Shown here: positions 1 through 64,000 of the stretch, piece by piece
Layout: the number at the start of each line of letters is the position of its first letter
Numbering within the stretch: position 1 is the first letter of the stretch
Assembly: GCF_000711885.1 (NCBI RefSeq)
Contig: NZ_JONK01000005.1
Span: forward strand, 238,418 to 302,417
Source of the DNA: Chromobacterium haemolyticum DSM 19808
GTDB taxonomy: Bacteria > Pseudomonadota > Gammaproteobacteria > Burkholderiales > Chromobacteriaceae
DNA length: 64,000 nucleotides
Reading direction: 5' to 3'
Position numbers and translations under genes: made by a program
Notes under the pieces: generated by a model
What the model was told of the DNA's origin: nothing
What the model saw: the letters and a program-made list of their open reading frames with translations, nothing else
The model's database searches: none

Positions 1-76
1 GCATCGCTCGGCCATTCCGCTTTTCGTTCGTTTTCGCCTTGTCTCGCCCTTGCTCGCGAGATCGTAAACACGTTCT
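1..76 (+). repeat. Dispersed ~142-bp repeat, 5'-truncated by window edge
   Basis: This is the right-hand half of the dispersed element described at 22949-23093. It shows the core block TTTTCGCCTTGTCTCGCCC and a right end, ATCGTAAACACGTTCT, one base off the consensus. The left end lies outside the window. Confidence 0.8.
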
Positions 77-91
77 GAGAGAAGCTATGTG

Positions 92-124
92 AAAAAAGCC
101 GGCGCGAACGCCGGCTTTTTTATT
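92..124 (-). terminator. Rho-independent terminator of the SlyB-like gene
   Basis: A stem of AAAAAAGCCGGCG and CGCCGGCTTTTTT closes on a short loop and has A/T tracts on both sides, so it can work in both directions. It lies about 70 bases downstream of the minus-strand lipoprotein gene and is its likely terminator. Confidence 0.75.
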
Positions 125-195
125 GCGGACACCGTCCGCCTTAGAGCCCGTTCGGCGCCGTGTCGCAGGCGCGCATCGGGTTCTCGTGCCGTTGC

Positions 196-663
196 TTAGA
201 ACGGCACCACGCGGTCGTTGCCGCCGCCGGTCAGCACGCGCACGCGCTGGTTGGCGGTGAACGGAATGTCGGCTTCCTGAACGATGGAGATCATGCGGCC
301 GGAACCGTCCAGCTTGACGGTGATTTCCAGCGCGTTCTTGCTCAGGCCGCGTTGAGCGGCCTGGGCGCCGAAGCCGCCGGCCAGCGCGCCTACGATGCCG
401 CCGGCGATCTGGCCTTTGCCGCCGCCGATATTGCTGCCGGCCAGGCCGCCCAGCGCGGCGCCGCCCAGGGTCAGCAGCTCATTGTTGCTGCCTTCCATTT
501 TCACGTTCTGAACCGACACCACGGTGCCCAGCTGCACGGTCTGAGCCTGGCGCATCTGGCCCTTGGAATAGACGGCCGCGGAGTCGGAGGTGGCGCAGCC
601 GGTGAGCACGCCGGCGCTCAGCAGCGCGATGGCGGAAAGACGAATCAGTTTTTTGGCGTTCAT
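196..663 (-). CDS. Glycine-zipper outer membrane lipoprotein, SlyB/Pcp type
   Basis: The 155-residue product starts with a lipoprotein signal peptide (charged MNAKK, hydrophobic stretch, lipobox LTGC with Cys21), so it is expected to be lipidated and anchored in the outer membrane. Residues about 65-105 are a glycine-zipper segment rich in GG and AG pairs, as in SlyB/Pcp/17-kDa antigen proteins that insert in the membrane and support envelope integrity. An upstream in-frame ATG at 678 exists, but the start at 663 puts the signal peptide at the N terminus. It is the last gene of a minus-strand run and is followed by a terminator at 92-124. Confidence 0.85.
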   Translation of the reverse strand: MNAKKLIRLSAIALLSAGVLTGCATSDSAAVYSKGQMRQAQTVQLGTVVSVQNVKMEGSNNELLTLGGAALGGLAGSNIGGGKGQIAGGIVGALAGGFGAQAAQRGLSKNALEITVKLDGSGRMISIVQEADIPFTANQRVRVLTGGGNDRVVPF

Positions 664-778
664 AAGAGTGAGTCCCATGTTTATATAAGCGAGCCGGTTT
701 GCCCCGGGATTGTCGCCGCGGGCCTGTCGCCGGGTTTCCGGTGTCGGAGCGCCCGTGCGCGGCCGCGCATGCTGTTGT

Positions 779-1807
779 TTAGGGTTTGGCGCGCGCTGCG
801 ATCGCATTCGCGCATTCGGCCACCAGCGCCGGGCCTCGGTAGATCAGGCCGCTGTAGACTTGAACCAGACTGGCGCCGGCATCCAGTTTTTCCACGGCGT
901 CCCGCCCGGACAGGATGCCGCCAACTCCTATGATAGGCAGAGCGCCGTCAAGTTCCTTGGCTAATTTGCGAATAACTGTTGTCGAACGGTCTTTGACCGG
1001 CGCGCCGGACAGGCCGCCGGCTTGATCCGCCAGCGGATGGCCGGCCACCGCCTCGCGCGACAGCGTGGTGTTGGTGGCGATGACGCCGTCGATGCGATGT
1101 TCGGTCAACAGGCGGGCGATGGCAATGACTTGATCGTCGTCCAGATCCGGGGCGATTTTCAGCGCCAGCGGCACGTGGCGGCCGTGTTTGTCGGCCAGCG
1201 CTTGCTGGCGTTGCTTCAATTGCGCCAGCAGCCGGCCCAGTTCGTCGCCCTCCTGCAATTGGCGCAGGTTCTTGGTATTGGGCGAGGAGATGTTGACGGC
1301 GACATAGCTGGCGTAAGCGTAGACTTTGTCGAGACAAGCCAGGTAGTCGTCAGCGGCGTTTTCTATCGGGGTGGCGGCGTTCTTGCCGATATTGATGCCG
1401 AGCACGCCTTGGAATTTGCAGCGGCGCACATTGTCCAGCAGGGTGTCCACGCCCAGGTTGTTGAAGCCCATGCGGTTGATGATGGCTTGGTGTTCCGGCA
1501 GACGGAACAGCCGCGGCTTGGGGTTGCCCGGCTGGGGCCTTGGGGTGACGGTGCCGATTTCGATGAAGCCGAAGCCCCGCGCGGCCAAAGCGTCGATATG
1601 CGCTCCATTCTTGTCCAGCCCGGCGGCGAGCCCCACCGCGTTGGGGAAGGTCAGGCCCATGGCTTGCACCGGTTTGCGAGCGGCGCTTTGGCAGGTCAGC
1701 GCGCTCAGGCGCAGCTTGTGCGCCTGGTCCAGCATGGCCAGCGTCTGTTCATGGGCGGTCTCTGCGTCAAAGCGGAACAGCAGCGGGCGCAGAAGCGAAT
1801 AGAGCAT
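779..1807 (-). CDS. pyrD: Dihydroorotate dehydrogenase (quinone), class 2
   Basis: This 342-residue enzyme oxidises dihydroorotate to orotate with quinone as acceptor, the fourth step of pyrimidine synthesis, at the inner membrane. The N-terminal [16 protein letters not shown] helix is the membrane-associated extension of class 2 enzymes. FMN-barrel motifs are clear: [14 protein letters not shown], the NRMGFNNLG block, VNISSPNT and the C-terminal GVGGI and [11 protein letters not shown]. Length matches the family (about 336). The open frame extends further upstream, but the start at 1807 is where the conserved N terminus begins. Confidence 0.95.
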
Positions 1808-1865
1808 CTTGATTCTCCAGGCAGCAAAATGCCCGGCATTATAACCGGGCATGCGTGAGGGGGGA

Positions 1866-2456
1866 TTAAAGAATCTGGCAGGCTTCGTCGAACTCGAAGC
1901 GCGGCGAACGCGGGTAGAGCTTGTCGGCGGCGCCGTAGCCCAGGTTGACCAGGAAGTTGGACTTGAAGCGTCCGTCCGGGAAGAAGGCCTGGTCCACCGC
2001 GGCGTTGTCGAAGCCGGACATCGGGCCGCAGTCCAGCCCCAAGGAGCGAGCGGCCAGCAGCAGGTAGCCGCCTTGCAGGCTGCTGTTGCGCGCGGCGGTG
2101 GCCTGGATCGCCGCGTCGTTGCCTTCAAACCAGCTTCTGGCGTCGGCGTGCGGGTAGAGTTTGGGCAGGTGTTCGTAGAAGCGCATGTCCTGGGCCACGA
2201 TCACGCATACCGGCGCGGCCATGGTTTTTTCGACGTTGCCTTCGGCCAGGCAGGGCTTGAGCTTGGCCTTGGCGGCGTCGCTTTGCACAAAGATGAAGCG
2301 AGCCGGCGAGCAGTTGGCGCTGGTGGGCGCCATTTTCAGCAGGTCGAACAGCTGGTGCAGCGTTTCGGCGCTGACCGGACGGTCTTGCCAGTGGCTGTGG
2401 GTGCGGGCGTTGAGGAACAGCTGTTCCAGCGCGGAATGATGAATCGGGGTGCTCAT
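1866..2456 (-). CDS. Nitroreductase family protein, RutE/malonic semialdehyde reductase-like
   Basis: A 196-residue FMN-dependent nitroreductase-fold protein. The segment [15 protein letters not shown] is the FMN/phosphate-binding motif of the family, and [13 protein letters not shown] with a C-terminal LVNLGYG resembles the RutE/YdfG-type subgroup that reduces malonic semialdehyde to 3-hydroxypropionate. No rut genes are next to it, so the physiological substrate is open. The start at 2456 is chosen because AGGAG sits 8 bases upstream; an ATG 39 bases earlier lacks such a site. Confidence 0.8.
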
Positions 2457-2484
2457 ATCGTGCTCCTCTTGAGAAACAGGGGTG

Positions 2485-3321
2485 TTAGCGGCCATTGGCC
2501 ATGGATGCGTCTTGCGGCGACAACACTTCGGCGTCGCTCAGCCCGCTCGCCAATACGGTGATGGCGACGCGGCGGTTGCTGGCGCGGCCGTCGGCGGTGG
2601 CGTTGTCGCCCACCGGGAGGTTGGCTCCGCGGCCCACCGCCACCAATCGTTCCGGCTTGATGCCGTTTTCCTGGAACAGGCGCACCACGCTGCCGGCTCG
2701 CGAGGCGGACAGCTCCCAGTTGGATGGGAAATAGGAGTTGCGGATGGGCACGGTGTCCGTGAAGCCTTCCACCCGGATCGGGTTGTCCACCTTGGCCAGT
2801 TGCAGCGCCATATTGGCCATCAGTTGGCGGGACTGTTCGTTGGGCTGCGCCTGTCCCGTGGGAAAGAGCGCGGTGTCGCGGATGTCGATGGTGACGCCCT
2901 TGCTGCTGTGCGTGATGGTGACCTGGCCGCTCTTCACCAGCGGGTCCATGACTTTGGCCAGATCCTGTGTCAGGTTGGCGAGCCGGGTTTTTTCATCGCC
3001 CTGGGCCGAGCCGGTATTGGCTTTTTTCTCGGCCTGATGTTCTCCCTTGACCGCCTTGGCTATTGGCTTGGTCTCGGGGATTTCTATCATGGTGTTGGCC
3101 CCGCCGCTGGGCGGGGTGGTGTTGACGCTGATGGTGGAGCCTGAACGGAAGGCGTCCACGATGGCGGAGGAGAGCACGCGGTATTTGCCCTCGTTGACCG
3201 AGGAGATCGCGTACATCACCACGAAGAAGGCGAACAGCAGGGTGATGAAGTCAGCATAGGAAACCAGCCAACGTTCATGGTTCTCGTGTTCTTCTTCTTG
3301 CCGTTTTCTTCTGCGCGCCAT
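2485..3321 (-). CDS. motD: Flagellar motor stator protein MotD (MotB family)
   Basis: A 278-residue MotB-family stator subunit. The N terminus is basic, followed by one membrane helix (about 20-40) with the motif [17 protein letters not shown]; Asp24 is the expected proton-carrying residue. The C-terminal half is an OmpA-like peptidoglycan-binding domain ([32 protein letters not shown]). The sequence resembles pseudomonad MotD. MotD normally works with MotC, but no motC is adjacent: sppA is 19 bases upstream and a nitroreductase follows. It may pair with a MotA/MotC elsewhere. Confidence 0.88.
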
Positions 3322-3340
3322 GGTGTGCCTTGCCGATTGA

Positions 3341-4282
3341 TCAGAACAGCTTGGTGTCGAACAGACTCTTCACGCCGCCGGCGAACTCCACGCCAATCTT
3401 GCGCGCCACGCGGCTGGACAGGTCGTCTTGCTGAGTATAGTCGACGGTTTTCTCCGCCTTGATCACGTCGCGCGCCACCGAGCGCACCGTGCCCAAGCCG
3501 TCGGCCAGGCCCAGCGGAATGCTTTTCTCTCCCAGCCACACCATGCCGGAGAACAGCTGCAGATCGTTGGCCAGGCGCTGCCCGCGTCCGGTTTTGACCG
3601 CCGCGATGAATTGCTGATGGATGTCGTCCAGCAATTGTTGACGGATGGCTTCTTGCTTGGGGTTGACCGGGGAGAAGGGGTCGCCCATCGCCTTATTCTC
3701 GCCGGAGGTGCGCAGGCGGCGGTCCACGCCCAGTTTTTCCATGGCGCCGGTGAAGCCGAAGCCGTCGGACAGCACGCCGATGGAGCCTACGATGCTGGCT
3801 TTGTCGACGAAGATCTTGTCGGCGGCGGAGGCGATGTAATAGCAGCCGGACGCGCAGACCTCGCTGACCACCACGTAGACCGGGACCGCCGGATGCAGCT
3901 TCTTCTGGCGGCGGATCTCGTCATAAGCCATGCCGGACAGCACCGGACTGCCGCCGGGGCTGTTGGCGTCGATAATGATGCCCTTGGTGCTCTTGTCGCC
4001 GTAGGCGTCCGTCAGCGCCTGGCTCAGCTTGTTGGCGGTGTCGCTCTGGCTGTCGATCACGCCTTCCAGCGTGATGACGGCGGTGTGTCCGGCGCCGGAG
4101 AGGCCGGCCGCGGCCTTGTCCTCGTTGCGCATGAACAGGCTGAACAGCACGAAGCCGATGATGATCAGCCAGATCATGCGGAAGAAAATCTTCCATTGGC
4201 GGGCGCGGCGTTGTTCCACCAGCGCGGCGCTGGCCAGTTTTTCCAGCAATTGGCGTTCCCAATGGTTGGAGGTGTCGCTCAT
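3341..4282 (-). CDS. sppA: Signal peptide peptidase SppA, short S49 form
   Basis: A 313-residue S49-family membrane protease that degrades signal peptides left after secretion. A single membrane helix lies at about 33-51 (KIFFRMIWLIIIGFVLFSLF). The predicted catalytic dyad is Ser145 in CASGCYYIASA and Lys197 in TSGENKAMGDPF, as in short SppA with one protease domain. The SPGGSPV oxyanion segment is at 108-114. AGGGAG precedes the start. It lies 40 bases after the Rieske gene and probably shares its transcript. Confidence 0.9.
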   Translation of the reverse strand: MSDTSNHWERQLLEKLASAALVEQRRARQWKIFFRMIWLIIIGFVLFSLFMRNEDKAAAGLSGAGHTAVITLEGVIDSQSDTANKLSQALTDAYGDKSTKGIIIDANSPGGSPVLSGMAYDEIRRQKKLHPAVPVYVVVSEVCASGCYYIASAADKIFVDKASIVGSIGVLSDGFGFTGAMEKLGVDRRLRTSGENKAMGDPFSPVNPKQEAIRQQLLDDIHQQFIAAVKTGRGQRLANDLQLFSGMVWLGEKSIPLGLADGLGTVRSVARDVIKAEKTVDYTQQDDLSSRVARKIGVEFAGGVKSLFDTKLF

Positions 4283-4322
4283 GTGTGGTGCTCCCTGAAT
4301 AATTCCAGGAGTCTAGCAAAGT

Positions 4323-4685
4323 TCACGACGGCATGACATTGATGCAGATATTGCCGTCCTGCTCGAAGACGGGCACGGCGATCAGCCGCTGGCCGCGGCA
4401 AGGGCCGGACACGCAATAGCCGGTGTGCGCTTCGTAGCAGGCGCCGTGCATGCTGCATACCAGATAACGGCCGCTGAGGTCGAAGACTTCGCCGTCGCGC
4501 AAATCCAGCTCCACCGGGATGTGGCGGCAGGCGTTGACGTAAGCGTAGACCTTGCCGCGGTAGCGCACGGCGAAGGCGGACAGCGGGGGCGCGCCGTCCG
4601 CCTGTTCGATCTCGAAGCGCCAGGCGCGGCCGCCGTCCTGAAGCTCGGCCGCGGCGCAGATTACCCGAGTTTCGGCAGCAGCCAT
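4323..4685 (-). CDS. Small Rieske [2Fe-2S] protein
   Basis: A 120-residue soluble Rieske-domain protein. The cluster ligands are visible as Cys53-x-His55 (ACRHI) and Cys77-x2-His80 (CSMHG), with the usual following CVSGPCRG loop. Size and lack of a catalytic domain suggest an electron-transfer partner of an unidentified oxygenase, or a redox protein of unknown role. Its start overlaps the 3' end of the HAD phosphatase gene by 25 bases, which implies translational coupling. Confidence 0.85.
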   Translation of the reverse strand: MAAAETRVICAAAELQDGGRAWRFEIEQADGAPPLSAFAVRYRGKVYAYVNACRHIPVELDLRDGEVFDLSGRYLVCSMHGACYEAHTGYCVSGPCRGQRLIAVPVFEQDGNICINVMPS

Positions 4686-5320
4686 GTCTGCAGCTCGGGG
4701 TAGGAATGGAACAGCGCCAGCGGTCCGCAGCTTTCCAGGTGTTCGCTGTCGTGGGCGCCGAAGCTGACCCCCACGCTATGGCAGCCGGCGTTGCCGGCCA
4801 TCAGCAAGTCGTGGCTGGTGTCGCCTATCATCAGCGTGCGGCGAGGGTCCGCGCCCAGCATCTCGGTCAGCGACAGCAGCATGTCCGGGTGCGGCTTGGA
4901 ATGGCATTCGTCCACCGTGCGGGTGGCGTGGAACAGCGGGCCGAGTCCGGTTTGCTCCAGCAGGCGGTTGAGGCCGGCGCGGCTGTTGCCGGTGGCCACC
5001 GCCAGAAAAACGCCGCTGTCCGCGACGGCGTTCAGGCACTCCACAGCGCCGTCGAACAAGGTCACTTGATGCTGGTTGGCGTGGTAATGATGGCGGAAGG
5101 CTTCGGTCAGGCGCGGCAACTGCTCGGCGGTGGCGGCCGGGCAGGCTTGTTGCAGCGCCTCGGCCAGCCGCAGGCCGATGACATGGCTGGCCTGTTCGCG
5201 GCTGGGAACGGGCAGGGACAGGTCGGCGCAAGCCTGCTGGATGGACTGGCTGATGTGGGCGGTGGAGTCCATCAAGGTGCCGTCCCAGTCGAAGACGACC
5301 AGATCGAAGCGAGTGTTCAT
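4661..5320 (-). CDS. HAD-superfamily phosphatase, phosphoglycolate-phosphatase-like
   Basis: A 219-residue HAD subfamily IA hydrolase. Motif I is FDWDGTLMDS (Asp10 nucleophile, Asp12), motif II is ATGNS, the motif III lysine is in HSKPHPDM, and motif IV is MIGDTSHD. The cap domain is the four-helix type. It resembles Gph, which removes phosphate from 2-phosphoglycolate, but HAD substrate cannot be read from sequence. The gene begins one base after the rluC stop (TGAGATG), a conserved rluC-phosphatase arrangement in many Proteobacteria. Confidence 0.85.
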   Translation of the reverse strand: MNTRFDLVVFDWDGTLMDSTAHISQSIQQACADLSLPVPSREQASHVIGLRLAEALQQACPAATAEQLPRLTEAFRHHYHANQHQVTLFDGAVECLNAVADSGVFLAVATGNSRAGLNRLLEQTGLGPLFHATRTVDECHSKPHPDMLLSLTEMLGADPRRTLMIGDTSHDLLMAGNAGCHSVGVSFGAHDSEHLESCGPLALFHSYPELQTWLLPKLG

Positions 5321-5321
5321 C

Positions 5322-6257
5322 TCATGACCTCAAGATTTTCAGGAAGCGCTCCAGTTCCGGCGGCAGCGGCGCTTCCAGTTTCAAGGGTTCGCCGGTCAGC
5401 GGGTGGGGCAGGGACAGGCTGCGCGCGTGCAGGAACATGCGTTTCAGGCCGCGCTTGGCCAGTTCCTTGTTGAGCGCGAAGTCGCCGTATTTCTCGTCGC
5501 CGGCGATCGCGCAGCCGTTGGCCTGCATGTGCACGCGGATCTGGTGGGTGCGGCCGGTGCGCAGGTGCGCTTCCACCAGCGTGAATTCCGCAAAGCGTTC
5601 CTTGATCGCGAAATTAGTGTGCGCGTACTGGCCGTTTTCGGCGTCGCTGACCCGCACGCGGCGTTCGCCGTCCGGGGTGTGGAACTTGAACAGGGGCAGC
5701 TTGACCTGGCGGGCGTCCTCCGGCCACTGGCCTATGCCCAGCGCCAGGTAGCGTTTGTCCGGCACGTTGGCGCGCATCATGTCGTGCAGCTTGGTCAGCG
5801 CGGAGCGCTTTTTGGCCAGCATCAAGAGGCCGGAAGTTTCGCGGTCCAGCCGGTGCACCAGCTCCAGGTAGCGCCAGTCCGGGTGGGCCTGGCGCAGCTG
5901 CTCGATCACGCCGAAGGACACGCCGCTGCCACCGTGCACCGCCACGCCGGCCGGTTTGTCTATCACCAGCAGCGCGTTGTCTTCGTAGACCACCGGAAAG
6001 GTGGCGGCCGGCACGTTCTTTTCCGCGCGTTCGGCCACGCGGATGGGCGGAATGCGCAACTCGTCGCCGGCCTGCACGCGGTAGGCGGCGTCGATGCGGC
6101 CCTTGTTCACCCTCACCTCGCCGGAGCGCAGGATGCGGTAGATATGGCTTTTGGGCACGCCCTTGAGCAAACGCACCAGATAGTTGTCGATGCGTTGGCC
6201 GGCGTCGCCGTCGTCCACTTGGACGAAGGAGACGGAATCTTTGCGAATGTCTGTCAT
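5322..6257 (-). CDS. rluC: 23S rRNA pseudouridine synthase RluC
   Basis: A 311-residue RluA-family pseudouridine synthase that should modify 23S rRNA positions equivalent to E. coli 955, 2504 and 2580. An N-terminal S4 RNA-binding domain (about 19-80, QRIDNYLVRLLKGVPKSHIY) precedes the catalytic domain, whose signature HRLDRETSGLL carries the essential aspartate. GRTHQIRVHM is the conserved C-terminal motif. It is divergent from rne with a 522-base gap, as in E. coli. Confidence 0.95.
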   Translation of the reverse strand: MTDIRKDSVSFVQVDDGDAGQRIDNYLVRLLKGVPKSHIYRILRSGEVRVNKGRIDAAYRVQAGDELRIPPIRVAERAEKNVPAATFPVVYEDNALLVIDKPAGVAVHGGSGVSFGVIEQLRQAHPDWRYLELVHRLDRETSGLLMLAKKRSALTKLHDMMRANVPDKRYLALGIGQWPEDARQVKLPLFKFHTPDGERRVRVSDAENGQYAHTNFAIKERFAEFTLVEAHLRTGRTHQIRVHMQANGCAIAGDEKYGDFALNKELAKRGLKRMFLHARSLSLPHPLTGEPLKLEAPLPPELERFLKILRS

Positions 6258-6779
6258 ATTGCTTATACTTCTGGCGCTGTCCCAAGGTGTGTTGCACCAA
6301 GATGACGGCGAAATGTCAAGCCAAGGTCACGGCATGTTGCGTGGCGCTGCTGCAAGAGGTTAGAGACGGCCGGCAGGGGTTTACAGACCCTGACCTGATG
6401 CCGCTCGCGACGTTTGCAGCCAAGGTTAACTCGCTCACCGAAAAGCAGCGATGGTAATGCATTTGTACGCATAACGCACTCACGAGTATTCCATTTCCTG
6501 ATGCTAAGCCAGTCAGGAAATTTTGCAGCGAAGTTTGACCCGGCATGCTAGCCCCCCTGCACTGTATGTCCTGCCCTTTGAGGCAGGCCGGCGATCCCGG
6601 AGCGCCAATTGCGCACATGAGTCAGGTCTGCGTGTGATCGATTTTCAGGAAGTAGGCTTGTCAAAACTGTTTTTTTCGATCTTTACATCGACACTTCTTT
6701 CGGAAAGCGCCCATCAATAGTCACTGGGCCGTCAAATACTGGCTGCATCCCTTGCGTGAGTGCCGCGCAAGGAATGTAA
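6258..6779 (+). promoter_or_regulatory. rluC-rne divergent region with long structured rne leader
   Basis: No convincing gene is seen in these 522 bases. Several inverted repeats are present: ATTTCCTGA at 6493-6501 with TCAGGAAAT at 6513-6521 (perfect 9-bp arms), and CCTGCC at 6570-6575 with GGCAGG at 6582-6587. The region becomes AT-rich from about 6640, with a run of seven T. A long structured 5' leader is what E. coli uses for autoregulation of rne by RNase E; a similar role here is inferred. I could not place a promoter with confidence. Confidence 0.5.
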
Positions 6780-9722
6780 ATGAAACGCATGTTGTTCAAC
6801 GCAACGCAGGCTGAAGAGCTGCGCGTTGCCATTGTCGACGGGCAGAAGCTCGTCGACCTCGATATCGAGACTGTAGGCAAAGAGCAGCGCAAGGGGAATA
6901 TCTATAAGGGTGTGATTACCCGTATCGAGCCCTCCCTTGAGGCTTGTTTTGTCGATTACGGCACCGAACGCCACGGCTTCCTGCCGTTCAAAGAGGTGTC
7001 CCGTTCCTATTTCCAGGGCTATGACGGCGGCCGTCCGCGCATTCAGGACGTGCTGCGCGAAGGCATGGAAGTCATCGTGCAGGTGGAGAAGGACGAACGC
7101 GGCAACAAGGGCGCGGCGCTGACCACCTATATCAGCCTGGCCGGCCGTTACCTGGTGCTGATGCCCAACAACCCGCGCGGCGGCGGCGTATCGCGCCGCA
7201 TCGAGGGCGAGGAGCGTCAGGAACTGAAGGACCTGCTGTCGCAGCTGGAAGTGCCGCATGGCATGAGCCTGATCGCCCGCACCGCCGGCATTGGCCGCAA
7301 CCTGGAAGAACTGCAGTGGGACCTGGGTTACCTGATGCAGCTGTGGCGCGCGATTGAAGGCGCGGCCGGCGCTCAGAACGGGCCGTTCCTGATTCTGCAG
7401 GAAGGCAGCCTGGTGATCCGCGCGATCCGCGACTATTTCCATCCGGACATCGGTGAAGTGCTGATCGACACCGAGGAAATCTACGATCAGGCCCGTCAGT
7501 TCATGAGCCATGTGATGCCCAACATGCTGTCGCGTGTGAAGCTGTACAAGGATCATGTGCCGCTGTTCTCCCGTTTCCAGATCGAGCACCAGATCGAAAC
7601 CGCCTTTTCGCGCAGCGTGCAGCTGCCGTCCGGCGGCGCCATCGTGATCGATCACACCGAAGCGCTGGTGTCCATCGACGTCAACTCCGCGCGCGCCACC
7701 AAGGGCGCCGACATCGAAGACACCGCGGTCAAGACCAACCTGGAGGCGGCCGAGGAAATCGCCCGCCAGCTGCGCTTGCGCGACCTGGGCGGCCTGGTGG
7801 TGATCGACTTCATCGATATGGAAAGCGCCAAGAACCAGCGCGACGTGGAAAACCGTTTGCGCGACGTGCTGAAGCACGACCGCGCTCGCGTACAGATGGG
7901 CAAGCTGTCCCGCTTTGGCCTGCTGGAGCTCTCGCGTCAGCGTCTGCAGCCCAGCCTGGGCGAAACCAGCCATGAAACCTGCCCGCGCTGCCACGGCATC
8001 GGCTTCATCCGCGGCACCGAGTCCTCCGCTCTGCACATCCTGCGCATCATCCAGGAAGAGGCGATGAAGGAGAATACCGGCGCGGTTCACGCGCAGGTGC
8101 CGGTGGACGTGGCCACCTTCTTGCTCAACGAAAAGCGTTCCGAAATCCATTCGATCGAAGAGCGTCTGGACGTGGACGTGGTGCTGATCCCGAACATTCA
8201 TCTGGAAACCCCGCATTACAAGATCGTGCGCGTGCGCCACGACGATGTGGCCGAAGCCGGCGAAGCGCCGAGCTACAAGCGGGTGGAAGTGCAGGAAGAA
8301 GACGTGATCACCAACTTCGGCCTTGAAAAGCCGAAGCTGGAGCGCCAGGAAGCCGCGGTCAAAGGCATTACCCCGCAACAGCCGGCGCCGTCGGTGGCGG
8401 CCAAGGTGGCTGAGCCGGAGCCTGGGCTGTTCGGCAAGTTGGGCGCTTGGGTCAAGAGCCTGTTCGCCGAGCCGGAAGCGGCCGCTCAACCGGCCGAGAA
8501 GAAAAAGCCGGCAGCGCAGCCGCAGCAGCGCGGCAACCGCCAGCGTAACGCCGAACGCCGCCCGGGTGGCCAGGCGCGTCGTGAACACGAGCAGCGCCGT
8601 CAGGGCGCCGACGAGGCCAAGCCGCGTCGTCCGGAGCGCGCCGAACGCGGCGAGCGTCAGGACGGCGAGCGTCAGGAGCGTCCGGAACGCAAGGAGCAGC
8701 CGCAACGCGAAGAGCGCCAGGAGCGCGGCGAGCAGCCGCGCAACAGTCGCCGCCGCGAGCGCGAAAACGGCCGCGAAGGTGGTCGTGAAAGCCGCGAGCC
8801 CCGCGAACTGAAGGACGCGCAGCGTCAGCAGCCGGCGCGCGAAGAAGCGCCGCAAGAGCGTCCTGAGAAGTTGGAAAAGCAGGAGCGTCCGCAGCAGGAG
8901 CCGCGCCGTCGTCAGGCGCCGCAGGCGGAAGAGCAGGCTTTGGAGCTGAACAAGCCGGCGGCCGACGAGGTTCGCGCCGAGGGCGACGCCGAGCAGCAGG
9001 AGCGCAATGAGCGTCGCCGCCGTCGCAGTCGTCGTGATCGTCGTCGCGACGATCCGTCCGCTGCGCCGCAGGAAGAGGGTGCTGCTCTGCCGGCGGCGGA
9101 AGCTGCGCCGGTTGCGGCAGTGGCCGCAGTTGTTGTCGGCGCGGTAGCGGCGGAAGTCGCCGTGGACGCGGTGGCGGAAACGGTTCCGGCCGCGGCGCCT
9201 GAAGCCCCTGTGCTTGAGCCGGTGGTTGAGCCCGTTGTTGTCGAAACGGCGCAGCCGGTGCGGGAAGCGTTCGAAGCAGTGGCTGCGGCCCCCGTGCTTG
9301 AGTCCGCTGCGGCGGCTGAACCGGAATTGCCGGTAGTTGAAGCGGCCGCGGCGGCTGAGGCTGCTCCGGTTGTTGAGACGGCTCCGGTTGAAGTGGCTGT
9401 TGTGGTGGAGGCTGTCGAAGCGTTTGCCGCGGCGGAGCCGACGCTTGCGCCGGAACCGGTTGCCCTGGCCGCGCAAAGCGAGCCGGAGCAGGCGGAGCCG
9501 GAAGTCGAGGCGCCGGTGGTGATTGAAACCCGCGCCGTGGCCGCGTCTGAACCGGTAAGCCTGGGCGGCTTGGTGATGGTGTCCACCAAGTCGGTGGTCG
9601 AGGCGCCCGCTGCGCAAGAGCCGGTGGTGCCGGCTGGGCCGCGTCGTCGCGACGTGACTCGTCAGGCTCAGCAAGAGGTTGCTCCGGCGGAGCTGGTGCA
9701 GGTGGAAACCCGCAATCCTTGA
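6780..9722 (+). CDS. rne: Ribonuclease E
   Basis: A 980-residue endoribonuclease of mRNA decay and rRNA/tRNA processing, core of the degradosome. The S1 domain is at about 36-120. The DNase I-like catalytic domain holds Asp300 (VSIDVNSARATKG) and Asp343 (VVIDFIDM), matching E. coli Asp303/Asp346, and the Zn-link CPRC at 401-404. Near 548-562 LFGKLGAWVKSLFA looks like the amphipathic membrane-binding helix. The rest is an unstructured scaffold: Arg/Glu/Gln-rich to about 760, then Ala/Val/Glu/Pro-rich. MKRMLFNATQ is the standard N terminus. Confidence 0.97.
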   Translation: MKRMLFNATQAEELRVAIVDGQKLVDLDIETVGKEQRKGNIYKGVITRIEPSLEACFVDYGTERHGFLPFKEVSRSYFQGYDGGRPRIQDVLREGMEVIVQVEKDERGNKGAALTTYISLAGRYLVLMPNNPRGGGVSRRIEGEERQELKDLLSQLEVPHGMSLIARTAGIGRNLEELQWDLGYLMQLWRAIEGAAGAQNGPFLILQEGSLVIRAIRDYFHPDIGEVLIDTEEIYDQARQFMSHVMPNMLSRVKLYKDHVPLFSRFQIEHQIETAFSRSVQLPSGGAIVIDHTEALVSIDVNSARATKGADIEDTAVKTNLEAAEEIARQLRLRDLGGLVVIDFIDMESAKNQRDVENRLRDVLKHDRARVQMGKLSRFGLLELSRQRLQPSLGETSHETCPRCHGIGFIRGTESSALHILRIIQEEAMKENTGAVHAQVPVDVATFLLNEKRSEIHSIEERLDVDVVLIPNIHLETPHYKIVRVRHDDVAEAGEAPSYKRVEVQEEDVITNFGLEKPKLERQEAAVKGITPQQPAPSVAAKVAEPEPGLFGKLGAWVKSLFAEPEAAAQPAEKKKPAAQPQQRGNRQRNAERRPGGQARREHEQRRQGADEAKPRRPERAERGERQDGERQERPERKEQPQREERQERGEQPRNSRRRERENGREGGRESREPRELKDAQRQQPAREEAPQERPEKLEKQERPQQEPRRRQAPQAEEQALELNKPAADEVRAEGDAEQQERNERRRRRSRRDRRRDDPSAAPQEEGAALPAAEAAPVAAVAAVVVGAVAAEVAVDAVAETVPAAAPEAPVLEPVVEPVVVETAQPVREAFEAVAAAPVLESAAAAEPELPVVEAAAAAEAAPVVETAPVEVAVVVEAVEAFAAAEPTLAPEPVALAAQSEPEQAEPEVEAPVVIETRAVAASEPVSLGGLVMVSTKSVVEAPAAQEPVVPAGPRRRDVTRQAQQEVAPAELVQVETRNP

Positions 9723-9736
9723 GCGCGGTTTGAGAT

Positions 9737-9763
9737 CCGGGGCGCAGGCATTTTGCGCTCCGG
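9737..9763 (+). terminator. Possible hairpin terminator after rne
   Basis: CCGGGGCGCA pairs with TGCGCTCCGG apart from one mismatch. There is no following T-run, so it may only stabilise the 3' end or work with Rho. Confidence 0.35.
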
Positions 9764-9766
9764 GTA

Positions 9767-9795
9767 TTGACGCTGCCTTGGTGCTTGGTTAATAT
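9767..9795 (+). promoter_or_regulatory. Sigma-70 promoter of tRNA-Asn
   Basis: TTGACG at 9767-9772 and TAATAT at 9790-9795 are separated by exactly 17 bases, about 20 bases upstream of the tRNA. This is a near-consensus promoter that would start transcription around 9802. Confidence 0.8.
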
Positions 9796-9817
9796 ACCCC
9801 TCTCTCGCAAGAGATGT

Positions 9818-9893
9818 TCCCTGATAGCTCAGTTGGTAGAGCGACGGACTGTTAATCCGCAGGTCGCAGGTTCGAGCCCTGCTCGGGGAGCCA
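9818..9893 (+). tRNA. tRNA-Asn (anticodon GTT)
   Basis: A 76-base cloverleaf with encoded CCA. Acceptor TCCCTGA pairs with TCGGGGA, the D arm has AGCTCAGTTGGTAGAGC, the anticodon loop is CTGTTAA (GTT), and the T arm has GGTTCGAGCC. It has its own promoter upstream and terminator downstream. Confidence 0.97.
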
Positions 9894-9902
9894 AAATTCA
9901 AA

Positions 9903-9925
9903 GGCCACGCATTGCGTGGCCTTTT
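9903..9925 (+). terminator. Rho-independent terminator of tRNA-Asn
   Basis: GGCCACGC and GCGTGGCC form a perfect 8-bp stem with an ATT loop, followed by TTTT, ten bases after the tRNA. Confidence 0.85.
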
Positions 9926-10137
9926 CCATTTCCGCGCGTTCGTCGCGGCCTTTTCTCTGTTTCTCGCCGCTCCGGCGCGTTCCCCGATTGATTGCGCTAA
10001 GCAATTCTAACAGTTTGCTTCCCATTCCATACGTCATATAACACAAGCTAATGGCGGCTTGACTGTCTTGCTGGCCGCTTGAGCGCGGCCATTCGGGGTT
10101 GTGCGGGGCGTTGAGCGGCGCGGCGCGAGGAGGCTGG

Positions 10138-11580
10138 GTGACGGAATCTCTGGTGGGTGAAGACGGTGTGCTGGATGACGCGGAACGGCTATTGTCCGAT
10201 GTGCTGGAGGCCGTCCCGGTGGGGCTGGCGCTGATTGACGGCCAGATGCGCTATCGGCTGCTCAACCAGCGTTTGGCGGAAGCCAATGGCTTGCCGCGTT
10301 CTGCTCATTTGGGGCGACGCGTGGCGGAAATGTTGCCGCGGATCGGCGAATATTTGGAATCGTTGCTGAGGCGGGTGATTGAGAGCGGAGAGCCGGTGCT
10401 CGATTTCTGCGTCAACTCCAAGGTGGGGCTGGACGACGGAGAGGTGCTGAGGGAGTGGCAGGTCAGTTATTTGCCGTATCGCGAATCGACGGGCGAGGTG
10501 GTGGGGGTGGTGGCCGTGGTTCGGGATGTGGCGGCGGAGCGGCGTGCCGAGCGTCTGCGCGGCGAGGGCGAGGCCCGCTTGCGCATGGTGGTGGACTCCG
10601 CCTTGGACGGGCTGGTGATGATAAATCAGAGCGGGCGCATCTTGATGGCCAATCATCGGGCGGAGGCGATGTTCGATTATCTGGGGGTCGGCATGGAGGG
10701 TCTCATGATTTCCAGTCTGGTGCCGGTGCGGTATCGCGATGGCCATGGGCGGCTGATCGAGAATTACATGAGCCGTCCGGAGGCGCGAGAGATGGCGCGC
10801 CAGCAGGAGATTTTCGGGCTGCGGCGCGATGGAGGCGAATTCCCGGCGGAAATCGGTCTGACCCCGGTGCGCGACGGCGGGGAGTTGCAGGTGTTGGCCA
10901 CCATTACCGACATCAGCGCCCGCAAGGCGGCGCAGGCCAGTCTGGAGCGGGCGCTGAAGGAGAAGACCGCGCTGCTCAACGAGGTGCACCACCGGGTCAA
11001 GAACAATCTGCAAGTCATTTCCAGTCTGCTCAATCTGCAAACGCGCTCGGCGCCGCCGGAGGCGGTGGCGGTGCTGACCGAGTGTCAGAATCATGTGCGC
11101 GCAATGGCGTTGATCCATCAATTGCTGTACGAGTACGGCGATTTTTCTCGTATCCACGTGGGTGTTTATCTGGAGAGGTTGACCCAGTTGCTGGGCGGCA
11201 GCATATCGGATGCCGGGGTGCGCTTGCGATGTCGCGGCATGGACGCCGTGGTGCACCTGGGTATGCAGCGGGCGATTCCCTGTGGCCTGCTGGTGAACGA
11301 GTTGGTGACCAATGCGCTCAAGCACGCTTTTCCCGGTGGGCGCGGCACGGTGGAGGTGGCGCTGGAGCGGGAAGAAGATGGGCGTTGCCGGATTCTGGTC
11401 TCGGACGACGGGGTTGGCATTCCCGAGTCAGTGAAGCTGGGGGAGGTGAGTTCGCTGGGTTTTCGCCTGATTCCCACTTTGGTGGGGCAGTTGAAAGGCG
11501 TGGCCAGGCTATTGCGGCCCGAGGCGGGCGGTGCTTGTGTGGAAATCGTGTTCAGCGACGAGTCGGAGAACGCGGAATGA
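10138..11580 (+). CDS. PAS-PAS sensor histidine kinase (HisKA_2 type)
   Basis: A soluble kinase of about 480 residues with no membrane segment. Two PAS domains are visible (about 20-135 and 145-265 of the product), then a HisKA_2 dimerisation domain with the phospho-acceptor motif EVHHRVKNNLQV, then a HATPase_c domain with the N box NELVTNALKHAF and the G box DDGVGIP. I chose the GTG at 10138 because GAGGAGG ends 4 bases before it; an earlier TTG at 10099 has no such site. The stop overlaps the ATG of the response regulator (ATGA), so the two form a two-component pair. Confidence 0.85.
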   Translation: MTESLVGEDGVLDDAERLLSDVLEAVPVGLALIDGQMRYRLLNQRLAEANGLPRSAHLGRRVAEMLPRIGEYLESLLRRVIESGEPVLDFCVNSKVGLDDGEVLREWQVSYLPYRESTGEVVGVVAVVRDVAAERRAERLRGEGEARLRMVVDSALDGLVMINQSGRILMANHRAEAMFDYLGVGMEGLMISSLVPVRYRDGHGRLIENYMSRPEAREMARQQEIFGLRRDGGEFPAEIGLTPVRDGGELQVLATITDISARKAAQASLERALKEKTALLNEVHHRVKNNLQVISSLLNLQTRSAPPEAVAVLTECQNHVRAMALIHQLLYEYGDFSRIHVGVYLERLTQLLGGSISDAGVRLRCRGMDAVVHLGMQRAIPCGLLVNELVTNALKHAFPGGRGTVEVALEREEDGRCRILVSDDGVGIPESVKLGEVSSLGFRLIPTLVGQLKGVARLLRPEAGGACVEIVFSDESENAE

Positions 11581-13142
11581 ATATGGGCAACGGTTTGTTG
11601 ATTGTAGAGGACGAAGGAGTGGTGGCGCTGGACTTGCAGACCAGCCTGGAGTCTTTGGGGTACCGGGTGCTGGGCGTGTGCGCCAATGCGGATGACGCGG
11701 TGCGACGGGCGGAGGCGGATCAGCCGGATCTGGTGTTGATGGATATTCACCTGGACGGCGATGTGCCGGGAACCGAGGCGGCGCGCGTGATACGCGAGCG
11801 CTTCCAGATTCCATCCATCTTTCTGACGGCTTACGCCGAGGACGATATGCTGCGCAACGCGGAAGTCAGCGCGCCGTACGGCTATTTGCTGAAGCCTTAT
11901 CAGTTGCGCGAACTGAATGCCTCGGTGCGTATGGGGTTGGCGCGGCGCAGGGCGGTGGAGGCGGCCCGTTTGGGGGTGTGGGAATGGGGTGGCCGGCGCG
12001 GCGAGATGGTGTGGGCGGAGGAGTTTCTGGACGCGTTTCCATTCTCCGTCGCGAAGAACGGGCGGCCTGCCCTGCTGGGCATGGCGGAGGCCGAGGCCGC
12101 CGAGCTGGCTCGGGATCTGGGGTCGGGGCGGGCCTTGCAGAAAACGTTGAAAATCAACGCGGAGGGCGCGGTAAGGTGGGTTGAGTTGTGCGGGCGCAAC
12201 TTTGCCGCGGAGGGGGAGTCGGCGCGTTGGGTGGGCGTGGCGCGGGACGTGACGGAGGCGTATCTGAGCGAAGTCAGGCTGAGGCAGGCCAGTGTGGTGT
12301 TCCAGGCCAGCGCGGAAGGCATTCTCGTGTTGGACCACGCGCGCCGCATTGTGTCTGCGAACGAGTCCTTTTACCGTTTGACGGATTTGAGCGCGGAGGA
12401 GGCCTTGGGGGAGGATCCGGACGTCTGCCTGCATGTGGAGCCGCACGGAGAGGCTTTTTACCGCCGTTTGGAAGGCGAGAGGTATTTTTGGCAGGGCGAG
12501 GTGATGTGCCGTCGCCGGAATGAGGTCTTTCCCTGTTGGCAGCATGCGTCGGTGGTGAGGGACGTTGAGGGAAGGGTGAGCCACTATGTGCTGGCGATCT
12601 CCGATATTTCGGCGATCCGCGCGGCGGAGGCGCATATTCACTTTCTGGCCTATCACGATCAGTTGACCGGCCTGGGCAATCGCCACTTTCTACAGGTGGA
12701 GCTGGAGAAGGAGATCATCAGAGCCAAGCGCCGTAATGAATGCATTGCGTTGCTGTTTATCGATCTGGATGGTTTCAAGGCGGTGAACGACGGCTGGGGG
12801 CACGAGGCGGGCGACGCGCTGCTGGTGGCGATGGCCGAGCGTCTGCGGCAGCATGTGCGCGGGGAGGATTTGGTGGTGAGGCTGGGTGGGGATGAGTTTC
12901 TGGTGGTGGCGCCCGGTCTGGATCGAGAGGAGGCGTGCGGCGTCATGGTGAGGCGGTTGTTGTCGGTATTGGCGCAGCCGGTGGCTCTGGATGGCGGCGA
13001 ATGCTCGGTGTCGGCCAGCATTGGCGTGGCGTTTTTTCCGGAAAACGGCGGCGATCTGGGTGGTTTGCTGCATGCGGCCGACAGGGCGATGTACGAGGCC
13101 AAGCGAGCGGGGAAAAACGAGTTCAGGATGGCGGCTGAATAG
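11577..13142 (+). CDS. Response regulator with REC-PAS-PAS-GGDEF domains
   Basis: A 521-residue output protein for the kinase encoded just upstream. The REC domain spans about 5-125 with acceptor Asp56 (LVLMDIHLDG) and the conserved LKPY. Two PAS-like segments follow at roughly 130-230 and 230-345. The C-terminal GGDEF domain has an intact active site (RLGGDEF) and an intact inhibitory I-site (RGED five residues before it), so it should make cyclic di-GMP and be product-inhibited. There is no EAL domain. Coupling by the four-base ATGA overlap argues for equal expression with the kinase. Confidence 0.88.
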   Translation: MNMGNGLLIVEDEGVVALDLQTSLESLGYRVLGVCANADDAVRRAEADQPDLVLMDIHLDGDVPGTEAARVIRERFQIPSIFLTAYAEDDMLRNAEVSAPYGYLLKPYQLRELNASVRMGLARRRAVEAARLGVWEWGGRRGEMVWAEEFLDAFPFSVAKNGRPALLGMAEAEAAELARDLGSGRALQKTLKINAEGAVRWVELCGRNFAAEGESARWVGVARDVTEAYLSEVRLRQASVVFQASAEGILVLDHARRIVSANESFYRLTDLSAEEALGEDPDVCLHVEPHGEAFYRRLEGERYFWQGEVMCRRRNEVFPCWQHASVVRDVEGRVSHYVLAISDISAIRAAEAHIHFLAYHDQLTGLGNRHFLQVELEKEIIRAKRRNECIALLFIDLDGFKAVNDGWGHEAGDALLVAMAERLRQHVRGEDLVVRLGGDEFLVVAPGLDREEACGVMVRRLLSVLAQPVALDGGECSVSASIGVAFFPENGGDLGGLLHAADRAMYEAKRAGKNEFRMAAE

Positions 13143-13160
13143 TATTTTCCGCCGGAAAGA

Positions 13161-13195
13161 ATAAAAGCCGAAATCGGTTGATTTCGGCTTTTATA
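13161..13195. terminator. Bidirectional terminator between GGDEF gene and tRNA-Ala
   Basis: AAAAGCCGAAAT and ATTTCGGCTTTT form a perfect stem with A/T tracts on both sides. It can end the plus-strand regulator transcript and the minus-strand tRNA-Ala transcript, whose 3' end is at 13198. Confidence 0.85.
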
Positions 13196-13197
13196 TT

Positions 13198-13273
<76 letters not shown>

Positions 13274-13329
13274 ACGTATTGCCTTGTTCCTTCCCGGCTA
13301 TTCGCCCGGTCGGTCTCGACAGGAAGCGA

Positions 13330-13358
13330 ACTATACCTAGGCTTTTCAGGCTGCGCAA
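13330..13358 (-). promoter_or_regulatory. Sigma-70 promoter of tRNA-Ala
   Basis: On the minus strand TTGCGC (13353-13358) and TATAGT (13330-13335) are 17 bases apart, about 57 bases upstream of the tRNA 5' end. Confidence 0.6.
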
Positions 13359-13739
13359 GGCTTTTCTAAAAATATTTTCCCAGACGGCGGTGGGCTGTGA
13401 AAGAAGTCAAAGGAGGGAGGGGGCCGGTCTTTCGTGCCATGGGTTTGGATGGGGGCGGCGCGCGCGCTGACGATGCCATGCCCGCGAGCGGCAAAGGCGT
13501 GATTTCCTAGGAAAAATCAGTTTTTTCCTATTCCAAGCCATTGGGGTGCTGGCGATAGAATATTCAAAGAAAAACAATTTGTGTGCCGCATTAGCGTAAA
13601 GCGTTAATACCGGATGATATGAAAACCTGGGGCAAATCGACAGCTAATGATGGATGGCATAGACATGAAAATTGAGCGACAACGGTTGGCCGGCGTTTGG
13701 AACAGAAACGAAAATCCGGCAAAGCTTTAGGAGGCGTGT
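13359..13739. other. Non-coding leader region upstream of the H-NS family gene
   Basis: I see no gene here. The part from about 13500 is AT-richer than its surroundings and holds an inverted repeat, AGGAAAAA (13509-13516) with TTTTTTCCT (13521-13529), next to a TTTCCTAGGAAA palindrome at 13503-13514. It probably contains the H-NS gene promoter. AT-rich, bendable leaders of this sort are common at H-NS-type genes, which often repress themselves. Confidence 0.4.
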
Positions 13740-14081
13740 ATGCATAAAAAAGTGTTGATCAACGAGGAGTTGCTGGATTCCTGCTCGGACCAGGCGCTGA
13801 AGGACGCGGCGGTTTTTCTGTTGAATACGCTTACCGACCGCATTCAACTGCGCCAACAAAAAGGGATAGAGGAAATTGAGCGGCTAGCGATGGCTTACGG
13901 CTTGATTCTGCCCAAGCTCTACGCCAAGAACGGCGTAACGCCAAAGTACCAGAACCCGGCGATGCCGCACCAGACATGGTCCGGACGAGGCCGGCCGCCA
14001 GTGTGGTTGGTGGAGGCTGAAGCGAGGGGGGAGAACCGGGAGCGCTTTGTGATTAAGAGTCAGAAGAAGTTGCAGGTCTAG
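13740..14081 (+). CDS. H-NS family DNA-binding protein
   Basis: A 113-residue H-NS-type nucleoid protein. Residues about 1-58 form the helical oligomerisation region (ALKDAAVFLLNTLTDRI, IEEIERLAMAYGL). The C terminus has the AT-hook-like DNA-binding motif TPKYQNPAMPHQTWSGRGRP, typical of betaproteobacterial H-NS proteins. Such proteins silence AT-rich, often acquired DNA. A strong GGAGG precedes the ATG. It stands alone between the tRNA-Ala region and a repeat cluster, and could help silence the AT-rich islets near 25 kb and 62.5 kb. Confidence 0.88.
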   Translation: MHKKVLINEELLDSCSDQALKDAAVFLLNTLTDRIQLRQQKGIEEIERLAMAYGLILPKLYAKNGVTPKYQNPAMPHQTWSGRGRPPVWLVEAEARGENRERFVIKSQKKLQV

Positions 14082-14109
14082 CAAGGCGGAGAGCCGGCCG
14101 TTGTCGCAC

Positions 14110-14295
14110 TGAGCCTATGCCGGCGCCCGCCGGCGGGCTCATGCGCCGGTTCAGCGTTTCGCCAGCTGCGGCGAGACAAGGTGAAAACGGCTGAGAACGC
14201 GGAATGGTCAAGTGGCGCATGAGCATTTCGAAGCCGGTTTCAACGCCCTTTATCCATCCATCCCGCCGCCGCGCAGCAGACCATGAACAGGTTCT
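14110..14295 (-). repeat. Degenerate reverse copy of the dispersed ~142-bp repeat
   Basis: The recognisable blocks GGCGAGACAAGG, AAAACGGCTGAGAA, ATGAGCATTTCGAAGC and the end ATGAACAGGTTCT run in reverse orientation. The outer left part contains an extra palindromic stretch (CCGGCGCCCGCCGG) and is badly diverged, so the boundary near 14110 is approximate. Confidence 0.65.
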
Positions 14296-14296
14296 A

Positions 14297-14409
14297 AGAG
14301 CGGCTAACAAAAATCAGTTTTACGGCTGAGGCAAGGCGCGCCGACGCAGGCAGTACTTGAGTACGGCAAGTTGGCGCAACGCAGCATCAGGACTATTGTT
14401 AGCCGCTCT
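14297..14409. mobile_element. 113-bp MITE-like element with 14-bp inverted ends
   Basis: AGAGCGGCTAACAA at 14297-14310 is exactly repeated in inverse as TTGTTAGCCGCTCT at 14396-14409. The interior has no ORF but contains a short palindrome around AGTACTTGAGTAC. It is unrelated in sequence to the 142-bp repeat that abuts it. It ends 26 bases from the stop of the lldR gene. Size and perfect ends are typical of a non-autonomous transposable element; no matching transposase is in the window. Confidence 0.6.
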
Positions 14410-14434
14410 AAGCGCAGCAGATTTTGCCCTGGCG

Positions 14435-15199
14435 CTAAGGGTCCAGATGCTCCAAACGCATGCGCGCCCGCGCATCGCGTTCCGCTTGCCGCCGCCGGCT
14501 TTGCAGCGTGGTGGCGACAAAGTCCAGATGTTGTTCCACCGCTTGCTGCGCGGCGTCCGGCCGTTTGTCGCGGATGGCTTCCCAGATGGCCAGATGCTGT
14601 GCGCGCAAGGCGTCCGCCACCTCCCCCACGGCGAACAGATCCGCGATATTGTCTTTGACGTGCCGGTGCAGCATGGCAAGCAGGCTGCCGCTCAAATGCG
14701 CGAACAGCACATTGTGCGAGGCTTCCGCCACGGCTTGGTGAAAGCGCACGTCGGCCTGGGCCTGTTGAGTCAGGTCTCCTCCGTCGTAGGCGTCCTGCAA
14801 TTGGCTCACGCAATGCTCCAGCCTCAGCAAGTCCGCCGGCGTGGCCCGGCTGGCCGCGCCGCGCGCCGCCGCGCCTTCCAGCACCCGACGGAATTCCAGC
14901 AAATCGCCGTGCAAATCCTGATGTTGGTTCAGCAGTTTTTCCCAAGGGTCTGAAAACGCGGTTTCCAGCCGGTCCGTCACCCAGGTGCCGCCACCCTGGC
15001 GGCTGCTGAGCAGGCCGCGTGACGCCAGTTGCTGTATCGCTTCGCGAAGCGAGGGGCGGGACACGCCGAACTCCTCGGCCAGCTGCCGTTCCGGCGGCAG
15101 GCGGTCCCCCGGCTTGAGCACGCCGTCCAGGATGCGTTTTTCCAGTTGTTCGACGATGACGTCGGAGAGTTTGGGGATGTTCAGTTTGGGATAGGCCAT
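14435..15199 (-). CDS. lldR: GntR/FadR-family lactate regulator LldR
   Basis: A 254-residue regulator with an N-terminal winged helix (about 10-75; GDRLPPERQLAEEFGVSRPS, then LLSSRQGGGTWV) and a C-terminal FCD ligand domain (about 95-235) with the metal/ligand histidines in ADVRFHQAVAEASHN and LAIWEAI. FadR-type LldR proteins repress lactate utilisation genes until lactate binds. It is divergent from the lut/lld operon, and two TGGT-N3-ACCA operators lie in the shared 164-base gap, so it very likely controls both directions. Confidence 0.9.
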   Translation of the reverse strand: MAYPKLNIPKLSDVIVEQLEKRILDGVLKPGDRLPPERQLAEEFGVSRPSLREAIQQLASRGLLSSRQGGGTWVTDRLETAFSDPWEKLLNQHQDLHGDLLEFRRVLEGAAARGAASRATPADLLRLEHCVSQLQDAYDGGDLTQQAQADVRFHQAVAEASHNVLFAHLSGSLLAMLHRHVKDNIADLFAVGEVADALRAQHLAIWEAIRDKRPDAAQQAVEQHLDFVATTLQSRRRQAERDARARMRLEHLDP

Positions 15200-15227
15200 G
15201 GCGCCGGGCTTGTTCGTTCAGCGAAAG

Positions 15228-15238
15228 TGGTCAGACCA
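15228..15238. promoter_or_regulatory. LldR operator 1
   Basis: TGGTCAGACCA is a perfect FadR-family operator (TGGT-N3-ACCA), 29 bases upstream of the lldR start, in a position suited to autoregulation. Confidence 0.75.
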
Positions 15239-15287
15239 GAGTGAGTGCAGCTTACCACAGCCGAATGGGGAATCCGCTATCGTCATA

Positions 15288-15348
15288 TTGACGGAGTCAA
15301 GCAATCACTCTAGAGTTATTTTAATAAAAATAATTGGTCTTACCAATT
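15288..15348 (+). promoter_or_regulatory. lut operon promoter with LldR operator 2
   Basis: TTGACG (15288-15293) and TAGAGT (15311-15316) are spaced by 17 bases, predicting a start near 15323. Just downstream, AATTGGTCTTACCAATT (15332-15348) is a perfect palindrome with 7-base arms and a TGGT-N3-ACCA core. Binding there would block early elongation or promoter escape. It ends 15 bases before the lutA start codon. Confidence 0.8.
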
Positions 15349-15363
15349 TACAAAGGAAATCGG

Positions 15364-16104
15364 ATGAAGCCTGCCAACGTCTATCTGTTTGGCACCTGTC
15401 TGCTCGACCTGTTTTTGCCGCAGGCCGGCGTGGACGCCATCGCCCTGCTGGAAGGGCTGGGCTTGCGGGTGCACTTTCCCCAGCGTCAGAGCTGTTGCGG
15501 CCAGCCGGCTTATACCAGCGGCCACCCGGCGGAAGCGCTGGCGGTGGCGAGGGCGCAGCTGGACTGCTTTGCCGAGGATTGGCCCATCGTGGTGCCCTCC
15601 GGTTCCTGCGGCGGCATGATCAAGCACCATTGGCCCAAGCTGTTCGCCGGCCAGCCGGACGAGGCGCGGGCCTGCGCGGTGGCCGCGCGGGTGGTGGAGT
15701 TCAGCGACTTCCTGCTCAACCGCCTGGACTGGCGGCCTGAGGATCTGGGGCCGAAGGTGAAGGTGGCGGTGCATACTTCCTGTTCCGCCCGCCGCGAGAT
15801 GAATGTGCACCTGTCCTGTTGGGCCTTGCTGGAGCGTCTGGCCAATGTCGAGAGGGTGACGCACGACCATGAGTCCGAGTGCTGTGGTTTTGGCGGCACG
15901 TTTTCGATCAAGCACCCGGATATCGCCGGGGCGATGGTGGCGGACAAGGCCGCCGCCTTGCAGGACAGCGGCGCGGTGGAGTTCATCACCGCGGACGGCG
16001 GCTGCCTGCTCAATATCAACGGCAAGCTGGCCAAGGAGGGCAGGGCGTTTCAAGGCCGGCACCTGGCCAGTTTTCTGTTGGAGCGCGTGGGAGGCAAGGC
16101 ATGA
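15364..16104 (+). CDS. lutA: Lactate utilisation protein LutA/LldE (CCG-domain)
   Basis: A 246-residue protein with two cysteine-rich CCG-type domains: SCCGQPAYTSGHP at about 46-58 and ECCGFGGTFSIKHP at about 174-187. LutA/LldE is the small subunit of the LutABC (LldEFG) iron-sulfur complex that oxidises L-lactate to pyruvate in the cytoplasm. The start at 15364 is preceded by AAAGGA; upstream in-frame codons fall inside the operator. First gene of the operon. Confidence 0.92.
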   Translation: MKPANVYLFGTCLLDLFLPQAGVDAIALLEGLGLRVHFPQRQSCCGQPAYTSGHPAEALAVARAQLDCFAEDWPIVVPSGSCGGMIKHHWPKLFAGQPDEARACAVAARVVEFSDFLLNRLDWRPEDLGPKVKVAVHTSCSARREMNVHLSCWALLERLANVERVTHDHESECCGFGGTFSIKHPDIAGAMVADKAAALQDSGAVEFITADGGCLLNINGKLAKEGRAFQGRHLASFLLERVGGKA

Positions 16105-16805
16105 GCGCCCGCGACGCCATCCTGGCCAAGCTGCGCGCCGCGCCGCGCCAAGAACTGCCGCGGCCGGAGCTGGACGCGCATTTCCGGCGCTTTGCGCCGC
16201 CGCAGCACAGCCTGGCCGCTTTGCGGGGCTGGGCGCAGGCGATGCGGGCGGTGAAGACCGAAGTGTTGTGGGTGCGCGCCGACGATTGGCACACCCGCTT
16301 GGCGGTATGGATCGCGCAGCGGCGTCCGGCGTCCTTGCTGCTGTCCGACACCGCGCACGGCCGCCGCGCCGAGGCGGCACTGCAACACTTGCCGACGCCG
16401 CCGGCTTTACGTTTCTTCGACCGCGAGGTGGATGGCTGGAAGGCCGAGTTATTCGAGATCGAGGCCGCGTTCACCACGGCGCGTTGCGGCATCGCCGCCA
16501 CCGGCACGCTGGTGCTGTGGCCGGACGCGCAGGAGCCGCGGACCATGAGCCTGGTGCCGCCGCTGCACATTGTCTTGTTCGACACCGCCACGCTCTACCC
16601 TGACTTCTACAGCGCGATGCGCGTTGAAAACTGGCAGGACGGCATGCCCGCCAACGCTTTGCTGATTTCCGGGCCGTCCAAGACCGCGGACATCCAACTG
16701 ACACTGGCCTACGGCGCGCATGGGCCGCGCGAACTGCTGGTGCTGGCGCAATTGCCCGAGCACATCGATCCGGCGCAGCTGGAGCAGGAGGAGGCCCGGC
16801 CATGA
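16101..16805 (+). CDS. lutC: Lactate utilisation protein LutC/LldG (LUD domain)
   Basis: A 234-residue LUD-domain protein and third component of the LutABC L-lactate oxidation system. The family motif is around CGIAATGTLVLWP and EPRTMSLVPPLHIVL, and the C terminus ISGPSKTADIQLTL is strongly conserved. The start ATG overlaps the lutA stop (ATGA). Gene order here is lutA-lutC-lutB rather than A-B-C. Confidence 0.92.
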   Translation: MSARDAILAKLRAAPRQELPRPELDAHFRRFAPPQHSLAALRGWAQAMRAVKTEVLWVRADDWHTRLAVWIAQRRPASLLLSDTAHGRRAEAALQHLPTPPALRFFDREVDGWKAELFEIEAAFTTARCGIAATGTLVLWPDAQEPRTMSLVPPLHIVLFDTATLYPDFYSAMRVENWQDGMPANALLISGPSKTADIQLTLAYGAHGPRELLVLAQLPEHIDPAQLEQEEARP

Positions 16806-18265
16806 GCGAGCACAAGATCGAACTCTATCCATCGCGCCAATTCAAGCAGCAGGCGCGCGCGGCGCTGGCCGACGGCGAGCTGCGCCACAGCCTGCGCGGG
16901 GCGATGGATTTTCTGATGGCCAAGCGCTTGTCGGCCTTTGACGACCCGGCGGAGCTGGACGCCTTGCGCGCCTTGGGTGAGGCCATCCGTCAGCGCTGCC
17001 TGTCGCGCTTGCCGGACTTGCTGGAGCAACTGGAGGCGCGGCTGAGCGCCAACGGCGTGCAAGTGCACTGGGCCGAGACCGCCGACGAGGCCAACCGCAT
17101 CATCCACGGTTTGGTAGAGGCGCGTTCCGGCCGCTTGATGGTCAAGGGCAAGTCCATGGTCAGCGAGGAGATTGAACTCAACCATTATCTGGGAGCGCGC
17201 GGCGTTACCGCGGTGGAAAGCGATATGGGCGAGTACATCGTGCAGCTGGCCGGAGAAAAGCCCACCCACATCATCATGCCGGCGATACACAAGACCAAGG
17301 CCGACATCGCGCGCTTATTCCACGACAAGTTGCCGGACACGCCGTACACCGAGGACGTGGACGAGTTGATCCAGATAGGCCGCGGCGCGCTGCGCCGGCA
17401 TTATCTGGACGCCGACGTGGGCCTGTCCGGCGTCAATTTCGCGGTGGCGGAAACCGGCACCTTGTGCCTGGTGGAGAACGAAGGCAACGGCCGCATGTGC
17501 ACCACGGTGCCGGACTTGCACATCGCCATCACCGGCATAGAGAAAGTAGTGGAGAAGCTGGCCGACGTGCCGCCCTTGTACAGCCTGCTGACCCGTTCCG
17601 CCATCGGCCAGCCCATCACCACCTATTTCAATATGATCAGCGGGCCGCGCCGCGCCGGCGAAAAAGACGGCCCGCGCGAGGTGCACCTGGTGCTGCTGGA
17701 CAACGGCCGCAGCCAGGCCTACGCCGACGCGCAGTTGCGCAAGACTCTGCAATGCATACGCTGCGGCGCTTGCATGAACCATTGCCCGGTCTACGCCCGC
17801 ATCGGCGGCCACGCTTACGGCACCACTTATCCGGGGCCGATAGGCGAGATCATTTCGCCGCACCTGCTGGGCCTGGAAAACACCCGAGACCTGCCCACGG
17901 CTTCCAGCCTGTGCGGCGCTTGCGGCGAAGTCTGCCCGGTGAAGATTCCCATTCCCGAGATGCTGATGCGGCTGCGCGAAGAAAGCCAGCGTCCGGCCGA
18001 CGAGGCGGTCAGCCATCCCTTGCGCGGCCAGGGCGCGGCGGCGAGCGCGGCGGAGCGGCTGGCCTGGAAGGGCTGGCGGCAGGTCCATGCCTCGCCGCGG
18101 CTATACCGCTGGTTTGGCTGGGGGGCCACCCGGCTGCGCAAGCTCGCGCTTGGCGGTCAACTGGGCTGGACCCAAAACCACGCGCCGCTGACGCCGGCGC
18201 CCAAGACCCTGCACGAGCTGGTGCGCGAACGCGAAGCGCGTCGCGGCGGCGGGGAGCGGCCATGA
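16802..18265 (+). CDS. lutB: Iron-sulfur lactate utilisation protein LutB/LldF
   Basis: A 487-residue subunit with an N-terminal LUD domain (VKGKSMVSEEIELN, AETGTLCLVENEGNGR) and a ferredoxin-like region with two [4Fe-4S] motifs, CIRCGACMNHCPVY at about 320 and CGACGEVCPVKIP at about 373. It passes electrons during L-lactate oxidation. The ATG overlaps the lutC stop by four bases, and its own stop overlaps the next start in the same way. Confidence 0.94.
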   Translation: MSEHKIELYPSRQFKQQARAALADGELRHSLRGAMDFLMAKRLSAFDDPAELDALRALGEAIRQRCLSRLPDLLEQLEARLSANGVQVHWAETADEANRIIHGLVEARSGRLMVKGKSMVSEEIELNHYLGARGVTAVESDMGEYIVQLAGEKPTHIIMPAIHKTKADIARLFHDKLPDTPYTEDVDELIQIGRGALRRHYLDADVGLSGVNFAVAETGTLCLVENEGNGRMCTTVPDLHIAITGIEKVVEKLADVPPLYSLLTRSAIGQPITTYFNMISGPRRAGEKDGPREVHLVLLDNGRSQAYADAQLRKTLQCIRCGACMNHCPVYARIGGHAYGTTYPGPIGEIISPHLLGLENTRDLPTASSLCGACGEVCPVKIPIPEMLMRLREESQRPADEAVSHPLRGQGAAASAAERLAWKGWRQVHASPRLYRWFGWGATRLRKLALGGQLGWTQNHAPLTPAPKTLHELVREREARRGGGERP

Positions 18266-21090
18266 GCATGAGTCCAGCGCATCAGGCTTTCCATCGGGAT
18301 CTGCTTCAAATCATGCCGGCGGCGCGCATCCACACCGATCCGCTGTCCACGCTGGCTTACGGCACCGATGCCAGCTTCTACCGGCTGCGGCCGCAAATCG
18401 TCGCCCGCGTCGACTGCGAGTCGGAAGTGGCGGCCATCCTCGCGCTGGCGCGCCGCCACCGGGTGGCGCTGACTTTCCGCGCCGCCGGCACCAGCTTGTC
18501 CGGCCAGGCGGTCAGCGATTCGGTGCTGGTCTTGCTGGGCGACGGCTTCAACCACGGCCAGGTGCTGGACGGGGGCGCGCGCATCCGGCTGGGGCCGGCG
18601 ATGATAGGCAGCCACGCCAACGCCTTGCTGGCGCCTTACGGCCGCAAGATCGGCCCGGACCCGGCGTCGATCAACAGCGCCAAGATCGGCGGCATCGCCG
18701 CCAACAACTCCAGCGGCATGTGTTGCGGCACCCGCGACAACAGTTATCACACCTTGGCGGCGATGCGTTTGTTGTTGTTGGACGGCGCCGTGCTGGACAC
18801 CGGCGACGCCGCCAGCGTGGCGGCTTTTCGCCAGTCCCACGCCGCGCTGCTGGCCGGCTTGTCCGGCCTGGCCGCCGAACTGCGCGCCGACGAGGCGCTG
18901 GCCGAGCGCGTGCGCCGCAAATACCGGCTGAAGAACACCACCGGCTACGGCATCAACGCCTTGCTGGATTTCGACGACCCGGTGGACATGCTCAGCCATG
19001 TGTTGATCGGCTCCGAGGGCACGCTGGGCTTTATCAGCGAAATCACCTTCCACAGCGTGGTGGAACATCCGCACAAAGCTTCGGCTTTGCTGCTATTCGA
19101 CGCGCTGGAGCCCTGTTGCCGCGCGGTGTCGGCGCTGAGCGCGGCCGCGGCCGCCCACGGCGTGGCGGCGGTGGAACTGATAGACAGCCGCAGCCTGCGC
19201 GCCTTGCACGGCAAGCCGGGGCTGCCAGATTTTCTGGCGCGGCCGTTTGGCCCGGACGAGGCTTGTCTGTTGATTGAGGCGCGGGCCGGTTCCGAGGCGG
19301 AACTGGAGCGCCATTGCGCGGAGATAGAGGGTTTGCTGGCCGGTTTCGCGCCGCGCTTGTCCAGCGGCTTCAGCCGCGAGGCCGCGGTATGCGACAGCTA
19401 TTGGGCCTTGCGCAAGGGCTTGTTCCCGGCGGTGGGCGCGGTGCGGCCGCTGGGCAGCACCGTGGTGATCGAGGATGTGGCTTTTCCGATTCCGCTGCTG
19501 GCCGACGGCGTGGCCAGGCTGACCGCCTTGTTCGACCGCCACGGCTATCACGAGGCGCTGTTGTTCGGCCACGCGCTGGACGGCAATCTGCATTTCGTGT
19601 TCGCGCCCAGCTTCGACAATGAGCGCGAGGTGGCGCGCTACGACGCCTTCATGCAGGACGTGAGCGCGCTGGTGGCCGGCGAATACGACGGCTCGTTGAA
19701 AGCCGAGCACGGCACCGGCCGCAATGTCGCGCCCTTTGTGCGTCAGGAATGGGGCGACGCCGCCTGGAACATCATGTGCCGCATCAAGGCCTTGTTCGAT
19801 CCGGACGGCCTGCTCAATCCCGGCGTGATCATCACCGACAACGACCGGCTGCACCTGGAAAACCTCAAACCCCTGCCGGCGGCCGATCCCATCGTCGACC
19901 GCTGCATCGAGTGCGGCTTTTGCGAGGCGGCCTGCCCGTCGCATGGGCTGACGCTGAGCCCGCGCCAGCGCATCGTCGCCTGGCGACGCATCCAGCAGTT
20001 GAACCGCGACGGCGACGCGGGGGAAGAGTTGGCCGCGCTGCGCGCCGATTTCCGCTACCGCGCCATCGATACCTGCGCCGCCACCGGCATGTGCGCCACG
20101 CGCTGCCCGGTGGGCATCAATACCGGCGAACTGATGAAACGGCTGCAAGGCCCGTCGCCGCGGCCCCGCGCCGCCCGCTTTGCAGCCCGCCACATCGGCG
20201 GAGCCGCCGCCGCCGTTCGCGCCGGCCTGAGGCTGGCGCATCTATTCGGTCCGGAGCGGCTGCATCGCATCAGCCAGCGGCTGCGCCGCCGCCATAAGGT
20301 GATTCCCCTGATTCCGGCGCACTTGCCGCGTCCGGCCGGCCGTCTGCCCGCCGCCGTTGGCGGCGACGGCGAGCCGGTGGTGCTTTTTCTCAGCTGCGTC
20401 AACCGAACGCTGGCCGTCGACGCCGCCGGCGGCAACGCGGCCGCGCCCACCTTGGCGCTGTTGCGCCGCGCCGGCTTCAACCCCCGCTATCCGCCCGGCC
20501 ACGACGGCCTGTGCTGCGGCCAGCCTTTCGCCTCGTCCAATGCCGCCGAGGCGCTTGACATCAGCCAGAACGCCTTGAACCGGGCGCTGCTGACGGCCAG
20601 CGAAGACGGCCGGCATCCGGTGTATCTGGACAACGGGCCGTGCGCGGCGCGCATCCTGTCCGCCCAACGTCAAGGCCGGCTGGACGCTAGGCTTCGGCTG
20701 TTCGACGCGGCCCGATTTCTGGAGGCTTTCGTCGCGCCGCGGCTGGCGGTGACGCGCAAGCTGGAGCAGTTGGCGCTGCACATTCCCTGCAGCGCCGCCG
20801 AGATGGGCGCGGCGGAGGCGCTCACGCGGCTGGCCGGCCTTTGCGCCGAGCGGCTGACGGTGCCGGACATCGCCTGTTGTGGCTTTGCCGGAGACAAGGG
20901 CTTCACCGTGCCGGAACTGAACGCGCACAGCTTGCGGCGCTTGCCGCCGGCCTTGCCCCCCGGCTGCCGCCACGGCGTGTCGATGAGCCGAACCTGTCAG
21001 ATCGGCCTGAGCGAACACGCCGGCTTCGAGTACCGCAGTATCGAGGCGCTGCTGGATTTTTGCACCACCCCAAAAAGCGGCCCGCTATGA
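18262..21090 (+). CDS. dld: FAD/Fe-S D-lactate dehydrogenase (Dld-II type)
   Basis: A 942-residue multidomain enzyme. The N-terminal FAD-binding PCMH domain shows FRAAGTSLSGQAVSD and GGIAANNSSGM, followed by the FAD-linked oxidase C-terminal domain (GHALDGNLHFVF, KAEHGTGRNVAPFV). After about residue 545 come two ferredoxin motifs (CIECGFCEAACPS, CAATGMCATRCPVG) and a C-terminal CCG pair (GLCCGQPFASS, IACCGFAGDKGF). This is the layout of quinone-linked D-lactate dehydrogenases of the Dld-II/GlcD group. Placed after lutACB, it lets one LldR-controlled operon use both lactate isomers. A 2-hydroxyglutarate or glycolate substrate is less likely here. Confidence 0.9.
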   Translation: MSMSPAHQAFHRDLLQIMPAARIHTDPLSTLAYGTDASFYRLRPQIVARVDCESEVAAILALARRHRVALTFRAAGTSLSGQAVSDSVLVLLGDGFNHGQVLDGGARIRLGPAMIGSHANALLAPYGRKIGPDPASINSAKIGGIAANNSSGMCCGTRDNSYHTLAAMRLLLLDGAVLDTGDAASVAAFRQSHAALLAGLSGLAAELRADEALAERVRRKYRLKNTTGYGINALLDFDDPVDMLSHVLIGSEGTLGFISEITFHSVVEHPHKASALLLFDALEPCCRAVSALSAAAAAHGVAAVELIDSRSLRALHGKPGLPDFLARPFGPDEACLLIEARAGSEAELERHCAEIEGLLAGFAPRLSSGFSREAAVCDSYWALRKGLFPAVGAVRPLGSTVVIEDVAFPIPLLADGVARLTALFDRHGYHEALLFGHALDGNLHFVFAPSFDNEREVARYDAFMQDVSALVAGEYDGSLKAEHGTGRNVAPFVRQEWGDAAWNIMCRIKALFDPDGLLNPGVIITDNDRLHLENLKPLPAADPIVDRCIECGFCEAACPSHGLTLSPRQRIVAWRRIQQLNRDGDAGEELAALRADFRYRAIDTCAATGMCATRCPVGINTGELMKRLQGPSPRPRAARFAARHIGGAAAAVRAGLRLAHLFGPERLHRISQRLRRRHKVIPLIPAHLPRPAGRLPAAVGGDGEPVVLFLSCVNRTLAVDAAGGNAAAPTLALLRRAGFNPRYPPGHDGLCCGQPFASSNAAEALDISQNALNRALLTASEDGRHPVYLDNGPCAARILSAQRQGRLDARLRLFDAARFLEAFVAPRLAVTRKLEQLALHIPCSAAEMGAAEALTRLAGLCAERLTVPDIACCGFAGDKGFTVPELNAHSLRRLPPALPPGCRHGVSMSRTCQIGLSEHAGFEYRSIEALLDFCTTPKSGPL

Positions 21091-21255
21091 AGGCCGCATC
21101 GTTGGCGCCGCCGTCCGGGAGGACGGCCGGCTCCGAGTTGAAACGCCCGTAAACATCCTTCCCTGAGCGCATTCCGTCCACACGGCCGCGGCTAGCCCGC
21201 CGCCGCGCGGCGTCCCGTGCGCGCAAGGAGAAGGAGAGACTACAGAGGAGACATC

Positions 21256-22881
21256 ATGGTCTGGACCCAAAACTACTTTCCGTCCGGCGGCATGGCGCTG
21301 TCGGCGCTGATGGCGGCACTGCCGATTATTTTCTTTTTCCTGGCGCTGGCGGTGTTCCGGCTCAAGGGCCATGTCGCCGGCAGCCTGACCGTGCTGCTGG
21401 CCTTGCTGGTGGCCACGCTGTTCTACGGCATGCCGGCGGACATGGCGTTGGCCGCCGCCGGTTTCGGCTTCGCCTACGGCCTGTGGCCCATCGCCTGGAT
21501 CATCATCGCCGCGGTGTTTCTGTACAAGATCACCGTCAAGACCGGGCAGTTCGACATCATCCGCGCCTCGGTGTTGTCGGTGACCGAGGATCAGCGTCTG
21601 CAGATGCTGCTGGTGGGCTTTTCCTTCGGCGCCTTTCTGGAGGGCGCCGCCGGCTTTGGCGCGCCGGTGGCCATTACCGCCGCGTTGCTGGTGGGGCTGG
21701 GCTTTAATCCCTTGTACGCGGCTGGCCTGTGTCTGATCGCCAATACCGCGCCAGTGGCTTTCGGCGCGATGGGCATCCCCATTATCGTGGCCGGCCAGGT
21801 GACCGGGCTGGACCCTTTCGCCATCGGCGCCAAGGCCGGCCATCAGTTGCCCTTCTTGTCGGTGCTGGTGCCGTTCTGGCTGGTGATGATGATGGACGGC
21901 CTCAAGGGTGTGCGCCAAACCTGGCCGGCGGTGCTGGTGGCGGGGGGCTCTTTCGCCGTCACCCAGTATTTCACCTCCAATTACATTGGGCCGGAACTGC
22001 CGGACATCACTTCGGCGCTGGTGAGCCTGGTGTGCCTGACGCTGTTCCTGAAAGTATGGCAGCCGCGCGAGATCTTCACCTTCGCCGGCCGCCGCGCGCC
22101 CAGCCCGCGCCAGGCTTCCGGCTTTAGTCTGGGACGGATCGCCCGCGCTTGGGGGCCGTTCCTGATCCTGACCGCGCTAGTGACCTTGTGGAGCCTGAAG
22201 CCGTTCAAGGCGCTGTTCGCCAAGGGGGGCGCGCTGGAGCATTGGGTGTTGAAGTTCCACGTGCCGCATCTGGATAATCTGGTGATCAAGACCGCGCCGA
22301 TCGTGGCCGTGGACAAGCCTTACGAGGCGCTGTACAAGCTGGACCTGCTGTCGGCGGTGGGCACCGCTATCTTCGTCGCGGCATTGCTGTCCATTGTGCT
22401 GCTGCGTTTCCGGCCGGCGCAGGCTGTCGCCGCCTTCGGTGAAACCCTGGCCGAACTGAGGCGGCCCATCTTGTCCATCGGCATGGTGCTGGCCTTCGCT
22501 TTCGTCGCCAATTATTCCGGCATGTCCAGCACGTTGGCGCTGTGCCTGGCCAATACCGGAAAGGCCTTTCCTTTCTTCTCGCCTTTCCTTGGATGGCTGG
22601 GGGTGTTCCTGACCGGCTCCGACACCTCGTCCAATGCCTTGTTCTCGGCCTTGCAGGCTTCCACCGCGCATCAATTGGGCGTGTCCGACATCCTGCTGGT
22701 GGCGGCCAACACCACTGGCGGCGTCACCGGCAAGATGATTTCGCCGCAATCCATCGCCGTGGCCTGCGCGGCGGTGGGCTTGGTGGGCAAGGAGGCGGAC
22801 CTGTTCCGCTTTACCCTCAAGCACAGCCTGATCTTCTGCAGCCTGGTGGGGGCGATGACTTACGCGATGGCCTATTTCTGA
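21256..22881 (+). CDS. lldP: L-lactate permease LldP
   Basis: A 541-residue inner-membrane permease with about twelve hydrophobic segments. It imports lactate (and often glycolate) with protons. Family signatures include [21 protein letters not shown] and the C-terminal [11 protein letters not shown] and [12 protein letters not shown]. The start at 21256 has GAGGAG 6 bases upstream. The 165-base gap after dld holds no gene. It is probably the last gene of the lactate operon. Confidence 0.93.
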
Positions 22882-22895
22882 CAGACAGGCTCAAG

Positions 22896-22929
22896 ACCCG
22901 GCGGGCCGGTGGTGCCGACCCCGCCGGGT
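22896..22929 (+). terminator. Possible hairpin terminator after lldP
   Basis: ACCCGGCGG and CCGCCGGGT form a 9-bp stem with a 16-base loop that contains a further short stem. There is no T-run, so the call is weak; the 142-bp repeat starts 20 bases later. Confidence 0.4.
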
Positions 22930-22948
22930 TGAGGCCTGGTTTGCCGTG

Positions 22949-23093
22949 AGAGCCTGTTTACGATCCGCTGCGCTTCGTGAGACGTGACACGGTGAGTACC
23001 GTTTCGAAATGCTCATGTACCACATGACCATTCCGCTTTCTCCGTGGTTTTCGCCTTGTCTCGCCCTCGCTCGCGAGGTCGTAAACAGGCTCT
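22949..23093 (+). repeat. Dispersed repeat, full forward copy (reference copy)
   Basis: This 145-base copy has perfect 13-base inverted ends, AGAGCCTGTTTAC and GTAAACAGGCTCT. The conserved interior blocks are CGATCCGCTGCGC near the left, AAATGCTCATGTACCACATG in the middle, and TTTTCGCCTTGTCTCGCCC near the right. There is no ORF. Its right end abuts the stop codon (minus strand) of the ToxS-like gene at 23094. Confidence 0.9.
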
Positions 23094-23561
23094 TTAGAGA
23101 ATTTCCTGGTTTTCGCAGAAAAAGCTGATCGAGTCGAAATTGACTTGGGTGACATGGTTGGTGACCGGCACCATATTGATCAGGTGGCGGGTGCCGATGT
23201 CGAAAATGTGGTACTCGCTGGCTAGGCTGCCGTATTCGGACGGCGACTTGGTCTTTTTAACGATGGTGACCGCGTTGGCTTCTCCGTTCCACCCGTAGCT
23301 GGTTTTGAACTGCAGCAGGCGGTTGATGTAATCGCCGGTGGGCGAATGCAGGAAGAAGTGGATGGTCTCGTTCTTCATGTCCAGGTCGATGAAGCCGCTG
23401 GTGGTGGCGACTTCGCCGCTGTGGCGCGGGAAGCGCAGCTCGGAGATGCGAGCGGTGCAGATGGTGCGGCTGTCCATGATGTAGTTGCGGCTGGCATAGC
23501 CCAGGTAGAGCGCGACCAGAAACAATCCGAGAGCGATCAGAAAACGATTTTGTTTTTGCAA
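23094..23561 (-). CDS. Small single-pass membrane protein, ToxS-like partner of the ToxR-like regulator
   Basis: A protein of about 155 residues, possibly a periplasmic cofactor of the regulator encoded upstream. It has a short cytoplasmic start, one membrane helix (NRFLIALGLFLVALYLGYA), and a periplasmic domain with a Cys pair (ICTARI near the membrane and FFCENQ near the end) that could form a disulfide. The preferred TTG start has GGGAG 9 bases upstream; a GTG at 23609 without a good site would add 16 residues. It overlaps the regulator gene by 25 bases. No family was recognised; the ToxS comparison rests on arrangement. Confidence 0.6.
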   Translation of the reverse strand: MQKQNRFLIALGLFLVALYLGYASRNYIMDSRTICTARISELRFPRHSGEVATTSGFIDLDMKNETIHFFLHSPTGDYINRLLQFKTSYGWNGEANAVTIVKKTKSPSEYGSLASEYHIFDIGTRHLINMVPVTNHVTQVNFDSISFFCENQEIL

Positions 23562-24235
23562 TTGAGATCGCTCCCGTATTTCTTGTCGCACAGATAGCTC
23601 GCCGTGCACTTGCCGCTTTTGATGTAGAAGGCGTCGCCGCCGCTTTCCGGCAGCTTGGGCGCGTCGCGGTAGACATTGCCCACCACGAACAGGCTGCGCG
23701 CGCCGTCGCGCATTTTATGAATATTCATTTGCGGAATCCACCAAGAGGCATGCCAGCCCAGCAGCAGGCCTAGGGCGATGATGGCCAGCGCGGCCAGCGC
23801 CTGGCGGCGATCAATGCGGGCCGGCAAACGCCAGCGGGCTTTGCGTCGTTGTGGCGCGGGCGCGGGGCGGGTCTCCTGCGGGCCGGCTTCCGTCGCCGGC
23901 GATGGGCTATCGGCGTCCGCCTGCGGTTCCAGCAGGACGAAGGCGCCGACGAATTGGCAGCCGCGTCTTGGAATGGTCTTGATGATCTTGGGGTCCAGCC
24001 CGCTTTTCTCAAGTTGTGCGCGCAGATCGAACACCAGCTTGTGGTAGCTGGAGTCTGTGACGATGGTTTTCCCCCATACGTTTTCAATCAGCTCGTTTTT
24101 TTCGAACAGCCCGGAGAGCAAGAGCTTGAGCAGCAACGCTTCGTTGTACTTCAAGATGATCTTGTCTTGATCCCAGGGCAGCAGGCTGCCTTCATCAGGG
24201 TCGAAGACGACTTTGTCTTCAATATGGAATCTCAT
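23537..24235 (-). CDS. ToxR/CadC-like transmembrane transcriptional regulator
   Basis: A 232-residue regulator with an OmpR/PhoB-type winged helix at about 1-102 (NEALLLKLLLSGLFEKNELI, DSSYHKLVFDLRAQLEKSGL, TIPRRGCQFVGA), a proline-rich linker, one membrane helix at about 147-167 (LAALAIIALGLLLGWHASWW) and a periplasmic tail of about 65 residues with three cysteines (GKCTASYLC and NCKN). This is ToxR/CadC architecture: a sensor that binds DNA while in the membrane. The gene is AT-richer than its neighbours, has a weak ribosome site, and is followed by a small membrane protein. Targets are unknown. Confidence 0.82.
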   Translation of the reverse strand: MRFHIEDKVVFDPDEGSLLPWDQDKIILKYNEALLLKLLLSGLFEKNELIENVWGKTIVTDSSYHKLVFDLRAQLEKSGLDPKIIKTIPRRGCQFVGAFVLLEPQADADSPSPATEAGPQETRPAPAPQRRKARWRLPARIDRRQALAALAIIALGLLLGWHASWWIPQMNIHKMRDGARSLFVVGNVYRDAPKLPESGGDAFYIKSGKCTASYLCDKKYGSDLNCKNKIVF

Positions 24236-24884
24236 TTTTATAATCTTTCTGTCCACGCGAAGGCCGGTATTGGAAAATTTGATATTACGGCCAATGCGGG
24301 GTCGGCGATATTTTAAATTACCCCATAGGTAATTTGCTCTAAATCGATTATAGATAGCAATACCCAACTGCCAAGCTGGCCTTGCCAAGTGGTGCTGCGG
24401 GGGAGCCGAAAGGTAAGCGGAAATGACAAGAGCGCCAGGGGCGCTCTTGGTTTGACGTGAAATATTTTCCAACAAAATCCGCTTCTTTTCAAGAGGATGG
24501 CCGCTGCCGCCGCATGGGGCGCAGGCGCGGGCGCGCGGCGAAATCTGCTGGAACTCAGGCCTGTTGGGCATTGCCGCCGGGATGGCGGCGCCGGGGAGTC
24601 ATGCGTATTCGACGTGGCCTGTTCGCAACGAAAACCATGAATTTGGCAAAAGGCCAGAGTAGGGGGCGATGACTACGGAATTGTAGCGTCCCGATTACAG
24701 CGCTCCGGCGCGGTAGCGGGGCGGAAAAGGTCCGTATTGGTCAATCCGGCGAGCGCAGTGTTTGAAAATCTGGGGCAGAAAACCGTCAATGAAGATAGGC
24801 GGGCGCTATCTAACTAGGATTGGATGGAATAGACGGGGCAGTGAAATGGCGGAGCCGGCTTGTTGAGCCAGCGCCGCCTTTTTT
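24236..24884. other. Gene-poor intergenic region
   Basis: No convincing gene is seen in 649 bases; the short open frames lack codon bias and ribosome sites. The part next to the ToxR-like gene (24236-24360) is AT-rich and probably carries its promoter. CAAGAGCGCC (24427-24436) and GGCGCTCTTG (24440-24449) form a perfect 10-bp hairpin without a T-run. Confidence 0.5.
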
Positions 24885-25172
24885 TTAATGAGTGGATTTA
24901 AGCTGTTTGATTTCTTGTTGCGCCAGAAGCAGCTCTTGCTCTATCGCGTTAATTCTTTTATCTCTGCTGTTAAGTTCGTTTAACAGTTGCTCGCTCAGCA
25001 ATTGGGCCTGGTCCAGGCATAGGATCAGAGCGGAGAGTTTCGCGCTGTTGGCGAGTTGCTCCATTAGCGGAGCGCCGGCGTTGTCGTGGTCTTTGTTTTT
25101 ATATTGCATGCTGATTAATGTGGTGTCGTTATTCAATACATTTAGGCTGACGAAATCGGATTTCGTGCCCAC
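24885..25172 (-). CDS. Hypothetical small coiled-coil protein
   Basis: A possible protein of up to 95 residues (GTG start at 25172; the first ATG at 25109 would give 74). The C-terminal half is helical and heptad-like (LLSEQLLNELNSRDKRI, IEQELLLAQQEIKQLK), suggesting a coiled coil. Neither start has a clear ribosome site. I recognise no family. The gene is AT-rich like the rest of this islet. Confidence 0.4.
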   Translation of the reverse strand: MGTKSDFVSLNVLNNDTTLISMQYKNKDHDNAGAPLMEQLANSAKLSALILCLDQAQLLSEQLLNELNSRDKRINAIEQELLLAQQEIKQLKSTH

Positions 25173-25447
25173 GGAACAGAGTGCAGATCATAGCATGCAG
25201 TTTGGATGGGTGGGGGCGCAAGGCTTGAGAATTAAGCTTTTTGCCAGGGGTGGTAAGGAATGATAATGATTGCTGAGGCTGTTCCGGCCCTGTGCTTGGG
25301 ACTGTATTGGACATTTCCGGTTCTTTCAGGACCGCTATAACGATAATCATTTCTAATGGCTGATAATAAATTGTACTGATTAAGATAAAGACATTTAGTA
25401 TCAATGGGGTTAAGCTGGCCGCTCATGTTTTTGGGAGGCAAGTAGCC

Positions 25448-25721
25448 ATGTTAATAGCGAGAAATGAAAAGGTATTGGAGGGGTTGGCCCGAGAGCGGCA
25501 GATGATTTGGCGGCAAGATCTGGAGAGCTTGACGGTGTATATAGAAAACCTGATCAGAAAAACCAGCGCCATGGGCGCGGTGGTGCCAGGTCTATATCGC
25601 GCCTTGAGAATATGCAGCTTCGCATTACAAAGGCGGCGGTGTGGGCGGTAAAGTGTATCTGACGCGTAAAGAGCGATTAGATATTTATTGGGCGGTAAAA
25701 TCAGAATCCTTTTCAATTTGA
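25448..25721 (+). pseudogene. Small gene with a +1 frameshift (about 90 residues if repaired)
   Basis: A well-placed ATG with GGGAGG 9 bases upstream opens a frame beginning MLIARNEKVLEGLARERQ. Near 25603 the coding signal shifts by one base: the first frame continues as an Arg/Cys-rich tail to a stop at 25651, while the +1 frame reads EYAASHYKGGGVGGKVYL, then TRKERLDIYWAVKSESFSI and a stop at 25721. Dropping one A in TTGAGAATAT joins them. This could be a real pseudogene, a sequencing error or programmed frameshifting. No family is recognised. Confidence 0.55.
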
Positions 25722-25724
25722 TTT

Positions 25725-25913
25725 TTGGTCAGTAGTGGCGTGTATTTTTGGATTGGGAAATCAACAGTGTCGCTGATCGGCTTTGTATGTTATCGGGTAT
25801 TTAGCATTGCTTTGTTCTGGTGCGGAATGAAAGCGCTGGGCATTGGCGTGTTGATGCTGCTCTTGCATATTGGCAAGGAGAAAGCGTTGAATGCGCCGTT
25901 GCGGCGCGAGTGA
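25725..25913 (+). CDS. Possible small hydrophobic protein
   Basis: An open frame of up to 62 codons starting four bases after the stop of the frameshifted gene. It encodes two hydrophobic stretches (VSLIGFVCYRVFSIALFW, LGIGVLMLLLHIG) and a basic tail. Candidate starts are TTG at 25725 and GTG at 25740, both with poor ribosome sites. A strong plus-strand terminator follows at 26011, which supports transcription in this direction. Function unknown. Confidence 0.3.
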   Translation: MVSSGVYFWIGKSTVSLIGFVCYRVFSIALFWCGMKALGIGVLMLLLHIGKEKALNAPLRRE

Positions 25914-26010
25914 GCGCCTGCGCCTGGTTTGTGGCAGCAAAGTCAGGCGCGGGTTTCTTCTCGCCTTGCCGGAGCGGGTGTAAGTAGACATTTTCGGATT
26001 GAAATGAAAT

Positions 26011-26040
26011 AGGGCCGCGTTGTGATAACGCGGCCCTTTT
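26011..26040 (+). terminator. Strong Rho-independent terminator
   Basis: AGGGCCGCGTT and AACGCGGCCCT form a perfect 11-bp stem with a 5-base loop, followed by TTT on the plus strand. It would end a transcript covering the small genes at 25448-25913. Confidence 0.8.
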
Positions 26041-26070
26041 GGCGTGAGGAGAATCCGGCCAGAGCAAGGC

Positions 26071-26158
26071 GGCGTCGCCTAGCGCAGCGGATCGTAAACC
26101 GGTTCTCAGAGCCTGTTCAACGCCGTATCTCCGACGCACGGCAGACTTTGAAGATTCT
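26071..26158 (-). repeat. Fragments of the dispersed repeat
   Basis: An end fragment (GGATCGTAAACCGGTTCT, to 26106) is followed directly by a 51-base copy (26108-26158) that keeps both ends, AGAGCCTGTTCAA and TTTGAAGATTCT, but has lost the middle. A full copy follows at once. Confidence 0.7.
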
Positions 26159-26159
26159 C

Positions 26160-26301
26160 AGAGCCTATTCAACGTCTCGCGAGCAAGAGCGAGACAAGGC
26201 GAAAACGGCCGAAAAAGCGGAGTGTACAGAGGGTACATGAGCATTTTGAGGGTGTTTTCAACGCCGTATCGCCGAAGCGCAGCAGACTTTGAACAGGTTC
26301 T
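26160..26301 (-). repeat. Dispersed repeat, full reverse copy
   Basis: A 142-base reverse copy from AGAGCCTATTCAA to TTGAACAGGTTCT with the core GAGCGAGACAAGGCGAAAAC. Its last base is also the last base of the phnM stop codon, read on the minus strand. Confidence 0.9.
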
Positions 26302-27449
26302 CAGAATACGCGTTGGCCGGCGCTCCATACCTGGCGCACCAGCGGGATGCCGTCCCGTTCGCGCGCCTGAACCAGATCCGCGCGCTGGCCTACGGCGACG
26401 GCGCCGCGGTCCGCCAGGCCCACCGCTCGCGCCGGGTTGCGCGTGATGGTGGCTATTGCGCGGTGCAGATTCCAGCCCGGCTGGCGGCCCAGCAGATAGG
26501 CGGCGTGCAGCAGGCTGGCGGGCACGTAGTCGGAGGACAGGATGTCCAGCAGGCCGTGGCCGGCCAGCTCCAAGGCGGCGACGTTGCCGGAGTGGGAGCC
26601 GCCGCGGACGATATTGGGCGCTCCCATCACCGTCATCAGTCCTTGGTCGCGCGCGGCGCGGGCGGCGGCCAAGGTGGTGGGAAATTCGGACATGGCCACG
26701 CCGTCGCGCACCGCCTCGTCGATATGACTGAGTTCGGTGTCGTCGTGGCTGGCCAGCGCGACGCCGCGGGCGCGGGCCAGCTCCACCACCGCCTGGCGGT
26801 GACGGCCGGCGTATTGCCGCTGCTTGAGTTTGCGCTGTTCCACCGCGGCGAGGAAGGTGTCGTCGTTCCAGCTGACGTTTTTCTTGGCGTAGTACTTCTT
26901 GTATTGCGCCAAGTCGCGGTATTGGCGCTGGCCGGGGGTATGGTCCATCAAGGACACCAGGCGCACCGCCGGGTGGCCGATCAAGGGCGACAGAGCGTCC
27001 AGCAATTGGGGATAGGCCAGTTCGCAGCGCAAGTGGAACAGATGCTCGGCGCGGAATACGCGCTGGCGCATGCCGGCGTCTATCGCCTCGAAGGCGCTTT
27101 GCAGGGTGTCCAGCCGTACGCTGTCGCCTTCCAGATCGCCCACCGACAGGGCGTCCAGCACTGTGGTGATGCCGGCGGCCACGCATTGCGCGTCGTGGGC
27201 GACCACGGCCGGCAGGGTGGGCCACAGCACGCCGTTGCGCGGCATCAGGTGTTTCTCCAGATTGTCGGTATGCACTTCCACCAAACCCGGCAACAGGTCG
27301 TCGCCGTTCAGGTCCTCGCTATGCGGCGGCGGCGCGCTCAGCGGCCGCGAGTGGATGGCGACGATGACGCCGTTGTCGATCTCCAGCGCGCCGCGCTCAA
27401 GAATGTCGTCGGCCAGGATCAGCCTGGCGTTGTTCAAGATCCGTTTCAT
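26301..27449 (-). CDS. phnM: Ribophosphonate triphosphate diphosphatase PhnM
   Basis: A 382-residue amidohydrolase-fold enzyme that releases pyrophosphate from ribose 1-methylphosphonate 5-triphosphate in C-P lyase metabolism. Metal-binding signatures are LLPGLVEVHTDNLEKH near 53-68, LVSLMDHTPGQRQY, VALASHDDTELSH, and the late SSDYVP. The ATG overlaps the phnL stop. The stop codon TGA shares one base with a copy of the dispersed repeat, so the native 3' end may have been reset by that element. Confidence 0.95.
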   Translation of the reverse strand: MKRILNNARLILADDILERGALEIDNGVIVAIHSRPLSAPPPHSEDLNGDDLLPGLVEVHTDNLEKHLMPRNGVLWPTLPAVVAHDAQCVAAGITTVLDALSVGDLEGDSVRLDTLQSAFEAIDAGMRQRVFRAEHLFHLRCELAYPQLLDALSPLIGHPAVRLVSLMDHTPGQRQYRDLAQYKKYYAKKNVSWNDDTFLAAVEQRKLKQRQYAGRHRQAVVELARARGVALASHDDTELSHIDEAVRDGVAMSEFPTTLAAARAARDQGLMTVMGAPNIVRGGSHSGNVAALELAGHGLLDILSSDYVPASLLHAAYLLGRQPGWNLHRAIATITRNPARAVGLADRGAVAVGQRADLVQARERDGIPLVRQVWSAGQRVF

Positions 27450-28153
27450 GCTAAGGCTTCCGGTTTGTTTGCCAGCGGTACTTCAAACACGCGGTGGGCG
27501 ACGGCGTCGCGGGTGGCCTCGTCGTGGAAGATGCCCACCAGCGCCGCGCCGCGCGCCAGCGCTTCGCGCATCAAGTCGACGACCACCGCGCGATTGGCCG
27601 CGTCCAGAGAGGCGGTGGGCTCGTCCAGCAGCAGGATGGGCCGCGGCGCGATCATGCCGCGCGCGATATTGACCCGCTGTTGTTCGCCGCCGGAGAAGGT
27701 GGCCGGCGGCAACCGCCACAGCCGCTCCGGGATGTTTAGCCGCGCCAGCAAAGCGCCTGCCTCGCGCCGCGCCTCGTTGGCGTCCACGCCCCATTCGCAC
27801 AACGGTTCGGCGACGATGTCCAGCGCCGGCACCCGCGGAATGGCGCGCAGGAACTGGCTGACGTAGCCCAGGGTGTGGCGGCGGGCGTCGGCGATCTCGT
27901 GCGGCAGCGCGGCGGCCATGTCCAGCCAGTTTCCGCGATGGCGGATGCGGATGCTGCCGCGCTCAACCAGATAATTGGCGTACAGCGCCTTGAGCAGCGT
28001 GCTCTTGCCGGCGCCGGAAGGGCCGGCCAGCGCCACGCATTCGCCGGCGGCCGCTTGCAGCGAGACTTGGTCGAGCACCGGCAGCGTCAGGCCGCCTTGC
28101 TGGTGCAGGGTGAAAGTTTTGCTGATTTGCCTTGCGTCTATCAATACGTTCAT
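27446..28153 (-). CDS. phnL: C-P lyase ABC-type subunit PhnL
   Basis: A 235-residue ABC ATPase-like protein of the C-P lyase core complex, not a transporter subunit. Walker A is GPSGAGKST, the signature is FSGGEQQRVNIARG, and Walker B is PILLLDEPTASLD. It starts five bases after the phnK stop and overlaps phnM by four bases, in the usual phnK-L-M order. Confidence 0.94.
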   Translation of the reverse strand: MNVLIDARQISKTFTLHQQGGLTLPVLDQVSLQAAAGECVALAGPSGAGKSTLLKALYANYLVERGSIRIRHRGNWLDMAAALPHEIADARRHTLGYVSQFLRAIPRVPALDIVAEPLCEWGVDANEARREAGALLARLNIPERLWRLPPATFSGGEQQRVNIARGMIAPRPILLLDEPTASLDAANRAVVVDLMREALARGAALVGIFHDEATRDAVAHRVFEVPLANKPEALA

Positions 28154-28157
28154 GGCT

Positions 28158-28931
28158 TCAGGCCTGCAGGATGGAGGATACCAGCAGCTGGGTGTACGGA
28201 TGCTGCGGGTCGTCCAGAATTTGATCGGTGAGGCCGGCTTCCACTACGCGGCCGCCTTGCATCACCAGCGTGCGCTGCGCCAGCAGCCGGGCCACTGCCA
28301 GGTCGTGGGTGACCATGATGACGGCGATGCCGCTGTCGCGCACCAGTCTTCGGGTCAGGTCCAGGAAACGGGCTTGCACCGAGACGTCCAGGCCGCCGGT
28401 GGGTTCGTCCATGAACACCAGCCGCGGATGGGTGGCCAGGCTGCGGGCGATCTGCAGCCGCTGCTGCATGCCGCCGGAGAAGGCGCTGGGCGGGTCGTCC
28501 AAGCGCGCGCGGCCGATTTCCACCCGCTCCAGCCAGTCGCCGGCGGTTTGGCGCAGTTGGCCGTAGTGGCGCTGGCCCAGGGCCATTAGCCGCTCGCCGA
28601 TATTGGCGCCGGCGGAGACGTTCATGCGCAGGCCGTCGCGGGCGTGTTGGGACACGAAGCCCCATTCGCTGCGCGCCAGCCGGCGGCGCTCGGATTCGGC
28701 GATGGCGGTGAGTTCGTGTTCGCGGCCGTCGCGTTCGCGAAAGCGCGCGCTGCCGGCGTCGGCGGCCAGCTTGCCGGCCAGCGCGGCCAGCAGCGTGGAT
28801 TTGCCGGAGCCGGATTCTCCGACCACGCAGAGCACTTCGCCGGCGTAGAGGTCGAAGTCCACGTTGAAGCAGCCGTTGCCGTTGCCGTAGTCCTTGCCGA
28901 GGCCGCGGACGCTGAGGAGGGGCGGGGTCAT
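28158..28931 (-). CDS. phnK: C-P lyase ABC-type subunit PhnK
   Basis: A 257-residue ABC ATPase-like protein that docks on the PhnGHIJ core. Walker A is GESGSGKST, the signature is FSGGMQQRLQIARS, and Walker B is LVFMDEPTGGLD. The start ATG at 28931 overlaps the phnJ stop (ATGA). It resembles dipeptide-transport ATPases, so context with phnJ and phnL supports the PhnK name. Confidence 0.93.
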   Translation of the reverse strand: MTPPLLSVRGLGKDYGNGNGCFNVDFDLYAGEVLCVVGESGSGKSTLLAALAGKLAADAGSARFRERDGREHELTAIAESERRRLARSEWGFVSQHARDGLRMNVSAGANIGERLMALGQRHYGQLRQTAGDWLERVEIGRARLDDPPSAFSGGMQQRLQIARSLATHPRLVFMDEPTGGLDVSVQARFLDLTRRLVRDSGIAVIMVTHDLAVARLLAQRTLVMQGGRVVEAGLTDQILDDPQHPYTQLLVSSILQA

Positions 28932-29785
28932 TGCGGATTGTCCTGTGTGTCGCGGCGTTGCCGGCAGTGATCGCTGTCGGAGCAGACGTATTGGCGCGCG
29001 CCGGCGTCGTCGGTGATGATTTCGTCCAGGTAGCTGTCGCGTGCGCCGCACAGCGCGCAGGCTTGTTCCCAGCTTTGCGTCTGGAAGGGGTGATCGTCGA
29101 AAGCCAAGCTTTCCACTTGGGTGTGAGGCGGGATCGCGTACAGCCGTTTTTCACGGCCGGCGCCAAACAGCATCAGGGCCGGGCTTTTGTCCAGCTTGGG
29201 GTTGTCGAACTTGGGGATCGGCGATGGCGAGGCCAGGTAGCGGCCGTTGACCATGACCGGGTAGTCGTAGCTGGCGGCGATGTGGCCGTAGCGGGCGATG
29301 TCCTCGTACAGCTTGACGTGCATCAGGCCGTAATCCTGATGGGCGTGCAGCTTTCGGGTTTCCTGTTCGCTGGCCTCCAGCGTGCGCAGCGGTTCCGGTT
29401 CCGGCACTTGGAACACCATGATCTGGCCGGCGCGCAGCGGGGTTTCCGGAATGCGGTGACGGGTCTGGATCAGGCTGGCCTCGGCGGTGCGGGTGGTGGT
29501 GGCCACGCCGGCGACGCGGGCGAAGAAGCGGCGGATGTTGACCGCGTTCGTGGTGTCGTCGGCGCCCTGGTCTATGACCTTGAGCACGTCGTCGCGGCCG
29601 ATCACGCAGGCGGTCACTTGAATGCCGCCGGTGCCCCAGCCGTAGGGCAGCGGCATTTCGCGGCCGCCGAAGGGCACTTGGCAGCCGGGCACGGCCACGG
29701 CTTTGAGCAGGGCCCGGCGCAGCATGCGCTTGGTGTTTTCATCGAGGAAGCCGAAGTTGTACGCCCATGGCGCGGCGGTGTTCAT
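28928..29785 (-). CDS. phnJ: C-P lyase radical SAM subunit PhnJ
   Basis: A 285-residue radical S-adenosylmethionine enzyme that cleaves the carbon-phosphorus bond of ribose-1-phosphonate to give the hydrocarbon and a cyclic phosphate. The N terminus WAYNFGFLDENTKRMLRRA is strongly conserved. The cysteines sit near the C terminus in ACALCGARDSYLDE and YVCSDSDHC, matching the unusual C-terminal Fe-S site of PhnJ. Overlaps phnI and phnK by four bases each. Confidence 0.96.
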   Translation of the reverse strand: MNTAAPWAYNFGFLDENTKRMLRRALLKAVAVPGCQVPFGGREMPLPYGWGTGGIQVTACVIGRDDVLKVIDQGADDTTNAVNIRRFFARVAGVATTTRTAEASLIQTRHRIPETPLRAGQIMVFQVPEPEPLRTLEASEQETRKLHAHQDYGLMHVKLYEDIARYGHIAASYDYPVMVNGRYLASPSPIPKFDNPKLDKSPALMLFGAGREKRLYAIPPHTQVESLAFDDHPFQTQSWEQACALCGARDSYLDEIITDDAGARQYVCSDSDHCRQRRDTQDNPQ

Positions 29786-30867
29786 GCTTGTTGCTCCTTG
29801 GCGGCGTGTTCGCTGCGAAGTTGGCGGATCAGCGACAGCTCGGCCTGGAAGTCGACGTAATGCGGCAGCTTGAGGTGCTGGACGAAGCCGGACGCTTCGA
29901 CGTTGTCGCTGTGGCACAGCGCGAATTCCGGCTGCTGAGCCGGCGCGTGCGCGGGCTCGCCCAGCTCGGCGGCACGCAGGCTGCGGTCCACCAGCGCCAT
30001 CGCCATCGCCTTGCGCTCGGCTTCGCCGAAGCTCAGACCGTAGCCGCGGGTGAATTGCGGCGGCGCGCTGCGGCTGCCGGCGAACTGGTTGATCATCTGG
30101 CATTCGGTCAGAGTGATTTCGCCGATGTCGATGTCGAAGCCCAGTTCCTCCGGGCAGACCAAGACGCTGACTTCGCCCATGCGGATTTCGCCGGCGAAGG
30201 GATGGCTTTCGGCGTAGCCGCGCTGGGTGGAGTAAGCCAGGCCCAGCAGCCAGCCTTCGTCGCCGCGCGCCAGGTTTTGCAGCCGGGCGGCGCGGCCGGC
30301 GGGGAACAGCAAGGGCTCTCGGGTCAGGTCGACGGGCTCCGGGTCGCCCGGCGGCGGCGTTTCCGGCTCTATCAAGCCTTCTTGCGCCAGGGCGTCCAGC
30401 ACGCAGGGCAGCCGTTCCGGCAGCGGCAAGTCAGACAGAGCAGGAGCGGGCGGTTCGCTGGCCTGGGCCAGATCGAAGTCCAGCAGCCGCTGAGTGTAAT
30501 CGGCGGTGGGGCCCAGCACCTGGCCGCCGGGCACGTCTTTGAAGGTGCCGGACACGCGGCGGCGCACCCGCATCGCCGCGGTGTCCAGTGGACGGCTGGC
30601 GGCGAAGCGCGGCAGGGTGGTGCGGAAGGCGCGCAGCAGGAACACGGCTTCCACGCAGTCGCCGGCCGCTTGTTTCAGCGCCAGCGCCGCCAGCTCCTCG
30701 TCGTACAGTGAGCCTTCCTGCATGACTCTGGCCAGCGCCAGCCGCAATTGGCCGCGGATCTGGGCCAGGCTCAGCTCCGGCGTCGCCGCGTCGCCGCGGC
30801 GCTTGGCGGCCAGCAGGTCCCAGGAGCGGGCGATGGCGGTTTCTCCGCCTTTGACGGCTACGTACAT
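29782..30867 (-). CDS. phnI: C-P lyase subunit PhnI
   Basis: A 361-residue subunit which, with PhnG, H and L, couples phosphonates to the ribose of ATP, giving the ribose 5-triphosphate phosphonate. MYVAVKGGETAIARSWDLLA is the family N terminus, and PEELGFDIDIGEITLTECQM is a conserved block. Length is typical. It begins one base after the phnH stop. Confidence 0.95.
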   Translation of the reverse strand: MYVAVKGGETAIARSWDLLAAKRRGDAATPELSLAQIRGQLRLALARVMQEGSLYDEELAALALKQAAGDCVEAVFLLRAFRTTLPRFAASRPLDTAAMRVRRRVSGTFKDVPGGQVLGPTADYTQRLLDFDLAQASEPPAPALSDLPLPERLPCVLDALAQEGLIEPETPPPGDPEPVDLTREPLLFPAGRAARLQNLARGDEGWLLGLAYSTQRGYAESHPFAGEIRMGEVSVLVCPEELGFDIDIGEITLTECQMINQFAGSRSAPPQFTRGYGLSFGEAERKAMAMALVDRSLRAAELGEPAHAPAQQPEFALCHSDNVEASGFVQHLKLPHYVDFQAELSLIRQLRSEHAAKEQQA

Positions 30868-30868
30868 A

Positions 30869-31441
30869 TCAACCCTCCTTGACGCGGGTGCTGCGCGGCA
30901 GGCCGGCCACGCGCTCGCCGCTGATCAGCAAGATGTCCACGCCCAGCGGGAAGCGGGCGTGATTGTCCCGCCATTGCCGCCAGAAACCGTCCGGCGCGCC
31001 GTCTATGCCGAAACGGCGCGGCGCGGCGAAGCCCGGTCCGCCGGCTTCCACTTGCTCGGCGTTGAAGCCGGCGGTTTCCAGCAGCACGGTGGCGGACCGG
31101 TCCGGGTATTCGGGCTCGCCGGCCTTGAGCGCGGCCAGCGGCGGCAGCGGCGCGCCCAGCGGCAGCACCACAAAGTCGGCTTGTTCCGGCGCGGCGGCCA
31201 GGCGCAGGCCGGTATGGAAGCGCAGGCTGGCCAGGGTGTCAGCCGGCAGCGGCGGCAGCCAGACGCCGACATCCTGGTCCAGCAGGGTGTAGAGCAGGGC
31301 GGCGGTGGCCGGCATCAGGCCGGGCAGCTCCGGCGGCAAGGCCGGCAGCGTTTGCGGCAGCAAGGGTTCGGCCAGCGCGGCCAGCGCGGCGCGGAAGCAG
31401 CGCTGGCTGTCGTGGACCGGATCGGCGAAGGCGGCGCGCAT
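30869..31441 (-). CDS. phnH: C-P lyase subunit PhnH
   Basis: A 190-residue PhnH protein of the C-P lyase core. The N terminus (FADPVHDSQRCFRAAL) and the C terminus (GVDILLISGERVAGLPRSTR) are typical. It lies between phnG and phnI with one-base spacings, so the operon is translated as a tightly coupled set. Confidence 0.93.
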   Translation of the reverse strand: MRAAFADPVHDSQRCFRAALAALAEPLLPQTLPALPPELPGLMPATAALLYTLLDQDVGVWLPPLPADTLASLRFHTGLRLAAAPEQADFVVLPLGAPLPPLAALKAGEPEYPDRSATVLLETAGFNAEQVEAGGPGFAAPRRFGIDGAPDGFWRQWRDNHARFPLGVDILLISGERVAGLPRSTRVKEG

Positions 31442-31442
31442 C

Positions 31443-31883
31443 TCATTTCCCCCTGACCAGGGTGAAAAACTCCACCTTGCTGGCGGCGGCTTCGCGCGCG
31501 GCGTGGTCGCGGCGCGCGGCGCGTTCGGCGCGCAAGGGCGCGATCCATAACGCCAGCAGCTGGTCTTGGCGCGCCGGATCCTGCAGCAAGGCGTCGGCCT
31601 GGGCGATCAACTCGGCGTGTTCGCCGTTGCTGCCCAGCGCCCAACCGTGGCCCAGGCAGCCTGCTATCCGGCAACTGGCGCGGCTGACGCTGGCTTCGCC
31701 CAGATTGAAGCGGGCGCCGCCGCCGCCGGCGCGGGCCTGTAGCATGACGAGCCCGGTTTCAGCGCGGCGCAGCCATTCCACTTGCGGCGCCGGCGGCAGT
31801 TGCGGGCTTAGCAGCCGGCGCAGCCGCGGCGGCGGAGTGTGGGCCAGCACGCTGAGCCAGTTTTGTCTGGTCGAGGTTTCCAT
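31443..31883 (-). CDS. phnG: C-P lyase subunit PhnG
   Basis: A 146-residue PhnG protein, first gene of the phnGHIJKLM operon. RQNWLSVLA, the GLVMLQARAGGGGARFNLGE block and a WALGSNGEHAELIAQADAL helix match the family. The ATG at 31883 is preceded by GGGGA; an upstream in-frame ATG at 31961 lies beyond the operator and is unlikely. Confidence 0.92.
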   Translation of the reverse strand: METSTRQNWLSVLAHTPPPRLRRLLSPQLPPAPQVEWLRRAETGLVMLQARAGGGGARFNLGEASVSRASCRIAGCLGHGWALGSNGEHAELIAQADALLQDPARQDQLLALWIAPLRAERAARRDHAAREAAASKVEFFTLVRGK

Positions 31884-31925
31884 ATCGGGTATTCCCCTGT
31901 GCGGTTTCAATAAAAATTCATATAA

Positions 31926-31939
31926 ACGTATAGACGTAT
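31926..31939. promoter_or_regulatory. Putative PhnF operator between phnG and phnF
   Basis: ACGTATAGACGTAT lies in an AT-rich patch of the 169-base divergent region. Read on the other strand it contains GTCTATACGT, which recurs exactly upstream of the phosphonate importer at 38075-38084. GTCTA-type sites are usual for HutC-group GntR regulators such as PhnF. The assignment to PhnF is an inference. Confidence 0.6.
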
Positions 31940-32052
31940 CCATGATAATGGCCGGCGACAAAGCGCAAACAGCATGCGGCGATGAAGGTTTTGTGACGGT
32001 TTGGTGGCGGGGCTAGACCTAGGCCGCCTCGGGGGGAGAAAGGATTTGAACG

Positions 32053-32775
32053 ATGATTGAACGCGGTTCCGGCGTCGCCGTTTGGCGGCAGATAGAAAAC
32101 AGCCTGGCGGAGGAGATCGCCAGCGGGGCGATCCGCGCCGGCGAGCAATTGGCCACCGAGTTGCAATTGGCTCAGCGCTTTCGCGTCAACCGCCACACCA
32201 TACGGCGAGCGGTGGCCACCTTGGTGGAGCGCGGCTTGCTGCGGGTGGAGCAGGGCCGCGGCACCTTCGTTCAGGACAACGCGATTGATTACGCGATCAG
32301 CAAGCGCACCCGCTTTTCCCAAAACATGGCCAGCCAGAATTTGAGTTCGGATATCGACGTCCTGGCCAGCGACACGGTGCCGGCCAACGCGGAGCTGGCC
32401 GAGCTGCTGCAAGTGGCGGTGGGCGAGCCGCTGTTGCGCATCAAAACCCTGAGCCGGGTGGAGCTGCGGGTGGTGGATTGGGCGACGCTGTTCTTCCCGG
32501 CGGCGCGCTTCCCCGGCTTGCCGGAGATCTACCGAAGAGAGCGCTCCGTGACGCGCGCGCTGGCGCATTTCGGCGTGGACGATTACACCCGGCGCTTCAC
32601 CCGCGTCAGCGCGCGGCTGCCGGACAGCGAGACGGTGGACTACCTGGGCCTGCCCAAAAACCGCCCGGTATTGCACGTGAAGTCCTTGAACGTGGACACC
32701 CAGGGGCGGCCGGTGCAGTACGGGATCACCTGTTTCAACGGTGATTTGGTGCAGTTGGTGATGGAGGATCTTTGA
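32053..32775 (+). CDS. phnF: GntR/HutC-family phosphonate regulator PhnF
   Basis: A 240-residue regulator with an N-terminal winged helix (EEIASGAIRAGEQLATELQL, FRVNRHTIRRAVATLVERGL, GRGTFVQD) and a C-terminal UTRA ligand domain (from about 85; LLRIKTLSRV, KNRPVLHVKSLNVDTQGRPV). In this position PhnF controls C-P lyase genes. It is divergent from phnG and followed without a gap by two more phosphonate genes. Confidence 0.92.
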   Translation: MIERGSGVAVWRQIENSLAEEIASGAIRAGEQLATELQLAQRFRVNRHTIRRAVATLVERGLLRVEQGRGTFVQDNAIDYAISKRTRFSQNMASQNLSSDIDVLASDTVPANAELAELLQVAVGEPLLRIKTLSRVELRVVDWATLFFPAARFPGLPEIYRRERSVTRALAHFGVDDYTRRFTRVSARLPDSETVDYLGLPKNRPVLHVKSLNVDTQGRPVQYGITCFNGDLVQLVMEDL

Positions 32776-33467
32776 TGCGTTACGCGCTGTATTATGCCCC
32801 GAGGCCGGACAGCGCCTTCTGGCGCGCCGGCAGCGGCTGGCTGGGACAGGATGCGCACAGCGGCCTGCAAGTGTTGCCGCCGCACGCGCCGGGCCTGGAC
32901 GCCGAAGCCTGGGCGGAGCTGACCGCGGTCCCGGCTCGTTACGGCTGGCATGCCACTTTGAAAGCGCCGTTTTCCCTGCGCGCCGGGGTGGACCAAGCGG
33001 CGCTGTTGGCGCGGACAGCCGCTTTGGCGCGCCGTTTCCAGCCCTTTGAGCTGAGTTTGGAAGTGGCCTGGCTGGCGGATTTTTTGGCGCTGCGGCCGAT
33101 GGCGCCGCCGCCGGATCTGGCCGAACTGGCCGCCGCTTGCGTGATTGAGCTGGAAGCGCTGGCTGATCGCGAATCGCCGTGGAAGACGCGCGGCGGCCTG
33201 GACGCGCGTCAAGAACAGCTGCAGCGGCGCTGGGGCTATCCCTATGTGTTCGAACAATACCGCTTTCACCTGACGCTGAGCGGCCGGCTGACGCCGGACA
33301 GCGCGGAGGGGCGGGCGCTGGAGCAGGCGGCGCGCCGGCACTTCGCCGCTTTCGCCCGCGCAAGGGTGGATGGCGTGGCGGTATTCGTCGAAGCGGCGGC
33401 GGGGGAGCCCTTCCGCTACCTGGCGCATTGCGGCTTTGACGGCCAGGCGGCGCGTTATGAAGCCTGA
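32775..33467 (+). CDS. DUF1045 putative 2H-phosphoesterase of phosphonate metabolism
   Basis: A 230-residue protein of the DUF1045 family commonly found in phn clusters. Two H-x-T motifs, WHATLKAPF near 58 and FHLTLSG near 167, mark the 2H phosphodiesterase fold, which acts on cyclic or 2',3'-type phosphodiesters. Since no phnP is present in the window, it is a candidate for opening the 5-phosphoribosyl 1,2-cyclic phosphate made by C-P lyase; this is inference. Its ATG overlaps the phnF stop (TGATG). Confidence 0.8.
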   Translation: MRYALYYAPRPDSAFWRAGSGWLGQDAHSGLQVLPPHAPGLDAEAWAELTAVPARYGWHATLKAPFSLRAGVDQAALLARTAALARRFQPFELSLEVAWLADFLALRPMAPPPDLAELAAACVIELEALADRESPWKTRGGLDARQEQLQRRWGYPYVFEQYRFHLTLSGRLTPDSAEGRALEQAARRHFAAFARARVDGVAVFVEAAAGEPFRYLAHCGFDGQAARYEA

Positions 33468-34026
33468 ACCCGGCGCGCTGTGGTATGTGATTGGCCCATC
33501 CGGCGCCGGCAAGGACAGCCTGCTGGCCTACGCGCGGGCGCGGCTGCCGCCTTCTGGCCGGCTGGTGTTCGCTCACCGCTACATCACACGGCCGGCGGAC
33601 GCCGGCGGCGAGAACCACGTGGCCTTGAGCCTGGAGGAGTTCGAACAGCGCGAGCGCAGCGGCTGTTTCGCCTTGAGCTGGCGGCGGCACGGCCTGGCTT
33701 ACGGCCTGGGGATGGAGGTGGCGCTGTGGCTGGATCAGGGCCTGGACGTGGTGGTTAACGGTTCGCGTTCGGCCTTGCCGCTGGCGGCGCGGCGTTTTCC
33801 CGGCCTGAGGCCGGTATGGATCGTCGCCAGTTCGGAGGCGCTGGCAGCTCGGCTGGCCGGACGCGGCCGCGAGTCCGCCGAACGCGTGGCTCAGCGGCTG
33901 GAAGAGGCCGCCGCGCTGACGCCGCCGCCGGGCGCGGCGGTGTTGCGCAACGATGGCGAACTGGCCGAGGCCGGAGAACGGCTGCTGCGTTTGCTGAGCA
34001 AGGATTTGGACCGGTACTGTCCTTAA
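33457..34026 (+). CDS. phnN: Ribose 1,5-bisphosphate phosphokinase PhnN
   Basis: A 189-residue guanylate-kinase-like P-loop protein that phosphorylates ribose 1,5-bisphosphate to PRPP, the last step of the C-P lyase pathway. The P-loop is GPSGAGKDS, followed by HRYITRPADAGGENHVAL, typical of PhnN. It overlaps the DUF1045 gene by 11 bases and ends the phnF transcript. The product PRPP feeds nucleotide synthesis. Confidence 0.92.
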   Translation: MKPEPGALWYVIGPSGAGKDSLLAYARARLPPSGRLVFAHRYITRPADAGGENHVALSLEEFEQRERSGCFALSWRRHGLAYGLGMEVALWLDQGLDVVVNGSRSALPLAARRFPGLRPVWIVASSEALAARLAGRGRESAERVAQRLEEAAALTPPPGAAVLRNDGELAEAGERLLRLLSKDLDRYCP

Positions 34027-34134
34027 TGTCTGGAAAACCGGGCTGGCGAGGCCGCGGCCGCTTGCTATAACCGGGGCAGCTCGCCGGCAGCGTGGCGGCG
34101 AGCCGCGCGCCGCTTCCGGCTGGCGGGACGCCGG

Positions 34135-34276
34135 AGAACGTGTTTACGATTTCGCGAGCTAAGGCGAGACAAGGCGAAAACCGCTGAGAAAGCGGAATGT
34201 ACAGGTGGTACATGAGCATTTCGAAGTGGTTTTCAACGCTGTATCGCCGACGCGAAGCAGATCGTAAATAGGTTCT
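34135..34276 (-). repeat. Dispersed repeat, reverse copy
   Basis: A 142-base reverse copy from AGAACGTGTTTACG to CGTAAATAGGTTCT with the core AAGGCGAGACAAGGCGAAAA. It is one of two same-orientation copies that bracket the small gene at 34326-34655. Confidence 0.9.
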
Positions 34277-34325
34277 GAGCGGTGCGCATGCAATGGTCGT
34301 CCCGCCATTGGCAGGAGTAATGGAC

Positions 34326-34655
34326 ATGGCTTTGCAATCGAGAAACTGGCATGCCTGGCTGAACGCGATGCCGGGCCACCCCAAGAGTTTGCATGTGGCG
34401 GGCGATGTGGTGGTGGCCAACCCCGGCGTGGAAGCGGTGCTGACCATGCGCGAGCCGCAGGGCATCAACCCGGCCATCCTGATGCTGGATTTGCACCTGG
34501 TGCAGAAGCCCGGCATGTGGCCGCAGGTGCTGGCGGTGGCGAACGCCCGCTACGACCGGGTGTTGCCGCCGGGCGCGCCCAAGTATACGGCGGTGGAAGT
34601 GCTGCACAATAACGAGCGGGTGGCTTATATCGAGCCTATTCCCGAGATAGTGTAG
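34326..34655 (+). CDS. Conserved-looking hypothetical protein, 109 residues
   Basis: A soluble 109-residue protein with good codon use and AGGAG 8 bases before the chosen ATG; in-frame ATGs at 34293 and 34320 are worse placed. It has no signal peptide or membrane segment. The segment AVLTMREPQGINPAILMLDL and the end AVEVLHNNERVAYIEPIPE suggest a compact alpha/beta fold. I recognise no family. The gene stands alone between two direct copies of the dispersed repeat. Confidence 0.75.
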   Translation: MALQSRNWHAWLNAMPGHPKSLHVAGDVVVANPGVEAVLTMREPQGINPAILMLDLHLVQKPGMWPQVLAVANARYDRVLPPGAPKYTAVEVLHNNERVAYIEPIPEIV

Positions 34656-34691
34656 ACAGCGGCGGCGGCCTGGCAGGGCCGCCGCATGCTT

Positions 34692-34832
34692 AGAGCCTGT
34701 TCAAAGTCTCGCGAGCAAGAGCGAGACAAGGCGAAAACGGCTGTGAAAGCGGAATGTGCGCGTGGTGAGCATTTCGAAGCGGTACTCACCGTGGGGCGCA
34801 TCACGAAGCGCGGCAGATCGTAAACAGGCTCT
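34692..34832 (-). repeat. Dispersed repeat, reverse copy
   Basis: A 141-base reverse copy from AGAGCCTGTTCAA to TAAACAGGCTCT. Its terminal base forms part of the TAA stop of the GGDEF gene that begins (3' end) at 34832. Confidence 0.9.
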
Positions 34833-36454
34833 TACAGCGTGATGCTTTCGCAGCCGCTAAGGCCGGATTTCTTGGCCCGGTACATGGCTTGGTCGGCCGC
34901 CTGCAACAGGCTGTCCGGGCTGCTCTCGCCGTTGCCCAGCGCGATGCCGACGGAAATGCCCAGCAGGCGCTGTTCGCCGCCGATGTCGAACGGCGTCTGC
35001 ATCGTCTCTATGCACTTGGTCGCTACGATGCGCGCCACCTCCTCGGCGTCCTCGCCCAGATCGCCGATCAACAGCACGAACTCGTCGCCGCCGATGCGCG
35101 CCAGGGTGTCGGTCTGGCGCACGATGCCGCTCAGGCGCTGCGCCGCCTGCCACAGCACCTTGTCGCCGGCCTTGTGGCCGTAGTTGTCGTTGATCTGCTT
35201 GAAGCCGTCCAGGTCCAGAAACAGCAGGCCCAGCTTGCCTTTCTTGCGCTGGGCGCGGGCCAGCGCCATGTTCAGGCGGTCCGCCAGCAGCGCGCGATTG
35301 GGCAGGCCGGTCAGGGCGTCGTGGTGGGCCATGCGGGCCAACTCCGCCTGGTGTTGGTTCAGTTTGCTCAAGAGCCGGTTGAAGGCGGCCAGCAAATGTC
35401 CCACTTCATCGTTGCGCTTGACCGGCAGCGGCTCCAGCGGCAACTCGCCGCGGGTCATGCGGTCCGCGTGGCTGGCGGCGCGGAACAGCGGGCGGAACAG
35501 CAGGTACAGGCCCGCGCCCGCGGCCAGGGCGAACACCAGAATGGCGAGCGCCGCGTTTTTCAGTAAAAAGGTTTGCACCCGGTCCACGGTGGCGAAGGCC
35601 TCGCTGCTGGGCAGCCGGGCCACCACGAACCAGCCGGTGCTGGGCACGGAGGCGATGGCGGACACTTCCTCGTCCCCTTGGGCGTTGACGGTGATGCCGA
35701 CGCCACGAAAGCCGGCCATCGCCCGGTCGTGCAGGGGGTTGATGCCTGTCGGCGGCGTGGGCTTGAGCACCATGTCAGGCTGGGAGGAGGCGATGAACAT
35801 CTGGTCTTGCGGAGAGATCAGCAAGAAGCCGCTGTTCGGCCCGCCGATGCGTGAGGCCAGCAGCAAGTCCAGAAAGCCCGGCGCGGCCAGCGCGGTGACG
35901 CCGGCCAGCGCGCCTTGCGGCTGTCCGTGGCGCCAGGGCAGGGCCGCGGCCATCGGCAGCACCGGTTTTTTGCTGACGCGGCCGACGATGGGCCGGCCGA
36001 TGGCGGTGCGGTCAAGATTGGGCGGGCTGGACAGCGCGATGCGGATGTAGTCGCGGTCGGAAAAGTTTCGGCCGGCGCGGCCCGGCATCTGCGGGTAGTC
36101 GGCAACGGCGCGGCCATCCGGCGTCACTACGTAGAGGCCTTGCGAGAACGGACATTGGAAGTCGCAATGCAGGCGCAGCCAGGCTTGCAGTTCGGCCGGG
36201 CGTTGCAGCAGATCCAGGGGAAGTTCGGCGGCCAGCCGGCGCAGCAACGCCTGACGCTGCTGAATCTTGAAGTCCACGTCGCGAGCGACATAGCTGGCCA
36301 GCGCCATCTGCTGGTTTTGCACCACCTTGCTCAAGTCTTCGCGCAGAAACTGGCTGACCGCGTAGTAGCGCGCCACCGTGCCGGTGACCACGATGCCCAG
36401 CGCCAGCAGCAGCAAGCGGGTAACGATGCTATCAAGGACGCGGCGCAGGCTCAT
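34832..36454 (-). CDS. Membrane diguanylate cyclase (dCache-HAMP-GGDEF)
   Basis: A 540-residue inner-membrane sensor. Membrane helices lie at about 12-32 and 300-322, enclosing a periplasmic dCache-type ligand domain (FSDRDYIRIAL, VGRVSKKPVLPMA). A HAMP linker follows (to about 375), then a GGDEF domain with intact active site RIGGDEF and intact I-site RQTD. It should make cyclic di-GMP in response to an external ligand. The stop TAA shares a base with a dispersed repeat. It sits inside the phosphonate region, but nothing links it to that pathway. Confidence 0.9.
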   Translation of the reverse strand: MSLRRVLDSIVTRLLLLALGIVVTGTVARYYAVSQFLREDLSKVVQNQQMALASYVARDVDFKIQQRQALLRRLAAELPLDLLQRPAELQAWLRLHCDFQCPFSQGLYVVTPDGRAVADYPQMPGRAGRNFSDRDYIRIALSSPPNLDRTAIGRPIVGRVSKKPVLPMAAALPWRHGQPQGALAGVTALAAPGFLDLLLASRIGGPNSGFLLISPQDQMFIASSQPDMVLKPTPPTGINPLHDRAMAGFRGVGITVNAQGDEEVSAIASVPSTGWFVVARLPSSEAFATVDRVQTFLLKNAALAILVFALAAGAGLYLLFRPLFRAASHADRMTRGELPLEPLPVKRNDEVGHLLAAFNRLLSKLNQHQAELARMAHHDALTGLPNRALLADRLNMALARAQRKKGKLGLLFLDLDGFKQINDNYGHKAGDKVLWQAAQRLSGIVRQTDTLARIGGDEFVLLIGDLGEDAEEVARIVATKCIETMQTPFDIGGEQRLLGISVGIALGNGESSPDSLLQAADQAMYRAKKSGLSGCESITL

Positions 36455-36531
36455 GGCGGCAAACAGAGTTGTCTTCCAGATAGTTTAGTCAAGGTTTTGT
36501 GCCTTGTATGCCCAAGGCCCGGCGGGACGGC

Positions 36532-37176
36532 TCAGCGCGGCAGCAGCCCGGCGCAGCACAGCGCCACCGCGGCGTGGATGCGTTCGCCGGGATCGTGGTC
36601 CGGCAGCGGCGGGATCAGGCCCAAGGCCATTTGGCGCAGCGGCTCGGCTATCGTCATCGCCAGCAGCAGTTCGGCGGTTTGCGCCGGTTGCGGGCAGTGG
36701 ATCAGGCCTTGTTCCGCCTGGCGTTCCAACCAGCCGGCCAAGAGCGCGGCGCAGCGTTGCACGCCGTGTTCCGCGTATTGCGCCAGCGCCTGTTCGCGGC
36801 CGGGAAAGTCCCCTATCAGCAGGCGGAACAGCCCCACCGCCTCACGCGTCAGCACCTTGGCCGCCACTGTGTTCAGCAAGGCCTCCAGCGCCTGGGGCAG
36901 GTGGGCGGAGGCCGTCAGCGGCTCGCTCATCGGCGCGACGAAGGCGTCGGTCCAGCCGTGAATGACCGCGCCCAGCAATTGCTCGCTGTTGTCGGCGAAG
37001 CGGTACACCGTTTTCTTGGCCACGCCCGCCCGCTGCGCCACCGCCGCCATGGTGGCGGCCTGATAACCCTGGCTCAGCAAGAGTTCGGTGGCGGCGTCCA
37101 GCACCTGTTGACGCAACTCCCGTTCCGGCATGGCGGGGCGGCCGCGTGCGCGCGGCTCTTGATCCTGGCTTGACAT
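36532..37176 (-). CDS. TetR/AcrR-family transcriptional repressor
   Basis: A 214-residue TetR-family regulator. The N-terminal helix-turn-helix lies at about 20-65 (LDAATELLLSQGYQAATMAA, QRAGVAKKTVYRFADNSEQL). The C-terminal half is the variable ligand domain. It is divergent from the PhlG-like hydrolase gene, and a perfect palindrome at 37198-37218 lies just upstream of its start, so it probably represses itself and the hydrolase until a small aromatic or related ligand binds. Confidence 0.88.
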   Translation of the reverse strand: MSSQDQEPRARGRPAMPERELRQQVLDAATELLLSQGYQAATMAAVAQRAGVAKKTVYRFADNSEQLLGAVIHGWTDAFVAPMSEPLTASAHLPQALEALLNTVAAKVLTREAVGLFRLLIGDFPGREQALAQYAEHGVQRCAALLAGWLERQAEQGLIHCPQPAQTAELLLAMTIAEPLRQMALGLIPPLPDHDPGERIHAAVALCCAGLLPR

Positions 37177-37197
37177 CTGGATATGGCTTCCTCATTA

Positions 37198-37218
37198 TGG
37201 AAACGTGATGCGTTTCCA
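37198..37218. promoter_or_regulatory. TetR-type operator
   Basis: TGGAAACG-TGATG-CGTTTCCA is a perfect inverted repeat with 8-base arms and a 5-base spacer, 22 bases from the tetR start and 55 bases from the hydrolase start. Size and place suit a TetR dimer site. Confidence 0.8.
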
Positions 37219-37273
37219 AATTAATGGAAGCCGCGCATCCCGCCCTGTCATTCTTCACGCCAAGGAGTGTACT

Positions 37274-37954
37274 GTGAATTCTCTCTATGAAACATCTTAC
37301 GACGAGCTGTTGCAGCCCGGCCCGCTCATGCTGGAAACCGGCGTGCGCCGCCTGGACGATGGCCGGCTGCTGGTGGCCGCGCGAACCGAGTTGCCCGGCT
37401 GCGCAGGCCGCATGTTCGATTGGTGGTTTACTTTCTTTGATTCCACCCAGCACATCCGCTGGTGGCATCCGCACGACCATGTGGAACTGCGGAGTTGGGA
37501 TGGACGCCGCTCCACCGGCCGCGGCTATGTGGGCGCCACCGTGCGCGCGGTGGAGGCGTTGGGCGAGGTCCCGCCGGTGCCGGCGGTGTTGAAATTTCAC
37601 CCGCCGGAAACCTTCTTCGGGGCCGGCCGGCTCAGCGCAGCGCTGGCGCGCGGCGACGTCTCGGCCGCGGTGTGCGCGCGCATTGCCTTTGGAGAGGAGC
37701 CTCGCCTCAGCGCCGACGGCGACCCGCTGGACGGCGAGATGGTGCACCTGACGCGGGACACCGCCCATGGCGCGGTGCTGCGCAGCCGCTTTCTGCTGGG
37801 CGCGGCCGACGGCGTCGGCGAACCGGTGCCGGAACGCCTGGGCCTGGAATTGATGCGCCACTGCTACAACGAGTTCAGCTGCCTGGCGCGGCTATTGCCC
37901 TCGCTGTATTACGGTGAGCACGCCAACGGCGAGAAAGGGCCGCTGGCCTGGTAG
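37274..37954 (+). CDS. PhlG-like (DAPG hydrolase domain) C-C hydrolase
   Basis: A 226-residue protein similar to the DAPG hydrolase family (PhlG, a zinc enzyme that splits an acetyl group off 2,4-diacetylphloroglucinol). Family features are FDWWFTFFDSTQHIRWWHPH, the HPHDH cluster, KFHPPETFFGAG, and the C-terminal HCYNEF, where His-x3-Glu would bind zinc. It is shorter than PhlG (about 290). The GTG start is preceded by AAGGAG; the longer open frame would begin inside the operator. The substrate is unknown, possibly a phloroglucinol- or acylphenol-type compound made by competitors. Confidence 0.7.
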   Translation: MNSLYETSYDELLQPGPLMLETGVRRLDDGRLLVAARTELPGCAGRMFDWWFTFFDSTQHIRWWHPHDHVELRSWDGRRSTGRGYVGATVRAVEALGEVPPVPAVLKFHPPETFFGAGRLSAALARGDVSAAVCARIAFGEEPRLSADGDPLDGEMVHLTRDTAHGAVLRSRFLLGAADGVGEPVPERLGLELMRHCYNEFSCLARLLPSLYYGEHANGEKGPLAW

Positions 37955-38074
37955 GCCGCTCTCCGGCGGGAAGACATCCAGCCGCGCAAGACAAGCTTCA
38001 CCCGGCCGTCACCGCGCTGTCATCGGCGCGTCGTAAGGTGGCGGCTGATTGAAGGACGGCGCATGGGCCATGAG

Positions 38075-38084
38075 GTCTATACGT
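38075..38084 (+). promoter_or_regulatory. Putative PhnF operator of the phosphonate importer
   Basis: GTCTATACGT, part of the longer GGTCTATACGTCTAAACC, lies 24 bases upstream of the phnS start codon. The same 10-mer is in the phnG-phnF gap at 31926-31935 (opposite strand), suggesting control of both units by the one PhnF protein. Confidence 0.55.
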
Positions 38085-38107
38085 CTAAACCCATTGGAGC
38101 GATGTCG

Positions 38108-39130
38108 ATGAAACAGCTGATTGCCTTGGCCGCCGGCCTGGCCCTGTCCGGCCTGACGGCCCCTCTGGCGCAGGCCGCCACCACCCTGACCGTGTACACC
38201 GCGCTGGAGGCGGATCAGGTCAAGGAGTACAAGGAGGCTTTCGAAAAGGCCAACCCGGACATCGAAATCCGCTTCGTGCGCGAATCCACCGGCATCATCA
38301 CCGCCAAACTGCTGTCCGAGAAAAACAATCCCCAAGCCGACGCGGTATGGGGCCTGGCCGCCACCAGCCTGATGGTTCTGGACCAGCAGGGCATGCTGCA
38401 GCCTTACGCGCCCAAGGGCGTGGACAAGCTGAGCCCGCAATTCGTCGACAAGGCCAAGCCGCCCAAATGGACCGGCATGAATGTGTGGGCCGCCACCATC
38501 TGTTTCAACACCGTGGAAGCGGCCAAGAAAAACCTGCCCAAACCCGAGAGCTGGGCCGACCTCGCCAAGCCGGTTTACAAGGGCCAGATCGTGATGCCGC
38601 ACCCGGCGTCCTCCGGCACCGGCTATCTGGACGTGTCCGCCTGGTTGCAGATGATGGGCGAAAAAAAGGGCTGGGATTATATGGACAAGCTGCACGTCAA
38701 TATGGCGCAGTACGTCCACTCCGGCTCCAAACCGTGCAAGATGGCCGCCGCCGGCGAGTATCCGATAGGCATCTCCTTCGAATACCGAGGCGCCCAGCTG
38801 AAAGAGAAGGGCGCGCCCATCGACCTGATTTACCCGAAGGAAGGCCTGGGTTGGGATCTGGAGGCCACCGCCATCATCAAGGGCAGCAAGAAGCTGGCCG
38901 CCGCGCAGAAGCTGGCGGACTTCTCGGTCAGCCTGCCGGCGATGCGTTTGTATGAAAAGAACTATGCGGTGCTGGCCATGCCCGGCGTGGCCAAACCCAA
39001 CCCCTTCATCCCCGCCGACCACGCCCAGCGCCTGAGCAAGAACAACTTCGCCTGGGCCGCCAAACAGCGCGAGGCCATCCTGCGCGAATGGTCGCGCCGC
39101 TATGAAAGCAAGGCCGAGCCCAAGAGCTGA
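38108..39130 (+). CDS. phnS: 2-aminoethylphosphonate ABC transporter substrate-binding protein
   Basis: A 340-residue periplasmic binding protein of the iron(III)/AEP-type family (extracellular solute-binding family 1). A signal peptide MKQLIALAAGLALSG...AQA is followed by TTLTVYTALEADQVKEYKEA. The sequence matches the putative 2-aminoethylphosphonate binding proteins that travel with PhnT and a fused permease. The start at 38108 has GGAG 8 bases upstream; the in-frame ATG at 38102 is too close to it. Confidence 0.88.
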   Translation: MKQLIALAAGLALSGLTAPLAQAATTLTVYTALEADQVKEYKEAFEKANPDIEIRFVRESTGIITAKLLSEKNNPQADAVWGLAATSLMVLDQQGMLQPYAPKGVDKLSPQFVDKAKPPKWTGMNVWAATICFNTVEAAKKNLPKPESWADLAKPVYKGQIVMPHPASSGTGYLDVSAWLQMMGEKKGWDYMDKLHVNMAQYVHSGSKPCKMAAAGEYPIGISFEYRGAQLKEKGAPIDLIYPKEGLGWDLEATAIIKGSKKLAAAQKLADFSVSLPAMRLYEKNYAVLAMPGVAKPNPFIPADHAQRLSKNNFAWAAKQREAILREWSRRYESKAEPKS

Positions 39131-39198
39131 GCCGGTTCCCGCCATTACGCCGCCCGCCGGGCGGCGTCGTTTCATTTCAAGACACCCTGGAGTTGCGC

Positions 39199-40299
39199 AT
39201 GAAACCGGCCGATAGTTTGGACGGCTTGTCCGAACACCTGTCCGTCCGCGGCCTCAGCCGCCGTTTTGGCGGCTTCACCGCCTTGGACGAGGTGTCCTTG
39301 TCCATCCGCAAGGGTGAATTTGTCTGCCTGCTGGGCCCGTCCGGCTGCGGCAAGACCACCTTGTTGCGCCTGATCGCCGGGCTGGACCAGCCGGACGCCG
39401 GCAGCGTCCATTTGCTGGAGCGCGACATCACTCGCGAACCGCCGGCCCGCCGCGACTACGGCATCGTGTTCCAGAGCTACGCCTTGTTCCCCAATCTCAA
39501 TGTCGCGGACAACATCGCTTACGGCCTCAAGCCGCGCGGCGGCGGCGCGCGCCACGCCCGCCGCGTGCGGGAGCTGCTCGACCTGGTGGGCTTGCCCGGC
39601 GCCGAGGAAAAATACCCCGCCCAGCTGTCCGGCGGCCAGCAGCAACGCGTGGCGCTGGCGCGCGCGCTGGCCACCTCGCCCGGCCTGCTGCTGCTGGACG
39701 AGCCGCTGTCCGCGCTGGACGCGCGGGTGCGCGACAAGCTGCGCGACGAACTCAAGGGCCTGCAAAAACGCTTGGGCGTCACCACGCTGATGGTGACCCA
39801 CGACCAGGCCGAGGCGCTGGCCATCGCGGACCGGGTGGTGGTGATGAACGCAGGCGGCATCGAGCAGATCGGCACGCCGGCCGAGATCTACCGCCGTCCC
39901 GCCAGCCGCTTCGTCGCGGAATTCGTCGGCGCCGCCAACTGGCTGCCGGCGCGGCGGCTGGACGGCCACGAGGCCGCCGTCGGCAACTGCCTGCTGCGCT
40001 TGGACGCGCCCTTGCCGCAGAGCGAGGCGCTGACCCTGTTCCTGCGGCCGGAAGACATCATCGTCAAGGCTCGCTGGGACGGCGCGCCCAACACCTTGCT
40101 GGCGCGGGTGGCCGACATCAGCTTCGGCGGCGCGATGACCCGGCTGCGGCTGCAGCCGGAAGCCATGCCCGGCCTGGCGTTGCAAGCGGAAATCTGTCCG
40201 TCCATGCTGCAGCGCCAGCCGCTGACGCCGGGCGAGGTGGTGCCGGTGGAGTTGCCGGCCGCGCTGCTGCGCGCCTATGCCGGGGAGGGCGCATGCTGA
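39199..40299 (+). CDS. phnT: 2-aminoethylphosphonate ABC transporter ATP-binding protein
   Basis: A 366-residue ABC ATPase with Walker A GPSGCGKTT, signature LSGGQQQRVALARA and Walker B LLLLDEPLSALD, plus a C-terminal TOBE domain. It energises uptake of the ligand delivered by the binding protein encoded upstream. ATG at 39199 has GGAG 6 bases ahead. It overlaps the permease gene by seven bases. Confidence 0.9.
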   Translation: MKPADSLDGLSEHLSVRGLSRRFGGFTALDEVSLSIRKGEFVCLLGPSGCGKTTLLRLIAGLDQPDAGSVHLLERDITREPPARRDYGIVFQSYALFPNLNVADNIAYGLKPRGGGARHARRVRELLDLVGLPGAEEKYPAQLSGGQQQRVALARALATSPGLLLLDEPLSALDARVRDKLRDELKGLQKRLGVTTLMVTHDQAEALAIADRVVVMNAGGIEQIGTPAEIYRRPASRFVAEFVGAANWLPARRLDGHEAAVGNCLLRLDAPLPQSEALTLFLRPEDIIVKARWDGAPNTLLARVADISFGGAMTRLRLQPEAMPGLALQAEICPSMLQRQPLTPGEVVPVELPAALLRAYAGEGAC

Positions 40300-41990
40300 G
40301 CCGCGCGCTGAACGGCTGGCGCGCCGCGCCGGCCTGCGGCGAGCGCCGGGCCGCCGCCGCGCTGGTGTGGACGCTGACGGCGCTGCTGGCTTTGGCGCTT
40401 GGCCTGCCGCTGCTGTTCATCTTCGGCAAATCGGTATTGGACATGGACGGCGGCTTTGTCGGCCTGGCCAATTTCGCTCAGGTATTGGACAGCCCCGGCC
40501 TGATGCGCGCCGCGCGGCACAGCCTGTGGCTGGCGCTGACCGTCACCGCGCTGGTGTTGCCGCTGGCCTTCGCCTTTGCCTGGGGGCTGAGCCGCAGCCG
40601 CGTTTGGGGCCGCGGGGTGTTCCGCCAGATCGCCTTGTCGCCGCTCTTGGCGCCGTCGCTGATGCCGGCCATCTCGCTGGTGTATTTGTTCGGCAACCAG
40701 GGCCTGCTCAAATCCTGGCTGGACGGCGGCAGCGTCTACGGCTTTTGGGGCGTGGTGCTGGGCGAGGCTTTCTATACCTTTCCGCATGCGCTGCTGATCC
40801 TGCTGACCGCGTTGTCGGCCTCGGACGCGCGTTTGTACGAGGCCGGCCGCGCGCTGGGCGCGGGCGCGCTGCGTCGTTTCCTCACCATCACCCTGCCGGG
40901 CGCGCGCTATGGCCTGGCCTCGGCGGGCCTGGTGGTATTCACCCTGGTGATCACCGATTTCGGCGTACCCAAGGTGGTGGGCGGCGACTACAACGTGCTG
41001 GCGGTGGAAGCCTTCAAACAGGTGGTGGGCCAGCAACACTTCCCGCGCGGCGCGGTGGTGGGGCTGATGCTGCTGCTGCCGGCGGTGTTTTCCTTCTTTA
41101 TCGAGCGGCGCATGGCGCGCCGCCAGCAGGCGGCGCTGGGGGCGCGCGCGGTGCCGTTTTCGCCGGGGCGCGGGCCATGGCGCGACGCGGCCGCCGGGCT
41201 GTTGTTGGCGATGATCTCGGTGCCGCTGTTGGCCTTGCTGGGCGTGGGCGTCGTGGCTTCCTTCATCAAATACTGGCCTTACGACTTAAGCCTGACGCTG
41301 GCGCACTACCAGTTCGACAGTGTGGACGGCGGCGGCTGGAGCGCTTATTTCAATAGTTTGAAGCTGGCTTGCATCACCGCCGGCGCGGGCAGCCTGCTGG
41401 TGTTCGCCGGCGCCTACGCCTGCGAGAAGCTGCCGGCCGCGCCGCTGGGCCGCGCGCTGTTGCGCTTTTTCGCCATGCTGCCGATGGCGGTGCCCGGCCT
41501 GGTGCTGGGTCTGGGCTATGTGTTCTTCTTCAACCATCCGGACAATCCGCTGCATGGGCTCTACGGCGGCATGACCTTGATGGCCGCCTGCACTATCGCC
41601 CACTTCTACACCACCGGCCACCTGACCATGAGCACCGCGCTCAAGCAACTGGACGGCGAGTTCGAAGCGGTGGCCGCCTCGCTCAAAGTGCCGTTCTGGG
41701 TGACGTTGCGGCGGGTGACGCTGCCGGTGTGCCTGCCGGCGCTGCTGGACGTGATGCGCTATCTGTTCGTGTCCGCGATGACCACGTTGTCGGCGCTGAT
41801 CTTCATCGCCAGTCCGGACAATAGCCTGGCCGCGGTGGCCATCGTCACCATGGACGACGCCGGCGACACCGCGGCGGCGGCGGCGATGGCCACGCTGATC
41901 GCGCTGAGCTCGGCCGGGGTGTCGTTGTTGTTGCTGGGGCTGGAGCGAGTCTTGACCCGGCGCGGCCAGGGCTGGCGCGGCCGCGCTTGA
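40293..41990 (+). CDS. phnU: 2-aminoethylphosphonate ABC transporter permease, fused two-domain form
   Basis: A 565-residue inner-membrane protein with two binding-protein-dependent permease domains in one chain (about 75-270 and 345-550), where Salmonella has separate PhnU and PhnV. Each half has an EAA-type loop (YEAGRALGAGALRRFLTITL and FEAVAASLKVPFWVTLRRVT) that docks on the ATPase. About twelve membrane helices are visible. It completes the importer with phnS and phnT. Confidence 0.9.
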   Translation: MLSRALNGWRAAPACGERRAAAALVWTLTALLALALGLPLLFIFGKSVLDMDGGFVGLANFAQVLDSPGLMRAARHSLWLALTVTALVLPLAFAFAWGLSRSRVWGRGVFRQIALSPLLAPSLMPAISLVYLFGNQGLLKSWLDGGSVYGFWGVVLGEAFYTFPHALLILLTALSASDARLYEAGRALGAGALRRFLTITLPGARYGLASAGLVVFTLVITDFGVPKVVGGDYNVLAVEAFKQVVGQQHFPRGAVVGLMLLLPAVFSFFIERRMARRQQAALGARAVPFSPGRGPWRDAAAGLLLAMISVPLLALLGVGVVASFIKYWPYDLSLTLAHYQFDSVDGGGWSAYFNSLKLACITAGAGSLLVFAGAYACEKLPAAPLGRALLRFFAMLPMAVPGLVLGLGYVFFFNHPDNPLHGLYGGMTLMAACTIAHFYTTGHLTMSTALKQLDGEFEAVAASLKVPFWVTLRRVTLPVCLPALLDVMRYLFVSAMTTLSALIFIASPDNSLAAVAIVTMDDAGDTAAAAAMATLIALSSAGVSLLLLGLERVLTRRGQGWRGRA

Positions 41991-42050
41991 CGATGGCTCG
42001 CTTTGGCGTGACGATGTCATGTATTGGCCCGCCGGAGTGAGGAAACGCGC

Positions 42051-42443
42051 ATGGGATGTCCGCAAGTGTGCATGGGCGCGATGCTGCAATGCAGCTTCGG
42101 CGTCGCCCCCAACAGCCTGATGGTGTTGCCCGCCAACCGGGTGATGGCCGGCGGCGTGCCGGCCGCCAATATCATGGACCATGTGCCCATGCTCAACGTC
42201 ATGCCCTTCGGCATGTGTCAAAGCCCGGCCAACCCAATGGTGGCGGCCGCCACCGCCGCCGCCATGGGCGTGCTGACGCCCATGCCCTGCATCCCGGTCA
42301 CCGCCGCGCCGTGGACGCCGGGTGCGCCCACGGTGCTGATTGGCAATATGCCGGCGCTGGACAGCAACAGCATGCTGATGTGCAACTGGGGCGGGGTGAT
42401 CAAGATCAACTCGCCTGGTCAGTTCACGGTGATGATTCCCTGA
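42051..42443 (+). CDS. PAAR-like protein, DUF4280
   Basis: A 130-residue protein of the PAAR-like DUF4280 type. The signature blocks are VCMGAMLQCSFGVAPNSL, VMPFGMCQSPANP, LTPMPCIPVTAAPW and SMLMCNWGGVIKINSPGQ, with regularly placed Cys residues. PAAR proteins cap the VgrG spike of type VI secretion and connect effectors to it. No effector or VgrG adjoins it; the vgrG and clpV in this window are 18 kb away. Its TGA stop shares a base with a repeat copy. Confidence 0.85.
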   Translation: MGCPQVCMGAMLQCSFGVAPNSLMVLPANRVMAGGVPAANIMDHVPMLNVMPFGMCQSPANPMVAAATAAAMGVLTPMPCIPVTAAPWTPGAPTVLIGNMPALDSNSMLMCNWGGVIKINSPGQFTVMIP

Positions 42444-42584
42444 GAACCTGTTCACGATCTGCTGCGCTGCGGCGATACGGCGTTAAAAACAAGCTCAAAA
42501 TGCTCATGTACCACGTGTACATTCCGCTTTTTCGCTCGTTTTCGCCTTGTCTCGCTTTTGCTCGCGAGATCGTGAACAGGCTCT
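42443..42584 (+). repeat. Dispersed repeat, forward copy
   Basis: A 142-base copy with ends AGAACCTGTTCACGATC and GATCGTGAACAGGCTCT, almost perfect inverted repeats. First of a tandem pair. Its first base is the last base of the DUF4280 stop codon. Confidence 0.92.
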
Positions 42585-42585
42585 G

Positions 42586-42728
42586 AGAACCTGTTTACGA
42601 TCTGCTACGCGTCGTGAAACGTGGCTCGGTGAGTACACCTTCAAAATGCTCATGTACCGAGTGTACACTCCGCCTTTTCAGCTGTTTTCGCCTTGTCTCG
42701 CTCTTGCTGCGAGACTTTGAACAGGTTC
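42586..42728 (+). repeat. Dispersed repeat, second tandem forward copy
   Basis: It starts one base after the previous copy and runs from AGAACCTGTTTACGATC to GAACAGGTTC, with the last T changed. The middle differs clearly from the first copy, so the pair did not arise by a recent tandem duplication. From here to 42921 (193 bases) I see no gene; the last 80 bases are AT-rich and probably hold the next promoter. Confidence 0.85.
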
Positions 42729-42921
42729 CGCTCTGGAAGCCTGTTTGCCTTTGAGCGACCGGATTTTGGCGCCGACAGCTGGCGCTTGTTCATCAGCCTA
42801 TAGGTCAGGCAGCCGACGGACGGCGGCTTGATGAAAATCAAACGATTAATTTAAATGGCATTTTAATTTATGGGCTTCTTGCCAATTGGCATGAATCAAC
42901 CTTCTCAAGCAAGGAGCCGTC

Positions 42922-43422
42922 ATGAGCTTTTCCCATTGTCTCGCCGCCGCTGCACTCAGCCTGGTCGCCGTTTCCGCCTTCGCCGTCACCATCACCCCGC
43001 CGGGCCCCGGCGGCGCGGCCATGCCGTTTTCCGCGGTGGGGCCGGCCAAGGTGGGCAAGCTGGGCATTGATCTGGATTGCAAGGCGGTGTTCAGCGGCAC
43101 CGTGGACGGTTACGGCAATGTGGCCATCACCAGCGCCTCGTTCAGCGGCGGCGCGCTGTGCAAGCTGATCAAGCCCACCGCCTCGGTCGCCTCGCCGTGG
43201 ACCGGTCACGTGGACACCGCGACTCAACTGACTTTGGATAATGTGTCGGTGAATGTGAAATCGCCGATCGCCGGCGGCCTGTGCGGTCCCACCAAGATTG
43301 TGGGCAGCGTGGCCGACAACGGCAGCGAAACCGTGATCGGCCTGGATGCGGCCAAGTTGTCCGGCGGCTGTTCCATTACCGCGACGTTGAACACTACGCC
43401 GTATATGCGGGTTACGCCCTAG
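42922..43422 (+). CDS. Secreted PraB-like protein
   Basis: A 166-residue exported protein with a signal peptide (MSFSHCLAAAALSLVAVSAFA) and a mature part rich in Gly, Ala, Ser and Thr with pairs of Cys. It resembles PraA/PraB-type proteins, described in Pseudomonas as activators of alkane oxidation or biofilm adhesins (VTITPPGPGG, DCKAVFSGTVDGYGNVAIT, LCKLIK, SGGCSITATL). AAGGAG precedes the ATG. The stop TAG overlaps the next repeat by two bases, and the gene is bracketed by repeats in the same direction. Confidence 0.65.
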   Translation: MSFSHCLAAAALSLVAVSAFAVTITPPGPGGAAMPFSAVGPAKVGKLGIDLDCKAVFSGTVDGYGNVAITSASFSGGALCKLIKPTASVASPWTGHVDTATQLTLDNVSVNVKSPIAGGLCGPTKIVGSVADNGSETVIGLDAAKLSGGCSITATLNTTPYMRVTP

Positions 43423-43564
43423 AACCTGTTTACGATCTGCTGCGCTGCGTGAGGCGTGACACGGTGAGTACCGCTTCGAAATGCTCATGTACCCTATGTA
43501 CATTCCGCTTTCTCAGCCGTTTTCGCCTTGTCTCGCCCTTGCTCGCGAGACTTGAACAGGCTCT
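43421..43564 (+). repeat. Dispersed repeat, forward copy
   Basis: A 144-base copy from AGAACCTGTTTACGATC to TTGAACAGGCTCT. Its first two bases lie within the TAG stop codon of the PraB-like gene. Confidence 0.92.
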
Positions 43565-43594
43565 TGGCGATCGGCATTGAAAACGCCTTAATGG

Positions 43595-43630
43595 ACCCCT
43601 GACGCGCCGCATGGCGGCTTCAGGGGTTTT
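43595..43630. terminator. Rho-independent terminator between convergent genes
   Basis: CCCCTGA pairs with TCAGGGG, enclosing a second stem GCCGC/GCGGC, followed by TTTT on the plus strand. It separates the PraB-like gene from the convergent solute-binding protein gene. Confidence 0.7.
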
Positions 43631-43661
43631 GTTTATGCGGGCGGGAGCCGGCGGCCTCTAT

Positions 43662-44486
43662 TCAACGGGCCGGCGTCTGGAGAAAATGCTCGACGATGCG
43701 TTCGGTTTCGCCGGACTGCTTCATCGCCTGCAAGGCCGTGCTCAGCTTGCCGGCCAGAGAGGCCGGGTCCAGCCGTTGCGGGTAGTTATCCGGGCTTAGC
43801 GGCTGGTCGGCGCGGTAATCCGGGTTGGGCAGCGCCCGGTAAAAGCGCGAATGCTTGGAAAAGCCCATATGCATTGCCTGCCAGGGCTCCAGCGACGGGT
43901 GCAGCGTCAGCCCGGCCGGCCGCAGCCGTTCCCAGTAGAAGCGCAGCGTGAGTTCGTCATAGATGTAGAAATCCGCCTTGCCGGCGCTGATCAGGCGGAA
44001 GGCGCGTTCGACATCCAGCTCCGGCACTTGCAGCACCTTGGTGCGCGCTTGCCAGGGAGGGGGAAGCAGGTCCGGGTTGCCCAGGCTGCGCAACTCAACA
44101 TTATTGTCCAGATCGGCGTAGCCGCGTACGGGCGCGTGTTTGGCGCGGGTAATGATGACATGGCGCTCACGCAGGCCGTTGGCCACAAACAGGACGATTG
44201 GTTCGCGCTCCGCGTTGTAGGTGTAGCCGGGGTAGAAGTCCACCTCGCCCTGCGCCAGCGCTTGCAACACCCGCTTCTTTGGCAGACGCACCACTTTCAG
44301 CGTGCAGCCGATGCGCTGGCAGGCGCGGCTGTACAGGGTTTTATAGATGCCGTCGTCGCTCTCGTCCTCGATATAGGGACGCCGCTCATTGGTGCGGTAG
44401 CCCATCACCAGCTCGGGGTCTTGCGCCCAAGCGGGGAAGGCCTGGGCCGCAATGGCGGTGATGAGAAGGCAAAGCGCGAGACGCAT
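43662..44486 (-). CDS. Periplasmic solute-binding protein, family 3 type
   Basis: A 274-residue exported protein with a signal peptide (MRLALCLLITAIAAQAFPAWA) and a type II periplasmic-binding fold related to amino-acid binding family 3 (GYRTNERRPYIEDESDDGIY, QGEVDFYPGYTYNAEREPIV, SAGKADFYIYDELTLRFYW). No ABC permease or ATPase genes adjoin it, so it may serve a distant transporter or a sensor. It is divergent from the agmatine deiminase gene across about 180 bases. Ligand unknown. Confidence 0.75.
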   Translation of the reverse strand: MRLALCLLITAIAAQAFPAWAQDPELVMGYRTNERRPYIEDESDDGIYKTLYSRACQRIGCTLKVVRLPKKRVLQALAQGEVDFYPGYTYNAEREPIVLFVANGLRERHVIITRAKHAPVRGYADLDNNVELRSLGNPDLLPPPWQARTKVLQVPELDVERAFRLISAGKADFYIYDELTLRFYWERLRPAGLTLHPSLEPWQAMHMGFSKHSRFYRALPNPDYRADQPLSPDNYPQRLDPASLAGKLSTALQAMKQSGETERIVEHFLQTPAR

Positions 44487-44668
44487 GACGGTCCCTCCGG
44501 TCGTTCGTTTTCAGCTTATGTCATTCCCGTCGCCAGCGCGCGGCGGAGACAAATACATGATAGAAATAGATAGGTTTCCGCAAAATTCATCGCTTTTTCA
44601 AATGTATGTCCACTTGCACAATGCTGACCGCAGCCATGTGGCTGGAAACCGGTCTTGGAGACGCGGCG

Positions 44669-45760
44669 ATGAGTACGAGACGACACTTCCTGGGCGCTAG
44701 CCTGTTGACGGCGGGGAGCCTGCTGGCCGCCCGCGGCTGGAGCGGCGCGCCGAGCGCGCCCGGCTACCGCATGCCGGACGAGGGCGAACGCCACGCGGCC
44801 ACCTGGATGGCCTTTGGTCCCAGCCTGGAGGTGTGGGGCGATGACTTGCTGCCGGTGGTGCGGCGCGATCTGGCGCGGGTGGCTCAGGCCATCGCCGCCC
44901 ACGAGCCGGTGCGCATGCTGGCGCGCGCCGAGGACATGGAACTGGCGGCCAAGCTGTGCGGCCCCAAGGTGGAGCTGCTGGAGCAACCGCTGGACGATTT
45001 GTGGATACGCGACAGCGGCCCGGTCTTCGTCAAGGGCGAAGGCGGGGCGCCGGCGGCGGTGGATTTCAACTTCAACGGCTGGGGCGGCAAGCAGGCGCAC
45101 CGTCGGGACGCCAAAGTGGCCGCCGCGGTGGCGGCCAAGAGCGGGGCGCCGGCCGTGAGGACCTCGTTGGTGCTGGAGGGCGGCGGCATTGAAGTGGACG
45201 GCGAGGGAACCGCCATCATCACGGAAAGCTGCGTGCTCAACCCCAACCGCAACCCCGGCTGGAACAAGGCGCGGTGCGAGCGCGAACTGCGCCGGCTGCT
45301 GGGCGTGGACAAGGTAATCTGGCTGCCCGGCATCGCCGGCCGCGACATCACCGACGGTCATACCGATTTCTACGCCCGTTTCGTCCGCCCCGGCGTGGTG
45401 GTGGCCGGCTTGGACACGGATCCGCAGTCCTACGATTACGCTGTGACCCGTCGCCACCTGGCCTTGCTGCGTCAGGCGCGGGACGCGCGCGGCCGTAAGC
45501 TGGAGGTGGTGGTCTTGCCGGGGCCCGAGCGGGTGCGGCCCGAGTACGAGGGGCATGAGATGGCGGCCGGCTACATCAATTTCTATGTCTGCAACGGCGC
45601 GGTGATTGCGCCGGAGTTCGGCGACGCCAAGGCGGACCGCAACGCGCGGGCGGCGCTGCGCGAGTTGTTTCCGCAGCGCGAAGTGGTGCAGTTGAACATC
45701 GACGGCATCGCAGCCGGCGGCGGCGGCATTCATTGCGCCACCCAGCAGCAGCCGGCCTGA
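44669..45760 (+). CDS. aguA: Agmatine deiminase family protein with Tat signal
   Basis: A 363-residue member of the peptidyl-arginine/agmatine deiminase family, which hydrolyses agmatine to N-carbamoylputrescine and ammonia. Family residues are clear: WIRDSGPVF, LEGGGIEVDGEG, GHTDFYARF and the nucleophile Cys356 in GGGIHCATQQQP. It starts with a twin-arginine signal (STRRHFLGASLLTAG), so it is expected outside the cytoplasm, unlike standard AguA. GGAG precedes the ATG at 44669. The stop TGA shares its A with a repeat copy. No aguB is nearby. Confidence 0.85.
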   Translation: MSTRRHFLGASLLTAGSLLAARGWSGAPSAPGYRMPDEGERHAATWMAFGPSLEVWGDDLLPVVRRDLARVAQAIAAHEPVRMLARAEDMELAAKLCGPKVELLEQPLDDLWIRDSGPVFVKGEGGAPAAVDFNFNGWGGKQAHRRDAKVAAAVAAKSGAPAVRTSLVLEGGGIEVDGEGTAIITESCVLNPNRNPGWNKARCERELRRLLGVDKVIWLPGIAGRDITDGHTDFYARFVRPGVVVAGLDTDPQSYDYAVTRRHLALLRQARDARGRKLEVVVLPGPERVRPEYEGHEMAAGYINFYVCNGAVIAPEFGDAKADRNARAALRELFPQREVVQLNIDGIAAGGGGIHCATQQQPA

Positions 45761-45922
45761 GAACCCGTTTACACGCTGGCGCGCGTTGGCGATACGGCGT
45801 TGAAAACGAGCTCACAATGCTCATGCACCGCCTGTACATTCCGCTTTCTCAGCCGCTGCGCCTTCTTCTTGCTTGTGGGATGTTGAGCAGGTTCTCAGCT
45901 CGCGGGATCGTAAACATGTTCT
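45760..45922 (+). repeat. Dispersed repeat, longer variant copy
   Basis: A 163-base copy from AGAACCCGTTTAC to GTAAACATGTTCT. About 20 extra bases near the right contain GAGCAGGTTCTCA, which looks like a second right end, as if two copies had recombined or one inserted in another. Its first base belongs to the aguA stop codon. Confidence 0.8.
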
Positions 45923-45992
45923 AATCGGGCGGCGTAGAAGGCAATATCGCCGCCACGCCGGCCCAGGCCGGAAACCAAGAGGACATATCCGG

Positions 45993-46943
45993 ATGGATAG
46001 AGGCAGTAACAGCGGCGGGCCTAAGGCGGGCGAGTGGGAAGACCAGGCAACCGGCGAGCTTGGCCGCCTGCCGTCGCTGCGGCTGCTGACCGGTTTCGAA
46101 GCCGCCGCGCGCCTGGGCAGCGTCTCCCGCGCCGCCGAGGCGCTGCACCTGTCGCAGTCCGCGGTCAGTCACCAGATTCAACAGTTGGAAGCCTTTGTCG
46201 GTCAGCCCTTGTTCCAGCGCGTGGGCCGCGGCATCGAACTCACCTTTGCCGGCGAAATGCTGCAGCAGAGCGTGCGACGCGCGCTGGACACGCTGCGGCG
46301 CGGGCTGGACCGCATCGCGGTGTACACCGATCCGGGCCTGGTGGTGCTGGTGGGGCCGGCTTTTTTGCTGCACGGCTGGCTGCAGGGGCGCCTGGACCGC
46401 CTGCGCGCAGCCCACCCCGACATCGTGCCGCTGCTGTCCACGGATGAAGAACCGGGTCAGGCCGATGAGATCGACGTCGACATCGTCATCGGCCGGCAGC
46501 CGCTGGCGATGGCCGGCTGGGAAGACGCGGCCTGGCTGCGCGAGGACTGGCGTTTTGTCGCCGCGCCGGCCTTGGCGGAACGGCTGGCGGCGCTGCCGGC
46601 CGAGCGTCATCCGCAACTGACGCGCTTGATCTGCCTGGAAAAAGCCAGCATGCCGGAGGCGGCCGCCGCCGCGATGCAGTCCATGCTGCCGCGCTTCGGC
46701 ATCGCCGCCGCCTACGACGCGCCGCAGTTGGCGCTGGACGCGGCCTTGCGCGGCCACGGCATCGCCTGCCTGCCGTCGATGGCCTTGGAAGAAGCGCTGG
46801 CAGAAGGCCGGCTGCGCGAACTGGCCGGCTACCCGCGCCAGCCGGGCGCGCAATGGTGGTTGTCCCGGCCGCGGGACGCTCTGCGCAGCGAGGCGATGGC
46901 GCGTATGTTCGATTGGTTGCGGAAAGAGGGCGGCTGCGAGTAG
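45993..46943 (+). CDS. LysR-family regulator, GcvA-like
   Basis: A 316-residue LysR-type regulator. The helix-turn-helix is at about 25-85 (LPSLRLLTGFEAAARLGSVS, AAEALHLSQSAVSHQIQQLE, TFAGEMLQQSV), followed by a periplasmic-binding-like effector domain. The conserved start of the DNA-binding domain resembles GcvA. GAGGA lies 10 bases before the ATG. It stands alone between two same-direction repeat copies, so its target is not apparent; the aguA gene upstream and the polyol operon downstream are both possible. Confidence 0.85.
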   Translation: MDRGSNSGGPKAGEWEDQATGELGRLPSLRLLTGFEAAARLGSVSRAAEALHLSQSAVSHQIQQLEAFVGQPLFQRVGRGIELTFAGEMLQQSVRRALDTLRRGLDRIAVYTDPGLVVLVGPAFLLHGWLQGRLDRLRAAHPDIVPLLSTDEEPGQADEIDVDIVIGRQPLAMAGWEDAAWLREDWRFVAAPALAERLAALPAERHPQLTRLICLEKASMPEAAAAAMQSMLPRFGIAAAYDAPQLALDAALRGHGIACLPSMALEEALAEGRLRELAGYPRQPGAQWWLSRPRDALRSEAMARMFDWLRKEGGCE

Positions 46944-46953
46944 GCGGCGCCTC

Positions 46954-47095
46954 AGAGCCTGCTCAAAATCTGCTGAGCGTTGGCGGTACGGCGTTGAAAA
47001 CGTCCTCGAAATGCTCATGCCCCGTGTGTGCACTTTGCTTTTTCAGCCGTTTTCGCCTTGTCTCGCCCTTGCTCTCGAGATCGTAAACAGGTTCT
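46954..47095 (+). repeat. Dispersed repeat, forward copy
   Basis: A 142-base copy from AGAGCCTGCTCAAAATC to GATCGTAAACAGGTTCT. The right end supplies one base of the TAA stop of the fructokinase gene on the minus strand; the left end begins 11 bases after the LysR stop. Confidence 0.92.
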
Positions 47096-48033
47096 TAGTC
47101 CGTCAGTTGTTCCCGTCGCGGCAGGTCCGGCCCTCGCCGCGCGCAGGTCAGGGCTGCTGCGCGCGTTGCGAAGCGGACCAGATCCTCGGTTTCCGCCCGG
47201 CTCAGCGCCGCCAGCCCGTCCGGGCTCAGCCGGTCCAGCTCGGCCAGCCGGCACAGCAGCGCGGCCTGGAAGCTATCGCCGGCGCCCACGGTGTCCACAA
47301 CCTGAACGGCGGCGGCTGGATGTTCCCATTCGCCGTGACGGCGGCTGAAGACGCGAACGCCTTGTTCGCCGCGGGTGAGCAGCAGCAACTGGCATGGCGG
47401 GGCGAGCCAGCGGCGGGCGCAGGCTTCGACCTCCTGCCCCGGATACAGCAGGGTCAGATCCTCGACGCTCACCTTGATCAGATGGGCGTGGCGGCGATGG
47501 ATGTCCAGGCATTGCCGCCAGCGCGCTCGTTCCGGCTCCACGTTCAGCCGCAGATTGGGGTCCAGCGAGATCAGACGCCGGCCGCTTTCGCGTGCCGCCA
47601 GCGCTTGCAACGCCTCGCTGCCGGGGCGGCTCACCAAGGCGTAGGAGCCGAAGTGCACGGCGGCGATTTCGTCTTCCAGCGTCGGCAGTTCTTCAGGACG
47701 TAGGCTGGCCTCCGGCGCGCGCTCGCCATAAAAGCCGTACTGCGGCTGGCCGCCTTCGTCCACGCCCACCATCGCCAGCGTGGTGGGCAGATCGCGCGGC
47801 AGCAGATAGCGGCTGTCCACTCCCTCCTGTTCCAACAGCCGCCGCAGCTGTGCGCCCAGATAATCGTTTGACAAGGGCGTCAGCAGGGCCGAGTGCCGGC
47901 CCAGCCGCGCCAGGCCCCGAGCCACATTGAACGGCGAACCGCCGGGCACGGCGCGGTAGTTCAGTTGCGGCCATTCCGCCGCGCCGGGTTCCAGGAAAAA
48001 ATCGTACAGGGCTTCGCCGCAGCACAGAATCAT
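47095..48033 (-). CDS. mtlZ: PfkB-family fructokinase
   Basis: A 312-residue ribokinase/PfkB-family sugar kinase. Signatures are GGSPFNVARGLARLG (PfkB 1) and the C-terminal VDTVGAGDSFQAALL (PfkB 2, with the catalytic Asp). It probably phosphorylates fructose made by mannitol or sorbitol oxidation. The ATG overlaps the xylulokinase stop by four bases. It is the last gene of the polyol operon and its stop codon overlaps a repeat. The name follows mtlZ of Pseudomonas mtl operons. Confidence 0.85.
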   Translation of the reverse strand: MILCCGEALYDFFLEPGAAEWPQLNYRAVPGGSPFNVARGLARLGRHSALLTPLSNDYLGAQLRRLLEQEGVDSRYLLPRDLPTTLAMVGVDEGGQPQYGFYGERAPEASLRPEELPTLEDEIAAVHFGSYALVSRPGSEALQALAARESGRRLISLDPNLRLNVEPERARWRQCLDIHRRHAHLIKVSVEDLTLLYPGQEVEACARRWLAPPCQLLLLTRGEQGVRVFSRRHGEWEHPAAAVQVVDTVGAGDSFQAALLCRLAELDRLSPDGLAALSRAETEDLVRFATRAAALTCARRGPDLPRREQLTD

Positions 48034-49502
48034 ATGGGGGTCTCCGCAAGTGAGGGGGGGCGCGCCTGGTAGAGCGCGCGAAAGTGACGCAGACGAGCTT
48101 GCAAGGCCTGAAGCCGGGCGGGGTCCGGGGCGTGGAGCGCTCGCGGCGACGGTTTGACGCAGACGGCGCCGAGGTCGCCGCCGTCCGCCAGCCAGCCCAG
48201 GCGAGCCGCGCCCAGCGCAGCACAGGCTTCGCCGCCCTGATGGGTGAGAATCTCGGTGTTCAGCGCGTCGGCCAGCAATTGCGCCCAGAACGGGCTGCGC
48301 GCGCCGCCGCCCACCAGGGACAAGGCTCGCGGAGCGGCGCCGGCGGCGCGCAGCGCGTCCAGCCCGTCCGCCATGCCGAAGGCGACGCCCTCCAGCACCG
48401 CGTAGCCCAGCGCGGCGCGGCAGTGTGCCTGGCTCAGGCCCCAAAAGGCGCCGGGGGCGAAGGGGTCGTTGTGCGGTGTGCGCTCGCCGGACAAATAGGG
48501 CAGGAATACCGGCGCGGCGGCTTGCTCCGCCGGGCTCAGCCGCTCTATTTCCGTCAGCAGAGTGGCCTCGTCCACGCTGGCCAGGCGGCAGAACCAGCGC
48601 AGGCAGCTGGCGGCGGACAGCATCACGCTCATCAGGCTCCAGCGAAGGGGCAGCGCGTGGCAGAAGGCGTGCAGCGCCTGCGCCGGGTTGGGGCGGAAAC
48701 GATCGTCGACGACGAAGATCACCCCAGAGGTGCCCAGAGACAGGAAGCCGTCGCCCGGGGCGATCGCGCCGATGCCGACGGCGCTGGCCGCGCCATCCCC
48801 GGCGCCGCCGGCGATCAGAGGCGGCTGAGCGATGCCCCAGGCGGTCGCGGCTGCCTGGCTCAGCCTCCCGGCCGAAGCCAGTCCTTCCACCAGCCGCGGC
48901 ATCTGACGACGCGAAAGTCCGCCGGCCTCCAGCAACTCGTCGGACCAGTCGCGGCGGCCCACGTCCAGCCACAAGGTGCCGGAGGCGTCCGAGGTGTCGG
49001 TGATCTTGTCGCCGCACAGGCGCAGGCGCAGATAGTCCTTGGGCAGTAGCACGGTGGCGACGGCGCGGAAGGCGTCCGGTTCATGCCGCGCCAGCCAGCG
49101 CAACTTGGGCGCGGTGAAACCCGGCATGGCCAGGTTGCCGGCGACGGCGTGGAGCCTCGGCGCGGCGGCGGTCAGCTCGGCGCACTCGGCCACGCTGCGC
49201 AGGTCGTTCCACAAGATAGCCGGCCGCAGAACCCGGTCCCGGTTGTCTAGCAGCACCGCGCCGTGCATCTGGCCGGACAGGCCCACGGCGCGGGTGGCGG
49301 CCAGCGCGGCCGGCGCCTGTTCGCGCAGCTTGGCGACCGCCGCGCAGGCGGCGCGCCACCAATCTTCCGGGTCTTGTTCGGCCCAGCCCGGCCGCGGCCG
49401 CGAGACGTCCAGCGCCGCGCCGGCGCTGGCGAGCGGGCGGTTGTCGCCGTCCAGCAGCACGGCCTTGATTTCCGACGTGCCCAGATCAATGCCTAGATAC
49501 AT
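48030..49502 (-). CDS. xylB: Xylulokinase
   Basis: A 490-residue FGGY-family kinase that converts D-xylulose to D-xylulose 5-phosphate. MYLGIDLGTSEIKAVLLD is the ATP-binding start, GLSGQMHGAVLLD and WNDLRS are xylulokinase blocks, and the C-terminal SLVGGGARSPFWAQLLAD is the second FGGY signature. AAGGA precedes the start. It implies that D-arabinitol or xylitol is a substrate of the operon. Confidence 0.93.
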   Translation of the reverse strand: MYLGIDLGTSEIKAVLLDGDNRPLASAGAALDVSRPRPGWAEQDPEDWWRAACAAVAKLREQAPAALAATRAVGLSGQMHGAVLLDNRDRVLRPAILWNDLRSVAECAELTAAAPRLHAVAGNLAMPGFTAPKLRWLARHEPDAFRAVATVLLPKDYLRLRLCGDKITDTSDASGTLWLDVGRRDWSDELLEAGGLSRRQMPRLVEGLASAGRLSQAAATAWGIAQPPLIAGGAGDGAASAVGIGAIAPGDGFLSLGTSGVIFVVDDRFRPNPAQALHAFCHALPLRWSLMSVMLSAASCLRWFCRLASVDEATLLTEIERLSPAEQAAAPVFLPYLSGERTPHNDPFAPGAFWGLSQAHCRAALGYAVLEGVAFGMADGLDALRAAGAAPRALSLVGGGARSPFWAQLLADALNTEILTHQGGEACAALGAARLGWLADGGDLGAVCVKPSPRALHAPDPARLQALQARLRHFRALYQARPPSLAETPI

Positions 49503-49557
49503 GGTTTTGTCCTTGGATGGAGTAGCGGACGGCCGGGTGGCGGCGCTCTCGCGCAGT

Positions 49558-50949
49558 CTATCCCCGTCCGCGGCTTTCCAGCCAGCTGTCCACCCGCGCC
49601 AGCGCTGCGCGCAAGGGCGCGGCCAACGCCGGGGCGCCGGCCAAGGGGCCCCATAGCCCTGGGTCCGCGCAGAAGGCGGCCACCGGGTCGGCGGCCGCCA
49701 ACATGCGATGGCAGGCGGCGATGTCCATGCTGCCGTCCTGGTAGGCGTAAGCCAGCCGGCCGGCGCGCCAGCGTTGCAAAAAGCGTAGGAACAGCGCCGG
49801 CAGCATGGCGCAGGCGTCCGGCCTGCGGCCGGCGGCGATGGATTCCCGCAGCGTGGGCGCAATGAAGCCGGGCAGCTTGGCGTAGCCGTCCGCCGCCACG
49901 CGCTGATTGCTGTCGCACAGCGCCGGATTGCCGAAGCGCTCCAGTACGCTGTCGCGGTAGCCGGCCAGATCCAGCGGGCTGGGGCTAAGGCAGGGGATTA
50001 CATCCTGGCTGACGTAGTCGTAAGCCAGCCGCCGGATGTCCGGGTCCGCCGCCCCCTGATGGATGAAGTCCAGGCCAAGCAGGCTGCCGGCCCAGGCGAT
50101 GCCGCTGTGGCTGGCGTTGAGGATGCGGATCTTGGCTTCCTCATAGGGTTGGACGTCGGCCACCAGCTGCGCGCCGACGCGCTCCAGCGCCGGGCGGCCG
50201 GCGGCGAAGCGATCCTCTATCACCCACTGGGTGAAGGATTCGGCGGTGATCGCGCAAGGGTCGCGCCAGCCGGTGGCGACGGCCACCCGTTCCGCCAGTT
50301 CCGGCGGCGGTCGCGGGGTGATGCGGTCCACCATGGCGTTGGGGCAACTGCTGTGGCGGCGCGTCCACGCTAGCAGCTCGTGTTCCTGGCGCAGGGTCAG
50401 AAACTGTTCCAGGCCCTGGCGGAAGCGTTCGCCGTTGTGGCGCAGATTGTCGCAATTGAGCAAGGTGAGCGCGCCGCCGCCGCGCGCCGCGCGCGCGCGC
50501 AAAATCGCGGCAACCGCGCCGTACAAGGTATTGAGCCCGCCGTGCAAATCGTCCGCCAGCTCCGGATTGGCGGTGTCCAGCGCCTGCTCCTGGTTCAGGT
50601 AGTAGCCGGCTTCGGTGACGGTGAAGGAGATCACCCGGGTGGCCGGGTGCGCGCCTTCGTCTATCAGCGCGCTCAGCCGGCGGTTCCAGGGCAGCACCGC
50701 GTCAATGGCGCGGATGCGCCGGTAGAGGCGCTCGCCGGCCGGACTGACCGTTTCCAGCGTGTACTGGCCTTGTTGCGCCGCCAACTGCTCCAGTAGCGGG
50801 TTCTGGTCGGCGCGGATATTGCCGACGGCCAGCCGCCAGGGCTCGGCGCCGGCGCCGGCCAGTTGGTCCAGATAGGCGGCTTGGTGGGCTCGGTGGAAGG
50901 CGCCGGCGCCGATGTGCAGCCAGCGCGGCGGGGGTGAGGTGAGAGTCAT
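49558..50949 (-). CDS. Mannitol/D-arabinitol dehydrogenase (long-chain polyol type)
   Basis: A 463-residue NAD-dependent polyol dehydrogenase of the mannitol dehydrogenase family. The N terminus HIGAGAFHRAHQA binds NAD, TVTEAGYYLN is a family block, and KIRILNASHSGIAWAG carries the catalytic Lys and the conserved Asn and His. With xylulokinase and fructokinase next to it, it could oxidise D-mannitol to fructose, D-arabinitol to xylulose, or both (MtlK/MtlD/DalD types). Sequence alone does not decide. Confidence 0.88.
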   Translation of the reverse strand: MTLTSPPPRWLHIGAGAFHRAHQAAYLDQLAGAGAEPWRLAVGNIRADQNPLLEQLAAQQGQYTLETVSPAGERLYRRIRAIDAVLPWNRRLSALIDEGAHPATRVISFTVTEAGYYLNQEQALDTANPELADDLHGGLNTLYGAVAAILRARAARGGGALTLLNCDNLRHNGERFRQGLEQFLTLRQEHELLAWTRRHSSCPNAMVDRITPRPPPELAERVAVATGWRDPCAITAESFTQWVIEDRFAAGRPALERVGAQLVADVQPYEEAKIRILNASHSGIAWAGSLLGLDFIHQGAADPDIRRLAYDYVSQDVIPCLSPSPLDLAGYRDSVLERFGNPALCDSNQRVAADGYAKLPGFIAPTLRESIAAGRRPDACAMLPALFLRFLQRWRAGRLAYAYQDGSMDIAACHRMLAAADPVAAFCADPGLWGPLAGAPALAAPLRAALARVDSWLESRGRG

Positions 50950-50968
50950 CGTTTGGCTCCGTGGTGGC

Positions 50969-52081
50969 TTAGGGCTGCGGCGAGGCGGTTTGGCGTGGCA
51001 GGGCCTGGCCGTTTTCGCGGAACAGGTGGCAGTGCCGCGGCAGGGCGTTGAAGCCCGTTTCGTCGCCGGCGGCGAAGTTCTGCGCGTCAGAGATTCTGCT
51101 GATCAGCGGCTCGTCGGAGTCCGGCGTCTCGGCGTACAGATAGGCGCAGTCGCCCAGACTTTCCACCGCGGCCACGCGTGCGCGTAGCGCCGCTGGCGCG
51201 GCGGAGGCCGGCTGCAGGTGTTCTGGGCGGATGCCGACGGTGACGACGTCGCCGAGCGTCAGGTTTTGCGCTTCCACCGCCGCCAGCAGTTCGCCACCGC
51301 CGTCCAGGCGCACGGCCACGCCTTCCGGCAGGATGCTCTGCACGCGGGCCGGCAGAAAATTCATCCGGGGCGAGCCGATGAAGCCGGCGACGAAGCGGTT
51401 GGCCGGATGGTGGTACAGCGCGCGCGGCGCGCCCACTTGTTCTACGCGGCCGGCCGACAGCACCACGATCTTGTCCGCCAGCGTCATCGCTTCGACTTGG
51501 TCGTGGGTCACGTAGATCATGGTGGTTTTCAGCTGCTGGTGAAGGCGGGCGAACTCCAGCCGCATTTTGACCCGTAGCGCCGCGTCCAGATTGGACAGGG
51601 GCTCGTCGAACAAGAACACCTTGGGTTGGCGGGTGATGGCGCGGCCTATGGCCACCCGTTGGCGCTGTCCGCCGGACAGAGCCTTGGGCTTGCGTTCCAG
51701 CAGGTGGTCAATGTGCAGGATGGAGGCGGCGCGGCGCACCGCTGCGTCGATCTCGGCGCGGCTCTTGCCGGCCAGCTTGAGGCCGAAGGCCATATTGTCG
51801 TACAAGCTCATATGCGGGTAGAGCGCGTAGGACTGGAACACCATGGCGATGCCGCGCTTGGCCGCGGGCACCTCGTTCATGCGTTCGCCGCCTATCTCCA
51901 GCTCGCCGGCGCTGATCTCCTCCAGGCCGGCGATCATGCGCAACAGCGTGGACTTGCCGCAGCCGGACGGGCCGACGAAGACGACAAACTCGCCGTCGTC
52001 GATGTGCAGTTGAATATCGGACATCACTTCCGGACCGTCGCCGTAGCGTTTGCCCACATTGCGCAATTGGACGCTTGCCAT
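50969..52081 (-). CDS. Polyol ABC transporter ATP-binding protein
   Basis: A 370-residue ABC ATPase of the UgpC/MalK/SmoK group. Walker A is GPSGCGKST, the signature is LSGGQRQRVAIGRA, Walker B is KVFLFDEPLSNLD, followed by the switch His in YVTHDQVEAM and a C-terminal TOBE/regulatory domain. AGGAG stands 7 bases before the ATG at 52081. It powers the importer formed by the two permeases and binding protein encoded upstream. Confidence 0.92.
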   Translation of the reverse strand: MASVQLRNVGKRYGDGPEVMSDIQLHIDDGEFVVFVGPSGCGKSTLLRMIAGLEEISAGELEIGGERMNEVPAAKRGIAMVFQSYALYPHMSLYDNMAFGLKLAGKSRAEIDAAVRRAASILHIDHLLERKPKALSGGQRQRVAIGRAITRQPKVFLFDEPLSNLDAALRVKMRLEFARLHQQLKTTMIYVTHDQVEAMTLADKIVVLSAGRVEQVGAPRALYHHPANRFVAGFIGSPRMNFLPARVQSILPEGVAVRLDGGGELLAAVEAQNLTLGDVVTVGIRPEHLQPASAAPAALRARVAAVESLGDCAYLYAETPDSDEPLISRISDAQNFAAGDETGFNALPRHCHLFRENGQALPRQTASPQP

Positions 52082-52103
52082 GCGTTTTCTCCTTACTCGT
52101 ATT

Positions 52104-52787
52104 TCAGAACGGACGGGCTTGCAGCCGGCGCACCAGCTCCGGCAGCCGCCGCATATCGTCGAAGACCTGGCCGGCACCGGCTGCCAGCAGCCGCTCCGCG
52201 TGGCCGGCGGCGATGTGGCCGGCGCCCGCGAAGCCCAGCACGCGCAGGCCGGCGGCGCGGGCGGCGGTGACGCCGGTAACGCTGTCCTCCAGCGCCAGGC
52301 AGTGATCCGGCGCGGCGCGCAGCGAGCGGCAGGCCGCCAGGTAGACATCCGGCGCCGGCTTGGCCGCGCCCACCTCGTCGGCGCAATGCACGCGGCCCTG
52401 GAACAAGGGCCACAGTCCGGTGCGGCGCAGGGCCGCGCGCACCCGCGCCCCGGCGCTGTTGCTGGCCACCGCCTTGGGCAAGGGAATGGCCCGCAAGGCG
52501 GCGGCCACGCCGGGGACGGCCCGCAGCCGCGACGCCACCTCGGCGTCCACCGCGCGGCGGATGCGCGCGATCTCGTCCGGCGTCAGCGGCAAGGGGTGCT
52601 GGCCGGCGATGTCGGCCAACAGCGCCTCCAGCGTCATGCCCAGCCGCGGCTGGATCACGGCGGCCGCGTCCACCCCGGGCGGCAAGCGCGCCGCCAGTTG
52701 TATTTGCAGTGCCCGCTGGGCGGCGGCCTCGCTGTCCAGCAGCACCCCATCGCAGTCGCAGACCAGATGGGCGACGGCGCCGCTCAT
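52104..52787 (-). CDS. HAD-superfamily phosphatase of the polyol operon
   Basis: A 227-residue HAD IA hydrolase resembling beta-phosphoglucomutase/sugar phosphatases: CDCDGVLLDSE (motif I), ASNSAGARV (motif II), GAAKPAPDVYL (Lys) and ALEDSVTGVTAARAAG (motif IV). It sits between transporter genes and overlaps the permease stop by four bases, so it is co-expressed with polyol uptake. It may dephosphorylate a dead-end sugar phosphate; substrate unknown. Confidence 0.85.
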   Translation of the reverse strand: MSGAVAHLVCDCDGVLLDSEAAAQRALQIQLAARLPPGVDAAAVIQPRLGMTLEALLADIAGQHPLPLTPDEIARIRRAVDAEVASRLRAVPGVAAALRAIPLPKAVASNSAGARVRAALRRTGLWPLFQGRVHCADEVGAAKPAPDVYLAACRSLRAAPDHCLALEDSVTGVTAARAAGLRVLGFAGAGHIAAGHAERLLAAGAGQVFDDMRRLPELVRRLQARPF

Positions 52788-53608
52788 TTGACCGCACCGA
52801 ATGTCAGGCCGCGCACCAACTGCTTTTGCGTCAGCCAGCCCAGCGCCAGGATAGGCGCCACCGCCAGCAGGGAGGCGGCGGACAGCTTGGCCCAGAACAG
52901 GCCCTCCGGGCTGGAGTAGGAGGCGATGAACACCGTCAGCGGCGCGGCGTGCGCGCTGGACAGATTGATGCTCCAGAAAGCCTCGTTCCAGCTCAGAATC
53001 AACAGCAGCAAGCTGGTGGAGGCCAGGCCGGGCAGCGCCATCGGCAGCAGCAGGTGGACGATCTCCTGCCACAGGCCCGCGCCGTCTATGCGCGCGGCCT
53101 CCAGTATTTCGCGCGGGACTTCGCAGAAATAGGTGTAGGCCATCCATACCGCGATCGGCAGATTGGCCAGCGCGTAGACCAGCGCCAGTCCGGTCACGGT
53201 ATCCAGCAGGCCGCCCTGTTTCAACAGCAGATAGACCGGCAGCAGCACGCCCACCGAAGGCAGCATCTTGGTGGACAGCATCCATAGCAATAGCGGCTGC
53301 GCGCGCGCGCCGGGATGGAAAGCCAGGCGGTACGCTGCCGGCACCGCCAGCAGCAGGCTGAGCGCGGTGGCGCCAAAGGACACGGCGATGGAATGGCCGG
53401 CAAAGGCCAGGTAGTCGCTGCGGGCGAATACCTCGCGAAAGCTGTCCAGCGTGGGCTGAAACCACAGGCTGAGTTGGTAGGCCTGGGCCTCGGTCTTGAA
53501 GGCGGTCAGCAGCATCCACAAGATGGGGAAGAACAGCAGCAGCGCGATCAGCCAGGCCGAGGCGGAGGTGGCGGCGTAGCGCCAGGACAGGGTCGGTTTA
53601 CCATTCAT
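52784..53608 (-). CDS. Polyol ABC transporter permease, MalG type
   Basis: A 274-residue inner-membrane permease with six predicted helices and the EAA loop EAARIDGAGLWQEIVHLLLP. It forms the channel with the MalF-type subunit encoded just upstream, with which it overlaps by four bases. SmoG/MtlG-type components of sorbitol/mannitol importers have the same layout. Confidence 0.92.
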   Translation of the reverse strand: MNGKPTLSWRYAATSASAWLIALLLFFPILWMLLTAFKTEAQAYQLSLWFQPTLDSFREVFARSDYLAFAGHSIAVSFGATALSLLLAVPAAYRLAFHPGARAQPLLLWMLSTKMLPSVGVLLPVYLLLKQGGLLDTVTGLALVYALANLPIAVWMAYTYFCEVPREILEAARIDGAGLWQEIVHLLLPMALPGLASTSLLLLILSWNEAFWSINLSSAHAAPLTVFIASYSSPEGLFWAKLSAASLLAVAPILALGWLTQKQLVRGLTFGAVK

Positions 53609-54537
53609 GCTTGCCTCTCCTCCTTGAAGTTTTGCGCCAACATGCGGATCAGGAACACCGCCACGATATTGGCCAGCACCACCGCCAGCACGCCGCCGGT
53701 GGAAGCCAGGCCGACATCGAACTGCTGCAGGCCCACCGCGTAGATCAAAAAGGACAGCGTGGTGGTGGCGGTGCCGGGGCCGCCGCCGGTGGTGGCGTAG
53801 ATCTCCGCGAACACTGACAGCAGAAAGATGGTTTCAATCATCACCACCACGCCGATGGGCCGCCTCAGGTGAGGCAGGATGATGTGGAAAAACATGGCCA
53901 GCGGGCCGGCGCCGTCGATCTGGGCCGCCTCTTTCTGTTCCGGGTCCAGTGACTGGATGGCGGTGAGCAGGATCAAGAAGGCGAAGGGCAGCCATTGCCA
54001 GCTGACGATCAGGATGAGCGAGAACATCGGGTATTGGCCCAGCCAGTCCACCGGCGGCAGGCCCAGCGCTTGCGCGGCGGCGGCGAACAGGCCGTAGACC
54101 GGGTGCAGCAGCATATTTTTCCAGATCAGCGCGCCCACGGTGGGCATTACGAAGAAGGGCGCAATGGCCAGCAGCCGGGCCGGGCCGCGGCCGAAACAGG
54201 GCTGGTCGAACAGCACCGCCATTAGCACGCCGCCGACGACGGAGATCAGCAGCACCGCGCCGGTCAGCAGCAAGGTGTTGGCGATGGAGGGAAAAAAGGC
54301 CGGGTCGCTCCACAGAAAGCGGTAATTGTCCAGGCCGGCGAAGCCGGATTCGTCCGGGCTCAGCAGGCTGTAGCGGTTGACCGAGAAATACAAGGTCATC
54401 GCCAGCGGCACCAGCGACCACAGCAACAGGCTGAGCACCGCCGGCGCCAGCAGCCAGCGCTGCGCGCCGCCGCGGCGTGTCCTGGCGGGCGGAGCCGCGC
54501 CGGCGGCGGCGCGCAAAGTATGAGCGGGAGAGGGCAT
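53605..54537 (-). CDS. Polyol ABC transporter permease, MalF type
   Basis: A 310-residue inner-membrane permease. After a basic N terminus, helices start at about 32 (LLAPAVLSLLLWSLVPLAMT). The EAA loop is EAAQIDGAGPLAMFFHIILP. GGAGG precedes the start. It follows the binding-protein gene after an 85-base gap that contains an 11-base relic of the dispersed repeat end. Confidence 0.92.
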   Translation of the reverse strand: MPSPAHTLRAAAGAAPPARTRRGGAQRWLLAPAVLSLLLWSLVPLAMTLYFSVNRYSLLSPDESGFAGLDNYRFLWSDPAFFPSIANTLLLTGAVLLISVVGGVLMAVLFDQPCFGRGPARLLAIAPFFVMPTVGALIWKNMLLHPVYGLFAAAAQALGLPPVDWLGQYPMFSLILIVSWQWLPFAFLILLTAIQSLDPEQKEAAQIDGAGPLAMFFHIILPHLRRPIGVVVMIETIFLLSVFAEIYATTGGGPGTATTTLSFLIYAVGLQQFDVGLASTGGVLAVVLANIVAVFLIRMLAQNFKEERQA

Positions 54538-54598
54538 GGGGTTTCCTCCGGACCGCCGTAGCGGCGGTCGTGGGTGGATGGGGGCGGCAAAGCGCTGG

Positions 54599-54609
54599 GA
54601 ACAGGCTCT
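54599..54609. repeat. Possible relic of a dispersed-repeat end
   Basis: GAACAGGCTCT matches the right end of the 142-bp element exactly but no further element sequence is visible. It sits between the binding-protein and permease genes. It could be an excision footprint or chance. Confidence 0.3.
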
Positions 54610-54622
54610 TGGGTTCTTATGC

Positions 54623-55930
54623 TTACGGCTTTTGATAGCCGCCCTGCCGCACCGCCCGGTCCGCCGCTGCCTGGCCGGCTTTCAGCGCGGCGTCCACGCT
54701 GCTTTGACCGGCTAGCGCGCCGGAAACGGCCTGGCCCACCACGGTGCCGAAGGACTGGAACTCCGGGATGCCGACATACTGGATGCCGGTGTAGGGCACT
54801 TTTTTCAGCGCCGGGTCGTTGGGATTGGCCTGCTGGATCGCTGCCAGCACGAATTTGGCGAAGGGCGCGGCCTTCAGATATTCCGGCTGTTGGTAAGTGG
54901 ACAGGCGGGTGCGGGGCGGCACCGAAGTCCAGCCCTGATCCTTGGCCACCAGCCGGATGTAGTCCTTGGAGGTGGCCCATTGGGCAAACTGTTTGGCCGC
55001 CGCTTGCTGACGCGAGGATTGGGGCACCGCCAGTGCCCAGGACCACAGCCAGCTGGAGCCCTTGGGCGTCACCCCCGTCGGCGCCTGGGCGAAGCCCACT
55101 TTATCCGCCACCTGAGACTCCTTGGGATTGAACAACAGCCCTGCGGCCACGGTGGCGTCTATCCAGATACCGCATTTGCCGCTGGCGAACAGGGTCAGGT
55201 TCTCGTTGAAACCGTTGGTGCTGGCGCCGGGCGGGCCGTAGCGGCGCATCAGGTCCACGTAGAAGTTCAGCGACTGCTTCCACTCCGGGCTGTCTATCGT
55301 CGGGCGCCATTGCTCGTCGAACCAACGGCCGCCGTTGGTGTGCACTAAGGTGGACAGATAGGCCATGTTCTCGCCCCAGCCGGCCTTGCCGCGCAGGCAG
55401 ATGCCGTACACCCCGCCTTTTTCCTTCAGCGTTTTGGCGAAACCGGCGATCTGCTGGTAAGTGGGCCGCTCCGGCATGTTCAGCCCCAGCTTGGCGAACA
55501 AGTCCTTGCGGTAATAAGTCATCGAGCTTTCCACGTAGAAGGGCAGCGCGTATAGCTGGCCCTTGTAGGACAGCGCGTCGCGTGCGGTCTTGACCACATC
55601 GGCCAGCTCATAGCCGGGCGCCAGTTGATCCATAGGCTGCAACCAGCCTTTTTTGGCCCAGATCGGCGCTTCGTACGTGCCTATCGTCATCAGATCGAAT
55701 TTGCCGCTCTTGGTGGCGATATCGGTGGTGACGCGTTGGCGCAGCATGTTTTCTTCCAGCACCACCCAGTTGAGCTTGATGCCGGGGTTTTGGGCCTCGA
55801 AGGCCGGGGACAGCTTTTTCAGCGTGATCATGTCCGGGTTGTTCAGCGTGGCGATGGTGAGGGTGGCGGCGTGGGCGGAGCCGGCCAGCAGCAGAGCGGC
55901 GGCCAGCGGGAAGCGGTAGGGTCTGGTCAT
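54623..55930 (-). CDS. Polyol ABC transporter substrate-binding protein
   Basis: A 435-residue periplasmic family 1 binding protein with signal peptide MTRPYRFPLAAALLLAGSAHA. ATLTIATLNNPDMITLKKLS and the FDLMTIGTYEAPIWAKKGWL block match the SmoE/MtlE sorbitol/mannitol-binding type. AGGAG lies 8 bases before the ATG. The open frame extends upstream without signal-peptide features, which supports this start. Confidence 0.92.
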   Translation of the reverse strand: MTRPYRFPLAAALLLAGSAHAATLTIATLNNPDMITLKKLSPAFEAQNPGIKLNWVVLEENMLRQRVTTDIATKSGKFDLMTIGTYEAPIWAKKGWLQPMDQLAPGYELADVVKTARDALSYKGQLYALPFYVESSMTYYRKDLFAKLGLNMPERPTYQQIAGFAKTLKEKGGVYGICLRGKAGWGENMAYLSTLVHTNGGRWFDEQWRPTIDSPEWKQSLNFYVDLMRRYGPPGASTNGFNENLTLFASGKCGIWIDATVAAGLLFNPKESQVADKVGFAQAPTGVTPKGSSWLWSWALAVPQSSRQQAAAKQFAQWATSKDYIRLVAKDQGWTSVPPRTRLSTYQQPEYLKAAPFAKFVLAAIQQANPNDPALKKVPYTGIQYVGIPEFQSFGTVVGQAVSGALAGQSSVDAALKAGQAAADRAVRQGGYQKP

Positions 55931-56081
55931 GGCGTTTCTCCTTGCTTGAAGCGTTGCGGACAAAGCTGGTGCGGCCGGCTTGCCGTGTGTGATGCGGCGG
56001 CCCGGCTTGGGCTGTGTCAACGGTTTTGGGTCGGGTCTTGCAGCGTGGGACAGGGTGGTTTGCTGGCGCGGGCGCGGCGGC

Positions 56082-56858
56082 TCAGCTCATCCAGTTGCCG
56101 CCGTCCACGTTCAGCGTCTGGGCGGTGATGTAGTCCGCGTCGGCGGAGGCGAGAAACACCGCCGCGCCGCATAAATCCTCCGGCCTGCCCATGCGGCCCA
56201 GCGGCACCGCCGCGCCCACGCGTCGTTTTTTCTCGCCGGGGGCGAGGCCCTCGTAACGGGCGAACTGCGCGTCCACCTGCTCCCACATCGGCGTGTCCAC
56301 CACGCCGGGCGCGATGGCGTTGACGTTGATGCCGTGCGGAGCCAGCGCCAAGGCGGCTGACTGGGTGTAGCTGATCACAGCCGCCTTGGTGGCGCAGTAA
56401 TGGGCCACTAGCGCCTCGCCGCGGCGGCCGGCCTGGGACGACAGATTGATGATCTTGCCGCCCTCGCCCTGGGCCACCATTTGCCGCGCCGCCGCCTGCA
56501 TCAGAAAGAACATGCCCTGGACATTGACCGCGAACAGCCGCTGATAGCTGTCCCAACTGGCTTCCAGCAGCGGGGCCAGATCAAACAGCGCCGCGTTGTT
56601 GTAGAGGATGTCGACGCGGCCGAAGCGCTCGATCGCGGCGCGGACGATGTGTCCGATATCGTCGCGCTTGCTAATGTCGGCGGCCAGCAAGGCCGTGTTG
56701 TCCGCATCCGGCCCGTCGGCAAGGGCTTGCAGCTCAGGGCTCAGCCGCAGGTCCACCAGTAAGCAGCGAGCGCCTTCGGCCAGGTAGCGGCGCGCCACCG
56801 CCAGCCCGATGCCGCTGGCCGCGCCGGTGACGATGGCCACCTTGTGTTTCAACTTCAT
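56082..56858 (-). CDS. Short-chain polyol dehydrogenase (sorbitol dehydrogenase SmoS type)
   Basis: A 258-residue SDR enzyme. The NAD site is TGAASGIGLAVARR (about 12-25), the catalytic residues are Ser in LSSQAG and Tyr/Lys in YCATK, and NNAALF is the conserved NNA motif. SDR enzymes at this place in smo/mtl operons oxidise D-sorbitol (L-iditol type) to fructose. It is the first gene behind the operon promoter, with AGGAG before the ATG at 56858. The SDR stop and the binding-protein start are separated by 151 bases. Confidence 0.9.
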   Translation of the reverse strand: MKLKHKVAIVTGAASGIGLAVARRYLAEGARCLLVDLRLSPELQALADGPDADNTALLAADISKRDDIGHIVRAAIERFGRVDILYNNAALFDLAPLLEASWDSYQRLFAVNVQGMFFLMQAAARQMVAQGEGGKIINLSSQAGRRGEALVAHYCATKAAVISYTQSAALALAPHGINVNAIAPGVVDTPMWEQVDAQFARYEGLAPGEKKRRVGAAVPLGRMGRPEDLCGAAVFLASADADYITAQTLNVDGGNWMS

Positions 56859-56881
56859 GATTTCTCCTCCAGATAATTTTT

Positions 56882-56935
56882 GAGCATTTGCTCTTTTTGT
56901 GGGCAAATATTCGATAAAATGCAGGAGGCTGTCAA
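56882..56935 (-). promoter_or_regulatory. Polyol operon promoter with SorC-type operator
   Basis: On the minus strand TTGACA (56930-56935) and GAATAT (56907-56912) are 17 bases apart. The inverted repeat ATTTGC (56886-56891) and GCAAAT (56903-56908) overlaps the -10 box and start point, and GAGCATTTGCTC (56882-56893) is itself palindromic. This is a plausible site for the divergently encoded SorC regulator. Confidence 0.75.
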
Positions 56936-57091
56936 GCGCGGAGAACGAAAAAGAAGTGCTGCATAGCAGCATGATTTTAAAAGGCTATTTCTTCGCTTTC
57001 GCGGCAAATGAAGCGCGATGCGCCAATCGTTTAGAATGCGTGTCTCCGCGTTGCGGACGCGGGCGGGGCCACATCAAGCGAGGAGGGTGTT

Positions 57092-58039
57092 TTGTCCAAA
57101 CAGCAGGAAAAGCTGGACCAGGCGGCGCGGGCCGCCTGGCTGTATTACGTGGCGGGCAAGACCCAGAACGAGATCGCCGAGCAGTTGCAAGTGTCGCGCC
57201 AGGTGGCGCAGCGGCTGGTGGCGGCGGCGGTGGACCAGGGCCTGGTCAAGGTGACGGTGGCGCATCCGGTGGCGGCCTGCCTGGCATTGGCGGAAGCCTT
57301 GCGCCAGCGTTTTGGTCTGCAGCTGTGCGAGGTGGTGCCGGCCGACGGCGACGCCCCGGCCGAATTGCGCAAGAAGCTGGCGGTGGCCGGCGCGCGCGTG
57401 TTCGAGAGCTATTTGCAGCAGCCGCGCCCGCTGGTGGTGGCCCTGGGGTCCGGCCGCACGCTCAAGGCCGTGATCGACGAACTGGGCGACATTCACAGCC
57501 CGCAGCACCGGCTGGTGTCGCTGATCGGCACCATCGCCCACGACGGCTGTTCCAACCGCTACGACGTGGCCTTGCCGGCGGCGCAGAAAACCCAGAGCCG
57601 CTACTACCTGCTGCCGGCGCCTTTGTACGCCGACAGCGCCGACGACCGCGCGCAATGGTGCAACCACCGGCTGTACCGCGCGGTGGAGGCGCTGGGCGCG
57701 GAGGCCGACGTGGCCTTCATCGGCATCGGCGCCATTGCGCCGGGCTGCCCCTTGCAGGAGGACGGCTTCCTGGATCCGCAGGAGATTGCCGGGCTGATGG
57801 CGCGTGAAGCGGTGGCGGAGCTGCTGGGCCGGCCGATGGACAGCGCCGGCCGGCTGGTGGGCGAAACGGTGCAGGAGCGGGTAACCAGCCTGGCCTTGAG
57901 GCCGCGGCCGGCCAAACCGGTGATCGCCTTCGCCGGTGGCGAGGACAAGGCGGCCGCCATCCTGGCGGCGCTGCGCGGCGAATGGCTGTCCGGCCTGGTT
58001 ACCGACGAGGCCTGCGCGCGGCGGATATTGGAGGGATGA
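57092..58039 (+). CDS. SorC/DeoR-type sugar-binding regulator of the polyol operon
   Basis: A 315-residue regulator of the SorC family. The N-terminal helix-turn-helix is at about 15-55 (AWLYYVAGKTQNEIAEQLQV, SRQVAQRLVAAAVDQGLV). The rest is the sugar-phosphate-isomerase-like effector domain (LVVALGSGRTLKAVIDEL, ADVAFIGIGAI, GLVTDEACARRIL). It starts at TTG with a strong GAGGAGG upstream. It is divergent from the polyol operon, as DalR/SorC regulators often are, and probably responds to a polyol or a sugar phosphate. Confidence 0.9.
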   Translation: MSKQQEKLDQAARAAWLYYVAGKTQNEIAEQLQVSRQVAQRLVAAAVDQGLVKVTVAHPVAACLALAEALRQRFGLQLCEVVPADGDAPAELRKKLAVAGARVFESYLQQPRPLVVALGSGRTLKAVIDELGDIHSPQHRLVSLIGTIAHDGCSNRYDVALPAAQKTQSRYYLLPAPLYADSADDRAQWCNHRLYRAVEALGAEADVAFIGIGAIAPGCPLQEDGFLDPQEIAGLMAREAVAELLGRPMDSAGRLVGETVQERVTSLALRPRPAKPVIAFAGGEDKAAAILAALRGEWLSGLVTDEACARRILEG

Positions 58040-58112
58040 GGGGCGCCCGCCGCGTGTATCTCCCATGGCGCCAGCGCAGCCCAAGCATCAGGCAATGCGG
58101 GCCGATGGGCGT

Positions 58113-58454
58113 TCAGGACGTTACCGCCTCCAGCTTGGCCGCTGCCAGCTGCAAACGTTGTTGCAAAGGCTCCAGCAAGGCCCACAGCGCCTTGCCGCGC
58201 AGTTGCGCGTTTTCCGTGTGGCGCAGCATCAGCAGCAGCGCGCTCAGCGCCTCGCAGCATTGGCGCAGTTCGTCGGCGATGTCGTCGTAGTGTTCGCAGC
58301 AGCGGGACAGATAGGCCAGTTCAAGGTCGATGGCGGCGAGGGCGGGGTTGTCGCTGCGCTGCGCGTGCAACTGCTGGACGGTCTTGATCAGGCGGGCGGG
58401 CGGTTTGGCCGGCGGCGGTTTGGCGAATCGGGCGAGGAGGTTGCGTATCGGCAT
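58113..58454 (-). CDS. Hypothetical helical protein, 113 residues
   Basis: A soluble, almost entirely helical protein. MPIRNLLARFAKPPPAKPPA is followed by leucine-rich helices (AAIDLELAYLSRCCEHYDDI, ALSALLLMLRHTENAQLRGK, LWALLEPLQQRLQLAAAKLE). AGGAG is 6 bases before the ATG at 58454; the open frame extends upstream with non-coding composition. No family is recognised with confidence. It may associate by coiled coil. Confidence 0.65.
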   Translation of the reverse strand: MPIRNLLARFAKPPPAKPPARLIKTVQQLHAQRSDNPALAAIDLELAYLSRCCEHYDDIADELRQCCEALSALLLMLRHTENAQLRGKALWALLEPLQQRLQLAAAKLEAVTS

Positions 58455-58827
58455 GGAGGCTCCTGGAAGTCCGTTATGGGCTGGCGCGGGGCGTGGTCCG
58501 CTGGGCGGAAGCCGGACCGGCTGGATTCGCGATTTCGAGATGAGCGGCTTAGAATGCACGAATCGCGTCGGAACTCCGGTTCCGCCTTGACCCAAGGGCG
58601 GCCTGGCGGGTGGCCGCGGGGCTTATCCGCTGACTGGTTTGGCTGGCCTTGGCGGCGTTAGCCTGTTGAGTCATTGGCGTGACGCTATCTGACCACGATC
58701 GCGGTTAATTGCAAATGCGAGCGTGGTTCGCAATTTTAAAATATAAACATATTCAATAAAATCAACTCATTGCAGTGGCCGTGAATGTGGTTTTTCCGTC
58801 TATCCGCTTCGTTCCTTGTTGAAGCTG
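58455..58827. other. Intergenic region without a gene
   Basis: I see no supported gene here. The stretch 58725-58790 is AT-rich, and its minus-strand side could hold a promoter. A degenerate repeat copy begins at 58828. Confidence 0.45.
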
Positions 58828-58942
58828 AGAGCCTGTTCAGGGCGCTGGGGGGCTCAAGCGGTACAAGGTGTTGCGGCTGAGGCAGCGGAATGGCGGCGCG
58901 GTACAAGGCGCCATGAAGCGCAGCAGACTTTGAACCGATTCT
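58828..58942 (-). repeat. Dispersed repeat, shortened and diverged reverse copy
   Basis: A 115-base copy from AGAGCCTGTTCAG to TTGAACCGATTCT. The middle is diverged but GCGGCTGAGGCAGCGGAATG and CGCAGCAGACTTTGAAC are recognisable. It ends 13 bases before the start of the CI-like regulator gene. Confidence 0.7.
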
Positions 58943-58955
58943 GAGGGGGTGGATA

Positions 58956-59597
58956 TTGGAATCTCTTGGCAAACGATTGAGGTTTATCCGCGACACGGTG
59001 CTGAAAGAAGCGCGCGACGTCACTGCGCAGAAACTGGGCATATCGCTGGTGTCACTGCAGAACTACGAAGGCGGCACGCGCAAACCGTCCGCCGTGCTGG
59101 TAGCCAAGTTTTCGCGGCTGACCGGCGCGCGGCTGGATTGGCTGCTGTTTGGCGAAGGGGAAGCCTTGCCGGGGGCGACGGGGCCGCGCACCGGCGAACC
59201 CTTGGCGCCGTATGCGCCGCAAGGCGCGCATGTGGAGGTGCCGTGTTACGGCGACGGCGCGGCTCTGCCGCTGGCGCTGGGCTGGCTGGAATCCCGGCTC
59301 AAGTTGCCGGCCGGCCAGCTTGCGGCGGTGGCGGTGGCGGGCGATGCGATGGACGGCGTGTTGAACGATGGCGACCTGGCCCTGATCAACCGGGCGGAAA
59401 CCCAGCCGGGCAGCGGCTTGTACGCGCTGGAGCTGGACGGCGAAGTGGTGGTGCGCCGGGCGCAGAGGCTGCCGGGCGGCAAGCTGGGTTTGTCCAGCGC
59501 CAATGAGGCTTATCCGCCGTTTGAGGTGGACCTGGCCGCGCCGCCGGCGGATTTCTCGGTGTTGGGGCGGGTGGTGTGGCTGGGGCGGCAGGTGTAG
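58956..59597 (+). CDS. CI/LexA-like regulator with XRE HTH and inactive S24 domain
   Basis: A 213-residue regulator with an XRE-type helix-turn-helix (about 5-65; TAQKLGISLVSLQNYEGGTR) and a C-terminal S24/LexA-type domain (about 95-210). The usual catalytic Ser in GDSM is Ala131 (VAGDAMDG), and the usual Lys is Arg167 (VVVRRAQRLPGG), so self-cleavage should be impossible. It would dimerise but not respond to RecA by autolysis. The start is TTG with a G-rich site upstream. It resembles phage repressors, but no prophage genes adjoin it. Confidence 0.82.
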   Translation: MESLGKRLRFIRDTVLKEARDVTAQKLGISLVSLQNYEGGTRKPSAVLVAKFSRLTGARLDWLLFGEGEALPGATGPRTGEPLAPYAPQGAHVEVPCYGDGAALPLALGWLESRLKLPAGQLAAVAVAGDAMDGVLNDGDLALINRAETQPGSGLYALELDGEVVVRRAQRLPGGKLGLSSANEAYPPFEVDLAAPPADFSVLGRVVWLGRQV

Positions 59598-59600
59598 CGC

Positions 59601-60128
59601 TCACCCCATCATTTTTTGCCACCACCAGCGCCAGCGCGCCATCGGTTTGCCGTCGGCGTTCAGCGGCCGGCCGTCGTCGGCGAAGCGTTCCGGCGGCCCC
59701 AGCGGTTTGCCCTCGATGAAGTTCTGCCGTTCCGCCAACGCGCCGTTGGGGTGGTAGCGCTGTTGCAGGCCGTGCTTGAGGCCGTTGCGGTAGACCGCCA
59801 GCTCCGCCGCCTGGCCGTTGGGAAACAGGGTGCGGGTTTCGCCGTGCGGCAGGCCGTGGCGGTAATGAGCCTGGCGTTGCAGCGCGCCCTCCGGCGACCA
59901 ATACTGCGCGGCGCCGTGCAGCTGGCCGCATTGGTAATGCAGCTGGGCCGAGGGCTGGCCGCTGGGGTGCAGCAGGGTGGCCGGGCCGTGCAGCTGGCCG
60001 TCCTGGTAGTGGAAGCGCGCCAGCGGCGCGCCGGCCTGCTCGATGCGCGCCGGGCCTTGCAGCTTGCCGTCGCCCAGCTGGCCGACGAAGCGCTGCTGGT
60101 CTTGCTGGATGTCTATCGGTTCCGCCAT
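59601..60128 (-). CDS. MORN/YwqK-like repeat protein downstream of vgrG
   Basis: A 175-residue protein built of about six MORN-like repeats with spacing near 21 residues (LQGPARIEQAGAPLARFHYQ, DGQLHGPATLLHPSGQ, CGQLHGAAQYWSPEGALQ, HGLPHGETRTLFPNGQ, NGLKHGLQQRYHPNGALAE). Such antitoxin-type repeat proteins are often encoded beside VgrG genes and may act as an adaptor or immunity protein, or as cargo. The ATG lies four bases after the vgrG stop, so translation is coupled. There is no signal peptide. Confidence 0.8.
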   Translation of the reverse strand: MAEPIDIQQDQQRFVGQLGDGKLQGPARIEQAGAPLARFHYQDGQLHGPATLLHPSGQPSAQLHYQCGQLHGAAQYWSPEGALQRQAHYRHGLPHGETRTLFPNGQAAELAVYRNGLKHGLQQRYHPNGALAERQNFIEGKPLGPPERFADDGRPLNADGKPMARWRWWWQKMMG

Positions 60129-60132
60129 CGCA

Positions 60133-62139
60133 TCAGTTCTGCTGGATCAGCCCGCCCTTGAGGGTGAGCATGCCGCCGCCGTCCACCGTCTGGCTGGCGC
60201 TGGCCTTGTTGGTTAGCGACACCCCGGCGTCGTTGGTCAGCGTGGTGCCGGCTTTATTGGTCAGCTCGGTGCCCGCCTGGTTGGTGAGTCCGGTGCCGGC
60301 CTTGTTGGTAAGACTGGTGCCGGCCTGGGCGGTGTAGGCGGCGTCGCTCTTGGCGGTGAAGGCGCCGCCGCTTTGCAGGGTGAGGGTGCCGCTGACCTTG
60401 ATGGTGAGGTTGCCGTCCACGGTCAGCGTGTAGTTGCCGCTGACCTTGTGTTCGTGATTGCCGCCGGTGCTGTGGCTCTGGTCGCCCTCCACCTTGACGG
60501 TGCGCTTGCCCTTGACGTTGAGGGTTTCATTGCCGGTTTTCACTTCCACCGTGCGGTTGCCCTTGTCCACGCTGAGGCTGTCGTTGCCCTCGGTGACGCT
60601 GCGCTTGCGCTCGTTCTTCACCACCAGGGTTTCATCGTGGCCCACGTCGGCGGCCACGTCGTTGAGCACTTTCACTGTGTAGTTCTTCTGGGCCTGGAAG
60701 AACACTTCCTCCTTGTCTTTGCTGTCGTCGAAGCGCAATTCGTTGAAGCCGCCGCCGCCTTTTGTCGAGTTGGTCTTGAGGCCGGACTGCGCCTGCTTGG
60801 CCGGCAGTTCGTAGGGCAGCGCGTTGTCGCCGTTGTAGACGCAGCCGCTGACCAGCGGCTTGTCCGGGTCGCCGTCGATGAAGCTGACAATCACCTCCTG
60901 GCCGATGCGCGGGATGAACTGCATGCCAAAGCCCTTGCCGCTCCACGGCTGCATCACCCGCAGCCAGCAGGAGCTGGATTCGTCGTCCTTGCCGTCGCGG
61001 TCCCAGGGGAATTGCACTTTGACGCGGCCGTATTTATCGGTCCAGATCTCCTCGCCGGCCTTGCCCACCACCTTGGCCACCTGCGGGTGCATCACCGGCT
61101 TGGGGGTGAGCCGCGGCGGGCGGTAGGGGGTGGCCTTGGGGATGGCGGCGAAGCGGTTGCGGTAATGCTGCTGGCCGGCCTCGTGGCTGACGCGGGTTAT
61201 TACCCAGGCGATATTGCAGGCTGGGTCCGGGTGGCCGCTCAGGGTGAAGCAGTGGCCGGGAATCAGCCAGCGGCAGTCGCTGTCGCCCACCAGTTCCACT
61301 TCCTCGGCGCGCAGGCCGTCGCTGCGCTGCTTGGCCAGCGCGTCGCCGTCGGCCTTCTTGGCGTAGCCGCCCGGGTATTGGTAGAGATTGGGCAGGTCGG
61401 ATTTGGCCAGCGCCTGCGCGTACAGCGAGGCGCTGGCGGTGGTGAATTCGTAATCGCCGGCGCGGTAGCCGCCGGCCACCGCCTGGCGGCTGATGCCGGC
61501 GCTGCGCACGCCTTCCAGCTCGCGCCCGCCCAGGTCCTGGCCCAGGTAGGGGATTTTGGCGTTATTGGGGCAGTCCGGGAAATGGCTGTTGCCGTCCGCC
61601 AGCACCAGGGTGTGCTTGCCGTCGGCGTGGGTGAAGAACCAGAAGATGCCGGCGTCTTCCAGCAGCCGCATCACAAAATTGAGATCGCTTTCGCCAAATT
61701 GCACGCAGTACTCGCGCTTGGGGTAAGTCGCATCCAGTTTCAGCTGGTAATCGCTGAAGCCGTGGCCGGCGAACACCGCTTTTACGATGTCCGGCACGCT
61801 CTGGTTCTGGAAGATGCGGTTGTTGCCGGCCAGGCTCAGCCACCACAGCCAGGGCCGTAGCGTTACGCTGTAGTGGTCCGCGGTGGCGTCGCCCGGCAGC
61901 TGGCGTATCGCCGCGCACAGGCCGTCTAGCGGCCGGGTGTCGTCGTCGCGGCGCAGGCTCAGCGTCAGGTGGGAGGCCACCGCTTTGTCCAGCGTCAGCG
62001 CGCTGTCGCTGAAGCCGGCCAGGGTGAAGCTGCCCAGCGCGTTCAGCGCCTCGTCGCCGGACAGGCTGTCCGGGTACAGCTCTTTCAGCGCGGAGGTGCT
62101 CAGCGAGAGCGGGGTGGTTTTGTCGGAGGGGCGGGGCAT
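60133..62139 (-). CDS. vgrG: Type VI secretion spike protein VgrG (TssI)
   Basis: A 668-residue VgrG. The N-terminal gp27-like region includes YCVQFGESDLNFVMRLLEDA and FFTHADGKHTL; the gp5-like OB fold is at about 350-430 (WTDKYGRVKVQFPWDRDGK, VMQPWSGKGFGMQFIPRIGQ, VSGCVYNGDN). The beta-helical needle follows with GNRTVEVKTGNETLNV-type repeats. The C terminus ends in several copies of an AGTxLTNK-like unit and a beta-strand end, with no large effector domain. It works with the ClpV encoded upstream and probably with PAAR proteins. The ribosome site is weak. Confidence 0.95.
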   Translation of the reverse strand: MPRPSDKTTPLSLSTSALKELYPDSLSGDEALNALGSFTLAGFSDSALTLDKAVASHLTLSLRRDDDTRPLDGLCAAIRQLPGDATADHYSVTLRPWLWWLSLAGNNRIFQNQSVPDIVKAVFAGHGFSDYQLKLDATYPKREYCVQFGESDLNFVMRLLEDAGIFWFFTHADGKHTLVLADGNSHFPDCPNNAKIPYLGQDLGGRELEGVRSAGISRQAVAGGYRAGDYEFTTASASLYAQALAKSDLPNLYQYPGGYAKKADGDALAKQRSDGLRAEEVELVGDSDCRWLIPGHCFTLSGHPDPACNIAWVITRVSHEAGQQHYRNRFAAIPKATPYRPPRLTPKPVMHPQVAKVVGKAGEEIWTDKYGRVKVQFPWDRDGKDDESSSCWLRVMQPWSGKGFGMQFIPRIGQEVIVSFIDGDPDKPLVSGCVYNGDNALPYELPAKQAQSGLKTNSTKGGGGFNELRFDDSKDKEEVFFQAQKNYTVKVLNDVAADVGHDETLVVKNERKRSVTEGNDSLSVDKGNRTVEVKTGNETLNVKGKRTVKVEGDQSHSTGGNHEHKVSGNYTLTVDGNLTIKVSGTLTLQSGGAFTAKSDAAYTAQAGTSLTNKAGTGLTNQAGTELTNKAGTTLTNDAGVSLTNKASASQTVDGGGMLTLKGGLIQQN

Positions 62140-62354
62140 GGTGGTTTAGTGAGTTGCGTTCATTTTATGGGTGAAGGGGCAAGCCCAACGTTAAGTCGCT
62201 TTTGGATGGCGAGTAGTAAATGTCGGGCTTCATTGCATTCAGCCCAGCCTACGGCCCTGTCATCTGTGATATCGGTACATTCTTGATATCCCTTGATCCG
62301 CTGGGCGTGGCGAGCACACCTTGACAGTGAAAAGGTAGATTTATTTTTGGTAAA
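62140..62354. repeat. Intergenic region with a short REP-like repeat
   Basis: No gene is seen. At 62221-62254 the minus strand reads CCGTAGGCTGGGCTGAATGC followed by AATGAAGCCCGACA, which matches the general GTAGGxTGGGxT...AxCCCxAC motif found as scattered intergenic repeats in many Proteobacteria. GATATC occurs twice as an inverted pair at about 62269-62299. Confidence 0.4.
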
Positions 62355-62519
62355 CTAGTGTGTAATTAAATAAATTTGCCACTTTCTTATTTGTTCGTTT
62401 TCCAAATCAACCCGGGTAATAAGAGGGGGTGCAAATGTAAGGATGTCAACAAATAAATCGGTTATCTCCTTCCGGGTTATTTGATAGGTGGTCGTGTCTG
62501 GTTCGACATATAAGGTCAC
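62355..62519 (-). CDS. Small putative gene, 54 residues
   Basis: A minus-strand open frame of 54 codons from a GTG (TTG three bases earlier is also possible) that reads like a true protein: VTLYVEPDTTTYQITRKEIT, then DLFVDILTFAPPLITRVDLE and NEQIRKWQIYLITH. It starts 43 bases after the stop of the Nudix-like gene and shares its AT-rich codon use. No clear ribosome site is seen, so it may be the 3' remnant of a longer gene. No family is recognised. Confidence 0.4.
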   Translation of the reverse strand: MTLYVEPDTTTYQITRKEITDLFVDILTFAPPLITRVDLENEQIRKWQIYLITH

Positions 62520-62562
62520 CAAAAATTAAGCAGCGACAGAATTAAAGTTGATAATTGAAGAG

Positions 62563-63144
62563 TTATGGCCAAACTTTTATGCCTGGGCAAATAGTGGGGA
62601 AAATGTTTGTAAGCCAATACTGAATGGCTTCCAGCGTATGACTGTTAAGAAAATTCTTGGCCCCTCCGCTCGTGGTTTTGCCTCCTGTTAAAGAAATTAG
62701 ATGTTCGGCCAAGGTATTTCTGTTTTTCGCGTATTTTTTGAGATGCAGAGCAGAAACTCCAATTATGTCCTTCAGTTCATCACCTGGGCCTGCATGTAAG
62801 TCGCCTATGGGGCCGTGAGAGTGGAAGGCCCAATAAAATTTATAGTTTGAAAAAGAGCGGAATAAATTTGCGCTAGCGGTCATCACAAACGTTCCCTTAC
62901 TTTCTTCTTTTAGTTCTCTAATTATTGTCTGTTTGTCGTTTTCTCTTATATTTTGTCGCCCACCAAATAGACAAGGCATTCCTGGGTATTCTTTCCATGT
63001 GTCCGATTTTACACCGAAATATATAATTCCGTCGTCATCATCAATTTTTTCGAACAGGAGCACATAACATCGTGTAACTATTACTAGTGATATGTCCTCT
63101 TCATATTGATGGAACTTATTTTTTTTGCCGCCAGATAATATCAT
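62563..63144 (-). CDS. Nudix-like protein in an AT-rich islet between clpV and vgrG
   Basis: A 193-residue protein with a Nudix-box-like segment GGRQNIRENDKQTIIRELKE followed by ESKG, which fits GX5EX7REUXEE but has an extra residue before the last Gly. Nudix enzymes split nucleoside diphosphate-linked compounds. MILSGGKKNKFHQYEEDI is the N terminus, with no signal peptide. AGGAG lies 7 bases before the ATG. The gene is far more AT-rich than clpV and vgrG on its sides, a sign of acquisition. It could be a secreted effector or unrelated cargo. Confidence 0.65.
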   Translation of the reverse strand: MILSGGKKNKFHQYEEDISLVIVTRCYVLLFEKIDDDDGIIYFGVKSDTWKEYPGMPCLFGGRQNIRENDKQTIIRELKEESKGTFVMTASANLFRSFSNYKFYWAFHSHGPIGDLHAGPGDELKDIIGVSALHLKKYAKNRNTLAEHLISLTGGKTTSGGAKNFLNSHTLEAIQYWLTNIFPTICPGIKVWP

Positions 63145-63208
63145 TGGGTGCTCCTTACTTGGATTAGGTTTTAAATATATGGCTCATTAACGTAATTTGG
63201 TGTGGCGC

Positions 63209-64000
63209 TCACTCCAACACCCACTCCGCCAACTTCCCCGTCACCTGTGCCATCAACACGTTCTCGATATCCCGCGCGCCGGCAGAGCTGCATTTAGCCA
63301 AAACCGCTTTCACAATGGCCGGATCGAAATCGAATTGTTTCCCTGTTGCCGCCTTATAGCGGGCCTGGAGTTTTTCCAGCTTGTTGATCACGATGTTTTC
63401 CAATGTTCGTTCCGCCAGCGGCGGGTAGGGCACCACGGTCATGCGGGCGAGGAAGGCGGGGCGGAAGGTTTGTAACAGCGTCTTGCGCAGGCGCTCGTCG
63501 AACAGCTGGGTGGCGAGTTGTTCGCCTGGCGTGGTTTGCAATAGCTCCGCCCCCACATTGCTGGTGGCCAGGATGATGGTGTTGTTGAAGTCCACCGTCA
63601 GGCCGGTGCCGTCTTCCATGACTCCCTTGTCGAACAGGTTGTAGAAGGCTTCCAGCACGTCCGGGTGGGCTTTTTCGATTTCGTCCAGCAGCACCACGCT
63701 GTAGGGCTTGCGGCGTACCGCCTCGGTCAGCACGCCGCCCTGGCCGTAGCCGACATAGCCGGGCGGCGCGCCCTTGAGCTGGCTGACGCTGTGGGCTTCC
63801 TGGTATTCCGCAAGGTTGACCACGATCAGATTGCGTTCGCCTCCGTAGAGCGCGTCGGCCAGCGCGTAGGCAGTTTCGGTCTTGCCCACGCCGGTGGGGC
63901 CGAGCAGCAGGAACACGCCCACCGGTTTGCCGGGGTCGGTCAGGCCGGCGCGGTAGGCCTGGATGCGTTGGGCGATCTTGCCCAGCGCGGCCGGCTGGCC
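63209..64000 (-). CDS. clpV: Type VI secretion AAA+ ATPase ClpV (TssH), 3' part
   Basis: The last 263 residues of ClpV; the 5' part lies beyond the window. The second AAA+ domain shows Walker A GPTGVGKTE, the pore-loop region KGAPPGYVGYGQGG, Walker B VVLLDEIEKAHPDV, sensor ATSNVGAE and the arginine-finger region FRPAFLARM. ClpV unfolds the contracted VipA/VipB (TssB/C) sheath for recycling. VAYLQ-type details needed for subtype are outside the window. The T6SS type is supported by vgrG downstream. Confidence 0.9.
   Translation of the reverse strand, partial: GQPAALGKIAQRIQAYRAGLTDPGKPVGVFLLLGPTGVGKTETAYALADALYGGERNLIVVNLAEYQEAHSVSQLKGAPPGYVGYGQGGVLTEAVRRKPYSVVLLDEIEKAHPDVLEAFYNLFDKGVMEDGTGLTVDFNNTIILATSNVGAELLQTTPGEQLATQLFDERLRKTLLQTFRPAFLARMTVVPYPPLAERTLENIVINKLEKLQARYKAATGKQFDFDPAIVKAVLAKCSSAGARDIENVLMAQVTGKLAEWVLE

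Follow-up and report, generated by a model that had tools for sequence, protein, structure and literature searches.

Insertion of a short MITE-like repeat at stop codons in Chromobacterium haemolyticum

The question raised by this locus is why a short dispersed repeat so often ends exactly on the stop codon of a neighbouring gene. The window, that is, the whole analysed stretch of 64,000 nucleotides from Chromobacterium haemolyticum DSM 19808 (NZ_JONK01000005.1), had been described in an initial annotation as carrying twelve copies of a ca 142-bp element, six of which share bases with a stop codon. All twelve copies turn out to be real, and the six overlaps are exact. For the minus-strand copies, the L end of 26160..26301 lies in the TGA (26301) of an amidohydrolase gene, called phnM in the initial annotation, with TCA on both sides in the plus strand, and the L end of 34692..34832 lies in the TAA (34832) of a GGDEF gene, with TTA on both sides. 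For the plus-strand copies, the L end of 42443..42584 is in the TGA (42443) of a DUF4280 gene, with TGA on both sides, and that of 45760..45895 is in the TGA (45760) of a PAD_porph-family gene (aguA). The copy at 43421..43564 (plus) contributes its own AG, i.e. two bases (43421-43422), to the TAG of a 166-aa gene, described earlier as PraB-like, for which the Pfam search gave no match. The R end of 46954..47095 (plus) is in the TAA (47095) of a PfkB-family gene, named fructokinase before. The same element end is thus used in five of the six cases, five L against one R, as had been claimed.

The number of overlaps has to be raised to seven of twelve, since the copy at 1..76 (plus) is the right part of one that spans window positions -64 to 76, and its L end, outside the window, is on a predicted TGA stop. 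The other copies are the one at 22949..23093 (plus), whose R end adjoins the TAA of the gene at 23094 with a gap of 0 and with zero overlap, as reported earlier; a second, tandem copy at 42586..42729 (plus), where the TGA is common to it and the end of the first copy; and three without stop overlap, namely 14142..14295 (minus), 34135..34276 (minus) and the degenerate 58828..58942 (minus), which has TGA on both sides in the plus strand. Two of the boundaries had been drawn too widely: the copy given as 14110-14295 resolves to 14142-14295, and for the one given as 45760-45922 the model end is near 45895, the remainder being a second end-like stretch. A fragment at 26115..26152 (minus) comes in addition to the twelve.

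To judge by its sequence, the repeat appears to be a MITE derived, as a non-autonomous form, from a co-resident IS of about 850 bp, which is of the IS5 family and the IS1031 type. The two have in common GARCCTGTTYAMRRTC ends, the same over 16 bp, and a 3-bp TNA duplication, usually inside CTNAG. The repeat is short and high in copy number, with inverted ends common to the co-resident IS and a target duplication, as is usual for a MITE. The transposase of the IS is an IS5-type DDE enzyme (PF01609, E=2e-31; NF033580, 150.9 bits vs a cut-off of 110), with two overlapping frames that align to NF033580 positions 1-84 and 73-257. Its size of about 850 bp, its inverted ends of about 17 bp starting GAACCTGT and its 3-bp TNA duplication (the C3 copy is flanked by TAA at each end) are those of the IS1031 subgroup. 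Similar ends were found in 46 related IS, and identical TNA pairs in 35 of these 46, in a search that itself required TNA and favoured identity. For this set, 65 of 80 loci were taken (the 15 left out being mostly near contig edges), giving 46 resolved, 16 unresolved and 3 duplicates. Rfam covariance models at gathering score matched only two tRNAs in the 64-kb window and nothing in the element.

Among copies with both ends resolved, TNA is present on both sides in 38 of 60, and the two triplets are identical in 29 of the 38, while 2000 shuffles gave a mean of 11.6 and a maximum of 21. C precedes the triplet at 63% of the ends. The suggestion of the initial annotation that T(A/G)A-like stop sites are preferred as targets is borne out, in that the duplicated target is TNA, mostly in CTNAG, and relatives free of the element have a stop there. 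Because the element starts with G and finishes with C, insertion into CTNAG leaves a CTNAG at each junction. TAA and TGA stops are the duplicated triplet itself, and TAG is formed by TA of the triplet and the first G of the element, with the junction TTAG/AACC. Read from these junctions, all three stops are rebuilt on insertion, in either possible phase.

The comparison with orthologues lacking the element, which had been proposed as a check, was carried out, and element-free relatives keep a stop at the place of insertion. For stop-sited copies, the exact empty site coincides with the stop of the relative's own predicted gene in 8 of 12 comparisons, the other 4 being against another element. 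All 17 aguA orthologues stop at one and the same codon, 2 of them with the element and 15 without it. Genome G013 has an exact empty site for 34692..34832, with the same stop, and an orthologous site without the element for 34135..34276; the site of 58828..58942 looks empty in a second species (G004). These observations bear on the concern that the end of a frame is predicted at the element simply because it carries a stop. Genes were predicted with a home-made codon-model finder, for which the window's genome served as training set, but the relatives' own stops and the invariant aguA codon speak against it, as do the Pfam matches, which reach within 9 residues of the end in five of the six window genes. 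Such an artefact is refuted for the cases examined and is extremely improbable overall.

Damage to genes was also considered. A predicted gene runs into a copy and stops inside it in 6 of 209 cases, and for copies away from stops the exact empty site is within a gene of the relative in 3 of 11 comparisons, which represent 2 distinct sites. No predicted gene spans any of the 209 copies, although the finder would report a broken gene simply as a shorter gene. In-register open frames flanking the copies were tried as a test for broken genes and dropped, because 7 of 46 IS and 14 of 81 MITE pass it, which gives no discrimination.

The stop overlap is not restricted to the window. The junction is a gene's stop in 52 of 112 end-resolved copies in 1.13 Mb of this genome (G000), in 36 of 77 in 800 kb of G004, in 7 of 15 resolved copies of G013, in 9 of 16 at 12 further loci within the genus, and, for other genera, in 22 of 33 elements from 31 loci. 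In G057, of another family, 6 loci gave 9 resolved elements, none of them on a called stop, with the gene finder covering 0-66% at a GC of 51-55%; for four loci from other families, including one of G057, the count is 1 of 4. Set against chance, the test proposed at the outset, 82 of 183 copies are on stops vs 7.7% of non-coding TNA sites, and the overlap within the window likewise clearly exceeds chance. The excess becomes smaller as the comparison is narrowed, with 31 of 58 copies vs 25.7% for non-coding CTNAG sites and, without the 'far' class, 18 of 33 copies vs 42% of tolerated CTNAG sites (P=0.10).

We consider it quite likely that the stop-sited copies are the outcome of a CTNAG target combined with the loss of harmful insertions, in a MITE moved by IS1031-type transposases. 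In this mechanism, an IS1031-type (IS5-family) transposase would move the MITE in trans and insert it at TNA, best inside the palindrome CTNAG, with duplication of TNA. Gene-breaking insertions would mostly be lost, which, we infer, keeps most genes free, and insertions at stops, being cheap, would stay. The large share of copies on stops would then follow from the share of stops among the tolerated CTNAG sites, which is between a quarter and two fifths. The mechanism explains much, since strict-CTNAG stops are used about like other tolerated sites: occupancy is 18/140 at stops vs 9/86 on the 5' side in G000 (P=0.68) and 16/118 vs 7/47 in G004 (P=0.81), with 4/66 on the 3' side and 0/1421 in gene interiors in G000. 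The odds ratio of stops vs the 3' side is 2.5 (G000, P=0.08) and 3.5 (G004, P=0.05) for CTNAG, and 4.5 and 5.9, respectively, for any TNA. The IS copies themselves are in line with this mechanism: 7 of 37 distinct ends (G000, G018, G001) are on a predicted stop, 6 of these among the 19 ends that do not adjoin another element, and in the related IS of GTDB species genomes the triplet ends an open frame of at least 80 codons in 14 of 46 cases vs a background of 274/2088 (P=0.0017). The over-use of stops at the looser TNA sites is not explained by target and loss.

Nor does this mechanism explain the bias of orientation. Among 75 genes, the stop-facing end is L in 59, R in 14 and both in 2, i.e. 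L in 59 of the 73 with a single orientation, and the L/R counts are 41/12 in G000, 30/7 in G004, 6/1 in G013 and 17/5 in other genera. The bias is confined to the stop itself, with L66/R20 there vs L8/R6 at gaps of 0-10 bases and L15/R26 at 11-60 bases. Neither the N of TNA (a purine in 30 and a pyrimidine in 37 of the 67 non-stop L ends) nor the A+T of the flanks can set it, the latter effect being real but too weak, as it predicts 54-58% L vs 74%. It is possible, if unlikely, that stops are favoured in their own right, either because an IS1031-type transpososome reads gene ends or because L copies are kept as 3'-UTR elements. The first option, in which terminating ribosomes, the transcription-translation state or DNA structure draw the transposition complex to stops with the L end preferably upstream, is improbable. 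It would fit the excess over TNA sites, the confinement of the bias to the stop and the occupation of the same stops in opposite orientation across species (aguA and two further genes). The ends of IS copies on stops would fit as well. However, in G000 and G004 the strict-CTNAG stops are not filled more often than sites on the 5' side, the IS stop ends have no clear end bias (3' ends 5, 5' ends 2), and of the young stop insertions that could be dated exactly 2 are L and 4 R.

Those young insertions fit better with selection, through a transcript or strand effect in the 3' UTR, that keeps L copies at stops or removes R copies, an option that we regard as rather unlikely. The distinct, non-nested young ones, 2 L and 4 R, differ from the remaining stop insertions, at 57 L and 10 R (P=0.011), and inclusion of nested insertions gives 5 L and 5 R (P=0.019); both comparisons are small and post hoc, and they only hint at selection behind the L bias. 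Selection of some kind is possible from the bias at stops as such, which recurs in G000, G004, G013 and other genera, and an off-consensus G stands before the triplet at 13 of 59 L-stops vs 10 of 146 non-stop ends (P=0.003). With a looser dating, which counts each shared site from both genomes, L and R copies are nevertheless shared or empty alike (L 23/16, R 7/7, P=0.75), as are non-stop copies (18/19). The terminator role put forward in the initial annotation is not supported: both strands of three folded copies form strong hairpins, but the T runs are short (longest per copy, mean about 4), a scan of 42000-48200 gave no terminator-like call and no T-tailed hairpin inside any copy, and the L end is not favoured at 0-60 bases beyond the stop. 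An intrinsic terminator, i.e. a hairpin followed by a T run, was accordingly rejected for the copies scanned.

The element is of a known kind. ISLrh, of the IS1031 subgroup of the IS5 family, is 857 bp long, and the subgroup as described in that report (PMC12016507) resembles the present IS in its length of about 850 bp, GAACCTGT ends, 3-bp TNA duplication, two overlapping transposase frames and IS5-type DDE, whereas the CTNAG preference, heavy MITE amplification and stop-codon landing seen here are not part of that description. IS-derived bacterial MITEs likewise have the ends of a co-resident IS, a target duplication, a mostly intergenic location and transcripts that fold (PMC6382973, PMC10969869), although MITEAba12 is described with 9-bp duplications without sequence trend (PMC6382973). 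QMITE2 of Coxiella is mostly in 3' untranslated regions, but exact sharing of stop codons is not stated in the review passage that cites it (PMC10969869), and the term 'stop codon' is absent from the main text of that review. Correia/NEMIS and RUP are also short, mobile, high-copy repeats with inverted ends, but have TA dinucleotide ends or targets, and stop codons are mentioned inside the elements only, in the account given in PMC2229807. For the stop-codon landing, the titles and opening abstracts listed by searches of an open-licence library gave no published report.

With a stop-compatible target and stop-rebuilding ends, a mobile element can spread within a gene-dense genome and do little harm, and such stop-preserving insertion is encoded in 3-5 bases. 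It also accounts for annotated gene ends that overlap repeats. The numerous natural insertions in 3' UTRs, for some of which sister species have the empty allele, offer material on the effects of 3'-UTR hairpins. If stops should indeed be favoured in their own right, hundreds of gene ends would have been remodelled in these bacteria.

It is important to note that the complete element is palindromic, about 142 bp long, with the ends GARCCTGTTYAMRRTC. We call L the end that continues into ...TCTGC, and R the one that continues into ...TCTCGCGAGC. A profile built from the window copies gave 89 matches in the first 864 kb of the genome of the window (G000; 63 contigs, 5.03 Mb in total) and 115 in 1.13 Mb, which by extrapolation at the sampled density corresponds to about 500 copies genome-wide. 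Genes were predicted with a simple codon-model finder, covering 84% of the G000 sample, and a copy was considered to overlap a stop when its terminal triplet is the stop codon or, for TAG, when the last two bases of the triplet and the G of the element form it. By this definition, a gene stop lies at the element end in 52/112 G000 copies with a resolved end, as well as in 36/77 resolved copies of the sister species G004 (800 kb) and 7/15 of G013 (120 kb). Among loci retrieved through their similarity to a single copy of the window, stops carry 9/16 elements in other species of the genus (12 loci) and 22/33 resolved elements in other genera (31 loci). The element was not found in the sampled 240 kb of G005 or 160 kb of G015. 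A loose first look gave 323–473 candidates in five species (G000, G001, G004, G013 and G018) and 18–70 in the other fourteen of the genus, suggesting a burst within a single clade.

The initial annotation had proposed searching relatives for the empty site; sister species have the stop codon in place, with the element absent. At the window GGDEF gene (34692–34832), G013 reads GCTTACAG and G000 GCTTA[element]TTACAG. Conversely, the G004 copy at position 146876 (stretch from C1:3280001) has an exact empty site in G000. The aguA stop (TGA, window 45758–45760) has an identical codon position in all 17 orthologues examined; G000 has the element in L orientation, G018 (locus L148) has an R-type end first, and 15 have none. 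Two further genes have stop-sited copies oppositely oriented in G000 and G004. Such opposite orientations at one stop could reflect nesting, renewed insertion at a hot spot, or an inversion between the two ends.

We now turn to the target. When the terminal A of the element is assigned to it, the copies are bounded by TNA triplets. TNA flanks both sides in 38 of the 60 copies with both ends resolved, the pair is identical in 29 of these 38 (shuffling mean 11.6), and C precedes the terminal triplet in 63% of element ends. Insertion thus targets TNA, with a preference for C-TNA-G, and duplicates 3 bp. As the element begins with G and finishes with C, a CTNAG target is restored at both junctions. 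This agrees with the tandem pair at 42443 and 42586, which have a TGA in common, and also with the insertion sequence (IS) ends adjoining another element (18 of 37 distinct ends). At non-stop copies of the sampled genomes, the A+T content in the 30 bp outside R exceeds that outside L (0.444 vs 0.387, n=66, P=0.025), a weak end-specific flank preference.

Target preference was then weighed against stop use. Pooling G000, 400 kb of G004 and G013, stops make up 7.7% of non-coding TNA sites vs 82/183 copies on stops, and 25.7% of CTNAG sites vs 31/58 copies. Site by site, for copies with both ends resolved, G000 CTNAG is occupied at 15/131 TAA/TGA stops, 3/9 TAG stops, 9/86 sites on 5' sides of genes, 4/66 on 3' sides and 2/41 in the class between, compared to 1/226 far from genes, where some genes were probably missed, and 0/1421 in gene interiors, where broken genes may be called as shorter ones. 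Stops and 5' sides do not differ in occupancy (P=0.68 in G000, 0.81 in G004), and stop CTNAG is used about twice as often as 3'-side CTNAG (P=0.08 and 0.05, respectively); for any TNA, the odds ratio of stops vs 3'-side sites is 4.5 to 5.9. Stops represent 25% of tolerated CTNAG vs 18/33 such copies on stops, or 42% without the far class (P=0.10). We read the stop excess as target preference combined with purging, leaving a residue.

None of 209 copies is spanned by a predicted gene, but a broken gene would appear as a shorter prediction, and exact empty sites in relatives were therefore also located. For stop-sited copies, 8/12 comparisons fall on the stop of the relative's predicted gene and 4/12 against another element; for the others, 7/11 are intergenic, 3/11 within a gene (two distinct sites) and 1/11 against an element. 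In 6/209 copies a predicted gene enters the element and terminates inside it. Insertions into genes thus exist, but are few. A 962-codon predicted gene ends inside copies at position 214671 of the C1:3280001 stretch of G004 and at position 72999 of the stretch of G013 that starts at C58:100001, and the G000 counterpart is empty and within a predicted gene; this is an insertion that changed the end of the protein.

An IS of 850 bp (G000 C3:189664–190513) has the same ends as the element, TAA on both sides, and two overlapping frames matching an IS5-family transposase model. A second variant has copies in G000 that are broken at contig ends, with ten 3' ends equal to the probe at 100% over 183–337 bases. 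Both element end types, TTCAAAGTC and TTTACGATC, also occur as IS ends. A predicted stop lies at 7/37 distinct IS ends, six of the seven being among the 19 not adjoining another element. The group fits the IS1031 subgroup, which prefers TNA as its target and includes ISLrh, of 857 bp with ends GAACCTGTCTAGTATCT (PMC12016507). Of 80 transposase relatives kept, 65 were analysed and 46 gave distinct resolved ends. The TNA pair is identical in 35/46, which is weak evidence as the search required TNA and favoured identical pairs. The triplet closes a frame that is open for at least 80 codons in 14/46 vs 274/2088 flanking control sites (P=0.0017), so that stop landing seems to be a property of the IS group. 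Many G000 contig ends (e.g. L078–L088, L257–L264) carry IS copies with the ends of the element, identical over their visible parts, which points to recent activity; many of these copies adjoin another element. Beside an intact end, the IS end recurs as a short tandem repeat (L071 2327–2345; G000:C3 near 190513–190531), as though part of an end had been joined on.

Three element copies fold strongly on both strands (z −4 to −8.5), the R-to-L strand more strongly on average. The two terminator-like calls in window 42000–48200 both lie outside the copies, and the only Rfam matches within the window are two tRNA genes (9818–9890, plus strand; 13201–13273, minus strand). The copies are most likely selfish DNA in a safe place, and any effect on mRNA ends would be hypothetical.

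Finally, the stop is faced by L in 59, by R in 14 and by both in 2 of 75 genes from three species, each counted once (P=1e-7). Facing ends at gaps of 0–10 bases are 8 L and 6 R, and at 11–60 bases 15 L and 26 R. Flank A+T predicts an L share at stops of 54–58% vs the observed 74%, and G precedes the triplet at 13/59 L-stops vs 10/146 non-stop ends (P=0.003). Preferential retention is not seen in loosely dated copies (L 23 shared and 16 empty, R 7 and 7). Among distinct, exactly dated, non-nested stop insertions there are 2 L and 4 R vs 57 L and 10 R for the rest (P=0.011), a small and post hoc comparison. If the latter holds, insertion would be unbiased and the L bias would be made by selection.
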